Below are positions 1 through 64,000 of a stretch of 64,000 nucleotides of DNA, in pieces. Positions within the stretch are counted from its first letter, which is position 1. Each line of letters begins with the position of its first letter. Under the pieces are notes generated by a model, which was given only the letters and a program-made list of their open reading frames with translations, had not been told where the DNA came from and did not search any database. Made by a program: the position numbers and the translations under genes. Source of the DNA: Uliginosibacterium gangwonense. Its GTDB lineage: Bacteria > Pseudomonadota > Gammaproteobacteria > Burkholderiales > Rhodocyclaceae. The DNA lies in the NCBI GenBank assembly GCA_005239635.1, contig SBBQ01000041.1:79211-143210 (forward strand), written 5' to 3'.

Positions 1-45
1 AGTGGTGTGTGGCGCATTAAGCGCGAAATTGTGCGCGGTAAGTAA
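1..45 (+). CDS. C-terminal tail of an unidentified gene cut by the window edge
   Basis: Frame 1 is open from the first base and ends at TAA (43-45), giving 14 residues ending in IVRGK. The strong terminator at 77-109, placed right after it, fits a real gene end on the plus strand. The fragment is too short to identify. The call rests only on the open frame and the terminator position. Confidence 0.35.
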   Translation, partial: SGVWRIKREIVRGK

Positions 46-76
46 TTACCGATGTGGTTTGTGTATTAATGCCTAA

Positions 77-109
77 TAAAAAACGGGAGCCTTGGCTCCC
101 GTTTTTTAT
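77..109. terminator. Bidirectional intrinsic terminator between the truncated first gene and mscL
   Basis: A GC-rich stem (84-90 with 95-101) is flanked by a run of A before it and a run of T after it, so it has a U tract when read from either strand. It lies between the end of the truncated plus-strand gene and the 3' end of minus-strand mscL, and can serve both. Confidence 0.85.
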
Positions 110-214
110 TGCGACTTGACTCAAAGCTAACACGCCCATCAGACGTTGTTGGACGTTGCCATTCGTTGATTCGACGTGAATCTTCTGGCTCGCTGCTGTC
201 GAGTGGTGGCGAGA

Positions 215-634
215 TTACTTCTTCAGTGCATCGCGAATTTCACGCAGCAACACAACATCTTCGGGCGTTGCCGGTGGCTCGGCAGGTGCCGCAGGCTCTT
301 CGCGTTTGAGTCGATTAATTTGCTTAATCATGACGAAGATGATGAAAGCCAGGATGGCGAAGTTGAGTGCAACCGTAATGAAGTTACCGTAAGCGAAAAC
401 GGCCCCCCCTTTTTTTGCTTCTTCGAGGGTCAGTCCGGCGGCTTGGCCGGCGAGGCCAATGTAGTAACTGGAGAAATCGAGACCGCCGAAAATCTTACTG
501 ACAATCGGCATAATCAAATCGTTGACGATGGAATCAACGATTTTGCCGAAGGCGCCACCGATGATTACACCAACAGCTAAATCAACAACGTTGCCTTTAA
601 CAGCAAACTCTTTAAATTCACTCATGAAACTCAT
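215..634 (-). CDS. mscL: Large-conductance mechanosensitive channel MscL
   Basis: Inner-membrane pentameric channel that opens under membrane tension and releases solutes on hypo-osmotic shock. The 139-residue product has the family layout: a short N-terminal amphipathic helix ([19 protein letters not shown]), a glycine/alanine-rich first membrane helix lining the pore, a periplasmic loop, a second membrane helix near residues 83-103, and a C-terminal charged helix after a proline/alanine linker. Length is normal for the family. The start at 634 is favoured because GGAGG lies 7 nt upstream; a second in-frame ATG (625) is possible. It is monocistronic and faces the terminator at 77-109. Confidence 0.97.
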
Positions 635-972
635 GGTCTAACCTCCGGTTCTATTTGTTTGACAATATGGGCGTGTGACCCTTTCGTAACGCTGGCGCGT
701 AAAGTACGGCGTGCTGCAAGAGCTTACTCGCTTGAGTTCTAAAGGAACTTCTGTTCTGCATTGGGTGTCTCTTACTGCATGGCAAGCGTATCCCGAATTG
801 GGCCATCAATCAATGCGGTTTGCATGTCTGCTGAGTCTCGATGATTTTAGTGCCCACGTTCAATGTGCTTGGGTTTCTTCTGCGCCCGCTTCCTGCTAAC
901 CTTTGCTCCCCATTAGATCGAAATGAAAGGGTTTGCGGCTGCGTCCCAAGCCACTTTTGTTAGGCTCGAAAA
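635..972. other. Intergenic region between divergent mscL and the AsmA-like gene
   Basis: This stretch separates two divergent genes and should hold both promoters. I found no convincing -35/-10 pair: TTGACA at 659-664 has no -10 at proper spacing. A 62-codon frame with a GTG start at 711 lacks a ribosome binding site and recognisable sequence, so I do not call it a gene. Confidence 0.5.
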
Positions 973-3267
973 ATGAGTGCTACTCGTGTTAAGCGCGGCC
1001 CTAAGCGCGTGTTCAAGATTGTTGCTTTCGTTTTCGGCGGCCTCGTCGCCTTGTTGGCCGTCATTCTCGCCGTTTTGTTAATGAGCTTTGATTCGGCACG
1101 CATCAAAGACGAGTTGGCGCGTCTGGTCATGGAGAAGAAACAGCGCACGCTGACGATTCAAGGCGATCTTTCCCTCTCGTTGTGGCCCAATATTGGTGTG
1201 CGCATGGGCAAAACCACGCTGTCTGAACAAAATAGCGACAAATTATTTATGGCGCTCGATCAGGCGCACGTCTCTGTGGCGGTTTGGCCTTTATTGTCGC
1301 GTCAGTTGATTGTGGACGAGGTGCAACTCTCAGGTGTTCAGGCTAGCCTCGTTAAGCACAAAGATGGTCATAGCAATTTTGAAGATATGCTGTCGAAGGA
1401 GGATGACTCCAACAGCAGCATTCGATTTGATGTGGCCGGGCTCAAGTTGGATGCCACCCAAATTACGTGGGTGGATGAACTGGCTCAACGCGAATTTGTG
1501 CTCAAAGACGCACATTTGCAAACGGGCCAAATTGCCAATCTTGCGTCTGGAAAACTAAGTTTAATCGGCCGTGTAACAGGCAACGCCCCCAAGTTGGACG
1601 CAGGCTTAGCATTACACAGTGATTATCGCTTTGATCTAGAGAAACGCGATGTACTTCTAAAAGATTTGAGCTTGCAGTTTAAGGGTGCAGCCGCTTCTTT
1701 TAGTGACCTCACCGTTGATCTTGTAGCCGGCAGTATTCACACCCAATCGCCTGAAAGTGCGATGGAGTTGTCGCGTCTTAAAATGAGCGTTCAAGGTCAA
1801 ACAGCCGACAGTAAAGCGACTGCCAAAGTAGAGGTGCCTGCACTAACGCTGACCCCCAAAAGCGCCCGGGGCGCTACGCTCACCGCAGAAGGCGATATTA
1901 AAAGCGGTGTAACACAAACTGAATTTAAGGCAAGTCTCGATGGTGTTGATGGGACTGCCCAACAAATCCAAGCGCAAAAATTTGTGCTCAATTTTGCCAA
2001 TACAGCAGGTGCGCGCTCCACCGCAGGCCAGATTACTTCACCGCTGAATCTCGATTTAACGCAGTCAATATTTGGGCTGAATAAAATTGCTGGTGAAGTA
2101 TTGATTAAGAACCCCTCATTGCCGAAGCAAAAATTGCAGTTGCCAGTCTCTGGGCGAATGTCGGCGAATTGGAATGCACAAACGGCTGTTGCTGAGTTGG
2201 CCACCACAATTGACGAAAGTCACGTCAATTTGCACCTAGACGTATTGGCGTTTGCGCCGCTGCGTACACAATTTGATGTAAGTGCGGATCAATTCAATGC
2301 TGATTTGTATCGTGCGCAGGGCGATGCCAACGCCAAATCCGATCATGCTGGTGAAACAACGATTGATCTCTCAGGTTTGCGTGGTATCACAACCGCGGGG
2401 CGTTTGCAGATTGGGGCTTTGCAGGTCATGGGGGTGCATGCTAACAATGTTAGTGCACAACTCGCGATTGCCAATGGCGTGTTAAAGCTCTCGCCACTGA
2501 ATGCAAATTTGTATGACGGCACACTGTCTGGTTCGCTCACGCTAGACGCGAAAGACAATGCAGTGTCTTTGCAACAGTCTTTGGTTAACGTCGGCATGGC
2601 GCCCCTGCTGCGTGACGCGATAAAGAAAGATCCCTTAGATGGGCATGGCACCCTCAACTTTGATGTAGCGACAACAGGTTCAAACGTTTTAAGCATGAAG
2701 CGCAATTTGCGCGGCCAAGCATCCATGAAGCTGCGCGATGGCGCCGTTAAAGGCATCAATCTCGCCAAGACATTGCGCTTGCTTAAAGCGCGTTTGGCAC
2801 TCAATCAAGACATGACGCAAGTAGCCAATAAAGAAGAGAAAACCGATTTCTCTGAACTCACCGCGAGCTTCAATATTCAACAAGGCATTGCGAAAAATTC
2901 CGACCTGATAGCCAAGTCACCCCTACTACGCTTAGGTGGCAATGGCCAGATCAATCTGGGTGAAAGTACGATCGACTATGTTGCCAAAGTGGCCGTGGTC
3001 GGCACGACCACCGGGCAGGATGGAAAAGAACTGGCGCAGCTAAAAGGGGTCACTGTGCCTGTGCGCTTGCAAGGTCCATTCGATAAGTTGAAGTACTCGC
3101 TTGAGGTCAAAGATTTGGTGAGTGATGCAACAAAAGCACAGGTTAAGCAGCAAGTCGATGCTGCTAAAGAGCAAGTGAAAGAGCAGGTCAAAGCGCAGTC
3201 GGACGAAATTAAAGATCAAGCACGCGATAAGCTCAAAGACAAACTTAAAGGCTTATTGGGGCAATAA
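973..3267 (+). CDS. AsmA family inner-membrane-anchored protein
   Basis: AsmA-like proteins are anchored in the inner membrane with a large periplasmic part. Related proteins (TamB, YhdP) form lipid-conducting grooves, and AsmA is linked to outer membrane assembly. Here a basic N-terminus and one membrane helix (about residues 14-37) lead into the AsmA motif, with QGDLSLSLWPNIGVRMG near residue 65, then about 600 residues of beta-rich sequence. The C-terminal AsmA domain lies around 530-700. The last 55 residues are a highly charged helix of AKEQVKEQVK-type repeats ending in KLKGLLGQ. It stands alone between mscL and gabD. The start is the only well-placed ATG before the membrane helix. The exact role is inferred from the family. 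Confidence 0.85.
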   Translation: MSATRVKRGPKRVFKIVAFVFGGLVALLAVILAVLLMSFDSARIKDELARLVMEKKQRTLTIQGDLSLSLWPNIGVRMGKTTLSEQNSDKLFMALDQAHVSVAVWPLLSRQLIVDEVQLSGVQASLVKHKDGHSNFEDMLSKEDDSNSSIRFDVAGLKLDATQITWVDELAQREFVLKDAHLQTGQIANLASGKLSLIGRVTGNAPKLDAGLALHSDYRFDLEKRDVLLKDLSLQFKGAAASFSDLTVDLVAGSIHTQSPESAMELSRLKMSVQGQTADSKATAKVEVPALTLTPKSARGATLTAEGDIKSGVTQTEFKASLDGVDGTAQQIQAQKFVLNFANTAGARSTAGQITSPLNLDLTQSIFGLNKIAGEVLIKNPSLPKQKLQLPVSGRMSANWNAQTAVAELATTIDESHVNLHLDVLAFAPLRTQFDVSADQFNADLYRAQGDANAKSDHAGETTIDLSGLRGITTAGRLQIGALQVMGVHANNVSAQLAIANGVLKLSPLNANLYDGTLSGSLTLDAKDNAVSLQQSLVNVGMAPLLRDAIKKDPLDGHGTLNFDVATTGSNVLSMKRNLRGQASMKLRDGAVKGINLAKTLRLLKARLALNQDMTQVANKEEKTDFSELTASFNIQQGIAKNSDLIAKSPLLRLGGNGQINLGESTIDYVAKVAVVGTTTGQDGKELAQLKGVTVPVRLQGPFDKLKYSLEVKDLVSDATKAQVKQQVDAAKEQVKEQVKAQSDEIKDQARDKLKDKLKGLLGQ

Positions 3268-3422
3268 ACTCTGAATGGTGTGTAAAGTCCTCCATGCGCA
3301 ATGCCAGCACCGCTCCAAAGGCCGCTCAAGAAGGGCTTGCATCACTTGCCAATGTTTTGGCGGCCTACGTTCTGGCGGCGCTGTACAGTGCTAAGTGCGA
3401 TTGTCTTGATCGCGCATGATGC

Positions 3423-4886
3423 TCAATTTCTCGCAGGCGGCACGGCAAGGCACAGATATTTAAGCTCAAGATATTCTTCAATGCCGTAGCGTGAACCTTC
3501 ACGTCCCAAGCCGCTCTGCTTAATGCCACCAAACGGTGCCACCTCGTTAGAGATGAGGCCGGTGTTGCAGCCCACCATGCCGTACTCCAGTGCTTCACTC
3601 ACGCGCATGAGTCGTGCCATATTTTCGGTGTAAACATACGAAGCCAACCCCGTTTGTGAGTCGTTTGCCAATGCAATGACTTCCGCTTCGGTGGTGAATG
3701 CCATCACGGGTGCGACAGGGCCAAAAATCTCTTCGTGCATGCATTGCATGTCATGGTTAGCATGTGTAATGAGTGTGGGTTCGTAATACGTGCCACCTCT
3801 AGCATGCCGTTTTCCACCGCATATCACTTTCGCGCCTTTACGTTGTGCGTCATCAACCAAGCGTTCAACTTTGTTTAACGCATCAACATCGATGAGCGGA
3901 CCTTGTGTTGATTGTGGATCAACGCCCGGTCCGGGCTGAAGCTTTTGTAGCGCATTGGCAAAGCCGGTGCAAAATTGATCGTAGATGCCTTGTTGTACGT
4001 AGATGCGATTGGCGCATACGCAGGTCTGGCCGCTGTTGCGGAACTTTGCGCTTATCGCGCCTTCAATTGCGGCTGATAAGTCCGCGTCGTCGAAAATGAT
4101 AAAAGGCGCGTTGCCACCGAGTTCGAGCGACAGTTTTTTCACCGTGTCTGCACACTGGCGCATGAGTAATTTGCCCACCTCAGTCGAACCGGTGAAACTG
4201 AGTTTGCGAACTAGTGGATTGCGGCACAGCTCAGTGCCAAGTGTCGGCGCATCGCCGGTGATGATATTGAGTACGCCAGGTGGGATGCCTGCGCGGTGTG
4301 CTAACTCAGCCAGTGCTAAGGCGCTGAGCGGTGTTTGCTCTGCCGGTTTGAGCACCATGGTGCAGCCTGCTGCAAGTGCTGGTGCAATCTTGCGCGTGAG
4401 CATCGCCGCAGGAAAATTCCACGGGGTAATCGCTGCGCACACGCCAACGGGCTGCCGCAGCGTCATCAGTCGCAGCGCACTATTAGGGCTGCCCAGTACG
4501 TCACCATTAATGCGTCGTGCTTCGTCGGCAAACCAGTCGACAAACGTCGCCGCGTAACGAGTTTCGCCAAGCGCTTCTTGCAGCGGCTTGCCTTGCTCGC
4601 TGGTGAGAATTAAAGCGAGATCATGTGCGTGCTGCAGGATCAACTCGTGCCACTTACGCAGATAACTTGCACGCTTATGTCCGGTGAGTGCTCGCCATGT
4701 TTGCCAAGCAACATGCGCAGCGTCAATGGCCTCGGCACATTCTTCAGTCGACAGCATGGGCACTTTGCCAATCAACTCACCATTGTCTGGGTTGTGCACG
4801 GAGCGTTGTGCGCTGCTACTCGCCGGCTTCCACAGTCCATTGATGTAACAGTGTTGTTTAAGCAAGTTTGAGTCAGTGAGTTGCAT
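3423..4886 (-). CDS. gabD: NADP-dependent succinate-semialdehyde dehydrogenase
   Basis: Oxidises succinic semialdehyde to succinate, the last step of 4-aminobutyrate breakdown, in the cytoplasm. The 487 residues carry aldehyde dehydrogenase hallmarks: ITPWNFPAAM, the nucleotide-site motif FTGSTEVGK, the general-base region LELGGNAPFII, and the catalytic cysteine in GQTCVCANR, whose flanks are typical of the GabD subgroup. The open frame reaches back to a TTG at 4898, but the ATG at 4886 gives the GabD-like N-terminus MQLTDSNLL and is preferred. No clear ribosome binding site is visible for either start. No transaminase gene is adjacent, so the substrate is inferred from sequence alone. Confidence 0.9.
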   Translation of the reverse strand: MQLTDSNLLKQHCYINGLWKPASSSAQRSVHNPDNGELIGKVPMLSTEECAEAIDAAHVAWQTWRALTGHKRASYLRKWHELILQHAHDLALILTSEQGKPLQEALGETRYAATFVDWFADEARRINGDVLGSPNSALRLMTLRQPVGVCAAITPWNFPAAMLTRKIAPALAAGCTMVLKPAEQTPLSALALAELAHRAGIPPGVLNIITGDAPTLGTELCRNPLVRKLSFTGSTEVGKLLMRQCADTVKKLSLELGGNAPFIIFDDADLSAAIEGAISAKFRNSGQTCVCANRIYVQQGIYDQFCTGFANALQKLQPGPGVDPQSTQGPLIDVDALNKVERLVDDAQRKGAKVICGGKRHARGGTYYEPTLITHANHDMQCMHEEIFGPVAPVMAFTTEAEVIALANDSQTGLASYVYTENMARLMRVSEALEYGMVGCNTGLISNEVAPFGGIKQSGLGREGSRYGIEEYLELKYLCLAVPPARN

Positions 4887-5098
4887 GGCTGAAATCAATC
4901 AGATTGAAATGGCGTGCCGTCAGCGTTGCGCAAGCCTAGCACCTAAAATTGCTGGCTAAGTTGTAATGCCTGCACTACATTGTGCGCTCACATCGGCATG
5001 TACTTTCTACCCATTTTGTAATTATGGATATGAGCGCAACAAAAAGCTGCACATTCAGTTGAGGCAAATTAAAAATAACGTGTCACGAGGGAGTTGTC

Positions 5099-6091
5099 AT
5101 GTCGTTACCAAATGCATTTAAGTATCGACTTGCGGTGCCAGTGATGGCTGCGCCAATGTTTTTGGTGTCCGGCCCGGAGCTGATTTTGGAAGCCTGTAAA
5201 GCCGGAGTGGCGGCAACCATTCCGGCGTTGAATGCGCGTCAGTCTAGTATTTTTGAATCGTGGTTGGCGCAATTTAACGAGCAGTTGAGTGATCAAGATG
5301 CGCCATATGGTGTGAATTTAATTCTGCATGCATCTAATCAAAGACGTGAGGCTGATTTAGCGCTGTGCGAAAAATATAAGGTGCCGTATCTCGTCACCAG
5401 TTTGGGCCATCCTGGCGAGGTGGTGAAGCGTGTGCATGACTATGGTGGTCTCGTATTTTCAGATGTGATACATGCTTACCATGCACGTAAAGTAATTGAT
5501 GCAGGCGTAGACGGCATTATCGCAGTCTCTGCCGGTGCCGGAGGACATGCAGGTACACAAAGCTTGGTGAGTTTGCTGCGAGAGATTCGCGAATTTTGGA
5601 GCGGCACGCTCATTGCGGCTGGCGCGATAAATGATGGGGCAGGCATTCGTGCAGTTGAGATTTTAGGCGCCGACTTGGCTTATATGGGCACGCGCTTTAT
5701 TGCAACCAAAGAGGCGCAAGCTCAGGAAGCCTACAAAACCATGCTCACGACCTGCGGCGCAAGTGACGTGGTGTACAGCGCAGAAGTATCGGGCACCCCG
5801 GCTAATTTTTTGCGCCCATCGTTGTTGCAAGCCGGCTTTAATCCGAATGGCACCTTGCCCGAAGGGGGTAAGCCCCACCTGAAGGATTTAACCGAAGAGG
5901 CTAAGGCATGGCGTGATGTGTGGAGTGCGGGTCACGGGGTATCAGGGATACACGATGTACCAGCAGTTGCAGAGCTCGTGTCTAGGTTGTCGGATGAATA
6001 TGAACAGGCCTGCTGTCTGCCACGTTCCATAGCAATTCGAGGGGCGTTTGTGGGCGGGTCTAACACTAAGGGTTGGGCTGATAAAACCTGA
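5099..6091 (+). CDS. Nitronate monooxygenase (2-nitropropane dioxygenase family)
   Basis: FMN-dependent TIM-barrel enzyme expected to oxidise alkyl nitronates to carbonyl compounds and nitrite. The 330-residue protein has the family start APMFLVSGPELILEACKAGV, the FMN phosphate-binding stretch around SAGAGGHAG (about residues 144-152), and GADLAYMGTRFIATKEA (about 194-210). A strong ribosome binding site (GAGGGAG) sits just upstream of the ATG. It is a single gene with about 200 bp of non-coding sequence on each side. Related enoyl-reductase-like FMN proteins share this fold, so the substrate is not certain. Confidence 0.88.
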   Translation: MSLPNAFKYRLAVPVMAAPMFLVSGPELILEACKAGVAATIPALNARQSSIFESWLAQFNEQLSDQDAPYGVNLILHASNQRREADLALCEKYKVPYLVTSLGHPGEVVKRVHDYGGLVFSDVIHAYHARKVIDAGVDGIIAVSAGAGGHAGTQSLVSLLREIREFWSGTLIAAGAINDGAGIRAVEILGADLAYMGTRFIATKEAQAQEAYKTMLTTCGASDVVYSAEVSGTPANFLRPSLLQAGFNPNGTLPEGGKPHLKDLTEEAKAWRDVWSAGHGVSGIHDVPAVAELVSRLSDEYEQACCLPRSIAIRGAFVGGSNTKGWADKT

Positions 6092-6096
6092 TTAAT

Positions 6097-6124
6097 CGGC
6101 GTAATGTTTCTAACAATAACGCCG
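6097..6124 (+). terminator. Hairpin after the nitronate monooxygenase gene
   Basis: Perfect 6-bp arms (CGGCGT at 6097-6102, ACGCCG at 6119-6124) lie 5 bp after the stop codon. There is no U tract, so it may only stabilise the 3' end of the messenger. Confidence 0.4.
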
Positions 6125-6303
6125 TAAACACAAAGCGGGCTTCAATTGTTTGGATAACAGCTGAGCGAGCGTAATTTTGCACAGCTGAGGTATGTGTTGC
6201 CAGATGATCTTAAATAAGAAGTGAATAAAACCTGATAGGCAATGAATAGCTTTGGATCATTTGAGGAAGCCTGAATGCTTCGTCGATACAACACGGAGAC
6301 GAT

Positions 6304-7164
6304 ATGAAAACATGGAATAGAAGGTTCGGTCGCGGATGGTTTATGCGCGCCGTATTAGGTGCCTTGCTCGCAACTGCTGCCACGATGGCAAATGCTGAAT
6401 CGCAGACTTTGCGCTTCGGTGTGCTTAATCAGCGAAGCCCACAACTCACGGCGAGTTATTGGAACCCTATTCTTGAATATATCGGTCGGCGCGCCGGCGT
6501 AACCTTGGTTTTGGGTATGGGTAAAACGGCGCCAGAAACAACTGCTATGACATTGCGTGGCGATTTTGATTTTGCCTTTACCAACCATTTGTTCACGCCG
6601 GATCGCGACAAACTGGGTTGGCAGGTTATTGCGAGACCGAAGGGTGACCCAATTATTGGAGAGATCGTGGTGATGAGTGACTCGCCTCATCGCACGCTCG
6701 CGAGCATCAAGGGCCAGGAGGTTGCATTTCCATCACAAGAGGCATTTGTTGGATATCAGGTGCCGATGGATAAGCTGAACAAAGACGCAATTCAGATCAA
6801 GCCTATTTTTGCGGGCAACCAAGAAGGTGCAATGGGTCAGCTTAGAGCAGGCGTAGTAGCGGCTGCGGGGGTTAATAGTAAAGTCATGGCCCGCTTCGCC
6901 GAACGTGAGAAAATTTCTTACCGTGTGTTATGGCGCTCAGAAAATTTTCTAGACATTCCCATCATGGCGCATCCGCGTGTTCCAAAGAAAACGGTGGAAG
7001 CCGTACGTGCCGCATTGATTAATATGGCGAATGATCCAGAAGGCATGACGGTTTTGAAGGAAGTGGCTGAGATTATTAAACAGTCGCCGCCATATGGATT
7101 TATCGCTGCAGAAAATCGTGACTATGACAACTACCGTCAATTCTTCCGAGACAGTAGCCTCTGA
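6304..7164 (+). CDS. PhnD-like periplasmic substrate-binding protein, probable sensor partner of the following kinase
   Basis: A signal peptide (about residues 1-31, ending ANA) leads into a type 2 periplasmic-binding fold of the phosphate/phosphite/phosphonate group, with LRFGVLNQRSP at the start of the mature protein and DFDFAFTNH near residue 80. PhnD-type proteins usually feed an ABC transporter, yet no permease or ATPase gene is near. Instead the next gene is a membrane histidine kinase whose start lies about 40 bp inside this one, so the two are translationally coupled. The likely job is ligand sensing for the kinase, as with TorT and TorS. The ligand is unknown. CGGAGA upstream of the ATG is the ribosome binding site. 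Confidence 0.8.
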   Translation: MKTWNRRFGRGWFMRAVLGALLATAATMANAESQTLRFGVLNQRSPQLTASYWNPILEYIGRRAGVTLVLGMGKTAPETTAMTLRGDFDFAFTNHLFTPDRDKLGWQVIARPKGDPIIGEIVVMSDSPHRTLASIKGQEVAFPSQEAFVGYQVPMDKLNKDAIQIKPIFAGNQEGAMGQLRAGVVAAAGVNSKVMARFAEREKISYRVLWRSENFLDIPIMAHPRVPKKTVEAVRAALINMANDPEGMTVLKEVAEIIKQSPPYGFIAAENRDYDNYRQFFRDSSL

Positions 7165-9373
7165 CGAGGCGCAGGATGAAGTAACTGAGCCTTTGCAGGC
7201 GACACGGGGGGTTCCGCTCGTGTCGCGTATGAGCTTGTTCACTCGACTATTGCTCGTGAGTGGACTTGTGTTGTTGTTGGGTGGCGGAAGCATGCTTGTG
7301 CTAACGACCAATCACGACGTCGAAACCGCACAAAACAATCTCAAAACCCAACTGCAAAACGAGTTGGGGATTTTAGCGCCGCTTATTGCAGACCAAGCTG
7401 TGCTGGGCGATTACACCGTTATTGATCAGGTTATGCGTGCGCGATTGAGCGACCGCAATGTTGTTTCGGTGAGCTGGACCAACCGCAAGGGCAAAAAAAT
7501 TGAGGTGTCGGATGCGGAGTCGTATTCGTCTGTGCCAACTTGGTTCTCACAATTTGTGGGCTTGCAGTCAATTACTGGAAATAAGCCGCTGATCGTTGGT
7601 GGCTTAAATTACGGCAAGCTTGAAGTGGTGTTATCGCCTACTGTATCAAGGCAGGATATCTACAGTGCATTTAACCAAAATCTGTTCGTGCTAGGTTTGG
7701 CATTAGGTCTGAACTTCATCTTGCTGATGTTGGTGATGCGTTCGGTGTTAAGGCCGCTTGCCGATTTACGCCGTGGTTTGCAGCAGATTGGATCGGGTAA
7801 CTATGGACTTCGGCTGGGTGTATATGGGCCGCCTGAGCTGCGCAGCAGTATGGGTGAATACAACCGTACCGCGCAAACGCTAGAGGTGCTGCATAACACG
7901 CTGTCTGAACAGCGCCGAGCCATTGAGCACGCAGCGATGGTGGTTGAGACCGATTTGTTTGGCCGCATTACTTATGTGTCAGACAGTTTTTGCCAATTAT
8001 CAGGCTACCGACGTGAAGAATTGATGGGTCGCACCCATGCACTCATGAAGTCTAACCATCACAACGCTGATTTTTATCGCGTGATGTGGGAAACCATTCG
8101 TAATGGCCAGCCTTGGGCCGGTGAAATTTGTAATGTGCGTCCAGATGGCTCTGCCTATTGGGTATACACCGCCATTACCCCGTTTATTTCTCCGCAGGGC
8201 TGGGTCGAAAAATATGTCGGGGTGCGTTACGACATTACGGAGCGCAAAACTGCAGAGATTGAACTGGTGCGTGCGCGTGATCAAGCCGAAGCCGGCAGTC
8301 GTGCCAAGAGTGAATTCTTGGCAACAATGAGTCATGAAATTCGCACGCCGATGAATGGCATTCTCGGTATGGCAGAGTTGCTCAAAGATTCTGAACTGGA
8401 TGAGATGCAGCGCGAGTACCTGAATATCATTCAGTCTAGTGCGAATGGCCTGCTATCGGTGATTAACGACATTCTCGACTTTTCGAAAATGGAAGCTGGT
8501 CGCATGCAGATGGTAAATCAAGAGTTTGATCTAAACCTCTTGCTGCAAAATGTGCTTGCAGAATTTAAGCTGCGCGCTGAGACGAAGCAACTTCAGTTGC
8601 AAATGCGTATGGCGGATGATGTACCCGGGATCGTAGTTGCTGACCCGATTCGCTTGCGTCAAGTGCTGACGAATTTAATTGGCAATGCCATTAAATTTAC
8701 GAGTGAGGGTTTTGTGCGTGTCAGTGTGGAAATGGACCTACCTACTGCACGTGGTCCTCGTTTGCGTTTCATCGTTGCAGACAGTGGCATCGGTATCGCC
8801 CCCGAGAACCAGGCGCGCATCTTTGAATCCTTTGTGCAAGAAGATGGTTCAACCTCACGCAATTATGGTGGCACAGGCCTAGGCCTTGCGATTTGCCAAC
8901 GGCTCGTCACATTAATGGGCGGCAACATCCATGTGCAAAGCCGGCAGGGCGAGGGCAGTGCCTTTAGCTTCACCATTCAGGCCGAAACGCCGCAATTAGC
9001 ATTGGTTGGACACGGCAAACAAATCTTGGTGCAGCAACACGACCTCACCAGTCGCCGCATGGTGGCTGCAATGCTGGAACGTTTGGGCTACGAAGTGAAG
9101 GCCGTTGCTTCGCCAGACGAAGTGCGTTTGTCGCTAGAGCGAGGACACTACAACGCACTGATTCTCGAAGTCGATGTCACGGCGAAAGATGAAGCCGCTA
9201 AGTGGGTACAGCAACTGCCAGACAGTACGTTGGTAATTGGCGTGCGCACCGCGGACTTCACCGCAGAAGATGCTCGTGACGAGGCGACGCTGCCCGGCGT
9301 GAGCCTGCATGCCTGCTTGCACAAGCCGGTACGTCAGTCTGATCTTGAAGCGGCACTCGAAGGCTTGGTTTGA
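7124..9373 (+). CDS. Membrane hybrid-type histidine kinase with HAMP, PAS and a degenerate receiver
   Basis: Domain order (numbering from an upstream ATG at 7094, 10 residues longer): membrane helix 49-70, periplasmic domain 71-195, membrane helix 196-217, HAMP to about 270, PAS 275-385, HisKA with phospho-acceptor H414 in SHEIRTPMNGIL, HATPase with DSGIGI and GGTGLGLAI, then a C-terminal receiver-like domain. That last domain looks inactive: the acidic pair is replaced (ILVQQHD) and the acceptor position reads LILEVDV, out of register with the usual LMD. ATG 7124 is chosen because it gives the shorter overlap with the preceding binding-protein gene; neither start has a clear ribosome binding site. 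No response regulator gene lies next to it, so the output partner is elsewhere. Confidence 0.88.
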   Translation: MTTTVNSSETVASDEAQDEVTEPLQATRGVPLVSRMSLFTRLLLVSGLVLLLGGGSMLVLTTNHDVETAQNNLKTQLQNELGILAPLIADQAVLGDYTVIDQVMRARLSDRNVVSVSWTNRKGKKIEVSDAESYSSVPTWFSQFVGLQSITGNKPLIVGGLNYGKLEVVLSPTVSRQDIYSAFNQNLFVLGLALGLNFILLMLVMRSVLRPLADLRRGLQQIGSGNYGLRLGVYGPPELRSSMGEYNRTAQTLEVLHNTLSEQRRAIEHAAMVVETDLFGRITYVSDSFCQLSGYRREELMGRTHALMKSNHHNADFYRVMWETIRNGQPWAGEICNVRPDGSAYWVYTAITPFISPQGWVEKYVGVRYDITERKTAEIELVRARDQAEAGSRAKSEFLATMSHEIRTPMNGILGMAELLKDSELDEMQREYLNIIQSSANGLLSVINDILDFSKMEAGRMQMVNQEFDLNLLLQNVLAEFKLRAETKQLQLQMRMADDVPGIVVADPIRLRQVLTNLIGNAIKFTSEGFVRVSVEMDLPTARGPRLRFIVADSGIGIAPENQARIFESFVQEDGSTSRNYGGTGLGLAICQRLVTLMGGNIHVQSRQGEGSAFSFTIQAETPQLALVGHGKQILVQQHDLTSRRMVAAMLERLGYEVKAVASPDEVRLSLERGHYNALILEVDVTAKDEAAKWVQQLPDSTLVIGVRTADFTAEDARDEATLPGVSLHACLHKPVRQSDLEAALEGLV

Positions 9374-9391
9374 GTCTAGTGGCGTACCGCG

Positions 9392-10855
9392 TTACAGCAA
9401 GACAATGTCGAATTGTTCTTGTGTGTAACTGGGCTCGGGCTGTAGTGAAATCGGTTTGGCAATGAAGTCAGACAACATTGCCAACGATTGCGACTCTTCG
9501 TCTAGAAACAGGGTTACCACAGTCGGTGCCGCAATAATGCGAAACTCGCGGGCATCTAAATATTGGCGGGCTTCACGTAGTAAGTCGCGCAAAATCTCGT
9601 AGCACATTGTTTGCGCGGTTTTAACTTCGCCGCGGCCACCACAGGTTGGGCACTCTTCGCACAGCACGTGGGCGAGTGATTCACGCGTGCGCTTGCGCGT
9701 CATCTCCACCAAACCCAATTGCGTAAAGCCAGACACACTCAATCGTGTGCGGTCTTTTGCCAATGCTTTGTTGAGTTCGGTGAGCACAGCAAGGCGATGC
9801 TCAGGGTTGTCCATGTCGATGAAGTCGACAATGATGATGCCACCTAAATTGCGCAGACGAAGTTGCCGCGCAATAGTGTGCGTGGCCTCTAGGTTGGTTT
9901 TGAAAATGGTGTCGTCAAAATTGCGTGCGCCCACAAAACCGCCGGTGTTCACATCAATCGTGGTCATGGCTTCGGTTTGATCAATGATCAAATAGCCCCC
10001 ACTTTTTAAATCAACCCGACGTGCAAGGGCACGTTGAATTTCATCTTCCACACCATGTAAATCAAACAGCGGACGTTCGCCCGTGTAGTGATCAATTACA
10101 TTCTCCAGTTGCGGCATATACACATGCGCAAAGTGTTTAAGGCGAACGTAGTTCTCACGTGAGTCGACCAAAATGCGTTGGGTGCTCTCGCTGACCAGGT
10201 CGCGTAGCGCACGTTGGCCGAGGTTAAGGTCTTCGTGCAACAAGGCCTGTGGTTTGGCTTGCTTCGAGCGCGCTTGAATATCGTCCCAAGCTTTACGTAG
10301 ATATCCAATATCTGCGGCGAGCTCTTCATCGGTGGCCGACTCTGCCATCGTGCGCACAATGTAGCCGCCGGGTTCCTCTTGTGGCACAAGTTTTTGAATA
10401 CGTGCACGCAGCACTTCACGTTCTTGCTCGTCTTCAATGCGCTGCGAAATGCCAATATGCTTATCTTGCGGCAAGTAGACCAGCAAGCGGCCAGCGAGCG
10501 AAATTTGTGTGGTGAGGCGTGCACCTTTGGTACCGATGGGGTCTTTTAAGACCTGCACCATGAGCAGCTGGCCTTCGTGCAGAATACGTTCAATTGGGCG
10601 AGCATCACCATGATGCGCGTTATGGCGCTCTTCCCAAATGTCTGCCACATGCAAAAACGCAGTGCGTTCTAGACCAACATCAATAAAGGCCGATTGCATG
10701 CCAGGCAACACGCGCACGACTTTGCCCAAGTAGATGTTGCCGACCAACCCGCGAGAGGCGTTTCGTTCGACCAAGAGCTCTTGTACTTGGCCTTGCTGCA
10801 TGAGCGCCACACGTGTTTCTTGTGGCGTGAAGTTCATCAGAAAGATTTCATTCAT
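9392..10855 (-). CDS. rng: Ribonuclease G
   Basis: Single-strand-specific endoribonuclease of the RNase E/G family, needed for 16S rRNA 5' end maturation and decay of some mRNAs. The 487 residues hold an S1 RNA-binding domain (GNIYLGKVVRVLPGMQSAFIDVG, about 35-60), the catalytic aspartates in IDVNTGG and VDFIDMD, and the zinc-link cysteines in CPTCGGRG. The open frame extends upstream to 10903, but the ATG at 10855 gives the standard MNEIFLMN start and lies 4 bp after the maf stop. The downstream neighbour is the convergent sensor kinase, 18 bp away. Confidence 0.96.
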   Translation of the reverse strand: MNEIFLMNFTPQETRVALMQQGQVQELLVERNASRGLVGNIYLGKVVRVLPGMQSAFIDVGLERTAFLHVADIWEERHNAHHGDARPIERILHEGQLLMVQVLKDPIGTKGARLTTQISLAGRLLVYLPQDKHIGISQRIEDEQEREVLRARIQKLVPQEEPGGYIVRTMAESATDEELAADIGYLRKAWDDIQARSKQAKPQALLHEDLNLGQRALRDLVSESTQRILVDSRENYVRLKHFAHVYMPQLENVIDHYTGERPLFDLHGVEDEIQRALARRVDLKSGGYLIIDQTEAMTTIDVNTGGFVGARNFDDTIFKTNLEATHTIARQLRLRNLGGIIIVDFIDMDNPEHRLAVLTELNKALAKDRTRLSVSGFTQLGLVEMTRKRTRESLAHVLCEECPTCGGRGEVKTAQTMCYEILRDLLREARQYLDAREFRIIAAPTVVTLFLDEESQSLAMLSDFIAKPISLQPEPSYTQEQFDIVLL

Positions 10856-10859
10856 GGTG

Positions 10860-11477
10860 TTACACCGGATAGCCGAATGATTTGAGCAGTGTGCAGGTTT
10901 CAAATAATGGCAGCCCCATAATGCCGGTATAAGAACCGCGAATTTCTTCTACAAACATGCCCGCCCGCCCTTGAATGCCGTATGCGCCTGCTTTATCCAT
11001 GGGTTCGCCACTCGCGACGTAGCGAGCAATATCCGGCTCACTAAGTTGAGTGAAGCGTACATCACTCACGCTGGTAATGTGCTCAAGGCGATTACCATCG
11101 CACATCGCTACTGAGGTGAGTACGCGATGCGTGCGGTCGGAGAGGGATTTTAAAATGCGTGCTGCATCGTCCGCGTCTGTGGGCTTGCCAATAATGACGC
11201 CATCTAAATCAAGCGTGGTATCTGCAGATAACACGGGGTGGATTGGCAAATGTCGCAGCGCTAATCTTTTCCAACCCCCTTCTGCTTTGGCGCGAGCAAT
11301 GCGCTGCACGTAGTCGAGCACGCCTTCGTTTGGCAAAGGGTCTTCATTCACGTCAAGATCGCTACGTTCGCCACTGCGAAACAGCAGCACATCAAATTGC
11401 ACATTAAGTTGACGCAATAATTCACGTCGGCGCGGACTGCGCGAAGCGAGATAAATGCGAGGCGGCAAACTGTTCAT
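10860..11477 (-). CDS. maf: Maf-family nucleoside triphosphate pyrophosphatase
   Basis: Hydrolyses non-canonical or dTTP/UTP-type nucleotides to monophosphates. The 205 residues show the Maf signature LASRSPRRRELL near the N-terminus, the catalytic aspartate region SADTTLDLDG, and GKP followed by AYGIQG. The SPRR motif is typical of the YhdE (dTTP/UTP) subgroup. It sits between rlmH and rng in the usual betaproteobacterial order and is likely co-transcribed with both. Confidence 0.93.
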   Translation of the reverse strand: MNSLPPRIYLASRSPRRRELLRQLNVQFDVLLFRSGERSDLDVNEDPLPNEGVLDYVQRIARAKAEGGWKRLALRHLPIHPVLSADTTLDLDGVIIGKPTDADDAARILKSLSDRTHRVLTSVAMCDGNRLEHITSVSDVRFTQLSEPDIARYVASGEPMDKAGAYGIQGRAGMFVEEIRGSYTGIMGLPLFETCTLLKSFGYPV

Positions 11478-11503
11478 GGCATTAATTAAATCAGCTCAGT
11501 AAC

Positions 11504-11983
11504 TTAATCGCGATGATAAGGGTGGTTAATGAGCAAACTGTGCGCGCGATAGAGTGCTTCTGCGACCAGCACACGCACCAGCGCATGCGGCAGTGTAAGG
11601 CTTGATAGACGCACCTTTTCATGCGCTCTGGCCTTAATTGCATCCGACAAGCCATCCGGTCCGCCAATAATCAGCGCGACATCGTTGCCACTACTTTGCC
11701 AACGCTCCATACGCTGCGATAGCGTGCGTGTATCGAGCGCCTCACCGCGTTCATCTAATACGACGACACGGATATGTGAGCCACAGTTTGCCAATGCTGC
11801 TTCAAGCCGTTGTTGTTCGGCTTGCATCATTTGCGGCACCGTTTTGCCGGTGGTGCGCGGCTCTGCTTTTACTTCGGTCAAGATTAACGGCAGGTCGCGC
11901 GGCATGCGATTTTGATAGTCGCGAAAGCCACTTTCGACCCAATCCGGCATGCGTGTGCCAACTGCAATCAGATGCAGCTTCAT
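11504..11983 (-). CDS. rlmH: 23S rRNA pseudouridine-1915 N3-methyltransferase RlmH
   Basis: SPOUT-fold methyltransferase that methylates pseudouridine 1915 in helix 69 of 23S rRNA. It shows the N-terminus [10 protein letters not shown], the SAM-binding knot [10 protein letters not shown], and the conserved end [10 protein letters not shown]. The open frame runs on to 12043, but the ATG at 11983 gives the standard 159-residue length and lies 1 nt after the rsfS stop, so the two genes are coupled. Confidence 0.96.
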
Positions 11984-11984
11984 C

Positions 11985-12341
11985 TTAGTCGTCGCTGTCG
12001 GCTTTCTTGCCGGTTGAAGGTTTGCCTTGCCACAGCTCTTCAATGTTGTAATAACTGCGCACAGCAGGCTGCATCACATGCACCACAGCGTCGCCTAAAT
12101 CAACCAGCACCCATTCGCCCGTTTCTTCGCCTTCCACACCAATCACTTCGCCGCCGGCTTCTAAAACTTTTTCTTGTACGTTGCGTGCCAATGCTTTGAC
12201 TTGACGGTTGGAATCACCACTACACACGACTAGGCGATCAAATAATGAAGTGAGTTTACGGGTGTTGATGACCTCAATGTCTTTGCCTTTAATGTCTTCA
12301 AGGGCATCAACAATGATGCGTTGTAATTTACGAATATCCAT
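11985..12341 (-). CDS. rsfS: Ribosome silencing factor RsfS
   Basis: Binds ribosomal protein L14 and blocks joining of the subunits when nutrients run out. The start at 12341 ([16 protein letters not shown]) gives 118 residues with the family core [34 protein letters not shown] and a YYNIEELW tail. An upstream extension to 12377 is unlikely because it would overlap the end of nadD. Gene order nadD-rsfS-rlmH is conserved. Confidence 0.95.
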
Positions 12342-12345
12342 GTGT

Positions 12346-13011
12346 TCAGTGATCCTGATAAAGCCGGTGTACTTCAATGTAGTGGGCTACGGCTGGTGTG
12401 AGCAAATAGCGTGTTGATTGACGCTGTGCGAGTCGAGCGCGCAGCGACGAAGATGAAATATCTAGCGGCGTTAACTGAAAAGACATGATGCTGCCGTGTG
12501 TGCGTTGGTGCAGCGCTGAAATGTCTGTCGAAAAGTGGTTTTGCCAAAGCGCTTGCAGCGGCTCGACAAATTGTTCCGGCTGCAAAACGGTACCGGGGCG
12601 CGTTGCGATGGCAATGTGCGCGAATGCCAACAACTCTTGCCAGCGATGCCACGTTGGTAGACGCACAAAAGCATCGGCGCCCATGAGCAACACTAGAGGG
12701 GTGTGCGGCAATTCGGCGCGCACGTGTTCGAGCGTTAGTATGGTGTAGCTGGTAATGCCTTGCGCGGCGGCGCGCACTTCTGCATCGCTGCATTCGAATG
12801 ACGGGTTGTCGGCAATCGCGCATTGCGTCATGGCGAGCCGATGTGCAGCGGATACCCCTGGCTGCTCGCGATGCGGCGGCAAGCCAGCGGGAATCCAGCG
12901 TACTTTGCCAAGTTGTAAGGCTTCGCGCGCCTCTTCTGCCAGCCGTAGATGACCGAGGTGCGGCGGGTTGAATGTGCCGCCAAAAATACCGAGCGGTGCG
13001 GCGAGTGTCAT
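12346..13011 (-). CDS. nadD: Nicotinate-nucleotide adenylyltransferase
   Basis: Transfers AMP from ATP to nicotinate mononucleotide in NAD synthesis. The N-terminal nucleotidyltransferase motif is GIFGGTFNPPHLGH, and the second site near the C-terminus is DISSSSLRARL, matching the family ISSTxIR motif. At 221 residues it has normal length. Its ATG overlaps the stop of the upstream membrane-protein gene by 4 bp, and rsfS starts 5 bp after its stop. Confidence 0.95.
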   Translation of the reverse strand: MTLAAPLGIFGGTFNPPHLGHLRLAEEAREALQLGKVRWIPAGLPPHREQPGVSAAHRLAMTQCAIADNPSFECSDAEVRAAAQGITSYTILTLEHVRAELPHTPLVLLMGADAFVRLPTWHRWQELLAFAHIAIATRPGTVLQPEQFVEPLQALWQNHFSTDISALHQRTHGSIMSFQLTPLDISSSSLRARLAQRQSTRYLLTPAVAHYIEVHRLYQDH

Positions 13012-13769
13012 GCAGCCTGTTCCGGCGTCACGTTCATGGCGGTATCCGGTTCGGTGATAAACACATCAAAATAGCTGAGTGCTGCGGTGGTTATTAAAGT
13101 GGGCCCCAACATGAAGGCTAAAAAGCCACGAATAAAACCACCAATAAAATCTGCATGACTACCAAACACGGCATTGGTGAGCAGCAAAATGGCACTTGGA
13201 ATGATGAGCGCCCACAAAATAACGCCTAAGCCAAATACAACGAAGGCGCGCCAATTACGTAGTACGGCTACAACGCCAAAGAAGATAGATTTACCTGCGT
13301 TGAGACCGTGCCAATTGGCAAGATACGGCGCAAACCACATCGCTAAGGTGAGCGGCAGCACAAGCGGCAATAGCTTGAGTAATTGCCAAAATGCAGCATC
13401 TTGGTCTTTGGCAGGAACACCATAGAGCAACAGCGCGATCAGTAACACCAGCAGTGTGCCCATCACTTGCAAGCCGCCAAGGTGCAGTAGGGTCATGCTG
13501 CTTTTTTTGATGCCGAGAATAAAAATCTCGTGGCTCATTTGGCGCGACTGGCGCAATTGACGCACGACATTGCCAATCAAAGCGGCTAGTAAGGGCTGCG
13601 CCAAGGCGATAATAATTTGGCCGACAGTACTCAGGCTAAACATGACCAATATCAGCGCGTAAGACATGGTTAGCGCAATCAAAATGGCCGGATTGCGTAG
13701 GTAGAGACGCAGGCTATCTAGCAGCCAAGCGTAGCCGCGTGAGGCGGGTAGAACACGTGCCTGAATCAA
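13008..13769 (-). CDS. BPSS1780-family membrane protein (second of a pair)
   Basis: Polytopic inner-membrane protein of unknown function with about six membrane helices. The family N-terminus (here IQARVLPASRGYAWLLDSLRLYLRNP) begins directly after a TTG at 13769, which overlaps the TGA of the upstream gene by 4 bp. I prefer that start to the open-frame start at 13916, whose extra residues read like frame noise from the neighbour. It forms a tandem pair with a paralogue upstream and is coupled to nadD downstream by another 4-bp overlap. Function is not known. Confidence 0.75.
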   Translation of the reverse strand: MIQARVLPASRGYAWLLDSLRLYLRNPAILIALTMSYALILVMFSLSTVGQIIIALAQPLLAALIGNVVRQLRQSRQMSHEIFILGIKKSSMTLLHLGGLQVMGTLLVLLIALLLYGVPAKDQDAAFWQLLKLLPLVLPLTLAMWFAPYLANWHGLNAGKSIFFGVVAVLRNWRAFVVFGLGVILWALIIPSAILLLTNAVFGSHADFIGGFIRGFLAFMLGPTLITTAALSYFDVFITEPDTAMNVTPEQAA

Positions 13770-14515
13770 GGCAACACCTCGCGGTAAGAAACATACATGG
13801 CACCCAGCATCATGGGACAGAACACCAGTAACCCCAAACCAAACGTCATGGCGACGAGTAGCCACAAGCCCAGCATTGCCAAGCCAAAGACCGTGAAGGG
13901 CAGCATATTGGCCCAAGATGCGCGCAAGCTGAGTTTAAGTGCCTCACCCGCAGGCATGCCGCGCAACACGACCAGTGCGGGTGCAAACCAACTCGCCATA
14001 AACACCGGCAGGCTTAGCAATAGCAACACGATAAAAGTGAGCATGGCCGAGCCAATGGCAATTTGCACGCCTGGCACACCGCCTGTCGTCATCGCAGTAA
14101 CAAAGCCAGTGCCCATAATGAGAAATACCAGCAGCGTGACGACTAAACCGAATAGTAAATAAAATGCGCCCAGCAATACCAAATCTTGTGTGCGATGACT
14201 AAAGCCGTACGCGAGATGGTCGAGCGAGAGTCTGCGTCCGGCTTCCATTTCGCTGCAACCATAGAGCAGGCCGCCGATGACGACAGGCGCGCACAGTGTA
14301 GACACAATCGTACCCACAATGGGTAGCATGCTAATGAATAGGCCGCCCGCTATGGCAATGGCGGTAATGATGAGCCACATGGCGGGTTCGCGCAGGAAAA
14401 ACTGCCAACCTTCAGCCCACCATTGAAGCCCTTGGCCTGCTGCAACAGAGTGAACGTTGGCGGCACCTGAGTGTATTTGGTCAGCAGGGGGTGGATCGGG
14501 TAAATATCGACTCAT
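13766..14515 (-). CDS. BPSS1780-family membrane protein (first of a pair)
   Basis: A short proline-rich N-terminus (MSRYLPDPPPAD) leads to the family stretch VAAGQGLQWWAEGWQFFLREP, then about six membrane helices with GCSEMEAGRRLSLDHLAYGF between helices, which is typical of BPSS1780 proteins. The open frame reaches a TTG at 14536, but the ATG at 14515 is more plausible. It lies 44 bp downstream of thrB on the same strand. Its role is unknown. The pairing of two diverged copies suggests they act together, perhaps as a complex. Confidence 0.75.
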   Translation of the reverse strand: MSRYLPDPPPADQIHSGAANVHSVAAGQGLQWWAEGWQFFLREPAMWLIITAIAIAGGLFISMLPIVGTIVSTLCAPVVIGGLLYGCSEMEAGRRLSLDHLAYGFSHRTQDLVLLGAFYLLFGLVVTLLVFLIMGTGFVTAMTTGGVPGVQIAIGSAMLTFIVLLLLSLPVFMASWFAPALVVLRGMPAGEALKLSLRASWANMLPFTVFGLAMLGLWLLVAMTFGLGLLVFCPMMLGAMYVSYREVLP

Positions 14516-14559
14516 GATGTTGTGGTCATCGTCCAATAAAATCGTTTAGCGCTGCGCGA

Positions 14560-15519
14560 TTAAGGTAAAGGAATCGAATTGGCAATGCGTTGTCTGAGTA
14601 CGTCACGAAAGCGTGTTGGATCGTGACGATGAACCATTTCGCCTTCACGCGGCAAGTGCAAATCAAACAAGCGCGATAACCAAAAACGCAATGCGCCGGC
14701 ACGCAACATCGCTGGCCATGCTGAACGTTCTAATGCGTTAAAGGGCCGAATGTCATGATAGGCCTGCAATAGCGGTTGGGCGAGGTTTTCATCAAGCGAG
14801 CCATCAGTGCGCGAGCACCAGTCATTTACGGTTACGGCCACATCAAACAGCAGCGCATCGTTGCCGGCAAAATAAAAATCAATAATGCCGCCTACGCGTG
14901 CGCCATCGTCTTCTTCAAATAGGCAGTTGTCACGGAACAAGTCAGCGTGCACAACGCCACGCGGCAAATCGTGCGTGTGATGCAAACCCTGAAAACGCAA
15001 TTCTTCTTTCAGCAGCCATTGTTCGTCTGGCGGCAGGAATGGCATTACTTGCGGGGCGACATCTTTCCACCAACGCGGGCCGCGCGGGTTTTCAAGTTTG
15101 CGCCCATAGCTTTGGCCTGCAATGTGCATGTCGGCCAACATAGCGCCAATTGCAGCGCAATGTCGCGCGTCTGGCTCCATGACTGAACGACCTGAAAGAC
15201 GGGTAACGAGCGCGGCGGGTTTGTCGTGCAGGGTGCCGAGGTATTCGTTATCGCGGTCTGCAATCGGCGCCGGGCAAGGAATGCCGTGGCGCGCCAAATG
15301 TGCCATGAGATGAATGTAAAACGGCAACTCGGTGCGTGTGAGCTTTTCAAATAGCGTGAGCACAAAACGACCGCCATTTGGCCCGTGTGTGGTAGTCACA
15401 AAATAGTTGGTGTTTTCAATGCCGGCAGAAATGCCTTGCAGCTCGGTGAGCGAGCCAACTGAGTAATGTTTGAGCCAGCCAGAAAGCTGCTCTTCGGTAA
15501 CGGTGGTAAAGACGGACAT
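14560..15519 (-). CDS. thrB: Homoserine kinase, aminoglycoside-phosphotransferase type
   Basis: Phosphorylates homoserine in threonine synthesis. This is the ThrB form with the APH kinase fold, common in betaproteobacteria and pseudomonads, not the GHMP form of E. coli. Evidence: ISAGIENTNYFV near the N-terminus, the Brenner motif VVHADLFRDNCLF with catalytic aspartate (about 194-206), and GGIIDFYFAGNDALLFDVA for metal binding. Length of 319 is standard. The next gene on the same strand is the BPSS1780-type membrane protein. Confidence 0.94.
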   Translation of the reverse strand: MSVFTTVTEEQLSGWLKHYSVGSLTELQGISAGIENTNYFVTTTHGPNGGRFVLTLFEKLTRTELPFYIHLMAHLARHGIPCPAPIADRDNEYLGTLHDKPAALVTRLSGRSVMEPDARHCAAIGAMLADMHIAGQSYGRKLENPRGPRWWKDVAPQVMPFLPPDEQWLLKEELRFQGLHHTHDLPRGVVHADLFRDNCLFEEDDGARVGGIIDFYFAGNDALLFDVAVTVNDWCSRTDGSLDENLAQPLLQAYHDIRPFNALERSAWPAMLRAGALRFWLSRLFDLHLPREGEMVHRHDPTRFRDVLRQRIANSIPLP

Positions 15520-15683
15520 GCTACGGTTAAGTTGCGATCGCGATTGAATGTCGAAGGATTGAACAACGATTGGTGTAAAGCGCGCTACGATTTACTAGGC
15601 AAGCAAAACACACACACTTTTTTGCCAATCCTTGTGTTGTTCCTGAGTTGTTTGTTGTTATGTGCTGCCGACGGGGATTTGGT

Positions 15684-15699
15684 ATTGGCATTTGCCAAT
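15684..15699. repeat. Inverted pair of the dispersed octamer, after the DUF2782 gene
   Basis: ATTGGCA and TGCCAAT arms separated by two T form a near-perfect 16-bp palindrome 14 bp beyond the DUF2782 stop codon. One arm belongs to a full TTGCCAAT copy (15692). Close inverted pairs of uptake sequences serve as terminators in Neisseria. Here no U tract follows. Confidence 0.6.
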
Positions 15700-15712
15700 G
15701 GGCAACCCAGTC

Positions 15713-16120
15713 TTACCAAGAATGAATCACCCATTGCGGCACTTTTAGTCCGGTGTCCAATCCGTCCATGCGCGTAAAGATGCCATCGCCGCGTTGGTCG
15801 ATGAGGTAGTACGGCTTGCCGTGAGCGGGGGTCACTTTCACCATGTATAACTTGCCGCGCACGCGATATTCCTCAGCCTTTTCGCCGCCGCTGCGTTCGC
15901 GAATGGTCACCTCAGGCTCATCCTCTTGCGCGCTGCTGGCATTGGCCGGCATAGCAGGCGGCTCAGGAATGGGCTGCAGCTTTTGCGGAGCGGATTGTGC
16001 ATGTACGAGCGTTGCGCCTGTGAGCAAGGCGAACACCACGGTAGCGCGCAAAAGCGCAATCAAGGTTGACGCAGTTTGCATGGCAGAAATTGGCGCAGCA
16101 GTTTTGTAGGTGTTCAGCAT
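15713..16120 (-). CDS. DUF2782 domain secreted protein
   Basis: Uncharacterised small exported protein typical of betaproteobacteria, usually near polA and thrB as here. An N-terminal signal segment (VVFALLTGATLVHAQ, about 29-43) is followed by a proline-rich linker and a compact C-terminal domain with VTIRERSGGEKAEEYRVRGKLYMVKVTP and YYLIDQRGDGIF. The start at 16120 is supported by AAGGAG 7 nt upstream; a second ATG at 16081 would give a shorter signal peptide. Function unknown. Confidence 0.85.
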   Translation of the reverse strand: MLNTYKTAAPISAMQTASTLIALLRATVVFALLTGATLVHAQSAPQKLQPIPEPPAMPANASSAQEDEPEVTIRERSGGEKAEEYRVRGKLYMVKVTPAHGKPYYLIDQRGDGIFTRMDGLDTGLKVPQWVIHSW

Positions 16121-16254
16121 GGCGGGCTCCTTACCTTCATTTTACCAAGTGGGCCGGATTGTCGCGATGCATTTTGTGCCTATTTCAGCCGGTTTTACGC
16201 CTATTTAGGGGTGCGCATTGCGGGGTGCCTGAGTTGCAGGCCTGCAATGCAGGC

Positions 16255-16983
16255 TTACAGATTGAGCATGAGCTCGTGCTCTTCAGCCAAGGGTTTAAAA
16301 CCACGCGTTTCGTAGTGCTTAAAAATGGCGTCGACCACGGCTTGCGGGTCGTCGATCACCTGAATGAGGTTCATGTCATCGGGGCTGATCATGCCATCCA
16401 CCACCAAGCGATCACGGAACCAATCAACCAAGCCCTGCCAAAAAGCACTATCCACCAAAATAATGGGGATTTTTCGGCTCTTGCCCGTTTGCACTAAGGT
16501 GAGCGCTTCCATCAGTTCGTCGAGCGTGCCAAAGCCGCCGGGCATGACGACATAGGCCGCGGCGCATTTAACGAACATAAACTTGCGCGCAAAGAAGTGC
16601 TGAAAGGTTTGCGAAACGTCTTGATAAGGGTTGCCACTTTGCTCGTGTGGCAATTGAATATTGAGCCCGACAGAGGGCGATTTGCCGTAATACGCGCCTT
16701 TGTTGGCAGCTTCCATGATGCCGGGACCGCCGCCCGATATGACAGAGAAGCCTGCGTCCGACAACAAGCGTGCAATACGCTCGGTGAGCAAGTAGCGCGG
16801 GTCATCTTGCTTGGTGCGTGCACTGCCAAAAATAGACACAGCCGGGCGGATTTCGGCGAGGCGTTCAGTGGCTTCTACGAACTCTGCCATAATGCCAAAA
16901 ATGCGCCAGGCTTCGCGTGCGTTGTAGCTAACCGCTGACAAACCAGGGTCAACGATTTTGGGTAGTTTTTTATGTTTGCTCAT
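16255..16983 (-). CDS. LOG family protein (TIGR00730 type)
   Basis: Rossmann-fold lysine-decarboxylase-like protein. Characterised relatives hydrolyse the ribose-phosphate bond of cytokinin or purine nucleotide monophosphates. The signature is present: SGGGPGIMEAANKGA (about 85-99) and VVMPGGFGTLDELMEALTLVQ. The start at 16983 (MSKHKKLPK) is favoured by AGGAG upstream of the ATG; the frame stays open to 17040. The N-terminal extension before the fold places it in the longer bacterial subgroup, whose substrates are less certain. It diverges from polA. Confidence 0.88.
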   Translation of the reverse strand: MSKHKKLPKIVDPGLSAVSYNAREAWRIFGIMAEFVEATERLAEIRPAVSIFGSARTKQDDPRYLLTERIARLLSDAGFSVISGGGPGIMEAANKGAYYGKSPSVGLNIQLPHEQSGNPYQDVSQTFQHFFARKFMFVKCAAAYVVMPGGFGTLDELMEALTLVQTGKSRKIPIILVDSAFWQGLVDWFRDRLVVDGMISPDDMNLIQVIDDPQAVVDAIFKHYETRGFKPLAEEHELMLNL

Positions 16984-17129
16984 ATCGGACTCCTGATCTT
17001 CGGTTTTGGCACGAAGGTGTTTGGCATGAAAAGGTTGCACAATTCATGACGCGTTCGCTGGCACACACATAGCGCACGCGTTTCTGATCATTCCTATTCG
17101 CTGTTCGTACTCTTTGAAAATTTTGCACC

Positions 17130-19916
17130 ATGTCCACACTGCTGCTGGTTGATGCATCCAGTTATCTTTACCGCGCCTTTCACGCCTTGCCCGACTTGCG
17201 TAATCAGGAAGGTTTGCCAACTGGCGCGGTGTATGGCGTGGTCTCCATGCTACGGCGTCTCGCGTTTGGAGACAACGTCGATTCTACTCGCGAAGGGTAC
17301 GCGCAATTTGGCGCGTGTGTATTCGATGCCAAGGGCAAAACCTTTCGCGATGATTGGTATCCAGATTACAAAGCGCATCGTCCTTCAATGCCAGAAGACT
17401 TGGCGGTGCAAGTGCCAATTATTCTGGATGCAGTGCGCGCGCTGGGCTGGCCCATCTTGATGGTGGATGGCGTAGAAGCGGACGATGTAATCGGCACCTT
17501 GGCCATGCGTGCTGCCGAGCAAGGCATGGACTGCGTCATTTCAACGGGCGATAAAGATCTTGCGCAGTTGGTCAATCCGCATGTTCGCCTGGTTAACACC
17601 ATGACTAACGAAGTGCTGGACGAAGCGGGTGTGCTGGCAAAATTTGGTGTGCCGCCTGCGCGCATCGTTGATTACCTTGCGCTGGTCGGTGACAGTGTTG
17701 ATAACGTTCCCGGCGTTGAAAAATGTGGCCCCAAAACCGCCGTGAAGTGGCTCAACGAATTTGGAACCTTGGATGCGTTGGTGACCCGTGCTGACGAAGT
17801 GGGCGGCAAGGTGGGCGAGAACTTACGCAAGCACCTTGAGTTTCTACCGCTCGGCCGCAAGTTGCTCACGGTCAACTGCCAAGTTGCACTGCCGGAACAA
17901 CCCGCTGATTTGGCGCCGCGTGCGCGTGACACCGATACGCTGCAAGCGATTTACGAGCGTTTGGGTTTCCGCACTTTATTAAAAGAGCTGCAAGGTGGCG
18001 GTAGTGCCGAAGCTGAGCCTGGGGCAAAGAAAGCTGCTGCCTCGAACAAGGCGATCGCATTTGTGCGCGATGGCATGGTGGCGCGCGAGGTGGATGATTC
18101 GGGTGCGCATCGTGCGAACTATCAAGCCATTATGGATTGGCAAACGTTTGATGCCTGGCTCGCCAAACTTAATGAAGCGTCGCTCACCGCGTTTGATACC
18201 GAGACCACCAGCTTAGAGCCGATGCATGCGCAATTGGTGGGAATGAGCTTTGCCATAGCGCCGGGCGAGTCAGCCTATTTGCCGTTGGGTCACGTGTATT
18301 CAGATGCGCCTGCACAATTGCCAATGGCCGAAGTTTTGGCAAGGCTTAAGCCTTGGCTTGAATCGGATGCGCACAAAAAAGTAGGGCAGCACCTTAAGTA
18401 TGATCGACATGTTTTGGCGAATCACGGAATTCGACTCGCTGGTGTGGCGCACGATACCCTGCTTGAATCCTACGTTTATGAAGTCGATAAACCGCACGAT
18501 TTAGATTCGCTTGTGTTGCGTCATCTAGGCTTAAAGCCGCTAACCTACGACGAGGTAACGGGCAAAGGCGCGAGCCGCATTGGCTTTGAGCAAGTTGAGG
18601 TACGGCGCGCAACTGAATATGCATCAGAAGACGCCGACGTAACCCTGCGTGTGCATAACGTGTTGTGGGAAAACTTGCAGCACGAAGCGCGATTGGCAAA
18701 GTTGTATCACGACATCGAATTGCCAGTGGCTGAAGTGCTATATGACATGGAGCGCCAAGGCGTGCTGATTGATAGCACACTGCTCATGCAGCAAAGCCAT
18801 GAGCTCGGCCAGAAACTGTTGGCGCTTGAAGCGGAAGCGCACACATTGGCAAAGCAACCGTTCAATATCAATTCGCCGAAACAACTGGCAGAAATTTTAT
18901 TTGAACGCGAGAAGCTGCCGGTCGTTAAAAAAACGCCGTCGGGCACACCTTCAACCGATGAAGAAGTGTTGCAGCAGTTAGCACTGGATTACCCTTTGCC
19001 CAAACTGATTCTGGATTATCGTGGCCTAGCCAAACTCAAAAGTACTTACACCGACAAGTTGCCGCGCATGGTCAATGCATCTACGGGACGTGTACACACG
19101 ACCTATGGCCAGGCCACTGCGGTTACCGGGCGGCTGGCGAGCACCGATCCAAATCTACAGAATATTCCGATCCGTACGCCTGAAGGCCGTCGTATTCGTG
19201 CGGCATTTGTTCCGCCATCTGGCTGTGTGTTGATGAGTGCGGACTACTCGCAAATTGAGCTGCGTATCATGGCGCACTTGTCGCAAGACGAGCGCCTACT
19301 ACAAGCATTTGCCAATAGCGAAGATGTGCACCGTGCGACGGCAGCCGAAGTGTTTGGTGTGACACCAGATGAAGTCAGTAGCGATCAACGTCGCGTGGCA
19401 AAGGTGATCAATTTTGGGTTGATTTACGGCATGAGCGCGCACGGATTGGCAAAGAATTTGGGCCTAGAGCGCAGCGCCGCGCAAACCTATATCGACCGTT
19501 ATTTTGCGCGCTATCCTGGCGTGGCGCAGTATATGGATGCCACACGACAACTTGCGCGTGACAAAGGCTACGTCGAAACCTGGTTTGGCCGCCGCTTATG
19601 GCTGCCAGATATTCGCGCCCAACAAGTAGGGCGCCGTCAAGGCGCAGAGCGCGCTGCAATTAACGCGCCCATGCAAGGTACCGCCGCAGATTTAATTAAG
19701 CTCGCTATGATTGCTGTGCACAAGTGGTTGCGTGATGATCAAATGGCCACGCGTTTAGTGATGCAAGTGCACGATGAATTGGTGCTAGAAGTGCCGCACG
19801 CTGAATTGGAAGTTGTGCGTCAGCGCGTGCCGCAGCTGATGGCGGAGGTGGCAGCGCTATCTGTGCAGCTTGTTGCAGAAGTGGGCGTTGGTCCTAATTG
19901 GGATGAGGCGCATTAG
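17130..19916 (+). CDS. polA: DNA polymerase I
   Basis: Repair and Okazaki-fragment-processing polymerase. The 928 residues cover three domains: N-terminal 5'-3' exonuclease (LVDASSYLYRAFHALP; VDGVEADDVIGTLA; STGDKDLAQLV), a central 3'-5' exonuclease, and a C-terminal polymerase with DYSQIELRIMAHLS (motif A), RRVAKVINFGLIYGMS (motif B) and VMQVHDELVLEVP (motif C). The proofreading site looks intact because FDTETTSLEP keeps the acidic DxE pair. Start at ATG 17130 gives the normal family N-terminus. It diverges from the LOG-family gene. Confidence 0.98.
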   Translation: MSTLLLVDASSYLYRAFHALPDLRNQEGLPTGAVYGVVSMLRRLAFGDNVDSTREGYAQFGACVFDAKGKTFRDDWYPDYKAHRPSMPEDLAVQVPIILDAVRALGWPILMVDGVEADDVIGTLAMRAAEQGMDCVISTGDKDLAQLVNPHVRLVNTMTNEVLDEAGVLAKFGVPPARIVDYLALVGDSVDNVPGVEKCGPKTAVKWLNEFGTLDALVTRADEVGGKVGENLRKHLEFLPLGRKLLTVNCQVALPEQPADLAPRARDTDTLQAIYERLGFRTLLKELQGGGSAEAEPGAKKAAASNKAIAFVRDGMVAREVDDSGAHRANYQAIMDWQTFDAWLAKLNEASLTAFDTETTSLEPMHAQLVGMSFAIAPGESAYLPLGHVYSDAPAQLPMAEVLARLKPWLESDAHKKVGQHLKYDRHVLANHGIRLAGVAHDTLLESYVYEVDKPHDLDSLVLRHLGLKPLTYDEVTGKGASRIGFEQVEVRRATEYASEDADVTLRVHNVLWENLQHEARLAKLYHDIELPVAEVLYDMERQGVLIDSTLLMQQSHELGQKLLALEAEAHTLAKQPFNINSPKQLAEILFEREKLPVVKKTPSGTPSTDEEVLQQLALDYPLPKLILDYRGLAKLKSTYTDKLPRMVNASTGRVHTTYGQATAVTGRLASTDPNLQNIPIRTPEGRRIRAAFVPPSGCVLMSADYSQIELRIMAHLSQDERLLQAFANSEDVHRATAAEVFGVTPDEVSSDQRRVAKVINFGLIYGMSAHGLAKNLGLERSAAQTYIDRYFARYPGVAQYMDATRQLARDKGYVETWFGRRLWLPDIRAQQVGRRQGAERAAINAPMQGTAADLIKLAMIAVHKWLRDDQMATRLVMQVHDELVLEVPHAELEVVRQRVPQLMAEVAALSVQLVAEVGVGPNWDEAH

Positions 19917-19997
19917 ATGACGAGCGGTATCCAGGCCGCATGATAAAGTTCGTTCGGTGATATCCTCTTCGGATAATTAATCTGGAGTTAAGGCTAA

Positions 19998-20780
19998 ATG
20001 GCAACTCGAAGTGTAAAGCGTTTTATCAAGGCAATTGTGCGAAGTGGAAGTTATTCCTACGCAGCTGAGTTCTCAGGTTTCGCCAAGCCAACAGCGGGTA
20101 ACCAACTCAAGTCATTTGCGTGGAAAGGTATGCGATTTTCCTATCGAAGTGGAACGAGTGACGCATTTGTGGCTTACGAATGCTTTTTGCACGGCAAACG
20201 TAATGCCTACTACACGCCGAACTTGCCTAACGACGTTAAGTGCATCGTAGATGTGGGTGCAAATGTTGGGGCTTCAGTTTTGTTTTGGAAGTCAATCTAT
20301 CCAAATGCAGAAATTCATTGCTTCGAACCTATTGAGTCAAATTTTGAAGTGTTGAAGAAAAATTGTGACCAATTTAAAAATGTTTATGCCTACAACGAGG
20401 CTCTAGGTGATGCCGATGGGGAAATTACCTTCATTCATTCACCCGCAGCAAATAATGAAGGCGGATGGAGTGTATTTCAGCGCGGTGCGAGTGGCGCCGA
20501 GCAAAAAATTACTTTGAAGATTCGTGAAAGCGGTAAGCGTTTGAGTGAACTTGGGGTTACCCAAATCGACGTATTGAAGGTTGATACTGAGGGCGCAGAG
20601 CGCGCCATCATCAAAGGTTTGGGCCTCTCGCTTTTAAAAAATTCGCGCTATCTTTGTGGTGAGCTGCATGGCGAAAATGATTTCGAGCTATTGTCGTATC
20701 TAGAAAACAATGGGTTTGCTATTGGTAATAAGAAGTCGCCAAAGTCTAAATTGTTCAACTTTGAGGCTGTGAGAGATTAG
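19998..20780 (+). CDS. FkbM family methyltransferase
   Basis: SAM-dependent O-methyltransferase fold. It has motif I VDVGANVGASVLFWK (about 84-98), then IHCFEPIESNFEVL and the late motif VLKVDTEGAERAIIKGLG. FkbM enzymes in such clusters often methylate sugars of surface polysaccharides. It is followed 30 bp later by an O-antigen ligase-like gene and both look more AT-rich than polA. The dispersed octamer is absent here, a hint of recent acquisition. GGAG upstream of the ATG supports the start. The acceptor sugar is unknown. Confidence 0.88.
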   Translation: MATRSVKRFIKAIVRSGSYSYAAEFSGFAKPTAGNQLKSFAWKGMRFSYRSGTSDAFVAYECFLHGKRNAYYTPNLPNDVKCIVDVGANVGASVLFWKSIYPNAEIHCFEPIESNFEVLKKNCDQFKNVYAYNEALGDADGEITFIHSPAANNEGGWSVFQRGASGAEQKITLKIRESGKRLSELGVTQIDVLKVDTEGAERAIIKGLGLSLLKNSRYLCGELHGENDFELLSYLENNGFAIGNKKSPKSKLFNFEAVRD

Positions 20781-20810
20781 ATTCTGCTCAGTTGTTATTG
20801 ATATTTAAAA

Positions 20811-22028
20811 ATGTCTGAAAAATATTCTCGGCCGAATCAGGGTCTCGTGGGGCTTATGATTCTGTGCGTTTTTATTGCCATTTTGCCTTACTCAGGAACT
20901 GTCGCATTACGGTTATCGCTATTGTTGGTGCTTAGCCTGTTTGCAATTGTGCAGTACATTAGTTTCCGACATGACATACCGTTTTTGCCTGCGGTGACTC
21001 GCTTTTTTATGCCTTGGCTTTTAGTGAGTGGCGTTTCATTGATTTATTCAATTGATTTTGCATACTCACTTGGCGAAATTAAAAATGAAATTGTTTATAC
21101 TTTTTTGGCATTTTGGTCTGCTTGGATAATTGTTCGTTCGGAAATTGCTTGGAGATGGTTTGCGCGTGCAGTGGTATGTTCTGGCATCGTGATGACGATA
21201 TGGATGGCCGTTCATTTTGCATATAACCATTCTTGGTATATCAACGCGAAATATTTTCCGGGCGTTGCAATGTACTCTGGTACGTATCTGATGCTGTGGC
21301 CCGTACTTGCTTGGGTGGCCTGGAGAGAACGCGGTATTTTTTACGGTTATTTTGCAGTTGTCGCATTGTTGGGCTGTACAACCCTGGCGATTGGTTCTAT
21401 GCAACGCACTCTTTGGGTCGGTGTGGCAGCGCAGGTCTTGGCGCTGACTATGTTGGGCATGCGCGACCAAAGCCAATGGCGTCACCGTAGATGGATTTTG
21501 GTGCTGGGCGCCATATTTATTTCTGCCGCGCTGGTCGCGGCAGTGACATATATGCGTTATGGCTTACAAAATATTGCGGGCGTGAATGTTGGTGATATTC
21601 GTTTTGCAGTATGGGACGACATGCTCGTTGCCGTTTTAGAGCACCCGTTATGGGGTGCGGGTTTTGGGCGTGAAGCGATGAAAATGCTTCATCCTGAGCT
21701 AATTCCGCAAAGTAATACGGAAGTTTGGCATGCTCACAATTTATGGCTAGATTATGGCTTTATGATGGGCGTCCCTGGAATTTTGTGCGCCTTATTGTGG
21801 CTATATGGGCTCGTAACGTTTTATGCCAGAAAAATGTTTGAAGCAAGTGCCCGGCAGTATGCTTTGTTGGGTATCATGATCGCAGTAGGAATGGTTGTCA
21901 GGAACATGACCAATGACACCTTCGTTCGAGAGCAGTCGCTGATCTTTTGGACTGTTAATGGTGCATTGCTAGGGTTAATCACACAAATGAAAGCAATCAC
22001 TCAGCCTCGCAATGTTCTTGCTCCCTAA
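20811..22028 (+). CDS. O-antigen ligase / polymerase family membrane protein (WaaL/Wzy type)
   Basis: About ten to twelve membrane helices with the Wzy_C-type periplasmic loop. The catalytic-type histidines are in WHAHNLWLDYGFMMG (about 307-321), preceded by WGAGFG. Such proteins either join O-antigen to lipid A-core or polymerise repeat units. With core glycosyltransferases and MsbA nearby, ligase is the better guess. The last 32 bp overlap the 3' end of the opposing glycosyltransferase gene, so the two messengers are complementary at their ends. Confidence 0.85.
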   Translation: MSEKYSRPNQGLVGLMILCVFIAILPYSGTVALRLSLLLVLSLFAIVQYISFRHDIPFLPAVTRFFMPWLLVSGVSLIYSIDFAYSLGEIKNEIVYTFLAFWSAWIIVRSEIAWRWFARAVVCSGIVMTIWMAVHFAYNHSWYINAKYFPGVAMYSGTYLMLWPVLAWVAWRERGIFYGYFAVVALLGCTTLAIGSMQRTLWVGVAAQVLALTMLGMRDQSQWRHRRWILVLGAIFISAALVAAVTYMRYGLQNIAGVNVGDIRFAVWDDMLVAVLEHPLWGAGFGREAMKMLHPELIPQSNTEVWHAHNLWLDYGFMMGVPGILCALLWLYGLVTFYARKMFEASARQYALLGIMIAVGMVVRNMTNDTFVREQSLIFWTVNGALLGLITQMKAITQPRNVLAP

Positions 22029-23112
22029 GTTCTGTCCTTTGCTGTCTATAGGCTTCAGCTACCTCGGCCGCACTTATGTCTGATACTTGTAGCGTTTCTT
22101 TTTGCAGCAAACGGTAAGGTACGCCCCACGGTCGCCAGTGTGTTGCCGAGCTTTGCCCAAATAAACACACAATGGGTTTGCCAAGCCCGGCTGCAATATG
22201 CATCGCGCCGCCATCCGCACAAATAAAATCGTCGCACAGTGAAATGGCGGCAATCAATTCTTCGAGCCGTGTGGTTGCGATCGGCACGATTTCAGCACCG
22301 AGATTTAGTGCGCGCGTGGCGGCGATTAAGCGCGCAGCTTTTTGATCATCGCCCGGGTGCTGCGCATTGTTTTCATCACCCGGCGCCCACAATACAATAA
22401 ATTGCGGTGGGTGATTTGGCGATGCAGTTTGCGCAAGCAATTGTATCAACTCAGCAAAGGACTGTTCTGACCAACGTTGACTCGGCTTTCGGGCAGAAAT
22501 GTGAATGCCAATTCGCTTGGGCGGGGGCGTGTCACCCACGACTTTGAGTGTGGGATGTTGTTGAAGTAGGGCGGACACTGCCTGTGGGTTAAATGCGATA
22601 CACGCGGGCCCCGGTTGCTCGTGAATACCAATCGCGTTTAATAAATAACTGGTTTGTTCAGTTTGCGTGCTGTCGTTTGGCAATGGGGTCGGCCATGGCA
22701 ACGCTTTGCTAATTTGTTGCGCGAGAGGTGGCGGCGTGTCGGTCTGTACGTAACCTACGATTTCTCGTGCACCCACGGTACGCGCTAAACGCAACAAGCG
22801 CGGTTGAAAACCGGGGGCGGCAAGAATGGCAAAATCGAAGCGACGTTTTCGCAAGACGAGCATTAAGCGTAGGCGTTGCCAATATGCGCGCATAACATCA
22901 AAAATAGAGCCTGCGTGCTTAGCCTTGGTGTAATACACCACTTCATTGAGCGCAGGATGGTGCGTCAGAACATCGGCCGTATAGCTGTTAACGAGCGCAG
23001 TGATATGCGCCTGCGGAAAGTGCTTGCGCAGGGTCATCATCAACGGTGTTGTACAAACTAGGTCGCCAATATTGTCGCGCCGAATAATGAGAATGCTCGG
23101 TGAATCGCTCAT
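21997..23112 (-). CDS. Glycosyltransferase family 9 (heptosyltransferase-like)
   Basis: ADP-heptose:LPS heptosyltransferase-like GT-B fold. N-terminal ILIIRRDNIGDLVCTTPLM and C-terminal CADGGAMHIAAGLGKPIVCLFGQSSATHWRPWG are GT9 signatures. Expected to add heptose or a related sugar to the LPS inner core on the cytoplasmic side. It is first in a short run with the next GT4 gene upstream (4-bp overlap). The terminal residues (about 350-371) are charged and overlap the opposing ligase gene. Which core position it serves cannot be told from sequence. Confidence 0.88.
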   Translation of the reverse strand: MSDSPSILIIRRDNIGDLVCTTPLMMTLRKHFPQAHITALVNSYTADVLTHHPALNEVVYYTKAKHAGSIFDVMRAYWQRLRLMLVLRKRRFDFAILAAPGFQPRLLRLARTVGAREIVGYVQTDTPPPLAQQISKALPWPTPLPNDSTQTEQTSYLLNAIGIHEQPGPACIAFNPQAVSALLQQHPTLKVVGDTPPPKRIGIHISARKPSQRWSEQSFAELIQLLAQTASPNHPPQFIVLWAPGDENNAQHPGDDQKAARLIAATRALNLGAEIVPIATTRLEELIAAISLCDDFICADGGAMHIAAGLGKPIVCLFGQSSATHWRPWGVPYRLLQKETLQVSDISAAEVAEAYRQQRTELREQEHCEAE

Positions 23113-24287
23113 GTCGCAACCTTTGTGGATGCAGGTTGCAAACCTTCCAGCCCATCCATAGCCTGCAGTACACGCGCATTAAATTGCGACTCACTGAATT
23201 TTGCCAAGTGAGCTTGGTCGTTGAGTGTGTTGAGGTGGGCGTAATTCCCGTTGCTCAAGTTTTGTAGGAGTGAGCGAAATCCATGCGCACCATCTTTACG
23301 CGGATCTTCAAATAAATAGCCGGTATGAGCGTGGTGCACGGTCTCTGAAAAAGGTGGCGCATTGGGGGCCAGTACGGGTGTGCCGCAGAGCTGCGCTTCG
23401 ATCACATTAAGACCCAGTGCTTCTTTCTCCGGCAAGCCAGTGAGCAAATAGTCGAGTTGCTGATACACCAAGCGAACATCGGTTTGCTGCCCCCAAAAGC
23501 GAACACGATTGGGCGTGTCCGCAATGGGCGCTAACGCAGCCCGCGTATCACGAACAGACGCATAACCGCCGCTGCCAAATATTTCTAAATTGATATTGGC
23601 AAACTCACGCAACACAGGGGCGATGCTGGCAAACAATGTTGGAAATTGTTTGATCGGTGTAATGCGTGACACCACGCCAATTGTGATGCCCGAACGTTTG
23701 CTAAAAGTGGGGGGCGGCGAAATGGCATTTGCCAAGGGCGTTACGATCGGTGTGAGCCACTTACCTAAACGGTCACGAACCTTTCGTACATCCCAGTCGT
23801 ATATATTGCCGCGTCGTATTTTACCGTCGGGTTCGGCCGGGCGCGCTAAGTGCGCCACCCCGTAGAGGGGTGGCGGCCAGGCTTGCGTTAAACCAGCTTC
23901 GATGAGACCTTGCAACACATAGCTCGATACAGCAAACAAGCGATCGTAATTACGAAATGATTCTGCGCTGCGCTGGTAAAGCGGCAGGTGCACAAAACAC
24001 GCTAACTTATGTCCGCGCGCTTTAAGTGCTGCGTTTAATGTGGGGTGCGCCGGGCCGTGAAACAGCAGCCAACACGGTTCATTGAGCGGCAGGCCTAACA
24101 AGTCTTCAGCCGTGGTGGCTAGATGAATCTGTTGGGCAGGAATGTCGTGTGTGCGCCACCATTGCGCCTGCGGATGAACCACCAAGTCAAACGGAATATC
24201 TGCTGCGGCTAGGGCTTTGCTCAAAAAGAGCGTGTACACCTCTCCGCCGCCAAAGCTTAACTGCAGATTAACTTGAATAAGGCGCAT
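23109..24287 (-). CDS. Glycosyltransferase family 4
   Basis: GT-B retaining glycosyltransferase. The N-terminus QVNLQLSFGGGEVYTLFLSKAL is the acceptor-side loop, GVVSRITPIKQFPTLF starts the donor domain, and LTGLPEKEALGLNVIEAQLCGTPVLAPNAPPFSE is the E-x7-E motif region. 392 residues. It overlaps the next GT9 gene by 4 bp (ATGA), so both are coupled. It probably builds the LPS core or O-unit; donor sugar unknown. Confidence 0.85.
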   Translation of the reverse strand: MRLIQVNLQLSFGGGEVYTLFLSKALAAADIPFDLVVHPQAQWWRTHDIPAQQIHLATTAEDLLGLPLNEPCWLLFHGPAHPTLNAALKARGHKLACFVHLPLYQRSAESFRNYDRLFAVSSYVLQGLIEAGLTQAWPPPLYGVAHLARPAEPDGKIRRGNIYDWDVRKVRDRLGKWLTPIVTPLANAISPPPTFSKRSGITIGVVSRITPIKQFPTLFASIAPVLREFANINLEIFGSGGYASVRDTRAALAPIADTPNRVRFWGQQTDVRLVYQQLDYLLTGLPEKEALGLNVIEAQLCGTPVLAPNAPPFSETVHHAHTGYLFEDPRKDGAHGFRSLLQNLSNGNYAHLNTLNDQAHLAKFSESQFNARVLQAMDGLEGLQPASTKVAT

Positions 24288-24362
24288 GTGCTGCTACATT
24301 CGCAAGCTATAAATTGCTAGATTAGTGAACGCACGCGTATTGTTGGCGCAAAAAAACTGGTT

Positions 24363-25403
24363 TCATGAGTGTTGTGCGCGGCTTTTATTAGGTGCTTGCA
24401 AGTCGAGAACCTTCAGGGCAGCGTGAAATACTGTTTCAACACTGATTTGGCTCATGGGCGAAGTGGTATCACATAAGTTACTTTGAGCCAAAGGATGGTC
24501 AATAAGTGCGGCATGCGGATGGCCAATTGGACCATAAAAGTAAGAAGGCGATCGACAGTGATATAACGCAACCATGGGAATGTCAAATGTGCTCATCATG
24601 TGAGTCGGGCCTGTGTCGACGCCAACATACAAGTCAAGTTGAGACATTATGGCCGCAGTCTGGCGTAGTGTGAGTGTGCCAGTCAGCGGCCATGATCTAC
24701 TCCCTATCTTTGCTGAAAGTGATGCGGCTTGCTCCCTCTCGTTTGGGCCACCTAGTATCAGAAAATAGGCGTCTGGCCAATGTGAAAGCAAACGCTGCGT
24801 CAGCTGATGGAAGTATTCAAGTGGCCAGTCGCGGTAAGCTTTAGTGGGGAAGCTAGCAACCTGGAGGCCGATTAGGGGTTTGGGCTCGTTAAGCTTAAGC
24901 TGCAATGACAACAATCTAGCTGCTTGATTAATTTCTGCTGGAGTAAGACATAACTCTAAGTGCCGTCCATATGCCTTTACACCTAAAAGCTGAACAAGGT
25001 TCAAATACACGTCAGTAGCGTGTGCAGGTGCAAGCTCTATTGGGTCACCGCATATGTAAAGTTTTTTATTCAGTGTTTCATCATCTTGTTTGTATGCGAT
25101 AACTTTCTTGCTGGCACGTAGCGCATATTTGATTAATGAAGCATCTGAGCCAAATACGAAGGCGATATCAAATTGATGCAGTTTTAATCTTCCTCGCCAC
25201 CATACTGTTTTCTTTGTTGCTGCAATGTATCGATGGACATAAGGTAAATGCTGGAGTACTTCTATGCGATTGGGATGAGCGAGAACCGTAATCTCTGAAT
25301 TGGGATATTGATGTGCAATTGCTCTGAGTGCGGGAGTGCACAGAAGTGTGTCGCCAATGCGTGACACATGAACGACGAGAATTCTGTGGGTTCGGTTAGC
25401 CAT
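24363..25403 (-). CDS. Glycosyltransferase family 9 (heptosyltransferase-like)
   Basis: GT9 features: ILVVHVSRIGDTLLCTPALRAI at the N-terminus and LDLYVGVDTGPTHMMSTFDIPMVALYHCRSPSYFYGP near residue 275. The usual GPTHMA-type motif reads GPTHMM. Base composition is visibly more AT-rich than the housekeeping genes, and no copy of the dispersed octamer is found in it, so it may have been acquired with its neighbours. It lies 17 bp downstream of another glycosyltransferase gene on the same strand. Acceptor unknown. Confidence 0.86.
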   Translation of the reverse strand: MANRTHRILVVHVSRIGDTLLCTPALRAIAHQYPNSEITVLAHPNRIEVLQHLPYVHRYIAATKKTVWWRGRLKLHQFDIAFVFGSDASLIKYALRASKKVIAYKQDDETLNKKLYICGDPIELAPAHATDVYLNLVQLLGVKAYGRHLELCLTPAEINQAARLLSLQLKLNEPKPLIGLQVASFPTKAYRDWPLEYFHQLTQRLLSHWPDAYFLILGGPNEREQAASLSAKIGSRSWPLTGTLTLRQTAAIMSQLDLYVGVDTGPTHMMSTFDIPMVALYHCRSPSYFYGPIGHPHAALIDHPLAQSNLCDTTSPMSQISVETVFHAALKVLDLQAPNKSRAQHS

Positions 25404-25420
25404 GGAGCTTTAAAGGCATA

Positions 25421-26527
25421 TTAAATCGTTTGCGTTTGGTTTGAGACAGATTCAAATATTGAGACCATTGAATCGATCATAGAGTCAAAGCCAAACTTAG
25501 ATAGCGCATCTAATCGGGCCTGGCGCCCCAGTTTTAATGACAAATCAGTAGAGGACAAAATCAGCTCAATTGCAGCGGCTAATTGTGCAGGTTGTTTTGG
25601 TTCCACAATTAAACCCGACCGGTTGTTTGATAAGGCTTCGAGAATGGCACCTACGGGGGTGCTGATTACAGGGAGTCCGGTCAACATCGCTTGAACTAAT
25701 GCTTGAGGTACCCCCTCATTTGCATAAGAAGGTAAACAAAAAATATCAAAAGCTCTAAGCCAGAGCTCAGGGTCAGACCGCTCTCCTGCCATGACAACAC
25801 GATCGGACAATCCAAGTTTGATGATGAGAGAGTGAATTGCATTGAATTGCGGTCCATCGCCCACAATTACGAGGTGGACACTGGGATCGTTGAGTTGTGC
25901 AATGGCCTGCAATAAATGCACGTGACCTTTCCAGCTGCGCAAGGTCGCGACAATGCCGACCCAGCGTACATCGGTGCGTAACCCAAGCTGTTGTCGCGCA
26001 GTGAGTTGGTCACCGGGCGCGAATCGTGTTGTATCGTGGCCAGTTGGCACTGAGGTAAGCTGCGACGCCGGCAAATTGAGTTCTTGAATTAATGTTTGGC
26101 GTAGCGATTCGCCGGTGGTTACGACATGTTTTGCTGCCGTGCCGTATAACCAACGCGAACTCATGCTGGGAGAGACCGGCGCAGAAACATGTCGTGTTCG
26201 CACAATGGGCGCGCGATGTGCAAAGGTGGTATTTGCCAATGCAGCGAGCCACGAATCTGTGGAGCTATGTGTGTTGATGACGCTCGCCGAGTTGGCCTTG
26301 AGCCAAGCGCGCATGGCGAATAAGCCGCGCAGATTTTTACGTGCGATGGGCAGTGCGATGGCATTCAGGCCGCGATCTAATGCGCGTTGATAAATGTGCG
26401 ATTCACTCGGGCACAAAATCGTAACGCGGTGTCCGCGTGCGACCATGCCGCGTGATTCTTCAAGAATGCGAATTTCTTGCCCGCCCCAGCCGCAAGAAGA
26501 TTCGGTATGTACGATGTGCAAACTCAT
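25421..26527 (-). CDS. Glycosyltransferase family 4
   Basis: 368-residue GT-B glycosyltransferase. IVHTESSCGWGGQEIRILEESRGM opens the acceptor domain, WVGIVATLRSWKGHVHLLQAI opens the donor domain, and SYANEGVPQALVQAMLTGLPVISTPVGA holds the E-x7-type motif. The gene is split in composition: the N-terminal half is GC-richer and has one dispersed octamer (26233), while the C-terminal half is AT-rich and without it, which could mark a recombination join. It begins 8 bp after the msbA stop. Confidence 0.86.
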   Translation of the reverse strand: MSLHIVHTESSCGWGGQEIRILEESRGMVARGHRVTILCPSESHIYQRALDRGLNAIALPIARKNLRGLFAMRAWLKANSASVINTHSSTDSWLAALANTTFAHRAPIVRTRHVSAPVSPSMSSRWLYGTAAKHVVTTGESLRQTLIQELNLPASQLTSVPTGHDTTRFAPGDQLTARQQLGLRTDVRWVGIVATLRSWKGHVHLLQAIAQLNDPSVHLVIVGDGPQFNAIHSLIIKLGLSDRVVMAGERSDPELWLRAFDIFCLPSYANEGVPQALVQAMLTGLPVISTPVGAILEALSNNRSGLIVEPKQPAQLAAAIELILSSTDLSLKLGRQARLDALSKFGFDSMIDSMVSIFESVSNQTQTI

Positions 26528-26535
26528 GTTGGTAT

Positions 26536-28302
26536 TTACGCTGCGCTGTCTTTAAATTGCATGCCGTGCAGCCGGGCGTACGTGCCGTTGGCTGCGAGCA
26601 GTTCAGCGTGCTTGCCTTGCTCAACAATTTCGCCGCCTTGCAGTACGACAATGCAATCGGCGTGTTCAATCGTGGATAAACGATGCGCGATAACAATTGT
26701 GGTGCGCCCTTGCATTAATACATCGAGCGCGGCTTGCACTGCTTTTTCTGATTCGGTGTCGAGCGCGGATGTCGCCTCGTCGAGAATCAAAATGGGCGCG
26801 TTTTTTAGCAAAGCGCGTGCAATAGCAAGACGCTGGCGTTGGCCGCCAGATAGCTTGACCCCGTTTTCACCAATTTGGGTTTGGTAGCCTTCCGGCAAGG
26901 CACTAATATAGTCATGCGCGTGTGCAGCGCGAGCAGCACGCTCAATGTCTTGCAAGCTCGCGTGCTGCATTTGGCCATAGGCAATGTTGGCGGCGACGGT
27001 GTCGTTAAACAACACCACATCTTGGCTCACGAGCGCCAAATTGGCGCGCAGGTCGAGCAGGCGAATAGTTTGAATATCAAGGCCGTCTACGCAAATCCGG
27101 CCACTCGTCGGCGTGTAAAAACGCGTGATGAGGTTGGCTAAAGTAGACTTGCCACCGCCAGAACCGCCAACCAACGCAATGCAACTGCCCGGCTGAATAT
27201 CAAGGTTGATCTGATGGAGTGCATCGCGATTTGCGCCTTCATAGCGCATGGTTAAGTTTTCGATGCGCACATGCCCTTTGAGCGCAGTCGTTAGCGGTTG
27301 TCCCTGATCAGATTCGGTGGGCGCATCCAGCTGCTCAAAAACACTCTCAGCAGCTGCTAAGCCGCGTTGTAAAGGCGCGTTGATATCGGTAAGTCGCTTG
27401 GTTGGGGCAAGCAGCATGAGCATTGCAGTGATAAAGCTCACAAAGGATCCAATGGTCGTTTGGTCGCTGTGTGACTGATGCTGCGCAATGCCAATGATCA
27501 AACCGAGTGCGATGGCGACAAAGAATTGAACGAAAGGACCTTGTGCACCTGCTGCAATGGTTTGCCGCATGGAGAGTCCACGCTGTTCTTGGCTGGCGTG
27601 GTGGAAGCGATCTACTTCGTATTGCTGCCCGCCGAATATTTTGACGATGCGATGCCCGCTAATGGCTTCTTCAAGAATGTGGTTTAGGCGTCCCAAAGAG
27701 CGTTGGGCCTGACGAGAAACTTCGCGCAAGCGCCCGCCAAATTTGCTCACAATCAAAGCAATGATTGGAGTAATTGATATGGCAATAAGAGTGAGTTGCC
27801 AATTGAGATAGAGCAACCACCCAAGTAGGCCAATGAGCGTTATCGTGTCGCGTACGGCTACCGTGAGTACAGTAGTTGCCGCGTTTGTAACGCCTGTTAC
27901 ATCATTGGTTAGCTTTGATACCATTTCTCCGGTTGTTGTTGACTCAAAATAATGGGTAGGTAGATTGACGAGCCGCTCAAAGGCAGCATTGCGTAAATCC
28001 ATAACCAAGCGATTGCCAACCCAAGCCAATGCGTAATCAGCCACAAACCCGACCAGGCCGCGCAGCAGAAAAATGCTAACCAGAATCAGTGGGTAGTACC
28101 ACGCGGGGTGTGCAGTGGCATTTGGGCCAAAGCCTGAATCAAACAAAGCCTTAAGTAGCGCGGGTAGTAATGGCTCGGTGGCGGCAGTGGCACCCATTGC
28201 CAAAATGGCAACGGCAAATACCTTCCAGTGCGGACGTACATAACCCAGCAAACGTAGGTAAATGGCTTTGGAAGAAGGGTGGGTGTGGATGGTCGCGGAC
28301 AT
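26536..28302 (-). CDS. msbA: Lipid A export ATP-binding/permease MsbA
   Basis: Homodimeric ABC exporter that flips core-lipid A across the inner membrane. 588 residues: six membrane helices in the first 320, then a nucleotide-binding domain with Walker A GGSGGGKSTLANL, Q-loop LVSQDVVLFNDT, signature LSGGQRQRLAIARALL, Walker B ILILDEATSALDTESE and the H-loop IVIAHRLSTIEHAD. It sits amid LPS glycosyltransferases, which favours MsbA over a drug exporter. Its own promoter-like -10 lies upstream (28331-28336). Confidence 0.92.
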   Translation of the reverse strand: MSATIHTHPSSKAIYLRLLGYVRPHWKVFAVAILAMGATAATEPLLPALLKALFDSGFGPNATAHPAWYYPLILVSIFLLRGLVGFVADYALAWVGNRLVMDLRNAAFERLVNLPTHYFESTTTGEMVSKLTNDVTGVTNAATTVLTVAVRDTITLIGLLGWLLYLNWQLTLIAISITPIIALIVSKFGGRLREVSRQAQRSLGRLNHILEEAISGHRIVKIFGGQQYEVDRFHHASQEQRGLSMRQTIAAGAQGPFVQFFVAIALGLIIGIAQHQSHSDQTTIGSFVSFITAMLMLLAPTKRLTDINAPLQRGLAAAESVFEQLDAPTESDQGQPLTTALKGHVRIENLTMRYEGANRDALHQINLDIQPGSCIALVGGSGGGKSTLANLITRFYTPTSGRICVDGLDIQTIRLLDLRANLALVSQDVVLFNDTVAANIAYGQMQHASLQDIERAARAAHAHDYISALPEGYQTQIGENGVKLSGGQRQRLAIARALLKNAPILILDEATSALDTESEKAVQAALDVLMQGRTTIVIAHRLSTIEHADCIVVLQGGEIVEQGKHAELLAANGTYARLHGMQFKDSAA

Positions 28303-28330
28303 GGCCGGCTAACAAGTGGCTAGGTCCGTA

Positions 28331-28336
28331 ATTATA
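28331..28336 (-). promoter_or_regulatory. Candidate -10 box for msbA
   Basis: A perfect TATAAT on the minus strand, 29 bp before the msbA ATG, in the 65-bp gap after the upstream GT4 gene. The -35 side is poor (no TTGACA-like word at 16-18 bp), so the call rests on the -10 and position. Confidence 0.45.
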
Positions 28337-28367
28337 CCGGTCTAGCGCTCAGCAAGCTTGTGGCATT

Positions 28368-29507
28368 TTATTGTGTGTTTGAACACAGCGAGGCGTACAG
28401 CTTTTGTAGCGCTGCAGCCATGTATTGTGGGGTTAGGTGTGCAACGGAGGTGCGCGCAGCTTGGGTGTGCGCAGGGTTGGCGCGACCCAGAATGAGCGTA
28501 TTCAGCGCTGCGACTAGGGTTGTCTCATTAAACGGATCAACCACCTGGCCCACTAGCGGCGAGGAAATTAACTCCGCTGCGCCAGAAAAAGTGGACGTTA
28601 AAACGGGTAGGCCACTTGCCAATGCCTCTAGCGTTGCATTAGGCATGGGGTCGTAAAGGGTGGGCTGGGCAAAGGCATCCGCGGCCCCTAAATAAGGCCG
28701 AACATCTTTTTGTGGCCCCAGAAAGTGCACGCGTTCAGCGAGGCCCAAAGATGCAGCGAGCTGTTGATGACGTGACATGTGCCGATCGTGCCCGATGACT
28801 AAAAGATGGGCGGCGATTTCAGGATTGCGTGATGTTCTGGCTAAACTTTGGAGCAGAATAGGCAGACCCTTGCGCTCGAAGCCTGAACCGACAAATACGA
28901 ATGTCGGCGTGTTGTCATGCAATTTTAGTTGTTGCCGAATGCTGGCGCGATGGCTGCGTAATGCAGGTGAGAAACAGTCTGAGTCGACGGCGTTGAGCAC
29001 CACGTGTAATTTGTCGCTGGCCACATTAAAACGCGTATGAATATCGTTGGCGACCATTTGCGAATTGCAAATGACGGCGCGCAAATTGGGATGCGCAAAC
29101 ATCTGGCGTTCGGCGGCAAGTGTGTAACGATGCCAAGGCGAAAGATGGTCAAGAAAGGCAGTTTTCCCGCCTCGCCAGCGCGCACGCTGTTCTAACCAGG
29201 TAGCGTGGGTGCCATCTCCTGCACGGAAAACGTGGCAGCCAGGTATGCGCTCGTGGCTTTGGATTAGGTCGAACTCATTGCGCCGAATAATGCCCTGCAC
29301 GCCAAGTGCAAAACCCCAGTCGCGCCAAAGCCGTCCTATGTAGAGCGGGTTGCAGTGAACGACCGGTAGCGTGGTGTCGTCGTTCCAGCGGCGGCAGATC
29401 AAAGAAATATCCGCACCCTGATCGTGCAGCGCGCGGATGGCCAAATCTACAAAACGTTCTGCGCCACCAAAGGGTGTGTATCGCTGACGCACAATTGCAA
29501 GTCGCAT
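28368..29507 (-). CDS. Glycosyltransferase family 4 (WaaG-like)
   Basis: 379 residues with the WaaG-type start LAIVRQRYTPFGGAERFVDLAIRAL, VVLNAVDSDCFSP before the donor domain, FVGSGFERKGLPILLQSLA and the motif LYDPMPNATLEALASGLPVLTSTFSGAAEL. WaaG adds the first outer-core glucose to LPS, and this protein resembles that group in its N-terminus and spacing. It follows the heptosyltransferase gene by 4 bp and shares its transcript. Confidence 0.87.
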   Translation of the reverse strand: MRLAIVRQRYTPFGGAERFVDLAIRALHDQGADISLICRRWNDDTTLPVVHCNPLYIGRLWRDWGFALGVQGIIRRNEFDLIQSHERIPGCHVFRAGDGTHATWLEQRARWRGGKTAFLDHLSPWHRYTLAAERQMFAHPNLRAVICNSQMVANDIHTRFNVASDKLHVVLNAVDSDCFSPALRSHRASIRQQLKLHDNTPTFVFVGSGFERKGLPILLQSLARTSRNPEIAAHLLVIGHDRHMSRHQQLAASLGLAERVHFLGPQKDVRPYLGAADAFAQPTLYDPMPNATLEALASGLPVLTSTFSGAAELISSPLVGQVVDPFNETTLVAALNTLILGRANPAHTQAARTSVAHLTPQYMAAALQKLYASLCSNTQ

Positions 29508-29511
29508 GCCC

Positions 29512-30615
29512 TTACTGCGCCTCTAGATGTTGTACACACGCATCCAGCACCCGTGTTACAGGCAAAGAGGTGAGACATTCAGAAATTTTGGAACCGCCAC
29601 AGCCGTCACGGCCGCAGGGCCTGCAGGTGTGTTGGCTAGTGATAATGGTGTGCGGCACATGCCACGGCCCCCACTCTAAGTCACCTGAAGGGCCAAACAA
29701 AACGACGCTAGGCGTGCCCATTGCTGCCGCAATATGCATTGGGGCGGAGTCTACGCCGATGAATAGTTTTGCTTGTTGCGTAAGCGCAGCGAGTTCTTTG
29801 AGGCTGAGCTGGCCGGCTAAGTTAACAATAGGAACATCTGCCTGTTGAGCGATAGCCTGAACCATTTTGAGTTCTTCAGCGTCAGGCGCAGCAGTCAATA
29901 CGAGCGTTTCGCCACGAGTATAAAGTTGTTTGAGCAAAGCGGCATTTGAATCAATACGCCAACACTTAAAAAGCCAGCGAGAGGTAGGGTGAATGTGTAC
30001 GTAGTTTCCCGCTTCTAAAGCGTGTTTCTTTAATAGTTGCGAGATGTTGTGCGTAGCATCGCGACCCGGCACCAGCGTTAAGCGACGGTCGCTACGATCT
30101 AGATTGAGGCCTAGACGGCGTGCTGCATCTAGATGTGTCTCAACGGTGTGGCGTTTCGGGTTGGTGTGCGGGCCGTAGAAGTGCGTAAAGGTATTTTTCC
30201 AATACGCATTACGTTTGCTTGGTGCAACGCTCCACCGTGGCTGTAGCTGTCGTACAAGTCTTGCGCCACGTGGATGCTCGGTGAGATGAATGACGAGGTC
30301 GTAGGCGCGTGATTTTAGTGCCCTTTTAAGCGCCCACTCCGCTTTTAATCGTGCTAACAGTCCCAGCTTCTTCCAGTTGCGGTCAATCGTGTGTAATTGA
30401 GACAACGCCGGGTGAAGCGAAAGCATGGGCGCTGTGTCGGCGTAGACCAAGCCATCAATCTCAATGTGCGGCGCATGTTCTTTCAGCACCGAAAAAACGG
30501 GTGTGGTAAGCAGTACATCACCGTGGTGGCGTAGCTTAATAATGAGCGCACGGCGCACCTGCTCCAGCGGAATAGCGTCTGGCGTGGTGAGGGTATAAGT
30601 GGCAAGTGTGCTCAT
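29512..30615 (-). CDS. waaQ: LPS heptosyltransferase III-like (GT9)
   Basis: 367-residue GT9 protein with ALIIKLRHHGDVLLTTPVFSVL (about 23-44), IHPTSRWLFKCWRIDSNAALL, and FIGVDSAPMHIAAAMGTPSVVLFGPSGDLEWGPW. The HHGDVLLTTPV start and RWLFKCW stretch are typical of the WaaQ group, which adds the branching heptose of the inner core. A cysteine-rich piece near the C-terminus (CRPCGRDGCGGSKISECL) is also seen in that group. It is first gene of the minus-strand LPS run. Confidence 0.85.
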   Translation of the reverse strand: MSTLATYTLTTPDAIPLEQVRRALIIKLRHHGDVLLTTPVFSVLKEHAPHIEIDGLVYADTAPMLSLHPALSQLHTIDRNWKKLGLLARLKAEWALKRALKSRAYDLVIHLTEHPRGARLVRQLQPRWSVAPSKRNAYWKNTFTHFYGPHTNPKRHTVETHLDAARRLGLNLDRSDRRLTLVPGRDATHNISQLLKKHALEAGNYVHIHPTSRWLFKCWRIDSNAALLKQLYTRGETLVLTAAPDAEELKMVQAIAQQADVPIVNLAGQLSLKELAALTQQAKLFIGVDSAPMHIAAAMGTPSVVLFGPSGDLEWGPWHVPHTIITSQHTCRPCGRDGCGGSKISECLTSLPVTRVLDACVQHLEAQ

Positions 30616-30844
30616 GGCTATTGGCGAATTGGCAAATGGCGTGTTGTCGTCGGTGTGCAGATGATGTTCAGCAGCACAGCACGGCTCAGATGGCCTTTAA
30701 TATGGGGTTGAAGGATACCATTCACGGCGGGTCAGATGAAAATCGCGAATTTGGATGTGCGCGTTGGGGGGCCTGTGTGTGGGCAGTAAAATGCTTAATC
30801 TAAGCGAGCAACAAATTCGTCATTCGAGAGTGGGATTGGCAAAG

Positions 30845-31909
30845 ATGAGCGTGGCGCATCCTGCATTAGCAAATTCTGTATTTGAATCTCCTAGAAAACG
30901 CTGGCCTAGGTGGTGTTGCGCGTGCAGCGCAGCTCTGCAATTCGCTGTGGGCGCCTTGCTGCTGCTCCTGGCAACACGCTGCGCTGCCGCGCCAATTGAG
31001 CTGCGTGACGATGTGGGGCAAGTATTGCGTTTGCCGCAGCCCGCGCAACGCATTGTTAGCCTCGCGCCCCATGTGACCGAGCTTTTGTTTGCAGCTGGCG
31101 CAGGGCCGCGCGTCGTGGCTGTAACCGAGTTCAGCGACTTCCCCCCAGACGCACGAAAGTTGCCACGTGTGGGCGGCAGTAGTGGCTTAAATCTTGAGGC
31201 GATTGTGGCGCTCAAGCCCAATGTGGTGATCGCAATGGAATCCAGTCAGCGTGCGCATGATTTTGCCAAGCTGCGTCGCCTCGGCATTCCTGTGTTTATT
31301 TCGCAACCACACCGATTGCTAGACATTGCTACGACACTCCGTTCTTTCGGTGTCATTGCGGGCAGCGAAATTGAAGCCGCACGTGCGGCCCACAATTTTG
31401 AGCAACGTTACCAGTCGTTGCAAAGCCAATATGCGGGGCGACCAACGGTGCCGGTATTTTTGCAGGTGTGGCACCAACCGCTTTACACCGTAAATGGCCA
31501 ACACGTGATTAGCGATGTATTGGGTCTGTGTGGTGGCCGCAATGTGTTTGCCAATCTGCCTGCCATTGCGCCGGTGGTGAGTGTGGAATCCGTGTTGGCT
31601 GCTCAACCGGAAGCGATTTTGTCGGCGGCCGAAGTGCAGCGCAAAGAAAACACGGCAGCATCTGGCGCGAATGAAGGTGAGGCTTTGCCAAACGACATGC
31701 AAGACCCGGGGCTGCAAATGTGGTTGCGCTGGCCCAGCGTGCCTGCCGTCGCGAATCACAATCTATTTCATGTGCCGCCGGATTTGATTTTGCGCCATTC
31801 GCCGCGCATTCTTGATGGTGCAACATTGGTGTGCCGTGCGTTAGAACAGGCGCGCTCACGTCGCACATCAATCAAAACAAAAGACAGCAATTCAAAAGCC
31901 CGCGATTAG
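30845..31909 (+). CDS. btuF: Cobalamin ABC transporter periplasmic binding protein (BtuF-like)
   Basis: Periplasmic receptor for vitamin B12. A long basic n-region and hydrophobic segment (FAVGALLLLLATRCAAA) precede mature IELRDDVGQVLRLPQPAQRIVSLAPHVTELLFAAGAG, the class III binding-protein start. VGGSSGLNLEAIVALKPNVVIAMES is the usual lobe-1 helix. In-frame ATGs exist at 30755, 30791 and 30845. The last gives the shortest pre-signal stretch, though no start has a good ribosome binding site. It is convergent with the ATPase gene and overlaps it by 4 bp, so it is not in the riboswitch-led transcript. Confidence 0.82.
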   Translation: MSVAHPALANSVFESPRKRWPRWCCACSAALQFAVGALLLLLATRCAAAPIELRDDVGQVLRLPQPAQRIVSLAPHVTELLFAAGAGPRVVAVTEFSDFPPDARKLPRVGGSSGLNLEAIVALKPNVVIAMESSQRAHDFAKLRRLGIPVFISQPHRLLDIATTLRSFGVIAGSEIEAARAAHNFEQRYQSLQSQYAGRPTVPVFLQVWHQPLYTVNGQHVISDVLGLCGGRNVFANLPAIAPVVSVESVLAAQPEAILSAAEVQRKENTAASGANEGEALPNDMQDPGLQMWLRWPSVPAVANHNLFHVPPDLILRHSPRILDGATLVCRALEQARSRRTSIKTKDSNSKARD

Positions 31910-32736
31910 TCGGGAATAAACACGCGTGCATTCGTGGCGCTGCGAATTTCTTGAATCGGGTGGCCGTACAACTGGCTTAAACGTGCGGCATCTACAAGGC
32001 TAATCGGGCCAAACTCCGCGTTGCCAATCCCTACGTTGCTGATTTCGTCATTGCCATAAAGCAGCAGAGTATGGCTGCAATAGCGACACGCCAAGGCTGG
32101 GTCGTGCAGCACCATGATGACGATATGCCCTTGCTGCGCACGTCGCTGCAATGATTCCAGTACCGCAATCTGGTGATGTAAATCGAGATGCGCCAGTGGT
32201 TCATCCAGCAACATGATCGGCGCGTTTTGCACAAAGAGTGTGGCTAAATTGAGCCGCTGGCGCTCACCGCCGGAAAGCGTGTTAACGCGGCGCGATTCCA
32301 AACCCTGCAAGCCCACTTCGGTGAGTGCCGCGTGTCCTAACTGATAATCCGCTTCATTCTCTTGTTGCCAGCGGTTAATAAACGGATGGCGTCCTGTGAG
32401 TGCCGCTTCGAGCACGCTACAGTCCAGCCCTTCACTCATGCCGCCGCTTACTTGCTGCGGCAATAAGCCGCGCCATTGCGCCTGTTGCCGTGGGGTTTGT
32501 TGATGCAAGTTGTGTGCATTCACCCAAACAGAACCGCGCTGTGTTGGCGTAATCCCGCTTAATTGATGTAGCAGTGTCGTTTTGCCGGCACCGTTTCGTC
32601 CGAGTATGGCCAAGCAGTCACCTGCCTGCAATGCAAACGAAAGTGATTGGCAAAGGGGCTCATCATTTGCCAATTGCACGGTTAAATCGCGCACTTCAAA
32701 AGTGGCAGGTGTGGAAAATTCGCGGCCCGTACTCAT
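31906..32736 (-). CDS. btuD: Cobalamin/iron-chelate ABC transporter ATP-binding protein
   Basis: 276 residues from ATG 32736, which overlaps the permease stop by 4 bp; the frame stays open to 32850 but those residues look like noise. Walker A ILGRNGAGKTTLLHQLSG, signature NTLSGGERQRLNLATL, Walker B APIMLLDEPLAHLDLH, H-loop VLHDPALA. The FecE/BtuD family covers B12 and siderophores. The riboswitch upstream of the receptor points to B12. An inverted pair of the dispersed octamer lies inside the gene at 32646-32674. Confidence 0.85.
   Translation of the reverse strand: MSTGREFSTPATFEVRDLTVQLANDEPLCQSLSFALQAGDCLAILGRNGAGKTTLLHQLSGITPTQRGSVWVNAHNLHQQTPRQQAQWRGLLPQQVSGGMSEGLDCSVLEAALTGRHPFINRWQQENEADYQLGHAALTEVGLQGLESRRVNTLSGGERQRLNLATLFVQNAPIMLLDEPLAHLDLHHQIAVLESLQRRAQQGHIVIMVLHDPALACRYCSHTLLLYGNDEISNVGIGNAEFGPISLVDAARLSQLYGHPIQEIRSATNARVFIPD
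32646..32674. repeat. Inverted pair of the dispersed octamer inside the btuD-like gene
   Basis: ATTGGCAAA and TTTGCCAAT, 9-bp perfect arms, are separated by 11 bp. Both are full nonamer copies of the dispersed word. The hairpin falls within codons for the N-terminal beta strands of the ATPase, so the protein tolerates it. Confidence 0.8.
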
Positions 32737-33707
32737 GCAAAGCGCCTGCTCAGTAGCCACAAAAACAGGGGGGCGCCAATCAGCGCCATAAACACACCAA
32801 CGGGGAGTTGCACGGGGTCGAGCAGCGTGCGCGCCAAGGTGTCGGCGCAAGTAAGCAAACTGCCGCCGAGTAACACGCTCGCAGGCAACACAATGCGTTG
32901 ATCGTGGCCCAGTAAAAAGCGTGTGACATGCGGCACGGCAAGGCCAACAAAGCCCACCGCGCCAATGGTGGTCACGGCAATCGCGGTCATCAACGAGGTC
33001 AGCACAAAGACCCAGCGTGAGAGATGCGTAACATTCACGCCTAACGCACGCGCTGAAATTTCGCCGCGAGCGAGTAAGTTCAATTCACGTGCAAGCGGCA
33101 AGGTGATCGTAACGCCGAGCAGTAATACGCTCAGCGCAATGAGCGGGTGCTCAGCCTGACTGGCATCGCCCATCAGCCAATACAACATGCCGCGCAAATT
33201 CGCATCAGGGGCGAGCGAAAGAATCAAGGCAATACATGCCGAGCACAACGACGCCACCATGACACCCGTGAGTAGCATGCGTGTGCTGCTCCACGGCCCA
33301 CGGCGGTGTGCTAAAGCAAATACCAACAACATGGCAATTAGCGCACCAACAAATGCGCTGCCTTGCATAGCCCAGCCAGACCAACCGACTGCTAAGGCCA
33401 GCAGCGCGGCGAGGCTGGCGCCGCCCGAAACCCCCAAAACATAGGGGTCGGCTAGCGGGTTGCGTAACAAAATTTGGAGCAATGCGCCGGATAAAGCGAG
33501 TAAGCCGCCGCAGGCAAAGGCGGCCAGTGCGCGCGGCAAACGCAGGGTGCGAATTACCTCCCCTGCGGTGCCGCCACCGCCGTTCAAGGCGGGCCACACA
33601 TCTTGCCAGCCGGCTACCGAACTGCCGGCGAGCAAGGCCCACGCCAAACTGATGAAAGCTAGGCTGGTTAGCCCAAGCATCAGCGCAATGTGGCGTGGCA
33701 GTCGCAT
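32733..33707 (-). CDS. btuC: Cobalamin/iron-chelate ABC transporter permease (FecCD/BtuC family)
   Basis: 324 residues with about ten membrane helices. Signatures: RLPRALAAFACGGLLALSGALLQILLRNPLADPYVLGVSGGASLA (about 57-101) and GAVGFVGLAVPHVTRFLLGHDQR (the L-loop that contacts the ATPase). It lies 12 bp after the receptor stop and overlaps the ATPase start by 4 bp, so btuB-btuC-btuD form one transcript under the cobalamin riboswitch. Confidence 0.88.
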   Translation of the reverse strand: MRLPRHIALMLGLTSLAFISLAWALLAGSSVAGWQDVWPALNGGGGTAGEVIRTLRLPRALAAFACGGLLALSGALLQILLRNPLADPYVLGVSGGASLAALLALAVGWSGWAMQGSAFVGALIAMLLVFALAHRRGPWSSTRMLLTGVMVASLCSACIALILSLAPDANLRGMLYWLMGDASQAEHPLIALSVLLLGVTITLPLARELNLLARGEISARALGVNVTHLSRWVFVLTSLMTAIAVTTIGAVGFVGLAVPHVTRFLLGHDQRIVLPASVLLGGSLLTCADTLARTLLDPVQLPVGVFMALIGAPLFLWLLSRRFA

Positions 33708-33719
33708 GGATCGGCTCAG

Positions 33720-35711
33720 TTATTTAAAGGTGTAGCCCAAGGTCACATATGCACCACGGCCATTCGCTGGATAGTAATAGTAATCCGCAGGTGTGCCGCC
33801 ATAACCACCAAACTCACTGTATTTCTTGTTGGTCAGATTGCGAACTGTAAAGGTCGCATTCCAATTTTGCCAATCGTAACGGGAACGCCAATCCAAAGTG
33901 GTGTAGCCAGGCAAGAAGACTTTTGCATTGGCAAAATCACCAGAGATCGGTTGTGAGCCGACGAATAAAACATTCAACCCGTGCGTGCCATAGGCTCCGC
34001 CTTGCCAATTAAGATGTGCTGATGCGTGCTGGCGAGCAACGAGTGGAATGCGTTTGCCCGCATTTGCACCTTCAACAAACTGCGCGTTCGTGTAGGTATA
34101 GCTTGCGCCCGCTGCCCAGTGCGGGGCGAGCGCTACGGTTGCAGTGAGCTCTAAGCCACGACGACGCGTACGTGGCAGATTGACGTTTGTGAACGTATTA
34201 CCGTCATAAGCGATTTCGTCTTTTAGATGTTGATTAAAGATTGAAATGCCGAGGCGCGCAGTGCCGATGGAAAACTCACTTCCGATTTCACCTTGCACGC
34301 CATGTTGGGGGCGCAAGTCACCTGAATAAATGGTGGCAAAGGAAGAGTCTAGGCCAAACAATTCATCTGTATTTGCAAAGCGGAAAACTGTGCCGCCACG
34401 CGCAAAAATGCGCCAATCCTTCTCTTGCCATTGCAGACCGATCTCGCCCGCGTCACGTTCACGCGTGGTGTTGCCAGCAGTTGGGGCTAACAGGTCGGCG
34501 GCAGATTGCTGCATACGTTGATGGCGAGCACCCAGCGTCGTCGACAAATTGCTGGTCCAGAATGTGGTGTTATTGACGTACACCGATTGAGAATCTTGCA
34601 GCGCGGTTTGGTGGCCCGGTGTTGAGCTGGTGTAGTTGATGCTGCCGCGATAGGTATCGAAACCAATGACTGTTTCACTATCCAATCCACCCAGGCCGTG
34701 TTGCCAGCGTACACGCGGGGTGAATGACACCGTGTCATGTGTGCGATCTGAATTAAAAGTGGGAGTGCGATAGGCGTCATAGCGTTTGGTTTGTCCTGCT
34801 TCCGCATCAAACGTTAAGGCCGTGCTCACTTGCCAATGTACGCCGGGGCGAACAATGTAGCCGTGGTTTTCGGCATATTCATTGGGTTTGCGCGTTTGCG
34901 TCGGATCACTGATGTATTGCGGCCGGAAAATTGCACCGGGTAAACCATTTGTATTTGACCAACCTGTGGTGTCAACGTAAACATCAAGTGACTTACCTGA
35001 CTGCCAGCCAAGACGTGTGTTAACGTTTCGGACATCGGCTTCGCTGTTTTTGCGGTAGCCGGTTTCTTGTTGGAATTGTGCGCCACCGCGTAGATACAAG
35101 CCTTGTTCGTTATGTGCGCCACCCGACACGCTGAGCAAGCGCTGACCGAAACTGCCGACGCCGGCGGTAATGGTGGCAGGCAGATCACCGCCGTGGCGGG
35201 TAATGATATTTACAACACCCCCTACTGCGCGGTCGCCATACAAGACCGTGCCTGCGCCTCGTAGCACTTCAATTCGATCAATTGCTTCACGTGGCAGCAT
35301 GGCCCAATTGATGCTGGCAGAGTCGACTTCATTGAGGCGTTGGCCGTCCAGCAAAATCAAAATGTTTCCGCCTGTCGCTTCACCCATGCCGCGAATATCA
35401 ATGCTGGCATCGGTGGCCATAGAACCAGATAAAGCACGCACCTGTACGCCAGCGACTGAACGGAGTAAGTCGGGTACGCTGATAGCTGGGTTTGCGCGGA
35501 TTGCATCGCCGCTGATAACCGACATGCTGGCGGGTACTTCACTGAGGCTGTTTTCAAAGCGCGTGGCTGTCACCACAATAGTGTCGAGCGCAGGTTCTGC
35601 GGCCACGGCGGGGGCAACTTGCGCGAACGCTGCGGCAACTAAAACAGACAACAGGGTGGGTTTGCTTGGATTACAACGCTTTTGGCAAACAGGGGTGGTG
35701 CTCAAAGACAT
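33720..35711 (-). CDS. btuB: TonB-dependent outer membrane receptor, vitamin B12 type
   Basis: Signal peptide (cleavage near AVAA, residue 38), TonB box DTIVVTATR, plug domain with SVPDLLRSVAGVQV and GGNILILLDGQRLNEVD, then a 22-strand barrel. The final residues are GYTFK, one past the usual terminal phenylalanine. 663 residues. A cobalamin riboswitch and terminator precede it and the permease follows, so B12 or a cobamide is the likely substrate. GGAG lies 7 nt before the ATG, just after the terminator U tract. Confidence 0.9.
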   Translation of the reverse strand: MSLSTTPVCQKRCNPSKPTLLSVLVAAAFAQVAPAVAAEPALDTIVVTATRFENSLSEVPASMSVISGDAIRANPAISVPDLLRSVAGVQVRALSGSMATDASIDIRGMGEATGGNILILLDGQRLNEVDSASINWAMLPREAIDRIEVLRGAGTVLYGDRAVGGVVNIITRHGGDLPATITAGVGSFGQRLLSVSGGAHNEQGLYLRGGAQFQQETGYRKNSEADVRNVNTRLGWQSGKSLDVYVDTTGWSNTNGLPGAIFRPQYISDPTQTRKPNEYAENHGYIVRPGVHWQVSTALTFDAEAGQTKRYDAYRTPTFNSDRTHDTVSFTPRVRWQHGLGGLDSETVIGFDTYRGSINYTSSTPGHQTALQDSQSVYVNNTTFWTSNLSTTLGARHQRMQQSAADLLAPTAGNTTRERDAGEIGLQWQEKDWRIFARGGTVFRFANTDELFGLDSSFATIYSGDLRPQHGVQGEIGSEFSIGTARLGISIFNQHLKDEIAYDGNTFTNVNLPRTRRRGLELTATVALAPHWAAGASYTYTNAQFVEGANAGKRIPLVARQHASAHLNWQGGAYGTHGLNVLFVGSQPISGDFANAKVFLPGYTTLDWRSRYDWQNWNATFTVRNLTNKKYSEFGGYGGTPADYYYYPANGRGAYVTLGYTFK

Positions 35712-35724
35712 TTTGAAACTCCGT

Positions 35725-35753
35725 AAAAACTAACGTGCGTCCCCGCGCGTTAG
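35725..35753 (-). terminator. Riboswitch-controlled intrinsic terminator upstream of btuB
   Basis: On the minus strand CTAACG pairs with CGTTAG, extended inward by GCG with CGC around a GGGA loop (35730-35753), followed by five U (35729-35725) and then the btuB ribosome binding site. The layout fits premature termination when cobalamin is bound. A copy of the dispersed octamer abuts its 5' side (35754-35761). Confidence 0.75.
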
Positions 35754-35867
35754 ATTGGCAAGTCGAAAGTACGGAGTGGAGAAATAAGGCAAGTCGGCGA
35801 ACGGTTGCTGTGCAACTCCAGCGCAGAAAACCCCATGCGTCGCACCCCGCGACTTTCGGATCTCGTT

Positions 35868-36112
35868 GCAAGGCCGGTCTCCGGGCTGGCAGGGTCGTGA
35901 TGTTTGCGACACAGAAACACCGCCTTCCCGAGCTGTGCTGCAGCTCAGTGGCTGCCGACATGGTGTATGCCGGCGGGTGTTCATCCTGCTTACCGTTGCG
36001 GGGGCAGCACAGGCTTTGCTGTCGATTGGCACCTTGTTGCTTTGCCAATGCGCGCGCACCTGTTTCCCGTTTCACCCTGTGCCATGGCATGGCAAAAGGG
36101 CACCTTCAACGT
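35868..36112 (-). ncRNA. Cobalamin riboswitch (B12 element)
   Basis: Read on the minus strand, conserved blocks occur in the right order: GGGAA followed by a GGTG word near 36060-36075; GCTGCCCCCGCAACGGTAAG near 35991-36010; GCCACTG at 35946-35952; and the B12 box CCGGAGACCGGCCT near 35871-35888. These match the adenosylcobalamin element. It lies about 160 nt upstream of the TonB receptor and ahead of a terminator hairpin, so excess B12 should shut off btuBCD. Confidence 0.93.
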
Positions 36113-36141
36113 AAGGCAACTACTTTTGTAGCCACCCCCGC

Positions 36142-36147
36142 ATTATA
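36142..36147 (-). promoter_or_regulatory. Candidate -10 box for the riboswitch-btuBCD transcript
   Basis: A perfect TATAAT on the minus strand about 30 bp before the first conserved riboswitch block. The -35 region (near 36164-36170) is weak. Confidence 0.45.
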
Positions 36148-36247
36148 CCCGCTGGCGAGCCATTTCCGGTTGCGAGATTGGTGTTCGGGCGCGGCCTGAA
36201 GTGGGCTTTTAGGTGCGATCCGGCGTGTGCCCGATTCACCAGCCCGA

Positions 36248-36277
36248 TTGACCAGTAAGCGGCGCTCGCCCTATAGT
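36248..36277 (+). promoter_or_regulatory. Candidate promoter of zapB-zapA, possibly giving a leaderless mRNA
   Basis: TTGACC (36248-36253) and TATAGT (36272-36277) are 18 bp apart. Transcription would start 6-7 bp after the -10, on or next to the zapB ATG (36284). No ribosome binding site is seen upstream of that ATG. Confidence 0.5.
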
Positions 36278-36283
36278 CTCGAC

Positions 36284-36490
36284 ATGAACGAAGAACTCAC
36301 AGCACTGGAAGCGCGCGTTGAGCAATTGGCAAACTATTGCTCGCGTTTGCGTACCGAAAACCAAGACCTGCGCACCAAGGTTGCCAATCTTGAAGGCGAG
36401 CGTCGCACGCTCACCGAAAAAATGGACGTGGCGCGCAGTCGTCTTGAGGTGTTGATGACGCAACTGCCCAGCGATGAGGAGGCAACATGA
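36284..36490 (+). CDS. zapB: ZapB-like small coiled-coil cell division protein
   Basis: 68 residues, nearly all coiled coil: ELTALEARVEQLANYC then LRTENQDLRTKVANLEGERRTL. It belongs to the ZapB/TIGR02449-type proteins that sit directly before zapA in betaproteobacteria and help organise the FtsZ ring. The frame is open upstream to 36227, but ATG 36284 fits family length. Its stop overlaps the zapA ATG by 4 bp. Two copies of the dispersed octamer lie within it (36325, 36381) in opposite orientation. Confidence 0.82.
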   Translation: MNEELTALEARVEQLANYCSRLRTENQDLRTKVANLEGERRTLTEKMDVARSRLEVLMTQLPSDEEAT

Positions 36491-36798
36491 GCCAAGCTGA
36501 ATCGGGGCAACTCGACATTGTTTTGATGGGCCGTGAATTTCGCGTGGCCTGTGCTGAGTCTGAGCAAGCTAACCTCAAAGCTGCGGTCACCGTGCTGGAA
36601 GGCAAGCTGCGTGAAATTGCAGACCAAACCCGCGCCAACGGCGAAAAGCTCGCGGTCATGACTGCGCTTAACTTGGCGATGGAACTGGTGCAAATGCGCA
36701 ATTCCAGTGGGCTGGATTTATCCGGCACACGTCGCCGCATGAAAGACATGCAGGCGCGTATCGACGAAGCGCTGGCGCAGCAAGAGCAATTGTTTTAA
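36487..36798 (+). CDS. zapA: Cell division protein ZapA
   Basis: Binds FtsZ and bundles protofilaments at mid-cell. The 103 residues have the ZapA head (IVLMGREFRVACAESEQANLKAAVTVLEGKL) and a C-terminal coiled coil after MTALNLAMELVQM. It overlaps zapB by ATGA and is followed by the 6S RNA gene, as in many beta- and gammaproteobacteria. Confidence 0.93.
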   Translation: MSQAESGQLDIVLMGREFRVACAESEQANLKAAVTVLEGKLREIADQTRANGEKLAVMTALNLAMELVQMRNSSGLDLSGTRRRMKDMQARIDEALAQQEQLF

Positions 36799-36991
36799 GC
36801 CTCGTTTTAAGAATCGGTTCTAAGCACAGCGCTAAGCACGAAACCACATACAGTAACGCGCTCAAGTGCAGGTGATACACACACTTTGTTGCGCGACTTT
36901 TTTCGGTTTTGCATCTAACGAAAAAAATATTTTGCACATTCGACGTGTGCAACACGCAAAGGTTGTGCTGTAATAACACCAACAACGTTTA

Positions 36992-37170
36992 ATCCCCTGC
37001 GGTGTTTGTTAAGGCCATATATTCCTTGAACCAATGTGCATTGGCATTAGGCTGCTAACCATATCGCTGCTGTTGTGATCGCCCCACGCGGGTGAACCTG
37101 ATGCAGTAGGAAGGTGGCCGATCTGGACCTCCGGTTCAGGATGCCGGTCTGACGGCACGGTGGGGGTCCC
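36992..37170 (+). ncRNA. ssrS: 6S RNA
   Basis: Position directly after zapA is the conserved site of ssrS. The sequence opens with CCCCTGCGGTGT and ends with GCACGGTGGGGG; these two pair to form the closing stem, with internal wobble and mismatch. It also carries the CCTTGAACC block seen in 6S RNAs. 6S RNA binds sigma-70 RNA polymerase as an open-promoter mimic in stationary phase. Ends are estimated from the closing stem. Confidence 0.85.
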
Positions 37171-37174
37171 ATAC

Positions 37175-37203
37175 GATGTGTCGCACTCGCAGTGCGGCAC
37201 ATC
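37175..37203 (+). terminator. Hairpin after 6S RNA
   Basis: GATGTG and CACATC enclose CGCACT and AGTGCG with one T/G wobble and a CGC loop, giving a 13-bp stem right after the 6S RNA end. There is no U tract. It may be a processing or stabilising stem. Confidence 0.5.
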
Positions 37204-37265
37204 AGCCTAGGTGGCTAGGGCAGTGATCTGCTTGGATCTGCTTGGTTTACATCCTAGGTTGCAAC

Positions 37266-37314
37266 GTTGCAGTGAATCACAGTTCTGAGGGGAGCCTCAG
37301 TGATTCAACGCAAC
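37266..37314. other. Long nested stem-loop between 6S RNA and the EVE gene
   Basis: Three nested arm pairs: GTTGC (37266-37270) with GCAAC (37310-37314); TGAATCAC (37273-37280) with GTGATTCA (37300-37307); TGAGG (37286-37290) with CCTCA (37295-37299). All are exact. No U tract follows, and no known RNA family is recognised. It lies about 75 bp before the EVE gene. Confidence 0.6.
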
Positions 37315-37390
37315 ACAATGCAATACACACAACCGGCGTGGTCGAACAGCAAAGCTGGCGACCCGCCGTTTTTGTTTGTGCGGGTGACCC

Positions 37391-37858
37391 ATGCGTTACT
37401 GGTTAATGAAATCAGAGCCGGACGATTGCAGCATTGACGACTTGGCCGCCATGCCAGCGCAAACCGTGCCTTGGTATGGCGTGCGCAATTATCAAGCGCG
37501 CAACTTCATGCGCGACCAAATGCAAATTGGCGACGGCGTTCTCTTCTATCACTCCAGTTGCGCCGAGCCGGGCATTGCAGGCATCGCCCGCGTGAGCCAG
37601 CGCGCCTACCCTGATGCCACGCAGTTTGATCCAAGCTCGCGTTTTTATGATGCCGCCGCCAAACCAGACAATCCGCGTTGGTTGCATGTCGACGTGCAGT
37701 TCGTGTGCAAAACGCGACTGCTCAGTCTAACCGAGCTGCGCAGTCATACCGAGCTCGCCAATATGCGCGTATTGGCAAAGGGCAATCGTCTTTCAATTAC
37801 GCCGGTTGATGTGAGCGAGTGGCACTTCATTACGCACACGCTTTTGGGTTTGGGGTAA
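37391..37858 (+). CDS. EVE domain protein
   Basis: 155 residues matching the EVE (PUA-like) fold: MRYWLMKSEPDDCSIDDL, WYGVRNYQARNFMRDQMQIGDGVLFYHSSC, and GIAGIARVSQRAYPD. EVE domains bind modified bases, including modified cytosines in DNA. Stand-alone bacterial copies have no settled role. It is 4 bp from the TauE-type gene and likely shares its transcript. Confidence 0.92.
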   Translation: MRYWLMKSEPDDCSIDDLAAMPAQTVPWYGVRNYQARNFMRDQMQIGDGVLFYHSSCAEPGIAGIARVSQRAYPDATQFDPSSRFYDAAAKPDNPRWLHVDVQFVCKTRLLSLTELRSHTELANMRVLAKGNRLSITPVDVSEWHFITHTLLGLG

Positions 37859-37862
37859 GTAG

Positions 37863-38669
37863 ATGAATGAATGGTGGCTGGCCTACCTCGTACTCGGTGC
37901 CTTTGTCGGCTTTTCTGCCGGTCTGCTGGGCGTGGGTGGTGGCGCCACCATGGTGCCAATTCTTACCAGCTTATTTGTGGCTCAGGGTTTTCCGCCGGGC
38001 GAGTTGGTGCACCTCGCGCTTGGCACTTCTATGGCCGGCATCGTGCTCACTTCGCTCTCTAGCATACGTGCGCATCATGCGCATGGCGCAGTGTTGTGGC
38101 CTGTGGTGGCGCGCATTACGCCGGGCATTTTGATAGGCACCTTCGCCGGCACCTTTATCGCCTCAAGGGTCGATTCAAAACCGCTCGCTATTTTCTTTAG
38201 CGTGTTTATTCTTTGCGTCGCCATCCAAATGATGCTTGCGCTTAAACCCAAAGCCTCGCGAACGTTGCCCGGCGTGGCAGGCATGAATGGCGTGGGTTTC
38301 ATCATCGGCGGCATTTCGGCACTCGTCGCCATTGGCGGCGGTTCAATGTCCGTGCCGTTTATGACGTGGTGCAACGTGCGTATTCAAAACGCCATTGCCA
38401 CTTCTGCGGCCATTGGCCTGCCCATTGCCATTGCCGGCACGCTGGGGTATCTCATTAATGGTTGGGGCCGAGCTGGCTTGCCCGACTACACCGTAGGCTT
38501 TATTTATCTGCCCGCGTTTGTGTTGGTGTCCGCGGTGAGTGTGCTCACCGCGCCTATGGGCGCACGCCTGGCGCACCGCTTGCCGGTGGCTACGCTTAAA
38601 CGCATTTTTGCTGCGGTGCTGTTGTTACTTTGCGCAAAAATGTTGCACAGCGTGTTTATGCAAGGCTAG
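37863..38669 (+). CDS. TauE/SafE family membrane permease
   Basis: 268 residues with about eight membrane helices. It shows two family repeats, each with a glycine-rich turn: GFSAGLLGVGGGATMVPIL and ALVAIGGGSMSVPFMTW. Members export or import sulfite, sulfoacetate and other organic anions; the substrate here is unknown. It starts 4 bp after the EVE gene stop, and its own stop abuts that of the opposing enoyl-CoA hydratase gene with no gap and no terminator. Confidence 0.88.
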   Translation: MNEWWLAYLVLGAFVGFSAGLLGVGGGATMVPILTSLFVAQGFPPGELVHLALGTSMAGIVLTSLSSIRAHHAHGAVLWPVVARITPGILIGTFAGTFIASRVDSKPLAIFFSVFILCVAIQMMLALKPKASRTLPGVAGMNGVGFIIGGISALVAIGGGSMSVPFMTWCNVRIQNAIATSAAIGLPIAIAGTLGYLINGWGRAGLPDYTVGFIYLPAFVLVSAVSVLTAPMGARLAHRLPVATLKRIFAAVLLLLCAKMLHSVFMQG

Positions 38670-39485
38670 TTAGCGCCCGCTAAACTTCGGCGCACGCTTA
38701 TTGGCGAATGCATCCAAACCTTCGCGGTAGTCTTCTGTATCTAACCACGCATAGCATTGCACGAGTTCCGCCTCGCTGAGTGGCGTGCCCAGTGTTGTGC
38801 TCTTTGCCAATCGCGCAATCAGTTGTTTGTGTGCACGCGCAACCAGCGGCGCGCCGTGCGCAATGCGTCGCGCACACGCGCTGACTTCATCTTCCAACGC
38901 TTCACGTTCAACCACGCGTGAGAGTAAGCCGCGTTGCAGCGCGTCTGCAGCGCTTAGCATGCGGCCTTCTAACAAAATTTCTCGCGCGAGGGCAGGGCCG
39001 GTTACGGCCAGCACCACTTCTAATTCAGCAGGTGCCATTGAAAAGCCGAGCTTATTAATGGGCGCGCCAAAACGCGCATCGCGGCTGGCAATGCGAATGT
39101 CGCATGCACAGGCTAGCTCCAAGCCACCACCGACGCACGCTCCTTGAATTTGCGCCACGGTAGGGTGTTTGCAATCGCGCACCGCATGTAACGCCGTGGC
39201 TACCCATTGCTCATGGTAGCGGCGCGCGCGTTCTAGTGTGTCGCGCTGCTCAATAAATTCCAGAATGTCGCCGCCCGCGCAAAACGCCTCGCCGGTGCCG
39301 CGCAGAATCACGCAACGAATATCGTCGTCATTGTTAAGCGTGTGCATGTGCTGGCGCAATTGCTGCCACATGCCGCTATCCATAGCGTTGAGTTTGCCCG
39401 CGTTGTTGAGCGTGAGCGTTGCCAGCTTGGCGTTGCATTGTGCGTCAAGCGCGTCGAGTGAGAGTGAAATGTCGCCCATGTGCAT
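38670..39485 (-). CDS. Enoyl-CoA hydratase/isomerase family protein
   Basis: 271-residue crotonase-fold protein. The oxyanion-hole region is FCAGGDILEF (about 68-77) and GACVGGGLELACACDIRIAS (about 114-133). The second catalytic glutamate position of true hydratases is not clear, because the stretch after the helix reads FGAPINKLGFSMAPAELEVV. Exact substrate is open. No fatty-acid oxidation partner is adjacent. It has two copies of the dispersed octamer at its ends (38804; 39524 just upstream). Confidence 0.85.
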   Translation of the reverse strand: MHMGDISLSLDALDAQCNAKLATLTLNNAGKLNAMDSGMWQQLRQHMHTLNNDDDIRCVILRGTGEAFCAGGDILEFIEQRDTLERARRYHEQWVATALHAVRDCKHPTVAQIQGACVGGGLELACACDIRIASRDARFGAPINKLGFSMAPAELEVVLAVTGPALAREILLEGRMLSAADALQRGLLSRVVEREALEDEVSACARRIAHGAPLVARAHKQLIARLAKSTTLGTPLSEAELVQCYAWLDTEDYREGLDAFANKRAPKFSGR

Positions 39486-39856
39486 ACGGCTAGTGAGAGA
39501 TGCCGAAGTCTAGCGCGTTTGGTTTGCCAATGTTGTTAGAGTAGCTTCGTGATTCTTCACTATGAACGAGATGCAGGAGGTAAAGCATTGGTGCTGGTTG
39601 ATATTTGAGGGGGCTGAATAACCAAAGGGCCTATTGCAGTGAATGTGCGGCAGTTCTAGATTGTTTCCGCTGCATCTTATTAAATATCCTGCATGCGTTT
39701 TCCAAAAATCCTAAACTTAGGGAGCGCTACGAGGTGTTTCGAACTACTAGAACAACGCTAGGGCATGGTGTTAGCGCCATGCAGACGATGCGCTTGTTAG
39801 AGTAATTTCTATCGCATCGTGGCTGATTATCATCAAATCGATACGGCATATATTTT
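39486..39856. other. AT-rich intergenic region before an orphan gene
   Basis: Contains one dispersed octamer (39524) and a hairpin (GCATGG with CCATGC near 39755-39775). A 66-codon frame from a TTG at 39605 has no ribosome binding site or recognisable content. No promoter is clear. Composition is more AT-rich than the flanks, as in the following gene. Confidence 0.45.
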
Positions 39857-40258
39857 ATGGGTAAGTTAGACCGAGCATCGTATCCGTATTTTGTTCCGCA
39901 CTGCCGTGAACTTTCTGATATCGAGCGGACGCTGCTGACATTTCTCATAGGCAACTGTGTTCCTGCTCGCCTACCTGAGTTGGCGCAACTAAAAGTGATT
40001 GCTAGATGCGGTTGTCAGAAATGTCCAACAATTTTGCTGGGAACAGATTTCGATGCTGTGCCCATTGTTGGTGGTAGTGGTTCGAACAAAGTAATAGCTT
40101 CATACCGAGGTTGCAATGAAGATGGGGCGATAGTAGGTGTGGTACTAATTGAGCGACAAGGAAAAATTGCGGAGCTTGAGGCGTGGTCGCCGGAGGGGGC
40201 TGATATAAGGATGTGGCCGGAGCTATCAGAACTTCTGTTGGACGATATATGGCCCTGA
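39857..40258 (+). CDS. Uncharacterised protein with a CGCxxCP motif
   Basis: 133 residues: an N-terminal helical part (LSDIERTLLTFLIG, LPELAQLKVIA) then RCGCQKCPTILLG, a short beta-rich domain (AIVGVVLIERQGKIAELEAWSP) and an acidic end. The layout resembles small uncharacterised bacterial proteins with an RCxCGCP-like word, but I cannot name the family. It is AT-rich, lacks the dispersed octamer, and is followed by its own terminator, which fits a recent insertion. No ribosome binding site is obvious. Confidence 0.65.
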   Translation: MGKLDRASYPYFVPHCRELSDIERTLLTFLIGNCVPARLPELAQLKVIARCGCQKCPTILLGTDFDAVPIVGGSGSNKVIASYRGCNEDGAIVGVVLIERQGKIAELEAWSPEGADIRMWPELSELLLDDIWP

Positions 40259-40283
40259 TGGTGCTCGCTAGCACTGTCTCAGA

Positions 40284-40315
40284 CCTACAGGAATCAAGTT
40301 CTACTGTAGGTTTTG
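40284..40315 (+). terminator. Intrinsic terminator of the orphan gene
   Basis: CCTACAG (40284-40290) pairs with CTGTAGG (40304-40310), followed by TTTT. It lies 25 bp after the stop codon. Confidence 0.7.
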
Positions 40316-40322
40316 CAATGTA

Positions 40323-41006
40323 CTAGCCCGCCGCTTTGCTATGCGCCGTCAGCGCGGAGCGTCCTTGCTCAATATGATTCCGCATGGCGGCTTCGGCCGC
40401 GGTGGCGTTGCCCGACTGAATGGCGGCGAGGATGTCGCGGTGTTCTTGCAGCGAGGCTTGTAGGCGGCCGCTCACCAGCAGCGAATCGTGCCGCGCAAGT
40501 TTAATGACCTTGCGTAGATCGGCAATAATTTGTGCGGCCCAGCGGTTATTGGCAATGCTTTGTATGGTGTGGTGAAACGCTTGGTTGGCTTCAAAAAACG
40601 TTTCCACGTCTTTCTTCTTCGCGCTGCTCTCTAGTTGGGTGTGCAGCGCTTCCAGCGATTTAAGGTCTTGGGCGGTGGCGGCTTCCGTGGCTTCGAAGGT
40701 GCAACGCGCTTCGAGCAGGGCGAGGATGGCCACAATCTCATTCACGTCGCGTTCCGATAGCTCGGTGACATAGCAGCCGCGGCGGGGTTTGAGCGTCACC
40801 AAACCTTCTGCTGTGAGCACTTTGAGTGCTTCGCGTAGGGGCGTGCGCGAAATGCCGTATTCCTCTGCCAACGCAACTTCGTCGATCCACTGCCCGGGGG
40901 TGAGGTCGTGCGCAAAAATGCGCTGACGCAGGCGCTCTGCCACTTCTTCATAAAGCGCGACGGGCATGATGCGGGCGCTACCCGCGCCGCTAGCAAGAGT
41001 GTTCAT
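40323..41006 (-). CDS. GntR family regulator, FadR/FCD subgroup
   Basis: 227 residues. N-terminal winged helix (LYEEVAERLRQRIFAHDLTPGQWIDEVALAEEYGISRTPLREALKVLTAEGLV) and C-terminal all-helical FCD ligand domain with the metal-binding pattern: D in the first helices, then FHHTIQ (about 140-145) and H in NHIEQGR. FCD regulators sense small organic acids. It diverges from the methylmalonyl-CoA mutase gene, with a 30-bp inverted repeat between them, so it likely regulates that locus and itself. An alternative ATG lies 13 codons in. Confidence 0.88.
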   Translation of the reverse strand: MNTLASGAGSARIMPVALYEEVAERLRQRIFAHDLTPGQWIDEVALAEEYGISRTPLREALKVLTAEGLVTLKPRRGCYVTELSERDVNEIVAILALLEARCTFEATEAATAQDLKSLEALHTQLESSAKKKDVETFFEANQAFHHTIQSIANNRWAAQIIADLRKVIKLARHDSLLVSGRLQASLQEHRDILAAIQSGNATAAEAAMRNHIEQGRSALTAHSKAAG

Positions 41007-41089
41007 ATTGGCAACGAGAGTGGCACAGGGCTGGCGCGGCTACATATTGGGCTTAACAAACAGAGGGTTAGGCCTAAAATCTGCGCTGC

Positions 41090-41138
41090 TTGGACTGTGC
41101 TGTACTTGCTCCATAATTATGTATAACGTATTATGGAG
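41090..41138 (+). promoter_or_regulatory. Candidate promoter and GntR operator upstream of the mutase gene
   Basis: CTCCATAAT (41109-41117) and ATTATGGAG (41130-41138) form perfect 9-bp arms around 12 bp. TTGGAC (41090-41095) and CATAAT (41112-41117), 16 bp apart, resemble a sigma-70 promoter whose -10 lies in the left arm, so a bound repressor would block it. The site lies about 100 bp from the regulator start and about 430 bp from the mutase start. Confidence 0.55.
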
Positions 41139-41570
41139 TGGATGCTGGGGAATAACAAGTCGAGGAATAACAAGCGGCATGCGGGTTGGTCGGGTGTAGT
41201 CATGGCGAGATCGAGGCGCGAGACTGTGCGCCGCGTGCGCGGCTTACCCTGAAAGGTGTAAGCAGTCTGCCAGCCGCCTGCCGTAGCATGTTGGCATGTG
41301 GCTAAGTTGTGAGCTTAGGCTTTGCTGGATCTGTATTTCCTGATCTGAGCAGCGCGAGCACCAGCACCAGCACTAACACCCGCACGAAAACTGCGAAACA
41401 AATATCGCAGCAAAAATAAGCACGCGAATAACACGTTCTAAAAACAAAGAAGAATTTGCAGGTTATAAGCAGCATGTTTGTAGGTTGGCCCCACAAATGC
41501 AGGCTCGGCGCATTGGCAAAACGACTGCCGTGCGGCGGCAAAAATTTGGCGGTCGCCGAGGGAGTGGTCC
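41139..41570. other. Long leader region before the methylmalonyl-CoA mutase gene
   Basis: About 430 bp without a gene. It contains a direct repeat of GAATAACAAG (near 41150 and 41165), a GC-rich palindrome (41230-41243), a low-complexity CAGCAC run (near 41350-41375) and one dispersed octamer (41512). GAGGGAG before the ATG at 41571 is the mutase ribosome binding site. I see no cobalamin riboswitch blocks here. Confidence 0.5.
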
Positions 41571-43781
41571 ATGTCGGACAAACAAAAAACAGAACAAAAC
41601 CAACCCAGCCTTGCCGATTGGCAAAAGGCTGCGAGTAAGCACGCGCCGAGCGGTGATGTCGCCAATTTGAATTGGCACACGCCAGATGGCCTGGTGGTGA
41701 AGCCGCTCTACACCCAAGCGGATATTGAAAACCTGCCACACGCCGACACGCTGCCCGGCTTTGCGCCATATTTGCGCGGCCCGCAGCCGACGATGTATGC
41801 AGTGAAGCCGTGGACGATTCGCCAATACGCTGGCTTCTCCACTGCTGAAGCCTCCAATGCGTTTTATCGCAAGGCGCTGGCCGCGGGCGGGCAGGGTGTA
41901 TCAGTGGCGTTCGATTTGGCCACGCACCGTGGTTACGACTCAGATAATCCGCGTGTGTTGGGTGACGTTGGTAAAGCCGGTGTGGCGATTGATTCGGTGG
42001 AAGACATGAAGATTTTGTTCGACGGCATTCCGCTCGACAAAATTTCCGTCTCCATGACGATGAATGGCGCAGTGTTGCCCATCCTTGCGGGCTACATTGT
42101 GGCGGCAGAAGAGCAAGGCGTCACACAGGCGCAGCTCTCCGGCACCATTCAAAACGATATTCTCAAAGAGTTTATGGTGCGGAACACCTACATCTATCCG
42201 CCCAAACCTTCGATGAAAATCATCGCGGATATTTTTGCCTACACGGCAGAGCATATGCCGCGCTTCAACTCCATTTCTATTTCCGGCTACCACATTCAAG
42301 AAGCGGGTGCGAACCAGGCGCTGGAACTCGCCTTCACGCTGGCCGATGGCATGGAGTACGTGCGCACGGGTGTTGCGTCCGGCATGGATGTGGATACGTT
42401 TGCAGGTCGCCTGTCGTTCTTCTGGGCGATTGGCATGAACTTCTATCTCGAAATTGCCAAGATGCGCGCCGCACGTTTGCTGTGGCATCGCATTATGAGC
42501 AGCTTTGACGCGAAGAGCCCGAAGTCACTCATGTTGCGCACGCATTGCCAAACGTCCGGCTGGTCGCTCACCGAGCAAGACCCGTATAACAACGTCGTGC
42601 GTACCACCATTGAAGCGATGGCCGCAGTGTTTGGTGGCACGCAGTCGCTGCACACCAATGCGCTGGATGAAGCGATTGCCTTGCCCACCGAATTTTCGGC
42701 ACGCATTGCACGCAATACGCAGCTCATCATTCAAGAAGAAACGCACATCTGTAATGTGGTCGACCCGTGGGCTGGCTCGTACATGATGGAAAAGCTCACG
42801 CAGGACATGGCCGATGCTGCGTGGAAAATTATTGAAGAAGTCGAAGCCATGGGCGGCATGACGCGTGCGGTGGAATCTGGCTGGGCCAAGATGCAGGTCG
42901 AACGTTGCGCGGCAGAAAAACAAGCGCGTATTGATTCGGGCCAAGACGTAATTGTGGGCGTGAATAAATATCGCGTGCCCGCAGGCAGCGAAGAGCAACT
43001 CGATATTCTCGATATTGATAACCACGCGGTGCGCGAAGCACAAATTGTGCGGCTCAAAAACATTCGTGCCACACGGAACGAAGCCGCGGTGCAAGCCGCA
43101 TTAGCGGCGCTAACGCAATGCGCCACCAGTGGCGAAGGTAACTTGCTGGCGTTGTCGGTAGATGCGGTGCGCCTGCGTGCTACCGTGGGTGAAATTTCAG
43201 ATGCGCTTGAGCAAGCATGGGGCCGCTATCGCGCAACGCCCAATGCTGTGTCAGGCGTGTATGGCGGTGTGTATGAAGACAACAATGCCGATGACGCGGC
43301 AGAACAAGCGTGGAAACGGGAGTGGACAATGATGAAGGATGAGATCGAGCGCTTCCTAGCGGAAGAGGGGCGTCGTCCGCGCATCATGATTGCCAAACTG
43401 GGGCAAGACGGACACGACCGTGGCGCCAAAGTAGTGGCATCTGCGTTTGCTGACTTGGGTTTTGATATTGATATCGGCCCGTTGTTTCAAACGCCCGAAG
43501 AAGCAGCGCGGCATGCTGTTGAAAACGACGTGCACGCGGTCGGCGTATCCACGCTCGCGGCCGGCCACAAAACGCTGGTGCCGGCGCTGGTGCAATCGCT
43601 CAAAGCACAGGGCGCAAAAGACATTATCGTGTTTGTGGGTGGAGTGATTCCCGCGCAAGATTACGATGCACTTTATGCCGCCGGTGCCAAAGGCATTTTT
43701 GGTCCGGGCACACCGATTCTTGAATCTGCGCGTGAAGTGCTCAAACAAATTCGAGTGGCACTAAAAAACCGCTCGTCCTGA
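41571..43781 (+). CDS. scpA: Methylmalonyl-CoA mutase, single-chain form
   Basis: Adenosylcobalamin-dependent isomerase that interconverts (R)-methylmalonyl-CoA and succinyl-CoA. 736 residues: N-terminal CoA-binding barrel ([69 protein letters not shown]) and a C-terminal B12 domain with the ligand motif [10 protein letters not shown] (about 613-622) and [14 protein letters not shown]. The last codons and the stop lie in a REP-type repeat. meaB, its chaperone, follows after two inserted genes. No dispersed octamer is seen beyond codon 18. Confidence 0.97.
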
Positions 43782-43798
43782 GCTTGTCGAAGGATGGG
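43774..43798 (-). repeat. REP-type palindromic repeat, left copy
   Basis: On the minus strand it contains CCTTCGACAAGCTCAGG then CGA, a word dispersed in many proteobacteria. It overlaps the mutase stop codon and is inverted relative to the copy at 44561-44588. Confidence 0.8.
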
Positions 43799-43827
43799 AG
43801 TCTGCGTACTCAATAAATACTTTGAAC

Positions 43828-44274
43828 ATGATTCGGAATCTCTACGACAACCATCCTTTAAGACGGCAATTAATTGAGTCAGCGTTGGCTTGGGAGCGCT
43901 CGTTTGGCGTAATGCCTGGAATCACGAGTCAAGTTTCCGAATTCGATGTGGCGATGCTGGTCGGGCATACGCCAGAGACCTATGCTGCTGAAATGCAGGG
44001 AACAAGCGCTGTACGCAAAGGGTTTGACTTCTGCTATGGCAATAAGCGTTATCAAGTCAAAGCAAATCGACCCAGTGGAAAGCCGGGGTCAGGCGTTACT
44101 TTGGTTGGCAAAGCAAACAATTACGAATGGGATATCTTGGTCTGGATTCTTTATAACCAGTATTTTGAGATACAGGAATGTTGGCAATGGAATGCCACTG
44201 TTTATCGTGAGCAATTCGATTTAAAGAGTCGATTGCGTCCCAAGGATATGCGGCTTGGGGTCAGGCTCGTATGA
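43828..44274 (+). CDS. Uncharacterised protein, possible PD-(D/E)xK-type nuclease
   Basis: 148 residues from ATG 43828; a TTG at 43822 is less likely. The central part FDFCYGNKRYQVKANRPSGK resembles a D...QxK nuclease core, and ANNYEWDILVWILYNQYFEI forms the following strand and helix. The overall pattern is reminiscent of small restriction-endonuclease-fold proteins, but this is an inference from motif shape. It is coupled to the GIY-YIG gene by an ATGA overlap, and both are bracketed by inverted REP copies inside the mutase-meaB operon. Confidence 0.6.
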   Translation: MIRNLYDNHPLRRQLIESALAWERSFGVMPGITSQVSEFDVAMLVGHTPETYAAEMQGTSAVRKGFDFCYGNKRYQVKANRPSGKPGSGVTLVGKANNYEWDILVWILYNQYFEIQECWQWNATVYREQFDLKSRLRPKDMRLGVRLV

Positions 44275-44600
44275 AGCCTTTCTATGTCTATCTTTTGCAG
44301 TGTGCCGACAATTCATTTTATTGTGGTCATACCGATGATATTGAGCGAAGGCTTAGCCAGCACCATGATGGCCAAATTGGATACACGGCAGCACGCAAGC
44401 CGGTACTGCTAGTTTGGCAGGGAGAATTTGTTACGCGTGCAGAAGCTATAAGCTTTGAACGACGAGTCAAAGGTTGGTCGCGTGCCAAGAAAGCAGCGTT
44501 GGTGGCCGGCGACTGGGAACAGATTAAGCGCTTGTCGCGTAATCATTCAGTAGATAGAGCGCCCTTCGACAAGCTCAGGGCGAACGGTGTTGAAAAATGA
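44271..44600 (+). CDS. GIY-YIG nuclease superfamily protein (UPF0213/YhbQ type)
   Basis: 109 residues. The GIY-YIG core is FYVYLLQCADNSFYCGHTDDIERRLSQHHDG, with conserved tyrosine pair, arginine in ERRL and a glutamate in FERRVKGW. The last 14 residues ([14 protein letters not shown]) are encoded by a REP repeat that has supplied the end of the gene. Similar REP-derived tails are known in this family. ATGA overlaps couple it to both neighbours, including meaB. Its cellular role is not known. Confidence 0.88.
   Translation: MKPFYVYLLQCADNSFYCGHTDDIERRLSQHHDGQIGYTAARKPVLLVWQGEFVTRAEAISFERRVKGWSRAKKAALVAGDWEQIKRLSRNHSVDRAPFDKLRANGVEK
44561..44588 (+). repeat. REP-type palindromic repeat, right copy
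   Basis: Contains CCTTCGACAAGCTCAGG then CGAAC. It lies in the 3' end of the GIY-YIG gene, in frame, and is the inverted partner of the copy at 43774-43798. Confidence 0.85.
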
Positions 44601-45598
44601 ATGCATGCGTGATGAGTGCAGACGATCAAGCTCTGGTGCAGGGTGTGCTGGCAGGCGAGCGCCGTGCATTGGCAAAGACCATTACGCTCATTGAGTCGCA
44701 GCGCCTAGATCATCAACAGCGTGCGCAGCAGGTTTTAAGTGCGCTATTACCGCATACCGGGCGCTCTGTACGCATCGGCATTTCGGGCGTGCCCGGCGTG
44801 GGCAAGTCAACCTTCATCGAATCGCTCGGCTTGTACTTGATTGGCCAAGGCAAGCGATTGGCGGTGCTGGCGGTGGACCCATCTTCCACGGTCACCGGTG
44901 GTTCCATTCTGGGCGACAAAACGCGCATGGAATTGTTGTCCATGCGCACCGAAGCGTTTATTCGCCCCAGCCCCAGTTCTGGCGCGCTGGGTGGCGTGGC
45001 CGAGCGCACACGCGAAGCCATGTTGGCGTGCGAGGCCGCAGGCTACGACGTGATCGTGATTGAAACGGTGGGCGTTGGCCAGTCTGAAACCGCAGTGGCC
45101 GACATGACCGATTTGTTTTGTCTGCTGCAATTGCCAAACGCGGGCGACGATTTGCAAGCCATTAAAAAAGGGGTGATGGAACTCGCCGATTTGGTGGTGA
45201 TTAACAAAGCGGATGCAGACCCTACGGCCGCACAGGTTGCGCGCTCTCACATCAACAACGCTTTATCGATGATTGCCGGGCGCGGCGAAGACTGGGCGGT
45301 GCCGGTGCTGTGCTTGTCAGCGTTAAGCGCGCCTGAGGCCGCCAATGGTGTGGCGCAAATGTGGCAAGAGGTTGAACGTTTTGTGGCGACGCGCAACGAA
45401 AGCGGGCGGTTTCAAGTGCGTCGGCAACAACAAGCGCGTGGTTGGATGTGGCAACAAATTGAACGCGAATTGCGCCAACGCTTTCGCCATCACACAGCGG
45501 TGGCAGATCATGTCGCACAATTTGAAGCAGATGTGGTGGCAGGCTGTATGACGCCGGGTGACGCAGCAACAAGATTGCTCTCGATGTTTAAAGGCTAG
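44597..45598 (+). CDS. meaB: Methylmalonyl-CoA mutase-associated GTPase MeaB
   Basis: G3E-type GTPase that guards and reloads methylmalonyl-CoA mutase with cobalamin. 333 residues with Walker [19 protein letters not shown], switch regions [18 protein letters not shown] and ETVGVGQSE, and base-recognition VINKAD. The start overlaps the GIY-YIG stop (ATGA); ATG 44612 is an alternative. The usual scpA-meaB adjacency is interrupted here by the REP-bracketed insert. Confidence 0.95.
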
Positions 45599-45689
45599 CG
45601 TCACAAAATGTGTCGTTTCCAATACAAGAAATGAAAGTTGCTCGCTACTGCCGAGGGAGTCGCGAGTAAATAAAAAGGAGTGGAAATCC

Positions 45690-47222
45690 ATGCAAGACAT
45701 TATTGAAGAGCTCAATCGTCGTCGCGAAGCGGCCTGTATGGGCGGTGGACAAAAGCGTATCGACGCGCAACATGCGCGCGGCAAACTCACCGCGCGTGAG
45801 CGCATCGAACTGCTGTTAGACGACGGTAGCTTCGAAGAGTGGGATATGTTCAAAGAACATCGCTGCACGGATTTCGGCATGGCCGAAAACACAGTGCCGG
45901 GCGATGGCGTGGTGACGGGTTACGGCACCATTAGTGGACGCTTGGTGTTCGTGTTCTCGCAAGATTTCACCGTGTTTGGTGGCTCCTTGTCTGAGTCGCA
46001 CGCCGAGAAAATCTGCAAGATCATGGACCATGCGATGAAAGTGGGCGCACCCGTGATTGGTATTAACGACTCGGGCGGCGCACGTATTCAAGAAGGCGTG
46101 GCGTCATTGGGCGGTTACGCCGAAGTGTTTCAGCGCAACGTGATGGCATCGGGCGTGATTCCACAAATCAGTTTGGTGATGGGCCCTTGTGCTGGTGGCG
46201 CGGTATATTCGCCTGCGATGACAGACTTCATCTTTATGGTGAAAGACACGTCGTACATGTTCGTCACCGGGCCGGAAGTGGTTAAGACGGTGACGCACGA
46301 AGAGGTGTCGGCAGAAGAATTGGGTGGCGCGACCACGCACACTAGCAAGAGTGGTGTGGCTGATCTCGCGTTTGAAGACGACGTTGAAATGCTCATGATG
46401 ACGCGTCGCATGTTCAACTACTTGCCGCTGTCGAATCGTGAAAAGCCACCCGTGCGCCCAAGCACCGACCCGGCAGATCGTAGCGAGCACAGCCTCGACA
46501 CCTTGGTGCCTGAAAATCCCAACAAGCCGTATGACATGAAGGAGTTGATCCTCAAGATTGTGGATGACGGCGACTTTTTCGAGATTCAACCGGACTACGC
46601 GCGCAACATCCTCATCGGCTTTGCGCGTATGGAAGGACAGACGGTGGGCATCGTTGCCAATCAGCCTTTGGTGTTGGCAGGTTGCTTAGACATTAAGAGC
46701 AGCATTAAGGCAGGACGCTTTGTGCGTTTTTGCGATGCCTTCAATATTCCCGTGGTGACGTTTGTTGATGTGCCGGGCTTTATGCCGGGTACTGCGCAAG
46801 AGTACGGCGGCATTATTAAACACGGCGCCAAGTTGCTCTATGCCTACGCTGAATGTACGGTGCCGAAGGTAACCGTGATTACGCGTAAAGCCTATGGCGG
46901 CGCGTATGACGTGATGAGTTCCAAACACTTGCGAGGTGACGTGAATTTCGCGTGGCCGTCAGCCGAAATTGCAGTGATGGGGCCGAAGGGTGCGGTGGAA
47001 ATTATTTTCCGCGAAGAAAAAAACGATCCGCAAAAAATTGCAGCACGTGAGGCTGAGTACAAAGCTAAATTTGCCAATCCGTTTGTCGCAGGGCATCGCG
47101 GCTTTATTGACGACGTGATTCAGCCACATGAAACGCGCAAACGCGTGTGCCGCTCGTTGGCCATGCTCAAAGATAAGCAGCTCGACAATCCGTGGCGCAA
47201 GCACGGCAATATCCCCCTGTGA
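45690..47222 (+). CDS. pccB: Propionyl-CoA carboxylase beta subunit
   Basis: Carboxyltransferase subunit that moves CO2 from biotin to propionyl-CoA, giving (S)-methylmalonyl-CoA. 510 residues from ATG 45690, with GGAG upstream; the frame is open further back but overlaps meaB. It has the crotonase-like oxyanion motifs [19 protein letters not shown] and [12 protein letters not shown] in the N half, and [29 protein letters not shown] in the C half. It matches PccB better than acetyl-CoA carboxylase AccD, and the operon context agrees. Confidence 0.95.
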
Positions 47223-47240
47223 TGCGCGGAGCGTGATGAC

Positions 47241-49241
47241 ATGTTTACAAAAATTCTAATTGCCAATCGCGGTGAAATCGCCTGCCGCGTTATTAAGACC
47301 GCGCGCAAAATGGGCATCGCCACCGTCGCGGTGTATTCCGAAGCCGACAAAGATGCGCTGCATGTGGAACTGGCAGATGAGGCTGTGTGCATTGGCCCGG
47401 CACCTTCCAAAGAATCGTATCTGGTGATGGATAAGATTATTGCTGCGTGCAAGCAAACAGGCGCGCAGGCAGTGCACCCGGGTTACGGCTTTTTGTCTGA
47501 GAACGAAACGTTTTCACGCCGGCTCGAAGAGGAAGGCATTGTCTTTATCGGCCCCAAGCATTATTCCGTGGCGGCGATGGGCGACAAAATCGCATCTAAA
47601 AAATTGGCGGGCGAGGCGGGGGTGAGCACCATTCCCGGCTACAACGAAGCCATTGCCGGGCCAGAGCAAGCTGTGCAGATTGCCAAAGATATCGGCTATC
47701 CGGTCATGATCAAAGCCTCAGCCGGTGGCGGTGGCAAAGGTTTGCGCGTGGCGTTTAACGACCAAGAGGCATTTGAAGGTTTTAGCGCGTGCCAAACCGA
47801 AGCGCGTAATAGCTTTGGCGATGATCGCGTGTTTATCGAAAAATTTGTTGAAGAGCCGCGACATATTGAAATTCAAGTGTTGGGTGACGCGCACGGTAAC
47901 GTGGTGTATCTCAATGAGCGCGAATGTTCCATTCAGCGTCGTCACCAAAAAGTGATCGAAGAGGCGCCGTCGCCATTCCTAGATGTAGCCACGCGCAAAG
48001 CGATGGGCGAGCAGGCGGTGGCATTGGCAAAGGCGGTGAATTACCAATCTGCGGGCACCGTTGAATTTGTGGTGGGTAGAGACAGAAGTTTTTACTTTCT
48101 AGAAATGAACACACGTTTGCAGGTTGAGCATCCAGTCACTGAGTTTATTACCGGCTTAGATTTGGTAGAGCAGATGATTCGCGTGGCGGCCGGTGAGCCG
48201 CTGCAAATTCGTCAGCAAGATGTGCAGCTCAATGGTTGGGCTATGGAGTGCCGCATCAATGCTGAAGACCCATTCCGAGGATTTTTGCCTTCGACTGGGC
48301 GCCTCGTAAAGTTTGTGCCACCGGCTGAAAATGCCGCGGGTGCGCAAGGCGCGGTGCGTGTTGATACGGGTGTGTTTGAGGGTGGCGAGATCTCGATGTT
48401 TTACGACTCGATGATTGCCAAGCTGATTGTGCACGCACCCACGCGTGATCAGGCGATTGCCTGTATGCGCGAAGCACTCAATGGTTTTGTGATTCGCGGC
48501 ATTGCGTCTAACGTGCCATTCCAGGCGGCGCTCATGCAGCATCCGCGCTTCCGTAGCGGACAATTCACCACCAATTTTATTGCAGAAGAATATCCGCACG
48601 GCTTTTCTGCTGCCGATGTGCCGCACGAAAATCCTGCGGTGTTGGTGTCAGTTGCGGCAGCCATCCATCTGCGCTATCTCGAGCGTCAATCGCGTATTGT
48701 GGGGCAACTGCCGGGGCATGAGTTCAAGCTGAGTCGCCACTATGTGGTGCAGTTGCGTGATGCGGAATACGCCGTAGAAGTCGATGCGATTGAAGGCGGG
48801 CATCGCGTTGTGCTCAATGGCAAACCTTACGATGTGTTGGCCGATTGGAAATTTGTCGATCCAATTTTCCGCGGCACGATCAACGGCGAAGAATTTGTAT
48901 TGCAGGCAGAGCGTGTTGGCCTGAAATATCGACTCTTCCATTGGGGCGTGCGTGTCGATGTGGGCGTGGTGAGTCGTCGCGCAGCGGCGCTGATGAAGCT
49001 GATGCCCAAAAAAGCGCCGCCAGATTTGTCGCGCTTCTTGTTGTCGCCCATGCCCGGCTTGCTCACGCATCTTGCTGTGCAAGTAGGGCAAGATGTGAAA
49101 GCCGGCGAAACGCTCGCTAAAATCGAAGCGATGAAAATGGAAAACGTGCTCAAGGCCGAGCAAGACTGCAAGGTCGCTGAAATTCTGGCCAAGCCTGGCG
49201 AGAGTTTGTCGGTCGATCAGGCGATTATTCGATTTGCGTGA
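47241..49241 (+). CDS. pccA: Propionyl-CoA carboxylase alpha subunit (biotin carboxylase plus BCCP)
   Basis: 666 residues: biotin carboxylase (FTKILIANRGEIACRVIKTARKMG; ATP-binding GGGGKGLRVA; EMNTRLQVEHPVTEFITGLDLV), a middle BT domain that contacts PccB, and a C-terminal biotinyl domain with the modified lysine in EAMKMENVLK. It starts 18 bp after pccB. Together with PccB, a mutase and MeaB it forms the propionyl-CoA to succinyl-CoA route. It is tied to breakdown of odd-chain fats, Val, Ile, Met and Thr. Confidence 0.96.
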   Translation: MFTKILIANRGEIACRVIKTARKMGIATVAVYSEADKDALHVELADEAVCIGPAPSKESYLVMDKIIAACKQTGAQAVHPGYGFLSENETFSRRLEEEGIVFIGPKHYSVAAMGDKIASKKLAGEAGVSTIPGYNEAIAGPEQAVQIAKDIGYPVMIKASAGGGGKGLRVAFNDQEAFEGFSACQTEARNSFGDDRVFIEKFVEEPRHIEIQVLGDAHGNVVYLNERECSIQRRHQKVIEEAPSPFLDVATRKAMGEQAVALAKAVNYQSAGTVEFVVGRDRSFYFLEMNTRLQVEHPVTEFITGLDLVEQMIRVAAGEPLQIRQQDVQLNGWAMECRINAEDPFRGFLPSTGRLVKFVPPAENAAGAQGAVRVDTGVFEGGEISMFYDSMIAKLIVHAPTRDQAIACMREALNGFVIRGIASNVPFQAALMQHPRFRSGQFTTNFIAEEYPHGFSAADVPHENPAVLVSVAAAIHLRYLERQSRIVGQLPGHEFKLSRHYVVQLRDAEYAVEVDAIEGGHRVVLNGKPYDVLADWKFVDPIFRGTINGEEFVLQAERVGLKYRLFHWGVRVDVGVVSRRAAALMKLMPKKAPPDLSRFLLSPMPGLLTHLAVQVGQDVKAGETLAKIEAMKMENVLKAEQDCKVAEILAKPGESLSVDQAIIRFA

Positions 49242-49314
49242 TTTGGCACGTGGGTTTGCCCTTTGGCCCGCTGCTGCTGGTAGCATGTGCATCACTTATT
49301 AGGGGGTGGCGTAC

Positions 49315-50193
49315 ATGCGGCTTGACGATAATCGCGAAAGTGAAAACTTAGAAGACCGTCGCGGTGGCGGAGGTGGCTTACCCGTCGGCGGACGATCAAT
49401 TGGCGTGGGTACCATTGTATTGGCCTTGGTGGCCATGTACTTTGGCGTGGATCCTTCTGTGGTGTTAAACATGGGGGGCGGCGCACCTTCGCAAGTGAGC
49501 CAGGAGGCTCCGGCACAGCCAGGCGTGAAATCATCACAGGACCCGGCTGAAGACCAGGCTGCACATTTTGTCTCTAAAGTTTTGGCCGACACGGAAGATA
49601 CGTGGGGCGAAATTTTCAAAGCGGGTGGTCGTCAGTATGAGGAGCCAAAGCTGGTGCTCTATACCGGTGGCACACGTACCGCATGCGGTATGGGGCAGGC
49701 GGCGATGGGGCCGTTCTATTGTCCTGCCGATCAGAAGGTTTATCTCGACTTGGCGTTTTATAACGAGCTGCAGCGCAGATTCCAAGCGCCGGGCGATTTT
49801 GCGCAGGCTTATGTGGTGGCACATGAAATTGGCCATCATGTACAAAATCTACTGGGGATTTCGGAAAAAGTGCAGCAGGCACGTGGACGCGTGAGTGAAG
49901 CTGAGGGGAATGCGCTTTCGGTGCGTTTGGAGTTGCAGGCAGATTGTTTGGCCGGCATATGGGCAAACCATGCTAATCGTAGTCGCAGCGTATTAGAGCA
50001 GGGTGATATTGATGAAGGGTTGCGTGCTGCAACGGCTATTGGCGATGACACGCTCCAGAAACAGGCGCAGGGATATGCTGTGCCGGAAAGCTTTACGCAC
50101 GGATCTTCCGAGCAACGTGTACGTTGGTTTAAACGCGGTTTAGAAGCAGGCGAAATGAAAGCCTGCGATACGTTTGCACAACGCAGTTTGTAA
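49315..50193 (+). CDS. ypfJ: YpfJ-type neutral zinc metallopeptidase
   Basis: 292 residues from ATG 49315, just after AGGGGGT; a GTG at 49306 is less likely. The N-terminus MRLDDNRESENLEDRRGGGGG and a single membrane helix (about 28-45) are family traits. The zinc motif is VVAHEIGHHVQNLLG (about 167-181), with ELQADCLAGIWA downstream as the third ligand region. Cysteines flank the active domain. The physiological substrate is unknown. It may be co-transcribed with pccA (73 bp gap) and ends at a strong terminator. Confidence 0.9.
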   Translation: MRLDDNRESENLEDRRGGGGGLPVGGRSIGVGTIVLALVAMYFGVDPSVVLNMGGGAPSQVSQEAPAQPGVKSSQDPAEDQAAHFVSKVLADTEDTWGEIFKAGGRQYEEPKLVLYTGGTRTACGMGQAAMGPFYCPADQKVYLDLAFYNELQRRFQAPGDFAQAYVVAHEIGHHVQNLLGISEKVQQARGRVSEAEGNALSVRLELQADCLAGIWANHANRSRSVLEQGDIDEGLRAATAIGDDTLQKQAQGYAVPESFTHGSSEQRVRWFKRGLEAGEMKACDTFAQRSL

Positions 50194-50207
50194 CTCGGTT
50201 TCTCATT

Positions 50208-50240
50208 AAACAAAGGCCACCTGCGGGTGGCCTTTGTTTT
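50208..50240. terminator. Bidirectional intrinsic terminator between ypfJ and the VOC gene
   Basis: AAACAAAGGCCACC (50208-50221) pairs perfectly with GGTGGCCTTTGTTT (50226-50239) around a TGCG loop. A and T runs sit on both outer sides, so it works in both directions for two convergent genes. Confidence 0.92.
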
Positions 50241-50250
50241 GGCAAAAGCG

Positions 50251-50730
50251 CTAGCTGGTCTTGGTTTGCAAAGCGGCAATCACGGTGGGCGGGGCTTGCA
50301 CAAGCTCAATCAGCACGCCCTCGCCTGCAATGGGAAACTCGTCATTACTCTTTGGGTGCACAAAAGTAATGTCGTATCCGGCGGCGCCTTTGCGAATGCC
50401 GCCAGGCGCAAAGCGCACGCCTTGTTCAGTGAGCCATGCGACTGCAGTAGGCAAATCATCTACCCACAGCCCGACGTGATTGAGTGGCGTTTGATGTACG
50501 GCTGGCTTGGCGTCTGGATTCAGTGGCTGCATGAGGTCGACCTCAACCCGTGTGGCGCCGCGGCCAAGGCCGCATATATCTTCATCTACGTTTTCGCGTT
50601 CGCTGACGAAATGGCCGTCAATTTGCAGGCCGAACATCTCAACCCAGAGCTTACGTAGGCGAGTTTTGTCGGGGCCGCCTATGGCGATTTGCTGTATGCC
50701 GAGTATTTGGAATGGGCGAACAGTACTCAT
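50251..50730 (-). CDS. VOC (glyoxalase-fold) family protein, candidate methylmalonyl-CoA epimerase
   Basis: 159 residues with two beta-alpha-beta-beta-beta modules. The pathway next door needs an epimerase to turn (S)- into (R)-methylmalonyl-CoA, and this protein shares features with that family: [31 protein letters not shown] with a metal-type histidine, and FVHPKS followed by GVLIELVQ with the last glutamate ligand. However, the first metal ligand position reads IQQIAIGG where the epimerase has histidine. So it may be another VOC enzyme. The gene faces ypfJ across a shared terminator. Confidence 0.7.
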
Positions 50731-51174
50731 GTATGTCCTTTAAGTCGTTGAGTCATGCGAATTCGGCTTATGTTAATGATTTTTATGTAAAAAATGTCGA
50801 TTCACAATAGTCTATGATTTTGGTCGGCTTTTCTGAAGGTTGTCTTACAAGGCGTGTGCGCTATATCTACCCTTTATAAGGGTTAACTTAAATTGGGCCG
50901 AAAAAATTATTACGTTTGGCTGATAGACGTCCTAAATTCAGCGGGTTGTCAGCAAATATCGTTCAAATTCAGGGTGCGCCTGATGTAAAAAAATATGATT
51001 TAGGCCTACAGTGGAAGATTAAATAAGCCGTTGGCATGCTTGTAGCAAGTCGGAATAATTGGGTGGAATTTTTCGGTTTGTCGCCAACGAAACGAAGCAC
51101 CGAGTGTTTCAACGTAGAAACTTAAAACGGTGTCAGTACGGCAGGACGACAAACCAAATCAAACAGAGTACATC
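50731..51174. other. AT-rich regulatory region between the VOC gene and the LuxR-type regulator
   Basis: Holds an inverted repeat (ACCCTT, TAT, AAGGGT, near 50871-50885), a direct repeat of AAATTCAG (near 50935 and 50966), and a sigma-54-like word (51031-51047). No gene is evident. Confidence 0.5.
51031..51047 (+). promoter_or_regulatory. Candidate sigma-54 promoter for the LuxR-type regulator
   Basis: TTGGCATGCTTGTAGCA keeps the GG and GC pair with 10 bp between and matches TTGGCACG-N4-TTGCA at all but two positions. It lies about 130 bp before the ATG in a long AT-rich region. No enhancer-binding protein gene is nearby. Confidence 0.4.
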
Positions 51175-51882
51175 ATGTCGAGTGCCAGGGAAGCGATTCA
51201 ACGGGATATACCCTCAAGGTCATTGAATGGCCTGACGGTTTTGGTCGCCGATCGTAAAGAGATTTACCGTTTAGGGCTGGTTCAAGGCCTCACGCAAGCC
51301 GGCGCGACAGTTGTAGCGCAAACAGGTGACGGCATTGAAGCCGGTCGTTTGGTGCGCGAAAGCAAAGCCGATCTCATGGTGCTAGATGCGCGATTGCCGA
51401 GTTTGAATGGTCTCGAAATTGTGGGCCGCATTGTCGCTGGTGGGCATACGGTTCGTGCCATTTTATTGATTGATGCAGGCGATGAATCTGCGATGCATCG
51501 CGCTTTATCCTCAGGTGTATTAGGTATTGCGCCGCGCACGGTGCCACTCAACGAACTGGTTGAGGGCCTGCGCACGGTACTGCGCAGTGAAATTTGGTTG
51601 GCCCCTTCTTTGGGGATGACATTGGATGCTGAATACTTACAGGGTATTCGCCAGCGCCAATCTCGCTCGGCTCCTTGGCAAATTGAGCGCTTGACACCGC
51701 GTCAGCGTGAAATACTGCAATTGATTGCTGAAGGCAAAGACGCGCGCCACATTGCCGAGCGTTTATCGTTAAGCATTAAGACGGTTGAAACCCATCGTGC
51801 TCAATTGATGGAACGCTTGGGTTTGTTTGACGTTGCACTGCTTACCCGCTTTGCTATTCGTCACGGCCTCGTGGCTGATTAA
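51175..51882 (+). CDS. NarL/FixJ-type response regulator
   Basis: 235 residues from ATG 51175; a GTG at 51130 is possible. The receiver (about 20-135) keeps the phospho-acceptor aspartate in LMVLDARLPSLNGLE, but the N-terminal acidic pair is reduced to ADRKE and the conserved lysine after beta-5 is replaced (GIAPRTVPL). So phosphorylation-dependent switching may be altered. The C-terminal LuxR helix-turn-helix is intact: LTPRQREILQLIAEGKDARHIAERLSLSIKTVETHRAQLMERLG. No histidine kinase is adjacent. Targets unknown. Confidence 0.88.
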   Translation: MSSAREAIQRDIPSRSLNGLTVLVADRKEIYRLGLVQGLTQAGATVVAQTGDGIEAGRLVRESKADLMVLDARLPSLNGLEIVGRIVAGGHTVRAILLIDAGDESAMHRALSSGVLGIAPRTVPLNELVEGLRTVLRSEIWLAPSLGMTLDAEYLQGIRQRQSRSAPWQIERLTPRQREILQLIAEGKDARHIAERLSLSIKTVETHRAQLMERLGLFDVALLTRFAIRHGLVAD

Positions 51883-51902
51883 ATCTCTGCGTGTGCGTGG
51901 CT

Positions 51903-52727
51903 TCAGCGTGTTGAGGCGACAGCATTTCTTTGCGTTGAATTCAGCTTATACAACATGACGCCACCGATGAGCATCATCGGTACGCAGAGCCATTGTGCGG
52001 TTGATAAGCCTAGGCCCAACGCCGTGACATGGTCGCCAAAAATACCCGCATCCGGGGTGCGGAAAAATTCAGCGATAAAACGCAGCAAACCATATCCCAA
52101 TAAAAATGCAGCGCTAACCGCTTTGAGCGGACGCGGCTTGGCTGAATATATCCACAGCACCACGAACAGCAGCAGTCCTTCAAGACCTACCTGATACAAC
52201 TGAGAGGGGTGGCGCGGCAAGGTGTCGACATGTGGAAACACCATGGCCCAAGGCAAATCTGCGGAAGCGGGGCGTCCCCACAGTTCGCCATTGATGAAAT
52301 TGCCAATGCGGCCAGCAGCCAAGCCGGTTGGTACGAGCGGGGCAATAAAATCGGTGACCTGCCAAAAACGACGACCTGTACGTTGAGCCCACAGCCAACA
52401 AGCCACCAAAACACCTAGAAAGCCGCCATGGAAGCTCATGCCGCCTTGCCAGATGGCAAATACCTGCATAGGGTGAGATAAGTAGTAGGTGGGCTGATAA
52501 AACAACACTTCACCTAGCCGCCCGCCGATTACAACCCCCAGCATGCCCCAAAACAACAGGTCTTCCAGTGCTTGCTTGTCAAAGCCTAATTCAGGACGAC
52601 GCTTCAGGTGCTGGCGTCCTAGGGCAATAAACAGGCCAAACGCCATCAGATACGTTAGGCCATACCAGCGAATCGCGAGTGGTCCGAGATGAATGGCAAT
52701 GGGATCAATATCTGGGTGTATCAGCAT
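51903..52727 (-). CDS. lgt: Prolipoprotein diacylglyceryl transferase
   Basis: Inner-membrane enzyme that transfers diacylglycerol from phosphatidylglycerol to the lipobox cysteine of prolipoproteins, the first step of lipoprotein maturation. 274 residues with about seven membrane helices. Family motifs: [12 protein letters not shown] at the start, [22 protein letters not shown], and the signature [15 protein letters not shown] (about 140-154), with [12 protein letters not shown] after it. It stands alone, convergent with the LuxR-type regulator. Confidence 0.96.
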
Positions 52728-53141
52728 GTTTGACGCGATTTGAATTGAGCACGGAACGATGAGCGCTGGGTTGAACGCTGACGTATATGTTTAAAGGAGC
52801 ACGGCTGTGAGGAACAAGATTGCGTATTCATTGCCAAAGATTGAAGGCTAGAACGAATTGTCATCGCAAATGGCCTAGTTTGAAAAGTGAATTGCTTTTG
52901 CGCGCAGCGTGAGTTTGCCTAGTGAAGGCGGGATGAACGTGTTAATTGTCGATTGTGGATCTTGGCTTGATGTTCAGTCGGGCTATTGAACGTGAGTTCA
53001 CGATGCTACGTTATTACGCCAGCGCACTGCGTTACGTCATCGCTTAAGCGCAGCGGTTTAGTCAAAACATCATGAATGGTGCGGAAAAACGCGCTACACC
53101 GTAAAATTGCGGTCTTGATTCAGCATTCGTCGGAGTTTGTC
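52728..53141. other. Intergenic region between divergent lgt and ilvD
   Basis: About 410 bp. Short leader-like frames exist (GTG 52807, 14 codons after AAAGGAG; ATG 52933, 18 codons rich in Val, Leu and Ile), but no terminator hairpin with U tract follows, so attenuation is not supported. No clear promoter was found. Confidence 0.45.
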
Positions 53142-55001
53142 ATGCCTGCCTATCGTTCTAGAACCTCTACCCATGGCCGCAATATGGCCGGCGCACGTGC
53201 ATTGTGGCGCGCAACCGGCATGAAGGATGGCGACTTTGGCAAACCGATTATTGCTGTCGTTAATTCATTTACACAGTTTGTGCCCGGCCACGTGCACCTC
53301 AAAGACTTGGGGCAACTGGTTGCGCGCGAAATTGAGGCGGCCGGTGGTGTGGCCAAAGAGTTCAACACCATTGCGGTGGATGACGGCATCGCAATGGGTC
53401 ATGGCGGTATGTTGTATTCGTTGCCGTCACGCGAACTGATTGCCGACTCAGTTGAATACATGGTGAATGCGCATTGCGCGGATGCCATGGTGTGTATTTC
53501 AAACTGCGACAAAATCACCCCGGGGATGTTGCTAGCCGCTTTGCGCATCAACATTCCGACGGTGTTTGTATCGGGCGGCCCTATGGAAGCGGGCAAGGTC
53601 ATTTTGGCTACCGATGGCAAGCAAAAAATCATCAAGCTCGACTTGGTGGATGCCATGGTGAAAGCAGCGGATAGCAATTGTTCCGATGAAGAAGTGGAGG
53701 CGGTGGAACGTTCTGCATGCCCAACCTGCGGTTCTTGCTCGGGCATGTTCACCGCCAATTCCATGAACTGTCTGACCGAAGCGCTTGGACTTTCATTGCC
53801 CGGCAATGGTTCGCTATTGGCAACGCATGCTGACCGCAAACAGTTGTTCCTCAAGGCCGGCCGCTTGGCGGTTGAGCTGTGTCAGCGTTACTACGAACAA
53901 AATGATGAACGCGTGCTGCCGCGTAATGTTGCGAGCTTTAAAGCATTCGAAAACGCGATGACGCTCGATATCGCCATGGGCGGTTCGACCAATACTGTGC
54001 TGCATTTATTGGCGGCGGCGCGTGAAGCCGGCGTGGACTTTACGATGAAGGATATTGATCGTTTGTCGCGCAAGGTGCCGTGCTTATCCAAGGTCGCACC
54101 TGCCAAAAACGATGTGCATATGGAAGATGTGCATCGCGCCGGCGGCATTATGGGGATTCTGGGAGAGTTGGATCGTGCAGACCTGATTCATCGCGATGTG
54201 CCCACCGTGCATTGCCACACGTTGGCCGAAGCACTGGATACCTACGACATCATGCGTGCGCACGATGTTGGTGTGTTTGAGTTTTATCGCGCTGCGCCCG
54301 GTGGTGTGCCGACGCAAGTTGCCTTCTCGCAAGATCGACGTTATCCCGAACTGGATATGGACCGCGCACATGGCGTGATTCGTAGCCAACAAAATGCGTT
54401 TAGCCAAGATGGCGGCTTGGCGGTGCTGTACGGCAATATCGCGCTTAATGGCTGTATTGTAAAAACCGCTGGCGTTGATGAATCGATCCTGAAATTCACG
54501 GGCAAAGCGCGTGTGTACGAGAGCCAAGAGGATGCAGTTGCCGGCATTCTGAATGAAGAAGTGGTGGCGGGTGAGGTGGTCATTATTCGCTACGAAGGCC
54601 CGAAGGGTGGGCCGGGTATGCAGGAAATGCTGTACCCCACTAGCTATCTCAAATCACGCGGGCTCGGTGCGCAATGTGCCTTGCTAACGGATGGTCGCTT
54701 CTCAGGTGGTACGTCGGGCTTGTCGATTGGCCATGCTTCTCCCGAAGCGGCACAGGGTGGCGCGATCGCGCTGGTGGAAACGGGCGACTTGATCGAAATC
54801 GATATCCCGAACCGCCGCATTCACTTGGCGGTGAGTGATGCCGAATTGGCTGCGCGTCATCAACAGCAGCTTGCACGTGGTGACCAAGCCTACCGTCCGC
54901 TCAAGCGCGAACGCCTTGTTTCAGCTGCATTGCGCGCCTATGCTGCGATGACCACCTCGGCAGATACAGGCGCAGCGCGCGATGTGAGCCAACTTAAGTA
55001 A
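53142..55001 (+). CDS. ilvD: Dihydroxy-acid dehydratase
   Basis: Fe-S enzyme that dehydrates 2,3-dihydroxy-isovalerate and its Ile-pathway counterpart. ATG 53142 gives 619 residues with the standard start [27 protein letters not shown]; upstream codons to 53076 are unlikely. Cluster cysteines lie in [12 protein letters not shown] and [41 protein letters not shown] is the C-terminal signature. This is the [4Fe-4S] E. coli-like long form. It ends with a hairpin 9 bp after the stop. Confidence 0.97.
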
Positions 55002-55010
55002 TGTCGTAGT

Positions 55011-55036
55011 CATGGGTGGGCCCTTGCCCGCCCATG
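55011..55036 (+). terminator. Hairpin after ilvD
   Basis: CATGGGTGGG (55011-55020) pairs with CCCGCCCATG (55027-55036) with one wobble. No U tract; a dispersed octamer starts directly after (55037). Confidence 0.55.
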
Positions 55037-55073
55037 ATTGGCAAAGCGCGTTAAGCTGGACCGTGTTGCCAAT
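55037..55073. repeat. Inverted pair of the dispersed octamer downstream of ilvD
   Basis: ATTGGCAA (55037-55044) and TTGCCAAT (55066-55073) are 21 bp apart in the non-coding gap between ilvD and mgtE, right after the ilvD hairpin. Intergenic inverted pairs next to gene ends are typical of uptake sequences. Confidence 0.75.
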
Positions 55074-55260
55074 CGTGCATGCTCAATGGTGTAGGTGAGA
55101 GGCGATACGCGACGTGGTTGAAAGTCCCGGCCATAAAAATCATCAATTCTTCGCATTCAGAAGCTGTGCTTGCGCTTACAATTCGCGCTGCATCTTTGCT
55201 ACCCGTGAAGATGCAAACTGTTCCGTGGCACCGATCAACCCCTCCTAATAGCCGACGCGC

Positions 55261-56733
55261 ATGGCCGAGCAAGAAACCCTTCTCGATCAGGAAGATATTC
55301 AGCAGCGACTGCGTGAAGTGCAGGCGCTGCTCGATAAGCATCATCTCGTCGAGCAATTGGTGCATCGGCAAGAAGAGAATCGCCATCAGGTTGAGCAAGG
55401 CGAAGACCAACGAGCCAATCTGGTTGAGAACCTAGTCCACAAGCAACACGAAGCCGAACTCCGCAGCAAGCTGGATGCAATGCACTCGGCCGATGTTGCG
55501 CACATCCTTGAGGCCTTGCCGCTGCGCGACCGCTTGGTAGTGTGGGACTTGGTGAAAGCAGAGCGCGACGGCGAAATTCTGCTTGAAGTGTCGGATGCGG
55601 TTCGCGAAACGCTGATCGAGGCCATGCAGCCGCAAGAGCTGGTTGCAGCGGCTGAGACACTCGACACCGATGAGTTGGCCGACCTTGCGCCGGACTTGCC
55701 GGCGGAGGTGATGCAAGATGTGTTCCGTTCCTTGGAAGTGGGCGAACGGGAACAGTTGCGTGCCGCAATGTCCTATCCAGAAAGTGCCGTCGGCGCACTG
55801 ATGGATTTCGAGATGGTGACGGTGCGCGACGATGTGACGCTCGAAGTGGTGTTGCGTTATCTGCGTCGCTTTGATGAGTTGCCGGACCACACCGATCAAA
55901 TTTTTGTGATTGACCGTGACGATCGCTTGCTCGGTACGTTGCCAATCTCACGCCTTTTGGTGAACGATCCTGAAATTGCCGTCGCTGAAGTCATGAATAC
56001 CGAGCCGCTGGTGCTGCATGCCAACGACGAAGCGGAACATGCGGCCGAGGCTTTTGACCGTTATGACCTCGTGACGGCAGCGGTTATTGACCAAAATGGA
56101 CAACTCACGGGCCGTTTAACGGTGGCTGCGGTACTCGACTTTGTGCGGGAAGAAAGCGAAGCAGAGCAATTGGCATTAGCCGGTCTGCGTGAAGAAGAAG
56201 ATATTTTTGCGTCCGTCATGGACTCAGTTAAAAACCGTTGGGCGTGGCTGGCCATTAACTTGATTACAGCATTTGTGGCCTCGCGTGTAATTTCAGGCTT
56301 TGAAGGCTCTATTGAGAAATTGGCCGCGCTGGCTGCGCTCATGCCCATCGTGGCAGGTATTGGCGGTAACTCAGGCAATCAGACGATTACCATGATTGTG
56401 CGTGCCATTGCTTTGGGCCAGGTTCAACCCGATGCTGCGCGCAAGTTGTACCGCAAGGAAATGGGCGTGGCTTTGCTAAACGGCCTCATTTGGGGTGGCT
56501 TACTCGGCATTATTACGTGGATGCTGTACCACTCATTTAAGCTGGGCTTGGTGATGACCTCTGCGATGACGCTGAACCTCTTGTTGGCGTCATGTGTTGG
56601 TGTGGCGATCCCGATGTTGATGCATAAATTTGGGCGCGACCCCGCTGTCGGTTCCAGCGTGTTGATTACCGCTGTTACCGACTCTGGTGGATTCTTTATT
56701 TTTCTCGGTTTGGCGACGCTGTTTTTGCTGTAA
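55261..56733 (+). CDS. mgtE: Magnesium transporter MgtE
   Basis: Mg2+-gated channel of the inner membrane. 490 residues: a charged N-terminal coil, the MgtE N domain (HSADVAHILEALPLRDRLVVWDLV; LAPDLPAEVMQDVFRSL), two CBS domains (about 180-300, with MSYPESAVGALMDFEMVTV), a connecting helix, and five membrane helices with GGNSGNQTITMIVRAIALGQV and the pore motif AVTDSGGFFIFLGLA. The start follows a 258-bp gap. Its terminator lies inside the 3' end of the opposing hemL. Confidence 0.95.
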   Translation: MAEQETLLDQEDIQQRLREVQALLDKHHLVEQLVHRQEENRHQVEQGEDQRANLVENLVHKQHEAELRSKLDAMHSADVAHILEALPLRDRLVVWDLVKAERDGEILLEVSDAVRETLIEAMQPQELVAAAETLDTDELADLAPDLPAEVMQDVFRSLEVGEREQLRAAMSYPESAVGALMDFEMVTVRDDVTLEVVLRYLRRFDELPDHTDQIFVIDRDDRLLGTLPISRLLVNDPEIAVAEVMNTEPLVLHANDEAEHAAEAFDRYDLVTAAVIDQNGQLTGRLTVAAVLDFVREESEAEQLALAGLREEEDIFASVMDSVKNRWAWLAINLITAFVASRVISGFEGSIEKLAALAALMPIVAGIGGNSGNQTITMIVRAIALGQVQPDAARKLYRKEMGVALLNGLIWGGLLGIITWMLYHSFKLGLVMTSAMTLNLLLASCVGVAIPMLMHKFGRDPAVGSSVLITAVTDSGGFFIFLGLATLFLL

Positions 56734-56754
56734 CAGGCGAGCGCAGCCCTTCGA

Positions 56755-58047
56755 TTAAAGCCCGTTGCTAAAAATAGCGCGGGCTTTTTCTATGGTGGCG
56801 GCGATATCCGCATCGCTATGTGCGGCAGACACAAAGCCCGCTTCAAATGCTGATGGCGCAAGGTATACGCCGGCATCCAACATGGCGTGGAAGAAGTAAT
56901 TGAATCTCTCTTGGCTGCATTCCATCACTTCGTTGTAGCTAGTTGGCGTGCTGGCGCGGAAATACAAGCCGAACATGCCGCCAACGGATTGCGCAGAAAA
57001 CGCGACGCCGCAGGCTTGCGCTGCTTGCGCTAAGCCTTCGCACAAATCTTGGGTGCGTTTTGCCAATTGCGTATAGAAGCCGGGGGCTTGAATCAGCTCC
57101 AATGTTTTGAGGCCTGCCGCAACCGCAACAGGGTTGCCGGATAATGTACCTGCTTGATACACCGGGCCGAGCGGCGCAATTTTTTCCATAATCTCGCGTC
57201 GGCCACCGAATGCGCCGACTGGCATGCCGCCGCCAATGACTTTGCCCAAGGTGGTGAGGTCTGGCGTAATGCCAAACAGCCCTTGTGCTGAACCTAAGCC
57301 CACGCGGAAGCCAGTCATCACTTCGTCGAAAATGAGGACGCTGCCGTGCTGGGTACACAGTTCGCGCATGGCTTTCAAAAATTCCGGCGTCGGCTTAATC
57401 AAATTCATATTGCCCACAACTGGCTCTACGATTACTGCAGCAATGCGTGCGCCGTGAGCTTTGAAAGTCTCTGCCAATTGTTGTGGGTTGTTGTATTCGA
57501 GCACCAGCGTGTGATTGGCAAAATCAGCAGGCACGCCGCCGGAGCTGGGGTTGCCAAACGTGAGTGCGCCAGAGCCTGCCTTAACCAGTAGGCTGTCGGC
57601 GTGGCCGTGATAACAGCCTTCGAATTTGATAATGGCATCGCGGCCGGTAAAGCCTCGCGCCAGCCGAATGGCGCTCATGGTGGCTTCGGTGCCACTGCTT
57701 ACCAGTCGCACGCGCTCCATGCTGGGCACAAGCTGACATAGGGTTTCAGCCATCAAAATTTCGGCTTCAGTGGGGGCGCCAAAAGACAGGCCTGCTTCGG
57801 CTGCTTGCTGGACTGCTTTGACCACCTCTGGGTGGGCGTGGCCTACGATTGCGGGGCCCCACGAGCCGACGTAATCAATAAACTCTTTGCCATCTGCATC
57901 CCATAGCCGACTGCCTTGTCCGCGTGTAAAGAATCGTGGCGAGCCACCGACGGAGCGAAATGCTCTCACGGGCGAATTTACACCACCCGGAATGCTTTGT
58001 TGTGCGCGAGAAAAGAGTTCGTCATTGCGTGATGCGTGGGCTGTCAT
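56755..58047 (-). CDS. hemL: Glutamate-1-semialdehyde 2,1-aminomutase
   Basis: PLP enzyme that makes 5-aminolevulinate for haem, B12-type tetrapyrroles and sirohaem. 430 residues with [18 protein letters not shown] near the start, [19 protein letters not shown] for PLP phosphate, [14 protein letters not shown], and the PLP lysine in [17 protein letters not shown]. The gene's last codons also form the mgtE terminator on the other strand. It lies 60 bp from thiE on the same strand. Confidence 0.96.
56757..56788 (+). terminator. mgtE terminator embedded in the hemL coding end
   Basis: AAAGCCCG (56757-56764) pairs with CGGGCTTT (56780-56787) and is followed by a T run on the plus strand. It overlaps the final codons and stop of hemL, so one DNA stretch serves as coding sequence and as terminator for the opposite gene. 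Confidence 0.8.
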
Positions 58048-58107
58048 GTGTGCTCCGTAATGCGTGTCCGTGCGGGCTTTTGTATTTAAGTTGGCTTAGT
58101 TTGATGC

Positions 58108-58752
58108 TCAGACAAGTGCGGCCTCATAGGCTAAGGCGCGTGCGCAAATGTCTTCTGCAGAAAATAAATCTGAAATAACCGCCAGTAAATCTGCGCCGGC
58201 TTCTTTTGCCAAAGGCGCATTATCCAACGTAATGCCGCCAATGCCGCAAATCAGCTGATTTGGCCAACGCTGTCGTGCGGTCTGAATGAGCGAAAGCGGT
58301 GCGTGGCGAGCCTGTGGTTTAGTCGCAGAGGGGAAAAGCGCACCAAAGGCGATGTAATCTGCTCCTGCTGCGATGGCGCGCTCAGCGCAGTCGAGGCTGT
58401 TGTAACAAGATGCGCCCAAGATGCGCGATGGTCCTAATGCGGCTCTTGCATCGGCTAAATCGCCGTCTGTTTCACCCATGTGCACGCCATCTGCGCCAAT
58501 TGCTAATGCCAGCTCTAGGTGGTCATTGACGATGAGCCGAGCCCCTGTGGCGTGACATTGCTTAACAACTTGGCGTAATTCGTTGGCATGCTGCATCGCA
58601 GCATCCGGCTGAATGCGCTTATTTCGGTACTGTACCCAGCGCACATTACCCTTCAGAGCTTGGCTGATATGCCGTAACAAGACCTCGGGAGTAAGATCAT
58701 CGGGTGTGATTGCATAGAGTTGGCATATCCGCTTGGTGCTGCCATGAGACAT
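58108..58752 (-). CDS. thiE: Thiamine-phosphate synthase
   Basis: Joins the pyrimidine and thiazole phosphates to thiamine phosphate. TIM barrel of 214 residues: VRWVQYRNKR, LIVNDHLELALAIGADGVHMGETD, GASCYNSLDCAERAIAAGADYIAFGALFPSATKP, and GIGGITLDNAPLAKEAGADLLAVISDLF. ATG 58752 is preferred over a GTG at 58761; no ribosome binding site is clear. It is probably co-transcribed with hemL downstream. Confidence 0.94.
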   Translation of the reverse strand: MSHGSTKRICQLYAITPDDLTPEVLLRHISQALKGNVRWVQYRNKRIQPDAAMQHANELRQVVKQCHATGARLIVNDHLELALAIGADGVHMGETDGDLADARAALGPSRILGASCYNSLDCAERAIAAGADYIAFGALFPSATKPQARHAPLSLIQTARQRWPNQLICGIGGITLDNAPLAKEAGADLLAVISDLFSAEDICARALAYEAALV

Positions 58753-58948
58753 AATTGGCACTCAGATTTTGGTTTGGCGGTCACAATAGCGGTTGTTGCG
58801 AGTTGCAGCAAACCGACGAAGGTGTTGTTTGCGCTTTAGTTTAAGTTTCAGTGAGCCCAGTGGGTTCGATGAGTCACGCAGTTGGCGCGTGGGTCAAATG
58901 TATCAGTGTGGTGCTGTCGAATTTTGTGAACAGGATGCATGAATAAAT

Positions 58949-58971
58949 GCAGGGCATTATTGTTGCCCTGC
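58949..58971 (+). other. Hairpin in the leader of the rubredoxin gene
   Basis: GCAGGGCA (58949-58956) and TGCCCTGC (58964-58971) are perfect 8-bp arms around TTATTGT, followed by GCAAGTTTT. It resembles a terminator but no plus-strand gene ends upstream. It may be an attenuator or operator in front of rubA and the pil operon. Confidence 0.45.
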
Positions 58972-59033
58972 GCAAGTTTTAACATGCATGCGGTAAGATG
59001 TCGCGGTTACGCAATTTTACCAAACCTGTATCC

Positions 59034-59222
59034 ATGACCTCGAACACCGCAACGAATTACCAGACTTGGATGTGCCTGATTTGTGGCTTTATCTATGATG
59101 AGGCTGCAGGCCGACCAGAAGATGGTTTGGCGCCGGGCACGCGCTGGGAAGATGTGCCGCCAAACTGGAACTGTCCAGAATGTGCAGCACGCAAGGAAGA
59201 TTTTGAGGTCGTGGCGATCTGA
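59034..59222 (+). CDS. rubA: Rubredoxin
   Basis: Small electron carrier with one iron bound by four cysteines: MCLICGFIYDEAAG and NWNCPECAARKEDFEVV. 62 residues from ATG 59034, with a short N-terminal extension before the fold. It lies between divergent thiE and the pil chemosensory genes, a common betaproteobacterial order. It is 44 bp ahead of pilG and may share its transcript. Partner reductase not in the window. Confidence 0.93.
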   Translation: MTSNTATNYQTWMCLICGFIYDEAAGRPEDGLAPGTRWEDVPPNWNCPECAARKEDFEVVAI

Positions 59223-59266
59223 GAGCTCCTCAGCAGCCTGCGACCCAATGCGGGGAGGAGGCTGTA

Positions 59267-59674
59267 GTGTCGGACAATACTGACCTGAGAAACCTGAGCG
59301 GCGTTAAAGTCATGGTGATCGATGATTCGAACACCATTCGCCGCAGCGCTGAGATTTTTCTGGTTCAAGCCGGTTGTCATGTGGTGTTGGCAGAAGACGG
59401 CTTTGATGCGCTTTCCAAAATCGCAGACCATCACCCCGACGTGATTTTCTGCGACATCATGATGCCTCGACTCGATGGCTATCAAACCTGTTCGCTCATC
59501 AAAAAGAATGCGCGCTTTGGCACGACGCCCGTCATCATGCTGTCGTCCAAAGACGGCTTGTTTGACCGCGCGCGTGGCCGCATGGTCGGTTCTGACGAAT
59601 ATCTCACCAAACCTTTTACCAAAGACAGTCTGCTTGCAGCAGTGAATAGCCACTGCCACGGCAGAGCTGCGTAA
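59267..59674 (+). CDS. pilG: Twitching motility response regulator PilG
   Basis: Single-domain CheY-like regulator of type IV pilus extension. 135 residues: acidic pair VMVIDDSNTIRRSAEIFL, phospho-acceptor VIFCDIMMPRLDGYQTC, and lysine in YLTKPFTKDSL. The start is a GTG supported by a strong GGAGG about 7 nt upstream. It is the first gene of pilG-H-I-J-L. Confidence 0.95.
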   Translation: MSDNTDLRNLSGVKVMVIDDSNTIRRSAEIFLVQAGCHVVLAEDGFDALSKIADHHPDVIFCDIMMPRLDGYQTCSLIKKNARFGTTPVIMLSSKDGLFDRARGRMVGSDEYLTKPFTKDSLLAAVNSHCHGRAA

Positions 59675-59711
59675 TTTCATTGACGAAATACATTGACGGA
59701 CTGGAACGACA

Positions 59712-60098
59712 ATGAGCATTAAGCGAGTACTGGTCGTAGATGACTCCCCGACTGAGCGTCACGTGTTGACCAACTTCCTTTCTCAAAATGGGTTTGAAGT
59801 TGTGGTTGCTGAAAATGGCGAACAGGCCATTGTGCGCGCTAAAGAAGTGATGCCCGATTTGATTTTGATGGATGTGGTCATGCCGGGTGTAAATGGATAT
59901 CAAGCAACACGTACGCTGACGCGTGATGAAGCGACGCATAACATTCCCGTCATCATGTGCACCAGCAAGGATCAGCCCACGGACAAGTTGTGGGGCATGC
60001 GCCAAGGCGCGCTGGACTACATGATTAAACCGATCAACCTCGACGAACTGCTTGAGCGCATCCGCAAGTTGGGTGAAGCACCGCAGGCTGGCGCTTAA
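59712..60098 (+). CDS. pilH: Twitching motility response regulator PilH
   Basis: Second CheY-like protein; PilH in Pseudomonas dampens signalling and promotes retraction. 128 residues with VLVVDDSPTERHVLTNFL, LILMDVVMPGVNGYQATR, and YMIKPINLDEL. It sits between pilG and pilI, with 37-bp and 17-bp gaps. Confidence 0.94.
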   Translation: MSIKRVLVVDDSPTERHVLTNFLSQNGFEVVVAENGEQAIVRAKEVMPDLILMDVVMPGVNGYQATRTLTRDEATHNIPVIMCTSKDQPTDKLWGMRQGALDYMIKPINLDELLERIRKLGEAPQAGA

Positions 60099-60115
60099 CG
60101 CGGCTGGAGCCCAGC

Positions 60116-60631
60116 ATGGCAAAACGAATCAGTCTGCGCGACTTCCAAGCCGGTTTGACCGCTCGTTTGAGTGAGGCCAAATCGGGTGCGACGACGCGTT
60201 CATTGTTAGGTCTGCAGGCCGGGAACGAGTATTGGCTGATTGATCTGACCGACTCCGCTGAAATTATTCCTGTAAGCAGCCTGACCGAGGTTCCGCTAAC
60301 CAGCCCTTGGTTTGCAGGCATGACGAACGTTCGCGGTTCGCTGTATTCGGTGACGGATTTATCTGCATTCGAAGGCGGTGAGCTCACCATGCTGACTTCC
60401 GATGCTCGCTTGTTATTGCCGCACGCCCGTTTTGCTTCGAATGGATCTTTGCTGATTAGTCGTGTGCTGGGCCTGCGCAACCCGGATGAGTTGCTGCCCG
60501 TTAGCCATGAGATTGATGAAAACCGGCCTTGGGCTGGTGAATTGTTGCAAGACCCGCAAGGTCAGCAATGGCGCCGGTTGTTGTTACGACCCTTGCTGAC
60601 GCATAGCAGATTTCTCGATATTGCTGCCTGA
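60116..60631 (+). CDS. pilI: Pilus chemosensory CheW-like protein PilI
   Basis: Adapter coupling the PilJ receptor to the PilL kinase. 171 residues with a CheW fold: WLIDLTDSAEIIPVSSLTEVPLTSPWFAGMTNVRGSLYSVTDLSAF. The C-terminal part is degenerate, as usual for PilI. It starts 17 bp after pilH and is followed by pilJ. Confidence 0.9.
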   Translation: MAKRISLRDFQAGLTARLSEAKSGATTRSLLGLQAGNEYWLIDLTDSAEIIPVSSLTEVPLTSPWFAGMTNVRGSLYSVTDLSAFEGGELTMLTSDARLLLPHARFASNGSLLISRVLGLRNPDELLPVSHEIDENRPWAGELLQDPQGQQWRRLLLRPLLTHSRFLDIAA

Positions 60632-60673
60632 TTAAACATCTACACAAATTACGAAAAAAGGTAGGGGACTCAC

Positions 60674-62797
60674 ATGGCTTTTAAGATACCCGATTTGTCA
60701 AATGTCCTGTCAAAGATTCGCAAGCCAGGCAAAGCCTCGCTTGATGTGCCGACCATTTCTTCTCCAACACTGATTGATCAGTTGCAAACGGAAGAGGACG
60801 ACTTCTGGACACAAAAACTACCGATCATCGGCCACTTACCACACGCTACTCAACGCGACATTCTGAGCCGAATCATTTGGGTGCTGGTATTGATCGCTGG
60901 GTTGTTAGCTTGGCAAGATTTCCGCAAGACACAGCACGGTACTGCTTATGTGGCAGCAACCGGCCAAATGCGTATGTTGTCGCAACGTTTGGCAAAAGAC
61001 GGCGCGCAGGCCTTGCAAGGTCGTGCCGAAGCCTTCCCTGAGTTGGGTGCAAGCCGCGACACCTTTACCAGTTTGACCAATAAGTTGAACGTGGGTGGTG
61101 AAATTGAAGGCATTGAAATTCCGGGTAGTCCGGACAGCACAATGCCCGCACTGCAGTCACTGCAAGCCGCCTGGGATAAATCACTGGCTAACGCGAGTCA
61201 GTTGTTGGCACAAGAAAAAGCGCTGACCAATTTGGGTAAGTCAGTTGACCGCGTGAATGCTGCGAACGGCCAGATGCTGGAATTGACTGAGCAACTGGCT
61301 GCAACTCGGCCCGCTGCCAGCACGTTGTCGATGCTGTCGCAGCGTATCGCTAAAAACGCAAACAATATTCGAGCATCTGATTCTGTTGATCCGGATGCGG
61401 CGTTGCAGCTCAGTAAGGATTTGAAGACGTTCGGCGACACCATGTCGTCATTACGCAATACCGTTTCAGAAAATGAACGCGCCAAATTAACAGCGTTAGA
61501 CAGCATGTTTGGTGATTACCAAACATCGATTAACGGTGTTTTGTCGAACATACAAAACCTGTCGCTGGCAAAGGTGGCTGGTTCGCAATTGGTTAAAGAA
61601 TCTTCTGGTCTGTTGGCGGCGACGGATGGCTTGGTTGAAGCCTACAAAGACGCTGAAGATATTCACTTGTGGTTGCGCGGCGGCATCATTCTGATCGCGT
61701 GGCTGGTGATTACTTTGCTGGTCATTTTGACGCGCGTGACGCGGGAAGATACGGAACGTCGTCGGGTTGATGCTGAACGACGCGAAGAAGAAGCGAAGCG
61801 AGACAAAGAAAACTCACAGGCCGCTATTTTGCGCTTGATGAATGAGATGGGCGACCTTGCTGACGGCGACTTAACGATTCGTGCGACCGTGTCAGAAGAC
61901 ATTACTGGCGCTATTGCGGATTCGGTGAATTACACGGTGGAAGAACTCGCGGTTCTGGTGCGACGAATCAACGAAGCGGCTATTCGAGTGGCGGGTGCAA
62001 CAGAAACCGCGCAGCGCTCATCTGCTGAACTGCTTGATACCTCTAAGCAACAGGTGATGCGTTTGCAAGAAGCCGGTCAGTCTGCGATGAGCATGGCGGA
62101 CTCGATGAACAACATGTCTGTCGATGCACAACGTTCCGCTCAGGTTGCGCGTCAATCACTAAATGCTGCGCAGAATGGTTCTGTTGCTGTACAGAACTCC
62201 ATTCGAGGCATGAACGAAATTCGTGACTACATTCAAGAAACTTCAAAACGGATTAAGCGACTCGGTGAATCGTCACAGGAGATTGGCGAAATCGTGGAGC
62301 TGATTTCTGACATTACCGAACAGACCAACGTTCTGGCTTTGAATGCTGCGATTCAGGCGGCATCAGCGGGTGAAGCTGGCCGAGGCTTTACGGTGGTTGC
62401 GGAAGAAGTGCAGCGACTCGCTGAACGTTCTGCCGAAGCGACGAAGCAGATCGCGGCGATTGTGAAGACCATTCAGACGGATACGGGCGACGCGGTGGCC
62501 GCGATGGAAAGCTCGACGCGCGGGGTGGTTGAAGGGGCGCGTCTGTCCGATGCTGCGGGTCAAGCGCTGTCAGAAATTTCTCAGGTGTCGAACCAGCTTG
62601 CAGAGCTGATTCAGAATATGTCTGGCTCAAGTGAGCGCCAAGCCCAGACCGCTACGCAGGTGGCAGAGGTGATGCGCGCCGTGCTGCAAATGACGGAAGA
62701 AGGTACGCGCAGTACGGAGCAAACAGCGCAATCAATTGGCGCACTGAATGAGCTGGCTGTTGAACTCAAGGGTTCGGTATCGGGCTTTAAGGTGTAA
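60674..62797 (+). CDS. pilJ: Type IV pilus methyl-accepting receptor PilJ
   Basis: Membrane chemoreceptor of the pilus chemosensory path. 707 residues: cytoplasmic N-terminus, membrane helix near 76-92, two PilJ periplasmic modules ([32 protein letters not shown]), membrane helix near 335-355, HAMP, and the signalling tip [57 protein letters not shown] precedes the ATG as ribosome binding site. Confidence 0.95.
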
Positions 62798-62844
62798 TTG
62801 GCCTGTCGCAAACAGCCACATCGTTGTCACGGATCGTTCCACAC

Positions 62845-64000
62845 ATGACCACCAATCAAACATCCGGTTCGAATGATTTTGATCTGGGCCCCCTAACGTG
62901 GGTCCAGGGCGAAATTGATCTCGCGCTTGCACGTGCGAGCGAAGCGCTCAAGCAAGTCGAGCAGGGCGATACCGGCGCATTGCGTTTTGCACAAACGCAC
63001 CTGCACCAAGCGCGCGGTGCGTTGTCGATCGTCGGCCTAGACGGACTAACGCAATTTTGTGAAACGGTTGAACAGTTGATGTCGGAGCTGGCTGAGCGTG
63101 CCGACGCCAACCTGCACCTTGATTTGCTTAATCGATGCTTAACCGCCGTACGTCAGTTTCTTGAAGGTTTGATGGCAGGTGGGGCTAACCAATCGATGCA
63201 GTTGTTGCCTTTGTATCGCGAGCTGCAAGATGTGCGCGGCCAGTCCAATGTGATGGCGTCAGATCTGTTTTTCCCAGATCTGAGCGTACGTCCTGATATC
63301 AAGGTTAACAACCCCAAACCCTTGCCGCCAACCGAAATGGCGCAGCTGTTACGCAAAGAGCGTTTGCGCTTTGAGCGTGGCTTGCTTGAGTGGCTGCGCA
63401 ATCCGCAGCAGCCAGAAGGTTTGGTCAAAATGCGCGATGCCGTGCAGTGCATTGAAGACGCGCAAGGCGCAGCTTCGGCTCGCTCATTTTGGTGGATTAC
63501 ACACGGACTGATTGAAGGCCTAGCGCGCGGCTCAATTGAGCCGGATTTTTACGTTAAGCGCCTCTTTGCACGTATCGACTTGCAAATGCGCCGCTTATTG
63601 GATGGCTCCCGAACTGTTGCAGAACGCGTGATGCGTGATGCGCTGTATTTGGTGGCGACCGCCATGCCGGGCGGTGAGCGACTTGAAGAAGTTCGTTCTG
63701 CTTATCGCTTAGATAATTTATTGCCACCTTCGCACGCGAGTGGCGATGACAATGCACCGCTCCTCAACCAATTGCGCGGCATGCGCGAGGCAACAGCCGC
63801 CGCAAAAGATGCTTGGAACCGGTTCACCGCCGGCGCTGCAATTGCGTTGCCACAGTTTGAAGATGCGGCTGTATCACTTCAGCAGCGTGCGACTGAATTA
63901 GCTGACCCTGATGTGGGTGGGCTTTGCCAATCCATTGCCAATGTTGCGCAATCTTTGCGGCGTGACCCGCTGCAAAACAATGAAACGCTTGCCATGGAAA
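62845..64000 (+). CDS. pilL: PilL/ChpA-like hybrid chemotaxis kinase, N-terminal part, cut by the window end
   Basis: The frame is open from ATG 62845 to the last base, 385 codons. It starts 47 bp after pilJ, where pilL/chpA belongs. An N-terminal Hpt-like helical domain carries HLHQARGALSIVGLDGLTQFCETVEQL (about 51-77), and a long all-helical part typical of ChpA follows. The kinase, CheW and receiver domains would lie beyond the window. Two copies of the dispersed octamer lie 11 bp apart at 63924 and 63935. Confidence 0.8.
   Translation, partial: MTTNQTSGSNDFDLGPLTWVQGEIDLALARASEALKQVEQGDTGALRFAQTHLHQARGALSIVGLDGLTQFCETVEQLMSELAERADANLHLDLLNRCLTAVRQFLEGLMAGGANQSMQLLPLYRELQDVRGQSNVMASDLFFPDLSVRPDIKVNNPKPLPPTEMAQLLRKERLRFERGLLEWLRNPQQPEGLVKMRDAVQCIEDAQGAASARSFWWITHGLIEGLARGSIEPDFYVKRLFARIDLQMRRLLDGSRTVAERVMRDALYLVATAMPGGERLEEVRSAYRLDNLLPPSHASGDDNAPLLNQLRGMREATAAAKDAWNRFTAGAAIALPQFEDAAVSLQQRATELADPDVGGLCQSIANVAQSLRRDPLQNNETLAME

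Follow-up and report, generated by a model that had tools for sequence, protein, structure and literature searches.

The word and its surroundings in the window

The window, i.e., the whole analysed stretch of 64,000 nt from Uliginosibacterium gangwonense (contig SBBQ01000041.1, positions 79,211-143,210, forward strand), contains polA, msbA, ilvD and a methylmalonyl-CoA mutase gene among its genes, and a short word is dispersed across it in an 8-base form, TTGCCAAT, and a 9-base form, TTTGCCAAT (Table 1). Exact matching found 64 copies of TTGCCAAT, 38 on the plus strand and 26 on the minus strand, against a mean of 5.88 and a maximum of 11 in 100 dinucleotide shuffles, which shows that the dispersed, over-represented octamer of the original prediction is real. 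Its hand count (38 plus, 25 minus) was right for the plus strand and has to be corrected to 26 for the minus strand. The enrichment of about 30 times that had been given holds against base composition (35.7-fold in 911 kb of the same genome) but not against the dinucleotide shuffles (approximately 11-fold in the window) or an order-2 Markov model (8-fold in the window), in which the word itself inflates the parameters. A further T had been described on more than half of the octamers, which agrees with the 38 of 64 that carry it, 19 on each strand. The copies had also been placed in genes and gaps and in different reading frames, and our own gene calling confirmed this, with 52 of the 64 inside genes, 12 between genes and all six frame and orientation classes represented.

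Table 1. Exact copies of the word in the window (8-base form, TTGCCAAT; 9-base form, TTTGCCAAT) with gene placement by our own gene calling
Position	Strand	Form	Placement
1532..1539	+	8-base	gene 973-3267 +
1993..2001	+	9-base	gene 973-3267 +
2468..2475	+	8-base	gene 973-3267 +
3346..3353	+	8-base	intergenic
3664..3672	+	9-base	gene 3423-4886 -
3954..3962	-	9-base	gene 3423-4886 -
4764..4772	+	9-base	gene 3423-4886 -
7989..7997	+	9-base	gene 7094-9373 +
8678..8685	-	8-base	gene 7094-9373 +
9756..9764	+	9-base	gene 9392-10855 -
11185..11192	+	8-base	gene 10860-11477 -; inverted pair with 11242..11250
11242..11250	-	9-base	gene 10860-11477 -
11787..11795	+	9-base	gene 11504-11983 -
13314..13321	-	8-base	gene 13008-13769 -
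13570..13577	+	8-base	gene 13008-13769 -
14578..14585	-	8-base	gene 14560-15519 -
15621..15629	+	9-base	intergenic
15691..15699	+	9-base	intergenic
18136..18144	-	9-base	polA 17130-19916 +
18318..18325	+	8-base	polA 17130-19916 +
18692..18700	-	9-base	polA 17130-19916 +
18845..18853	-	9-base	polA 17130-19916 +
19308..19316	+	9-base	polA 17130-19916 +
19445..19453	-	9-base	polA 17130-19916 +
22876..22883	+	8-base	gene 21997-23112 -
23595..23603	-	9-base	gene 23109-24287 -
26232..26240	+	9-base	gene 25421-26527 -
27796..27803	+	8-base	msbA 26536-28302 -
28616..28623	+	8-base	gene 28368-29507 -
30628..30636	-	9-base	intergenic
30835..30843	-	9-base	intergenic
31547..31555	+	9-base	gene 30947-31909 +
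32021..32028	+	8-base	gene 31906-32736 -
32646..32654	-	9-base	gene 31906-32736 -; inverted pair with 32666..32674
32666..32674	+	9-base	gene 31906-32736 -
33866..33874	+	9-base	gene 33720-35651 -
33927..33935	-	9-base	gene 33720-35651 -
34002..34009	+	8-base	gene 33720-35651 -
34830..34837	+	8-base	gene 33720-35651 -
35754..35761	-	8-base	intergenic
36041..36049	+	9-base	intergenic
36325..36333	-	9-base	called gene 36284-36490 +; inverted pair with 36381..36388
36381..36388	+	8-base	called gene 36284-36490 +
37771..37779	-	9-base	gene 37391-37858 +
38803..38811	+	9-base	gene 38670-39485 -
39523..39531	+	9-base	intergenic
40548..40555	-	8-base	gene 40323-41006 -
41007..41014	-	8-base	intergenic, abuts gene 40323-41006
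41512..41520	-	9-base	intergenic
41617..41625	-	9-base	methylmalonyl-CoA mutase gene 41571-43781 +
44668..44676	-	9-base	gene 44612-45598 +
46654..46661	+	8-base	gene 45690-47222 +
47070..47078	+	9-base	gene 45690-47222 +
47260..47267	+	8-base	gene 47241-49241 +
48023..48031	-	9-base	gene 47241-49241 +
52300..52307	+	8-base	gene 51903-52727 -
53816..53823	-	8-base	ilvD 53076-55001 +
55037..55045	-	9-base	intergenic, past end of ilvD; inverted pair with 55066..55073
55066..55073	+	8-base	intergenic
55939..55946	+	8-base	gene 55261-56733 +
57059..57067	+	9-base	gene 56755-58047 -
57514..57522	-	9-base	gene 56755-58047 -
63923..63931	+	9-base	gene 62845-63999 +
63935..63942	+	8-base	gene 62845-63999 +

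Three close inverted pairs, two of them beside gene ends, had been reported. With starts fewer than 60 bases apart, four such pairs exist (11185/11242, 32646/32667, 36325/36381 and 55037/55066), but only the last of these lies outside the called genes, which confirms the reported placement beside gene ends in part. Type IV pilus genes had also been placed in the window; among the genes that were annotated, chemosensory-type genes were found but pilus structure genes were not. Positions 59267-63999 encode a chemoreceptor, a CheW-like protein, an Hpt-domain protein and two response regulators, a gene set that resembles the chemosensory (Pil-Chp) cluster of a pilus more than its structure genes.

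Abundance in the genome and its relatives

In the genome of 2.45 Mb, TTTGCCAAT occurs 1,457 times (706 and 751 on the two strands), i.e., at 594 per Mb or about one nine-mer per 1.7 kb, while the same word read backwards occurs nine times. In a 911-kb sample of this genome there were 553 copies, compared with 5.6 expected from base composition and 22-50 from Markov models of orders 1-4, and TTTGCCAAT ranked first among the 3,780 words composed of its letters, whose median count was 4; the words in ranks two to four overlap it. Moreover, the top 8-mer was a form of TTTGCCAAT in 34 of the 40 stretches of at least 15 kb from the same genome. The original prediction would have been refuted by a whole-genome count near the Markov expectation, and the count was far above expectation. 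The consensus consists of a sharp TTGCCAA core, which is palindromic except for its centre base, with a softer T on either side. Beyond these weak neighbours no conserved flanks were found around the copies, and a mobile repeat was therefore rejected.

The word is missing from some parts of the genome. A GC-rich stretch of 47.9 kb with an integrase (C1:16701-64641) contains no nine-mer and two eight-mers, whereas a core density of 0.607 per kb predicts about 29 nine-mers. Contig C21 (10.1 kb), which also has an integrase, contains no nine-mer and one eight-mer. Both probably represent acquired DNA. The 8-mer was also lacking from seven other gaps of 6-10 kb that were listed for the sample, among which contig C21 and the gap within the window were inspected.

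The abundance of the word was not shared by the relatives that were sampled. The next-highest count of TTTGCCAAT was 137 among 150 genomes of the family and 199 among 399 genomes of the order, with its own genome included in both numbers. Across 20 stretches from genomes of the family, which add up to 386 kb and include one of only 6 kb, the word was never the top one and had 0-4 copies per stretch, and in 73 of 80 named relative loci, i.e., those of at least 9 kb after seven shorter ones were dropped, it was found 0 or 1 time each; a word common to the relatives was rejected on these counts. Other local repeats were present in some of the relatives. A search of 395 genomes of the family revealed no apparent sister genome, the best other reaching 75%. 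Among the titles and opening parts of abstracts that were listed, a set that covered few subscription papers, there was no report of an uptake word in the Rhodocyclaceae or in Burkholderiales other than the Neisseriaceae, and no title about uptake was among the matches listed for the string TTTGCCAAT in full texts.

Placement of the word and rival explanations

Within the 911-kb sample, 442 of the 553 nine-mers lie in genes, 107 are intergenic and four are at gene edges. Some frames are favoured (F-A-N with 112 and L-A with 157 of the 442), which could suggest an artefact that stems from base composition, codon usage or a recurring peptide. However, when the proteins were kept and the codons redrawn, only 48.0 in-gene nine-mers were expected, which refutes a codon or peptide origin; the intergenic gaps were also above their share, and the probability of an artefact is practically negligible. 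Nor does the enrichment come from one frame or one codon pair, a possibility that the original prediction had raised against itself, as all six frames were enriched. Additionally, conservation in relatives was lower for the residues that are encoded by the word than for matched ones (0.48 vs. 0.56), in line with an uptake sequence. Intergenic DNA makes up 12.7% of the sample yet holds the 107 copies mentioned above, and this, together with a few inverted pairs past gene ends such as that at 55037-55073 of the window, would fit transcription terminators or regulatory elements. Such a role is highly improbable given that most nine-mers lie within genes and in all frames, and terminators were rejected as the main cause because close inverted pairs were not in excess in the sample. 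When positions were compared by tenths of genes, no clear bias to gene ends was found except that forward words were scarcer in the first tenth; the uptake words of Pasteurellaceae are biased to gene ends.

A spacing of about one nine-mer per 1.7 kb could also be expected of a site that is bound by a protein of recombination or chromosome organisation, similar to Chi, KOPS or the sites of nucleoid proteins. Chi and KOPS-type words are short, over-represented and polar along the replichore, whereas TTTGCCAAT showed no replication-strand bias, with 276 copies with and 277 against the leading strand as judged by local GC skew. This symmetry rules out a polar recombination or segregation word, and since the 48-kb stretch of C1 would be left uncovered, a chromosome-organising site in general seems very unlikely. 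The main rival, which we nevertheless regard as unlikely, is a dispersed oligomer that is kept by DNA modification, repair or another process and has no role in uptake. The palindrome GGCGATCGCC, which we take to be the HIP1 word of cyanobacteria, is likewise short, dispersed and strongly over-represented. In Synechocystis, 5,648 copies of it were reported against 5 expected (PMC1939737), and the near-palindromic TTGCCAA core would suit such a word. However, HIP1 is palindromic, while the ends of the 1,336 TTGCCAA cores in the 911-kb sample (T..T 553, A..T 152, T..A 115 and A..A 68) make the whole word directional; at a palindromic site, complementary ends should prevail, and the asymmetry observed weakens a palindromic word of the HIP1 type. 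The presence of all six of the pilus and competence families that were searched for also speaks against an oligomer unrelated to uptake.

A probable uptake sequence and its candidate receptor

We infer an uptake role for the word and estimate a probability of about 0.84 that TTTGCCAAT with its TTGCCAA core is a DNA uptake sequence, a tag for own-kind DNA that would be read by a surface pilin. The original prediction had proposed the octamer as such a candidate, and this is supported by its abundance in the genome, asymmetric consensus, occurrence in all frames and lack of a replication-strand bias, as well as by its absence from the acquired-looking stretch, its confinement to one sampled genome and the pilus and competence families. 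A side-feature of known uptake words, an excess of inverted pairs at short distance, was looked for and not found. The genome encodes PilQ, ComEA, ComEC, DprA and prepilins. It also has a cluster of minor-pilin genes, which includes a pilin of the ComP_DUS Pfam family (C30:13003-13494; PF16732, 41.6 bits with a cut-off of 27.3). Because this family is widespread and its fold is not specific, the pilin is a candidate receptor only; compared with solved structures, it is an ordinary pilin by fold and sequence. It is adjoined by a FimT/PpdA-like pilin with weak PpdA-type matches, and the receptor of the word would be a minor pilin, either the ComP_DUS-family pilin or this neighbour.

The DUS of the Neisseriaceae is ATGCCGTCTGAA with its dialects, and its receptor is ComP. 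Similarly to the DUS, the word described here has hundreds to thousands of copies, which lie on both strands and both within and between genes, and its host carries genes for a type IV pilus, for ComEA and ComEC and for a pilin of the ComP_DUS family. The lack of the word in island DNA also aligns with the neisserial DUS, for which the home word was described as missing from genomic islands (PMC7371117). The two words are, however, unrelated, as expected from the claim that this word differs from the known ones: a CTG core is described as common to all eight neisserial dialects (PMC3630211), and neither TTTGCCAAT nor its complement contains CTG. In addition, the word has nine bases instead of 10-12, its inverted pairs are not in excess, and its host lies outside the Neisseriaceae, with Rhodocyclaceae as the closest named relatives according to MsbA and PolA.

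The USS of the Pasteurellaceae (AAGTGCGGT / ACAAGCGGT) is a nine-base word as well, and its density is of the same order as 594 per Mb. It is otherwise unrelated to TTTGCCAAT, and while AT-rich tracts are reported to flank the USS (PMC12616744), the flanks here have none. The same source gives PpdA/ComN as the predicted USS receptor, and a pilin with PpdA-type matches also adjoins the ComP_DUS-family pilin here. For the uptake words known so far, one orientation was reported to be commoner within genes, with no general orientation bias (PMC2346458). Similar observations were made for TTTGCCAAT, with 283 vs. 159 in-gene nine-mers in the two orientations and no bias between the replication strands.

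For an uptake sequence, it is feasible that a minor pilin at the pilus tip would bind TTTGCCAAT in one orientation and that the pilus with the bound DNA would retract through PilQ, after which the DNA would be imported by ComEA and ComEC and loaded for recombination by DprA. Because word-bearing DNA would be preferred, each round of transformation may spread and repair the copies (molecular drive), which would accumulate at sites that are tolerated by the protein sequence.

Sequence-specific uptake words are named for two families, Neisseriaceae and Pasteurellaceae, in a 2016 review (PMC5031613). We consider it probable that this lineage of Rhodocyclaceae represents a third, independently evolved case of bacterial self-DNA recognition, with its own word, TTTGCCAAT, that is read by a minor pilin of the PilE/ComP_DUS or FimT/PpdA families, which are widespread. 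If so, ordinary minor pilins can become word-specific receptors repeatedly. With the sampled relatives lacking the word, such a case would allow word-specific receptor pilins to be compared with unspecific ones and the origin of an uptake word to be dated, and it would raise the question of why DNA recognition at the species level arises outside the Neisseriaceae and Pasteurellaceae. Relatives of PolA at 80% were present in the protein collection (P0122 and P0123), and a pilin relative at 77% is P0002.

Abundance and form of the word

The octamer TTGCCAAT, which the original prediction held to be over-represented on a hand count of 38 plus-strand and 25 minus-strand copies, was found together with its complement 64 times in the 64-kb window, against a mean of 5.88 and a maximum of 11 in 100 dinucleotide shuffles; the exact count retained the 38 plus-strand copies and corrected the minus strand to 26. 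More than half of the copies, as had been claimed, carry a further T, giving the nine-mer TTTGCCAAT (38 of 64, 19 per strand). The window comes from contig C26 in an assembly of 2,454,221 bases and 81 contigs (completeness 99.95% and contamination 1.76%, the tool's figures), in which the nine-mer occurs 706 times forward and 751 times in reverse; the word read backwards, a lenient control since it contains TAA, occurs three and six times. A 911-kb sample, i.e., 969 kb of stretches of this genome less C1:16701-64641 and contig C21, held 553 nine-mers compared with 5.6 expected from base composition. This is also far above the Markov expectation on which the prediction was to be judged (22, 28, 31 and 50 at orders 1-4, models that are themselves fed by the copies); orders 5 and 6, which contain most of the word, gave 124 and 339. 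Among the 3,780 distinct same-letter words (median 4) in this sample TTTGCCAAT ranked first, and ranks 2-4 were its overlaps. Of 40 stretches of this genome at least 15 kb long, 34 had a form of the word as their most strongly over-represented 8-mer; the six exceptions were L099, L100, L101, L167, L173 and L175, and two of these (L100 and L101) belong to the GC-rich part of contig C1. Six 8-mers lie in 3.8 kb around comEC (L156, contig C25), which is denser than the sample mean. A 6.4-kb part of the window (57523-63922) is free of the word. Its genes include those for an Hpt protein, a chemoreceptor, a CheW and two response regulators, and they look like a chemosensory cluster of the Pil-Chp kind.

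The word is a directional seven-base core, TTGCCAA, with two soft ends. The 1,336 cores in 911 kb had the ends T..T (553), A..T (152), T..A (115) and A..A (68), and changes of the first and last T of TTTGCCAAT were better tolerated than core changes. Most single core changes dropped to background; two remained about twofold above it, TTTGGCAAT (43 vs. 19; equivalent, on the other strand, to a core flanked by A on both sides) and TTTGCCATT (35 vs. 17). Among the 345 nine-mers with full flanks, out of 355 in 577 kb, the flanks showed no conservation apart from a weak T before the word, C or G after it and minor preferences at the two following positions. In contrast, the uptake signal sequence (USS) of Pasteurellaceae has AT-rich tracts alongside (PMC12616744); TTTGCCAAT has no such adjoining tracts.

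Placement in genes and on strands

According to a simple gene caller of our own (894 genes, 87.4% coding), 442 of the 553 nine-mers lie within genes, 107 are intergenic and 4 are at edges, gaps making up 12.7% of the DNA. Five rounds of redrawing codons according to genome usage, with every protein sequence left unchanged, gave an expectation of 48.0 in-gene copies. Every frame exceeded its expectation (112/13.0, 9/0.4, 38/1.8, 84/12.8, 42/13.0 and 157/7.0), which upholds the claim that the copies are not driven by protein sequence and speaks against enrichment through one frame or one codon pair. For residues coded by the word, the fraction of comparisons with relatives that showed identity was 0.48, vs. 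0.56 for composition-matched residues (96 sites; 105 of the 894 proteins had usable relatives), with lower conservation in 33 of 54 genes; this modest drop fits a word pressed onto permissive positions.

Within genes, the reverse sense outnumbered the forward one (283 vs. 159), a bias shared with known uptake words (PMC2346458). Relative to replication, as read from local GC skew, the split was even (276 vs. 277). Of the pairs of adjacent 8-mers, 431 had their members on different strands and 395 shared a strand. No excess of pairs closer than 60 bases was found (38 vs. about 45 expected, 28 of the 38 inverted); therefore, inverted pairs may be occasional terminators, nothing beyond.

DNA poor in the word

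On contig C1, the word is dense up to base 16,660. The following 48 kb (C1:16701-64641, 62% GC, L100-L102) contain no nine-mer, against about 29 expected at core density, and only two 8-mers, at 19,062 and 62,818. This DNA looks acquired; only one border is visible, the contig ending at the other, and a wrong join or a contaminant is an alternative that could still apply. The fused E2-E1-JAB gene of L100 and its two neighbours form a candidate ubiquitin-like defence cluster, judged by their matches to defence families of that type.

Features of C1:16701-64641
Feature	Position	Remark
Tyrosine integrase	L100:1341-2543 (C1:18041-19243)	near the start
DUF3363 protein		within the stretch
LmuA match (45)	L100:7356-8549	adjoins the fused E2-E1-JAB gene
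Fused E2-E1-JAB protein	L100:8546-10801	
PADLOC PDC-M48B match (506 bits), LmuA (69)	L100:10847-11917	adjoins the fused E2-E1-JAB gene

The 10.1-kb contig C21 (C21:1-10115, L110), with an integrase adjoining a guaA-like gene and with a HipA-like gene, has no nine-mer and one 8-mer. Absence from such island-like DNA is a likeness to the neisserial DNA uptake sequence (DUS), whose lack in Neisseria genomic islands is an established mark (PMC7371117).

Function, novelty and host

It is likely that TTTGCCAAT works like a DNA uptake sequence, as originally proposed. It belongs to neither known family of uptake words because it has no neisserial CTG core and no USS word, and its host lies in another family than either; the proposal that it differs from known uptake words thus holds. 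Two families with sequence-specific uptake are named in a 2016 review (PMC5031613), and among the titles and abstracts listed in our literature search none reported a further one.

The closest named relatives of the host's MsbA were Rhodocyclus, Azonexus, Dechloromonas and other Rhodocyclaceae (identity at most 59%), and those of its PolA were Rhodocyclaceae bacteria, Methyloversatilis, Zoogloea and Thauera (about 69-73%), so that the host is very probably a separate genus of Rhodocyclaceae. That genus is represented by this genome alone. The second-highest TTTGCCAAT counts were 137 in the family (a 5.0-Mb genome, G073; 150 sampled, own included) and 199 in the order (a 3.8-Mb genome; 399 sampled, own included). 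A stretch of G073 (L191, G073:C1:100001-120000) has a strong 8-mer of its own, GTAAAGCT (13 copies vs. 0.33 expected, plus overlapping words), which could be a local repeat. The protein collection also holds close relatives of the pilin (P0002, 77%) and of PolA (P0122 and P0123, 80%), one of them on a 323-kb contig, and these point to a sister lineage.
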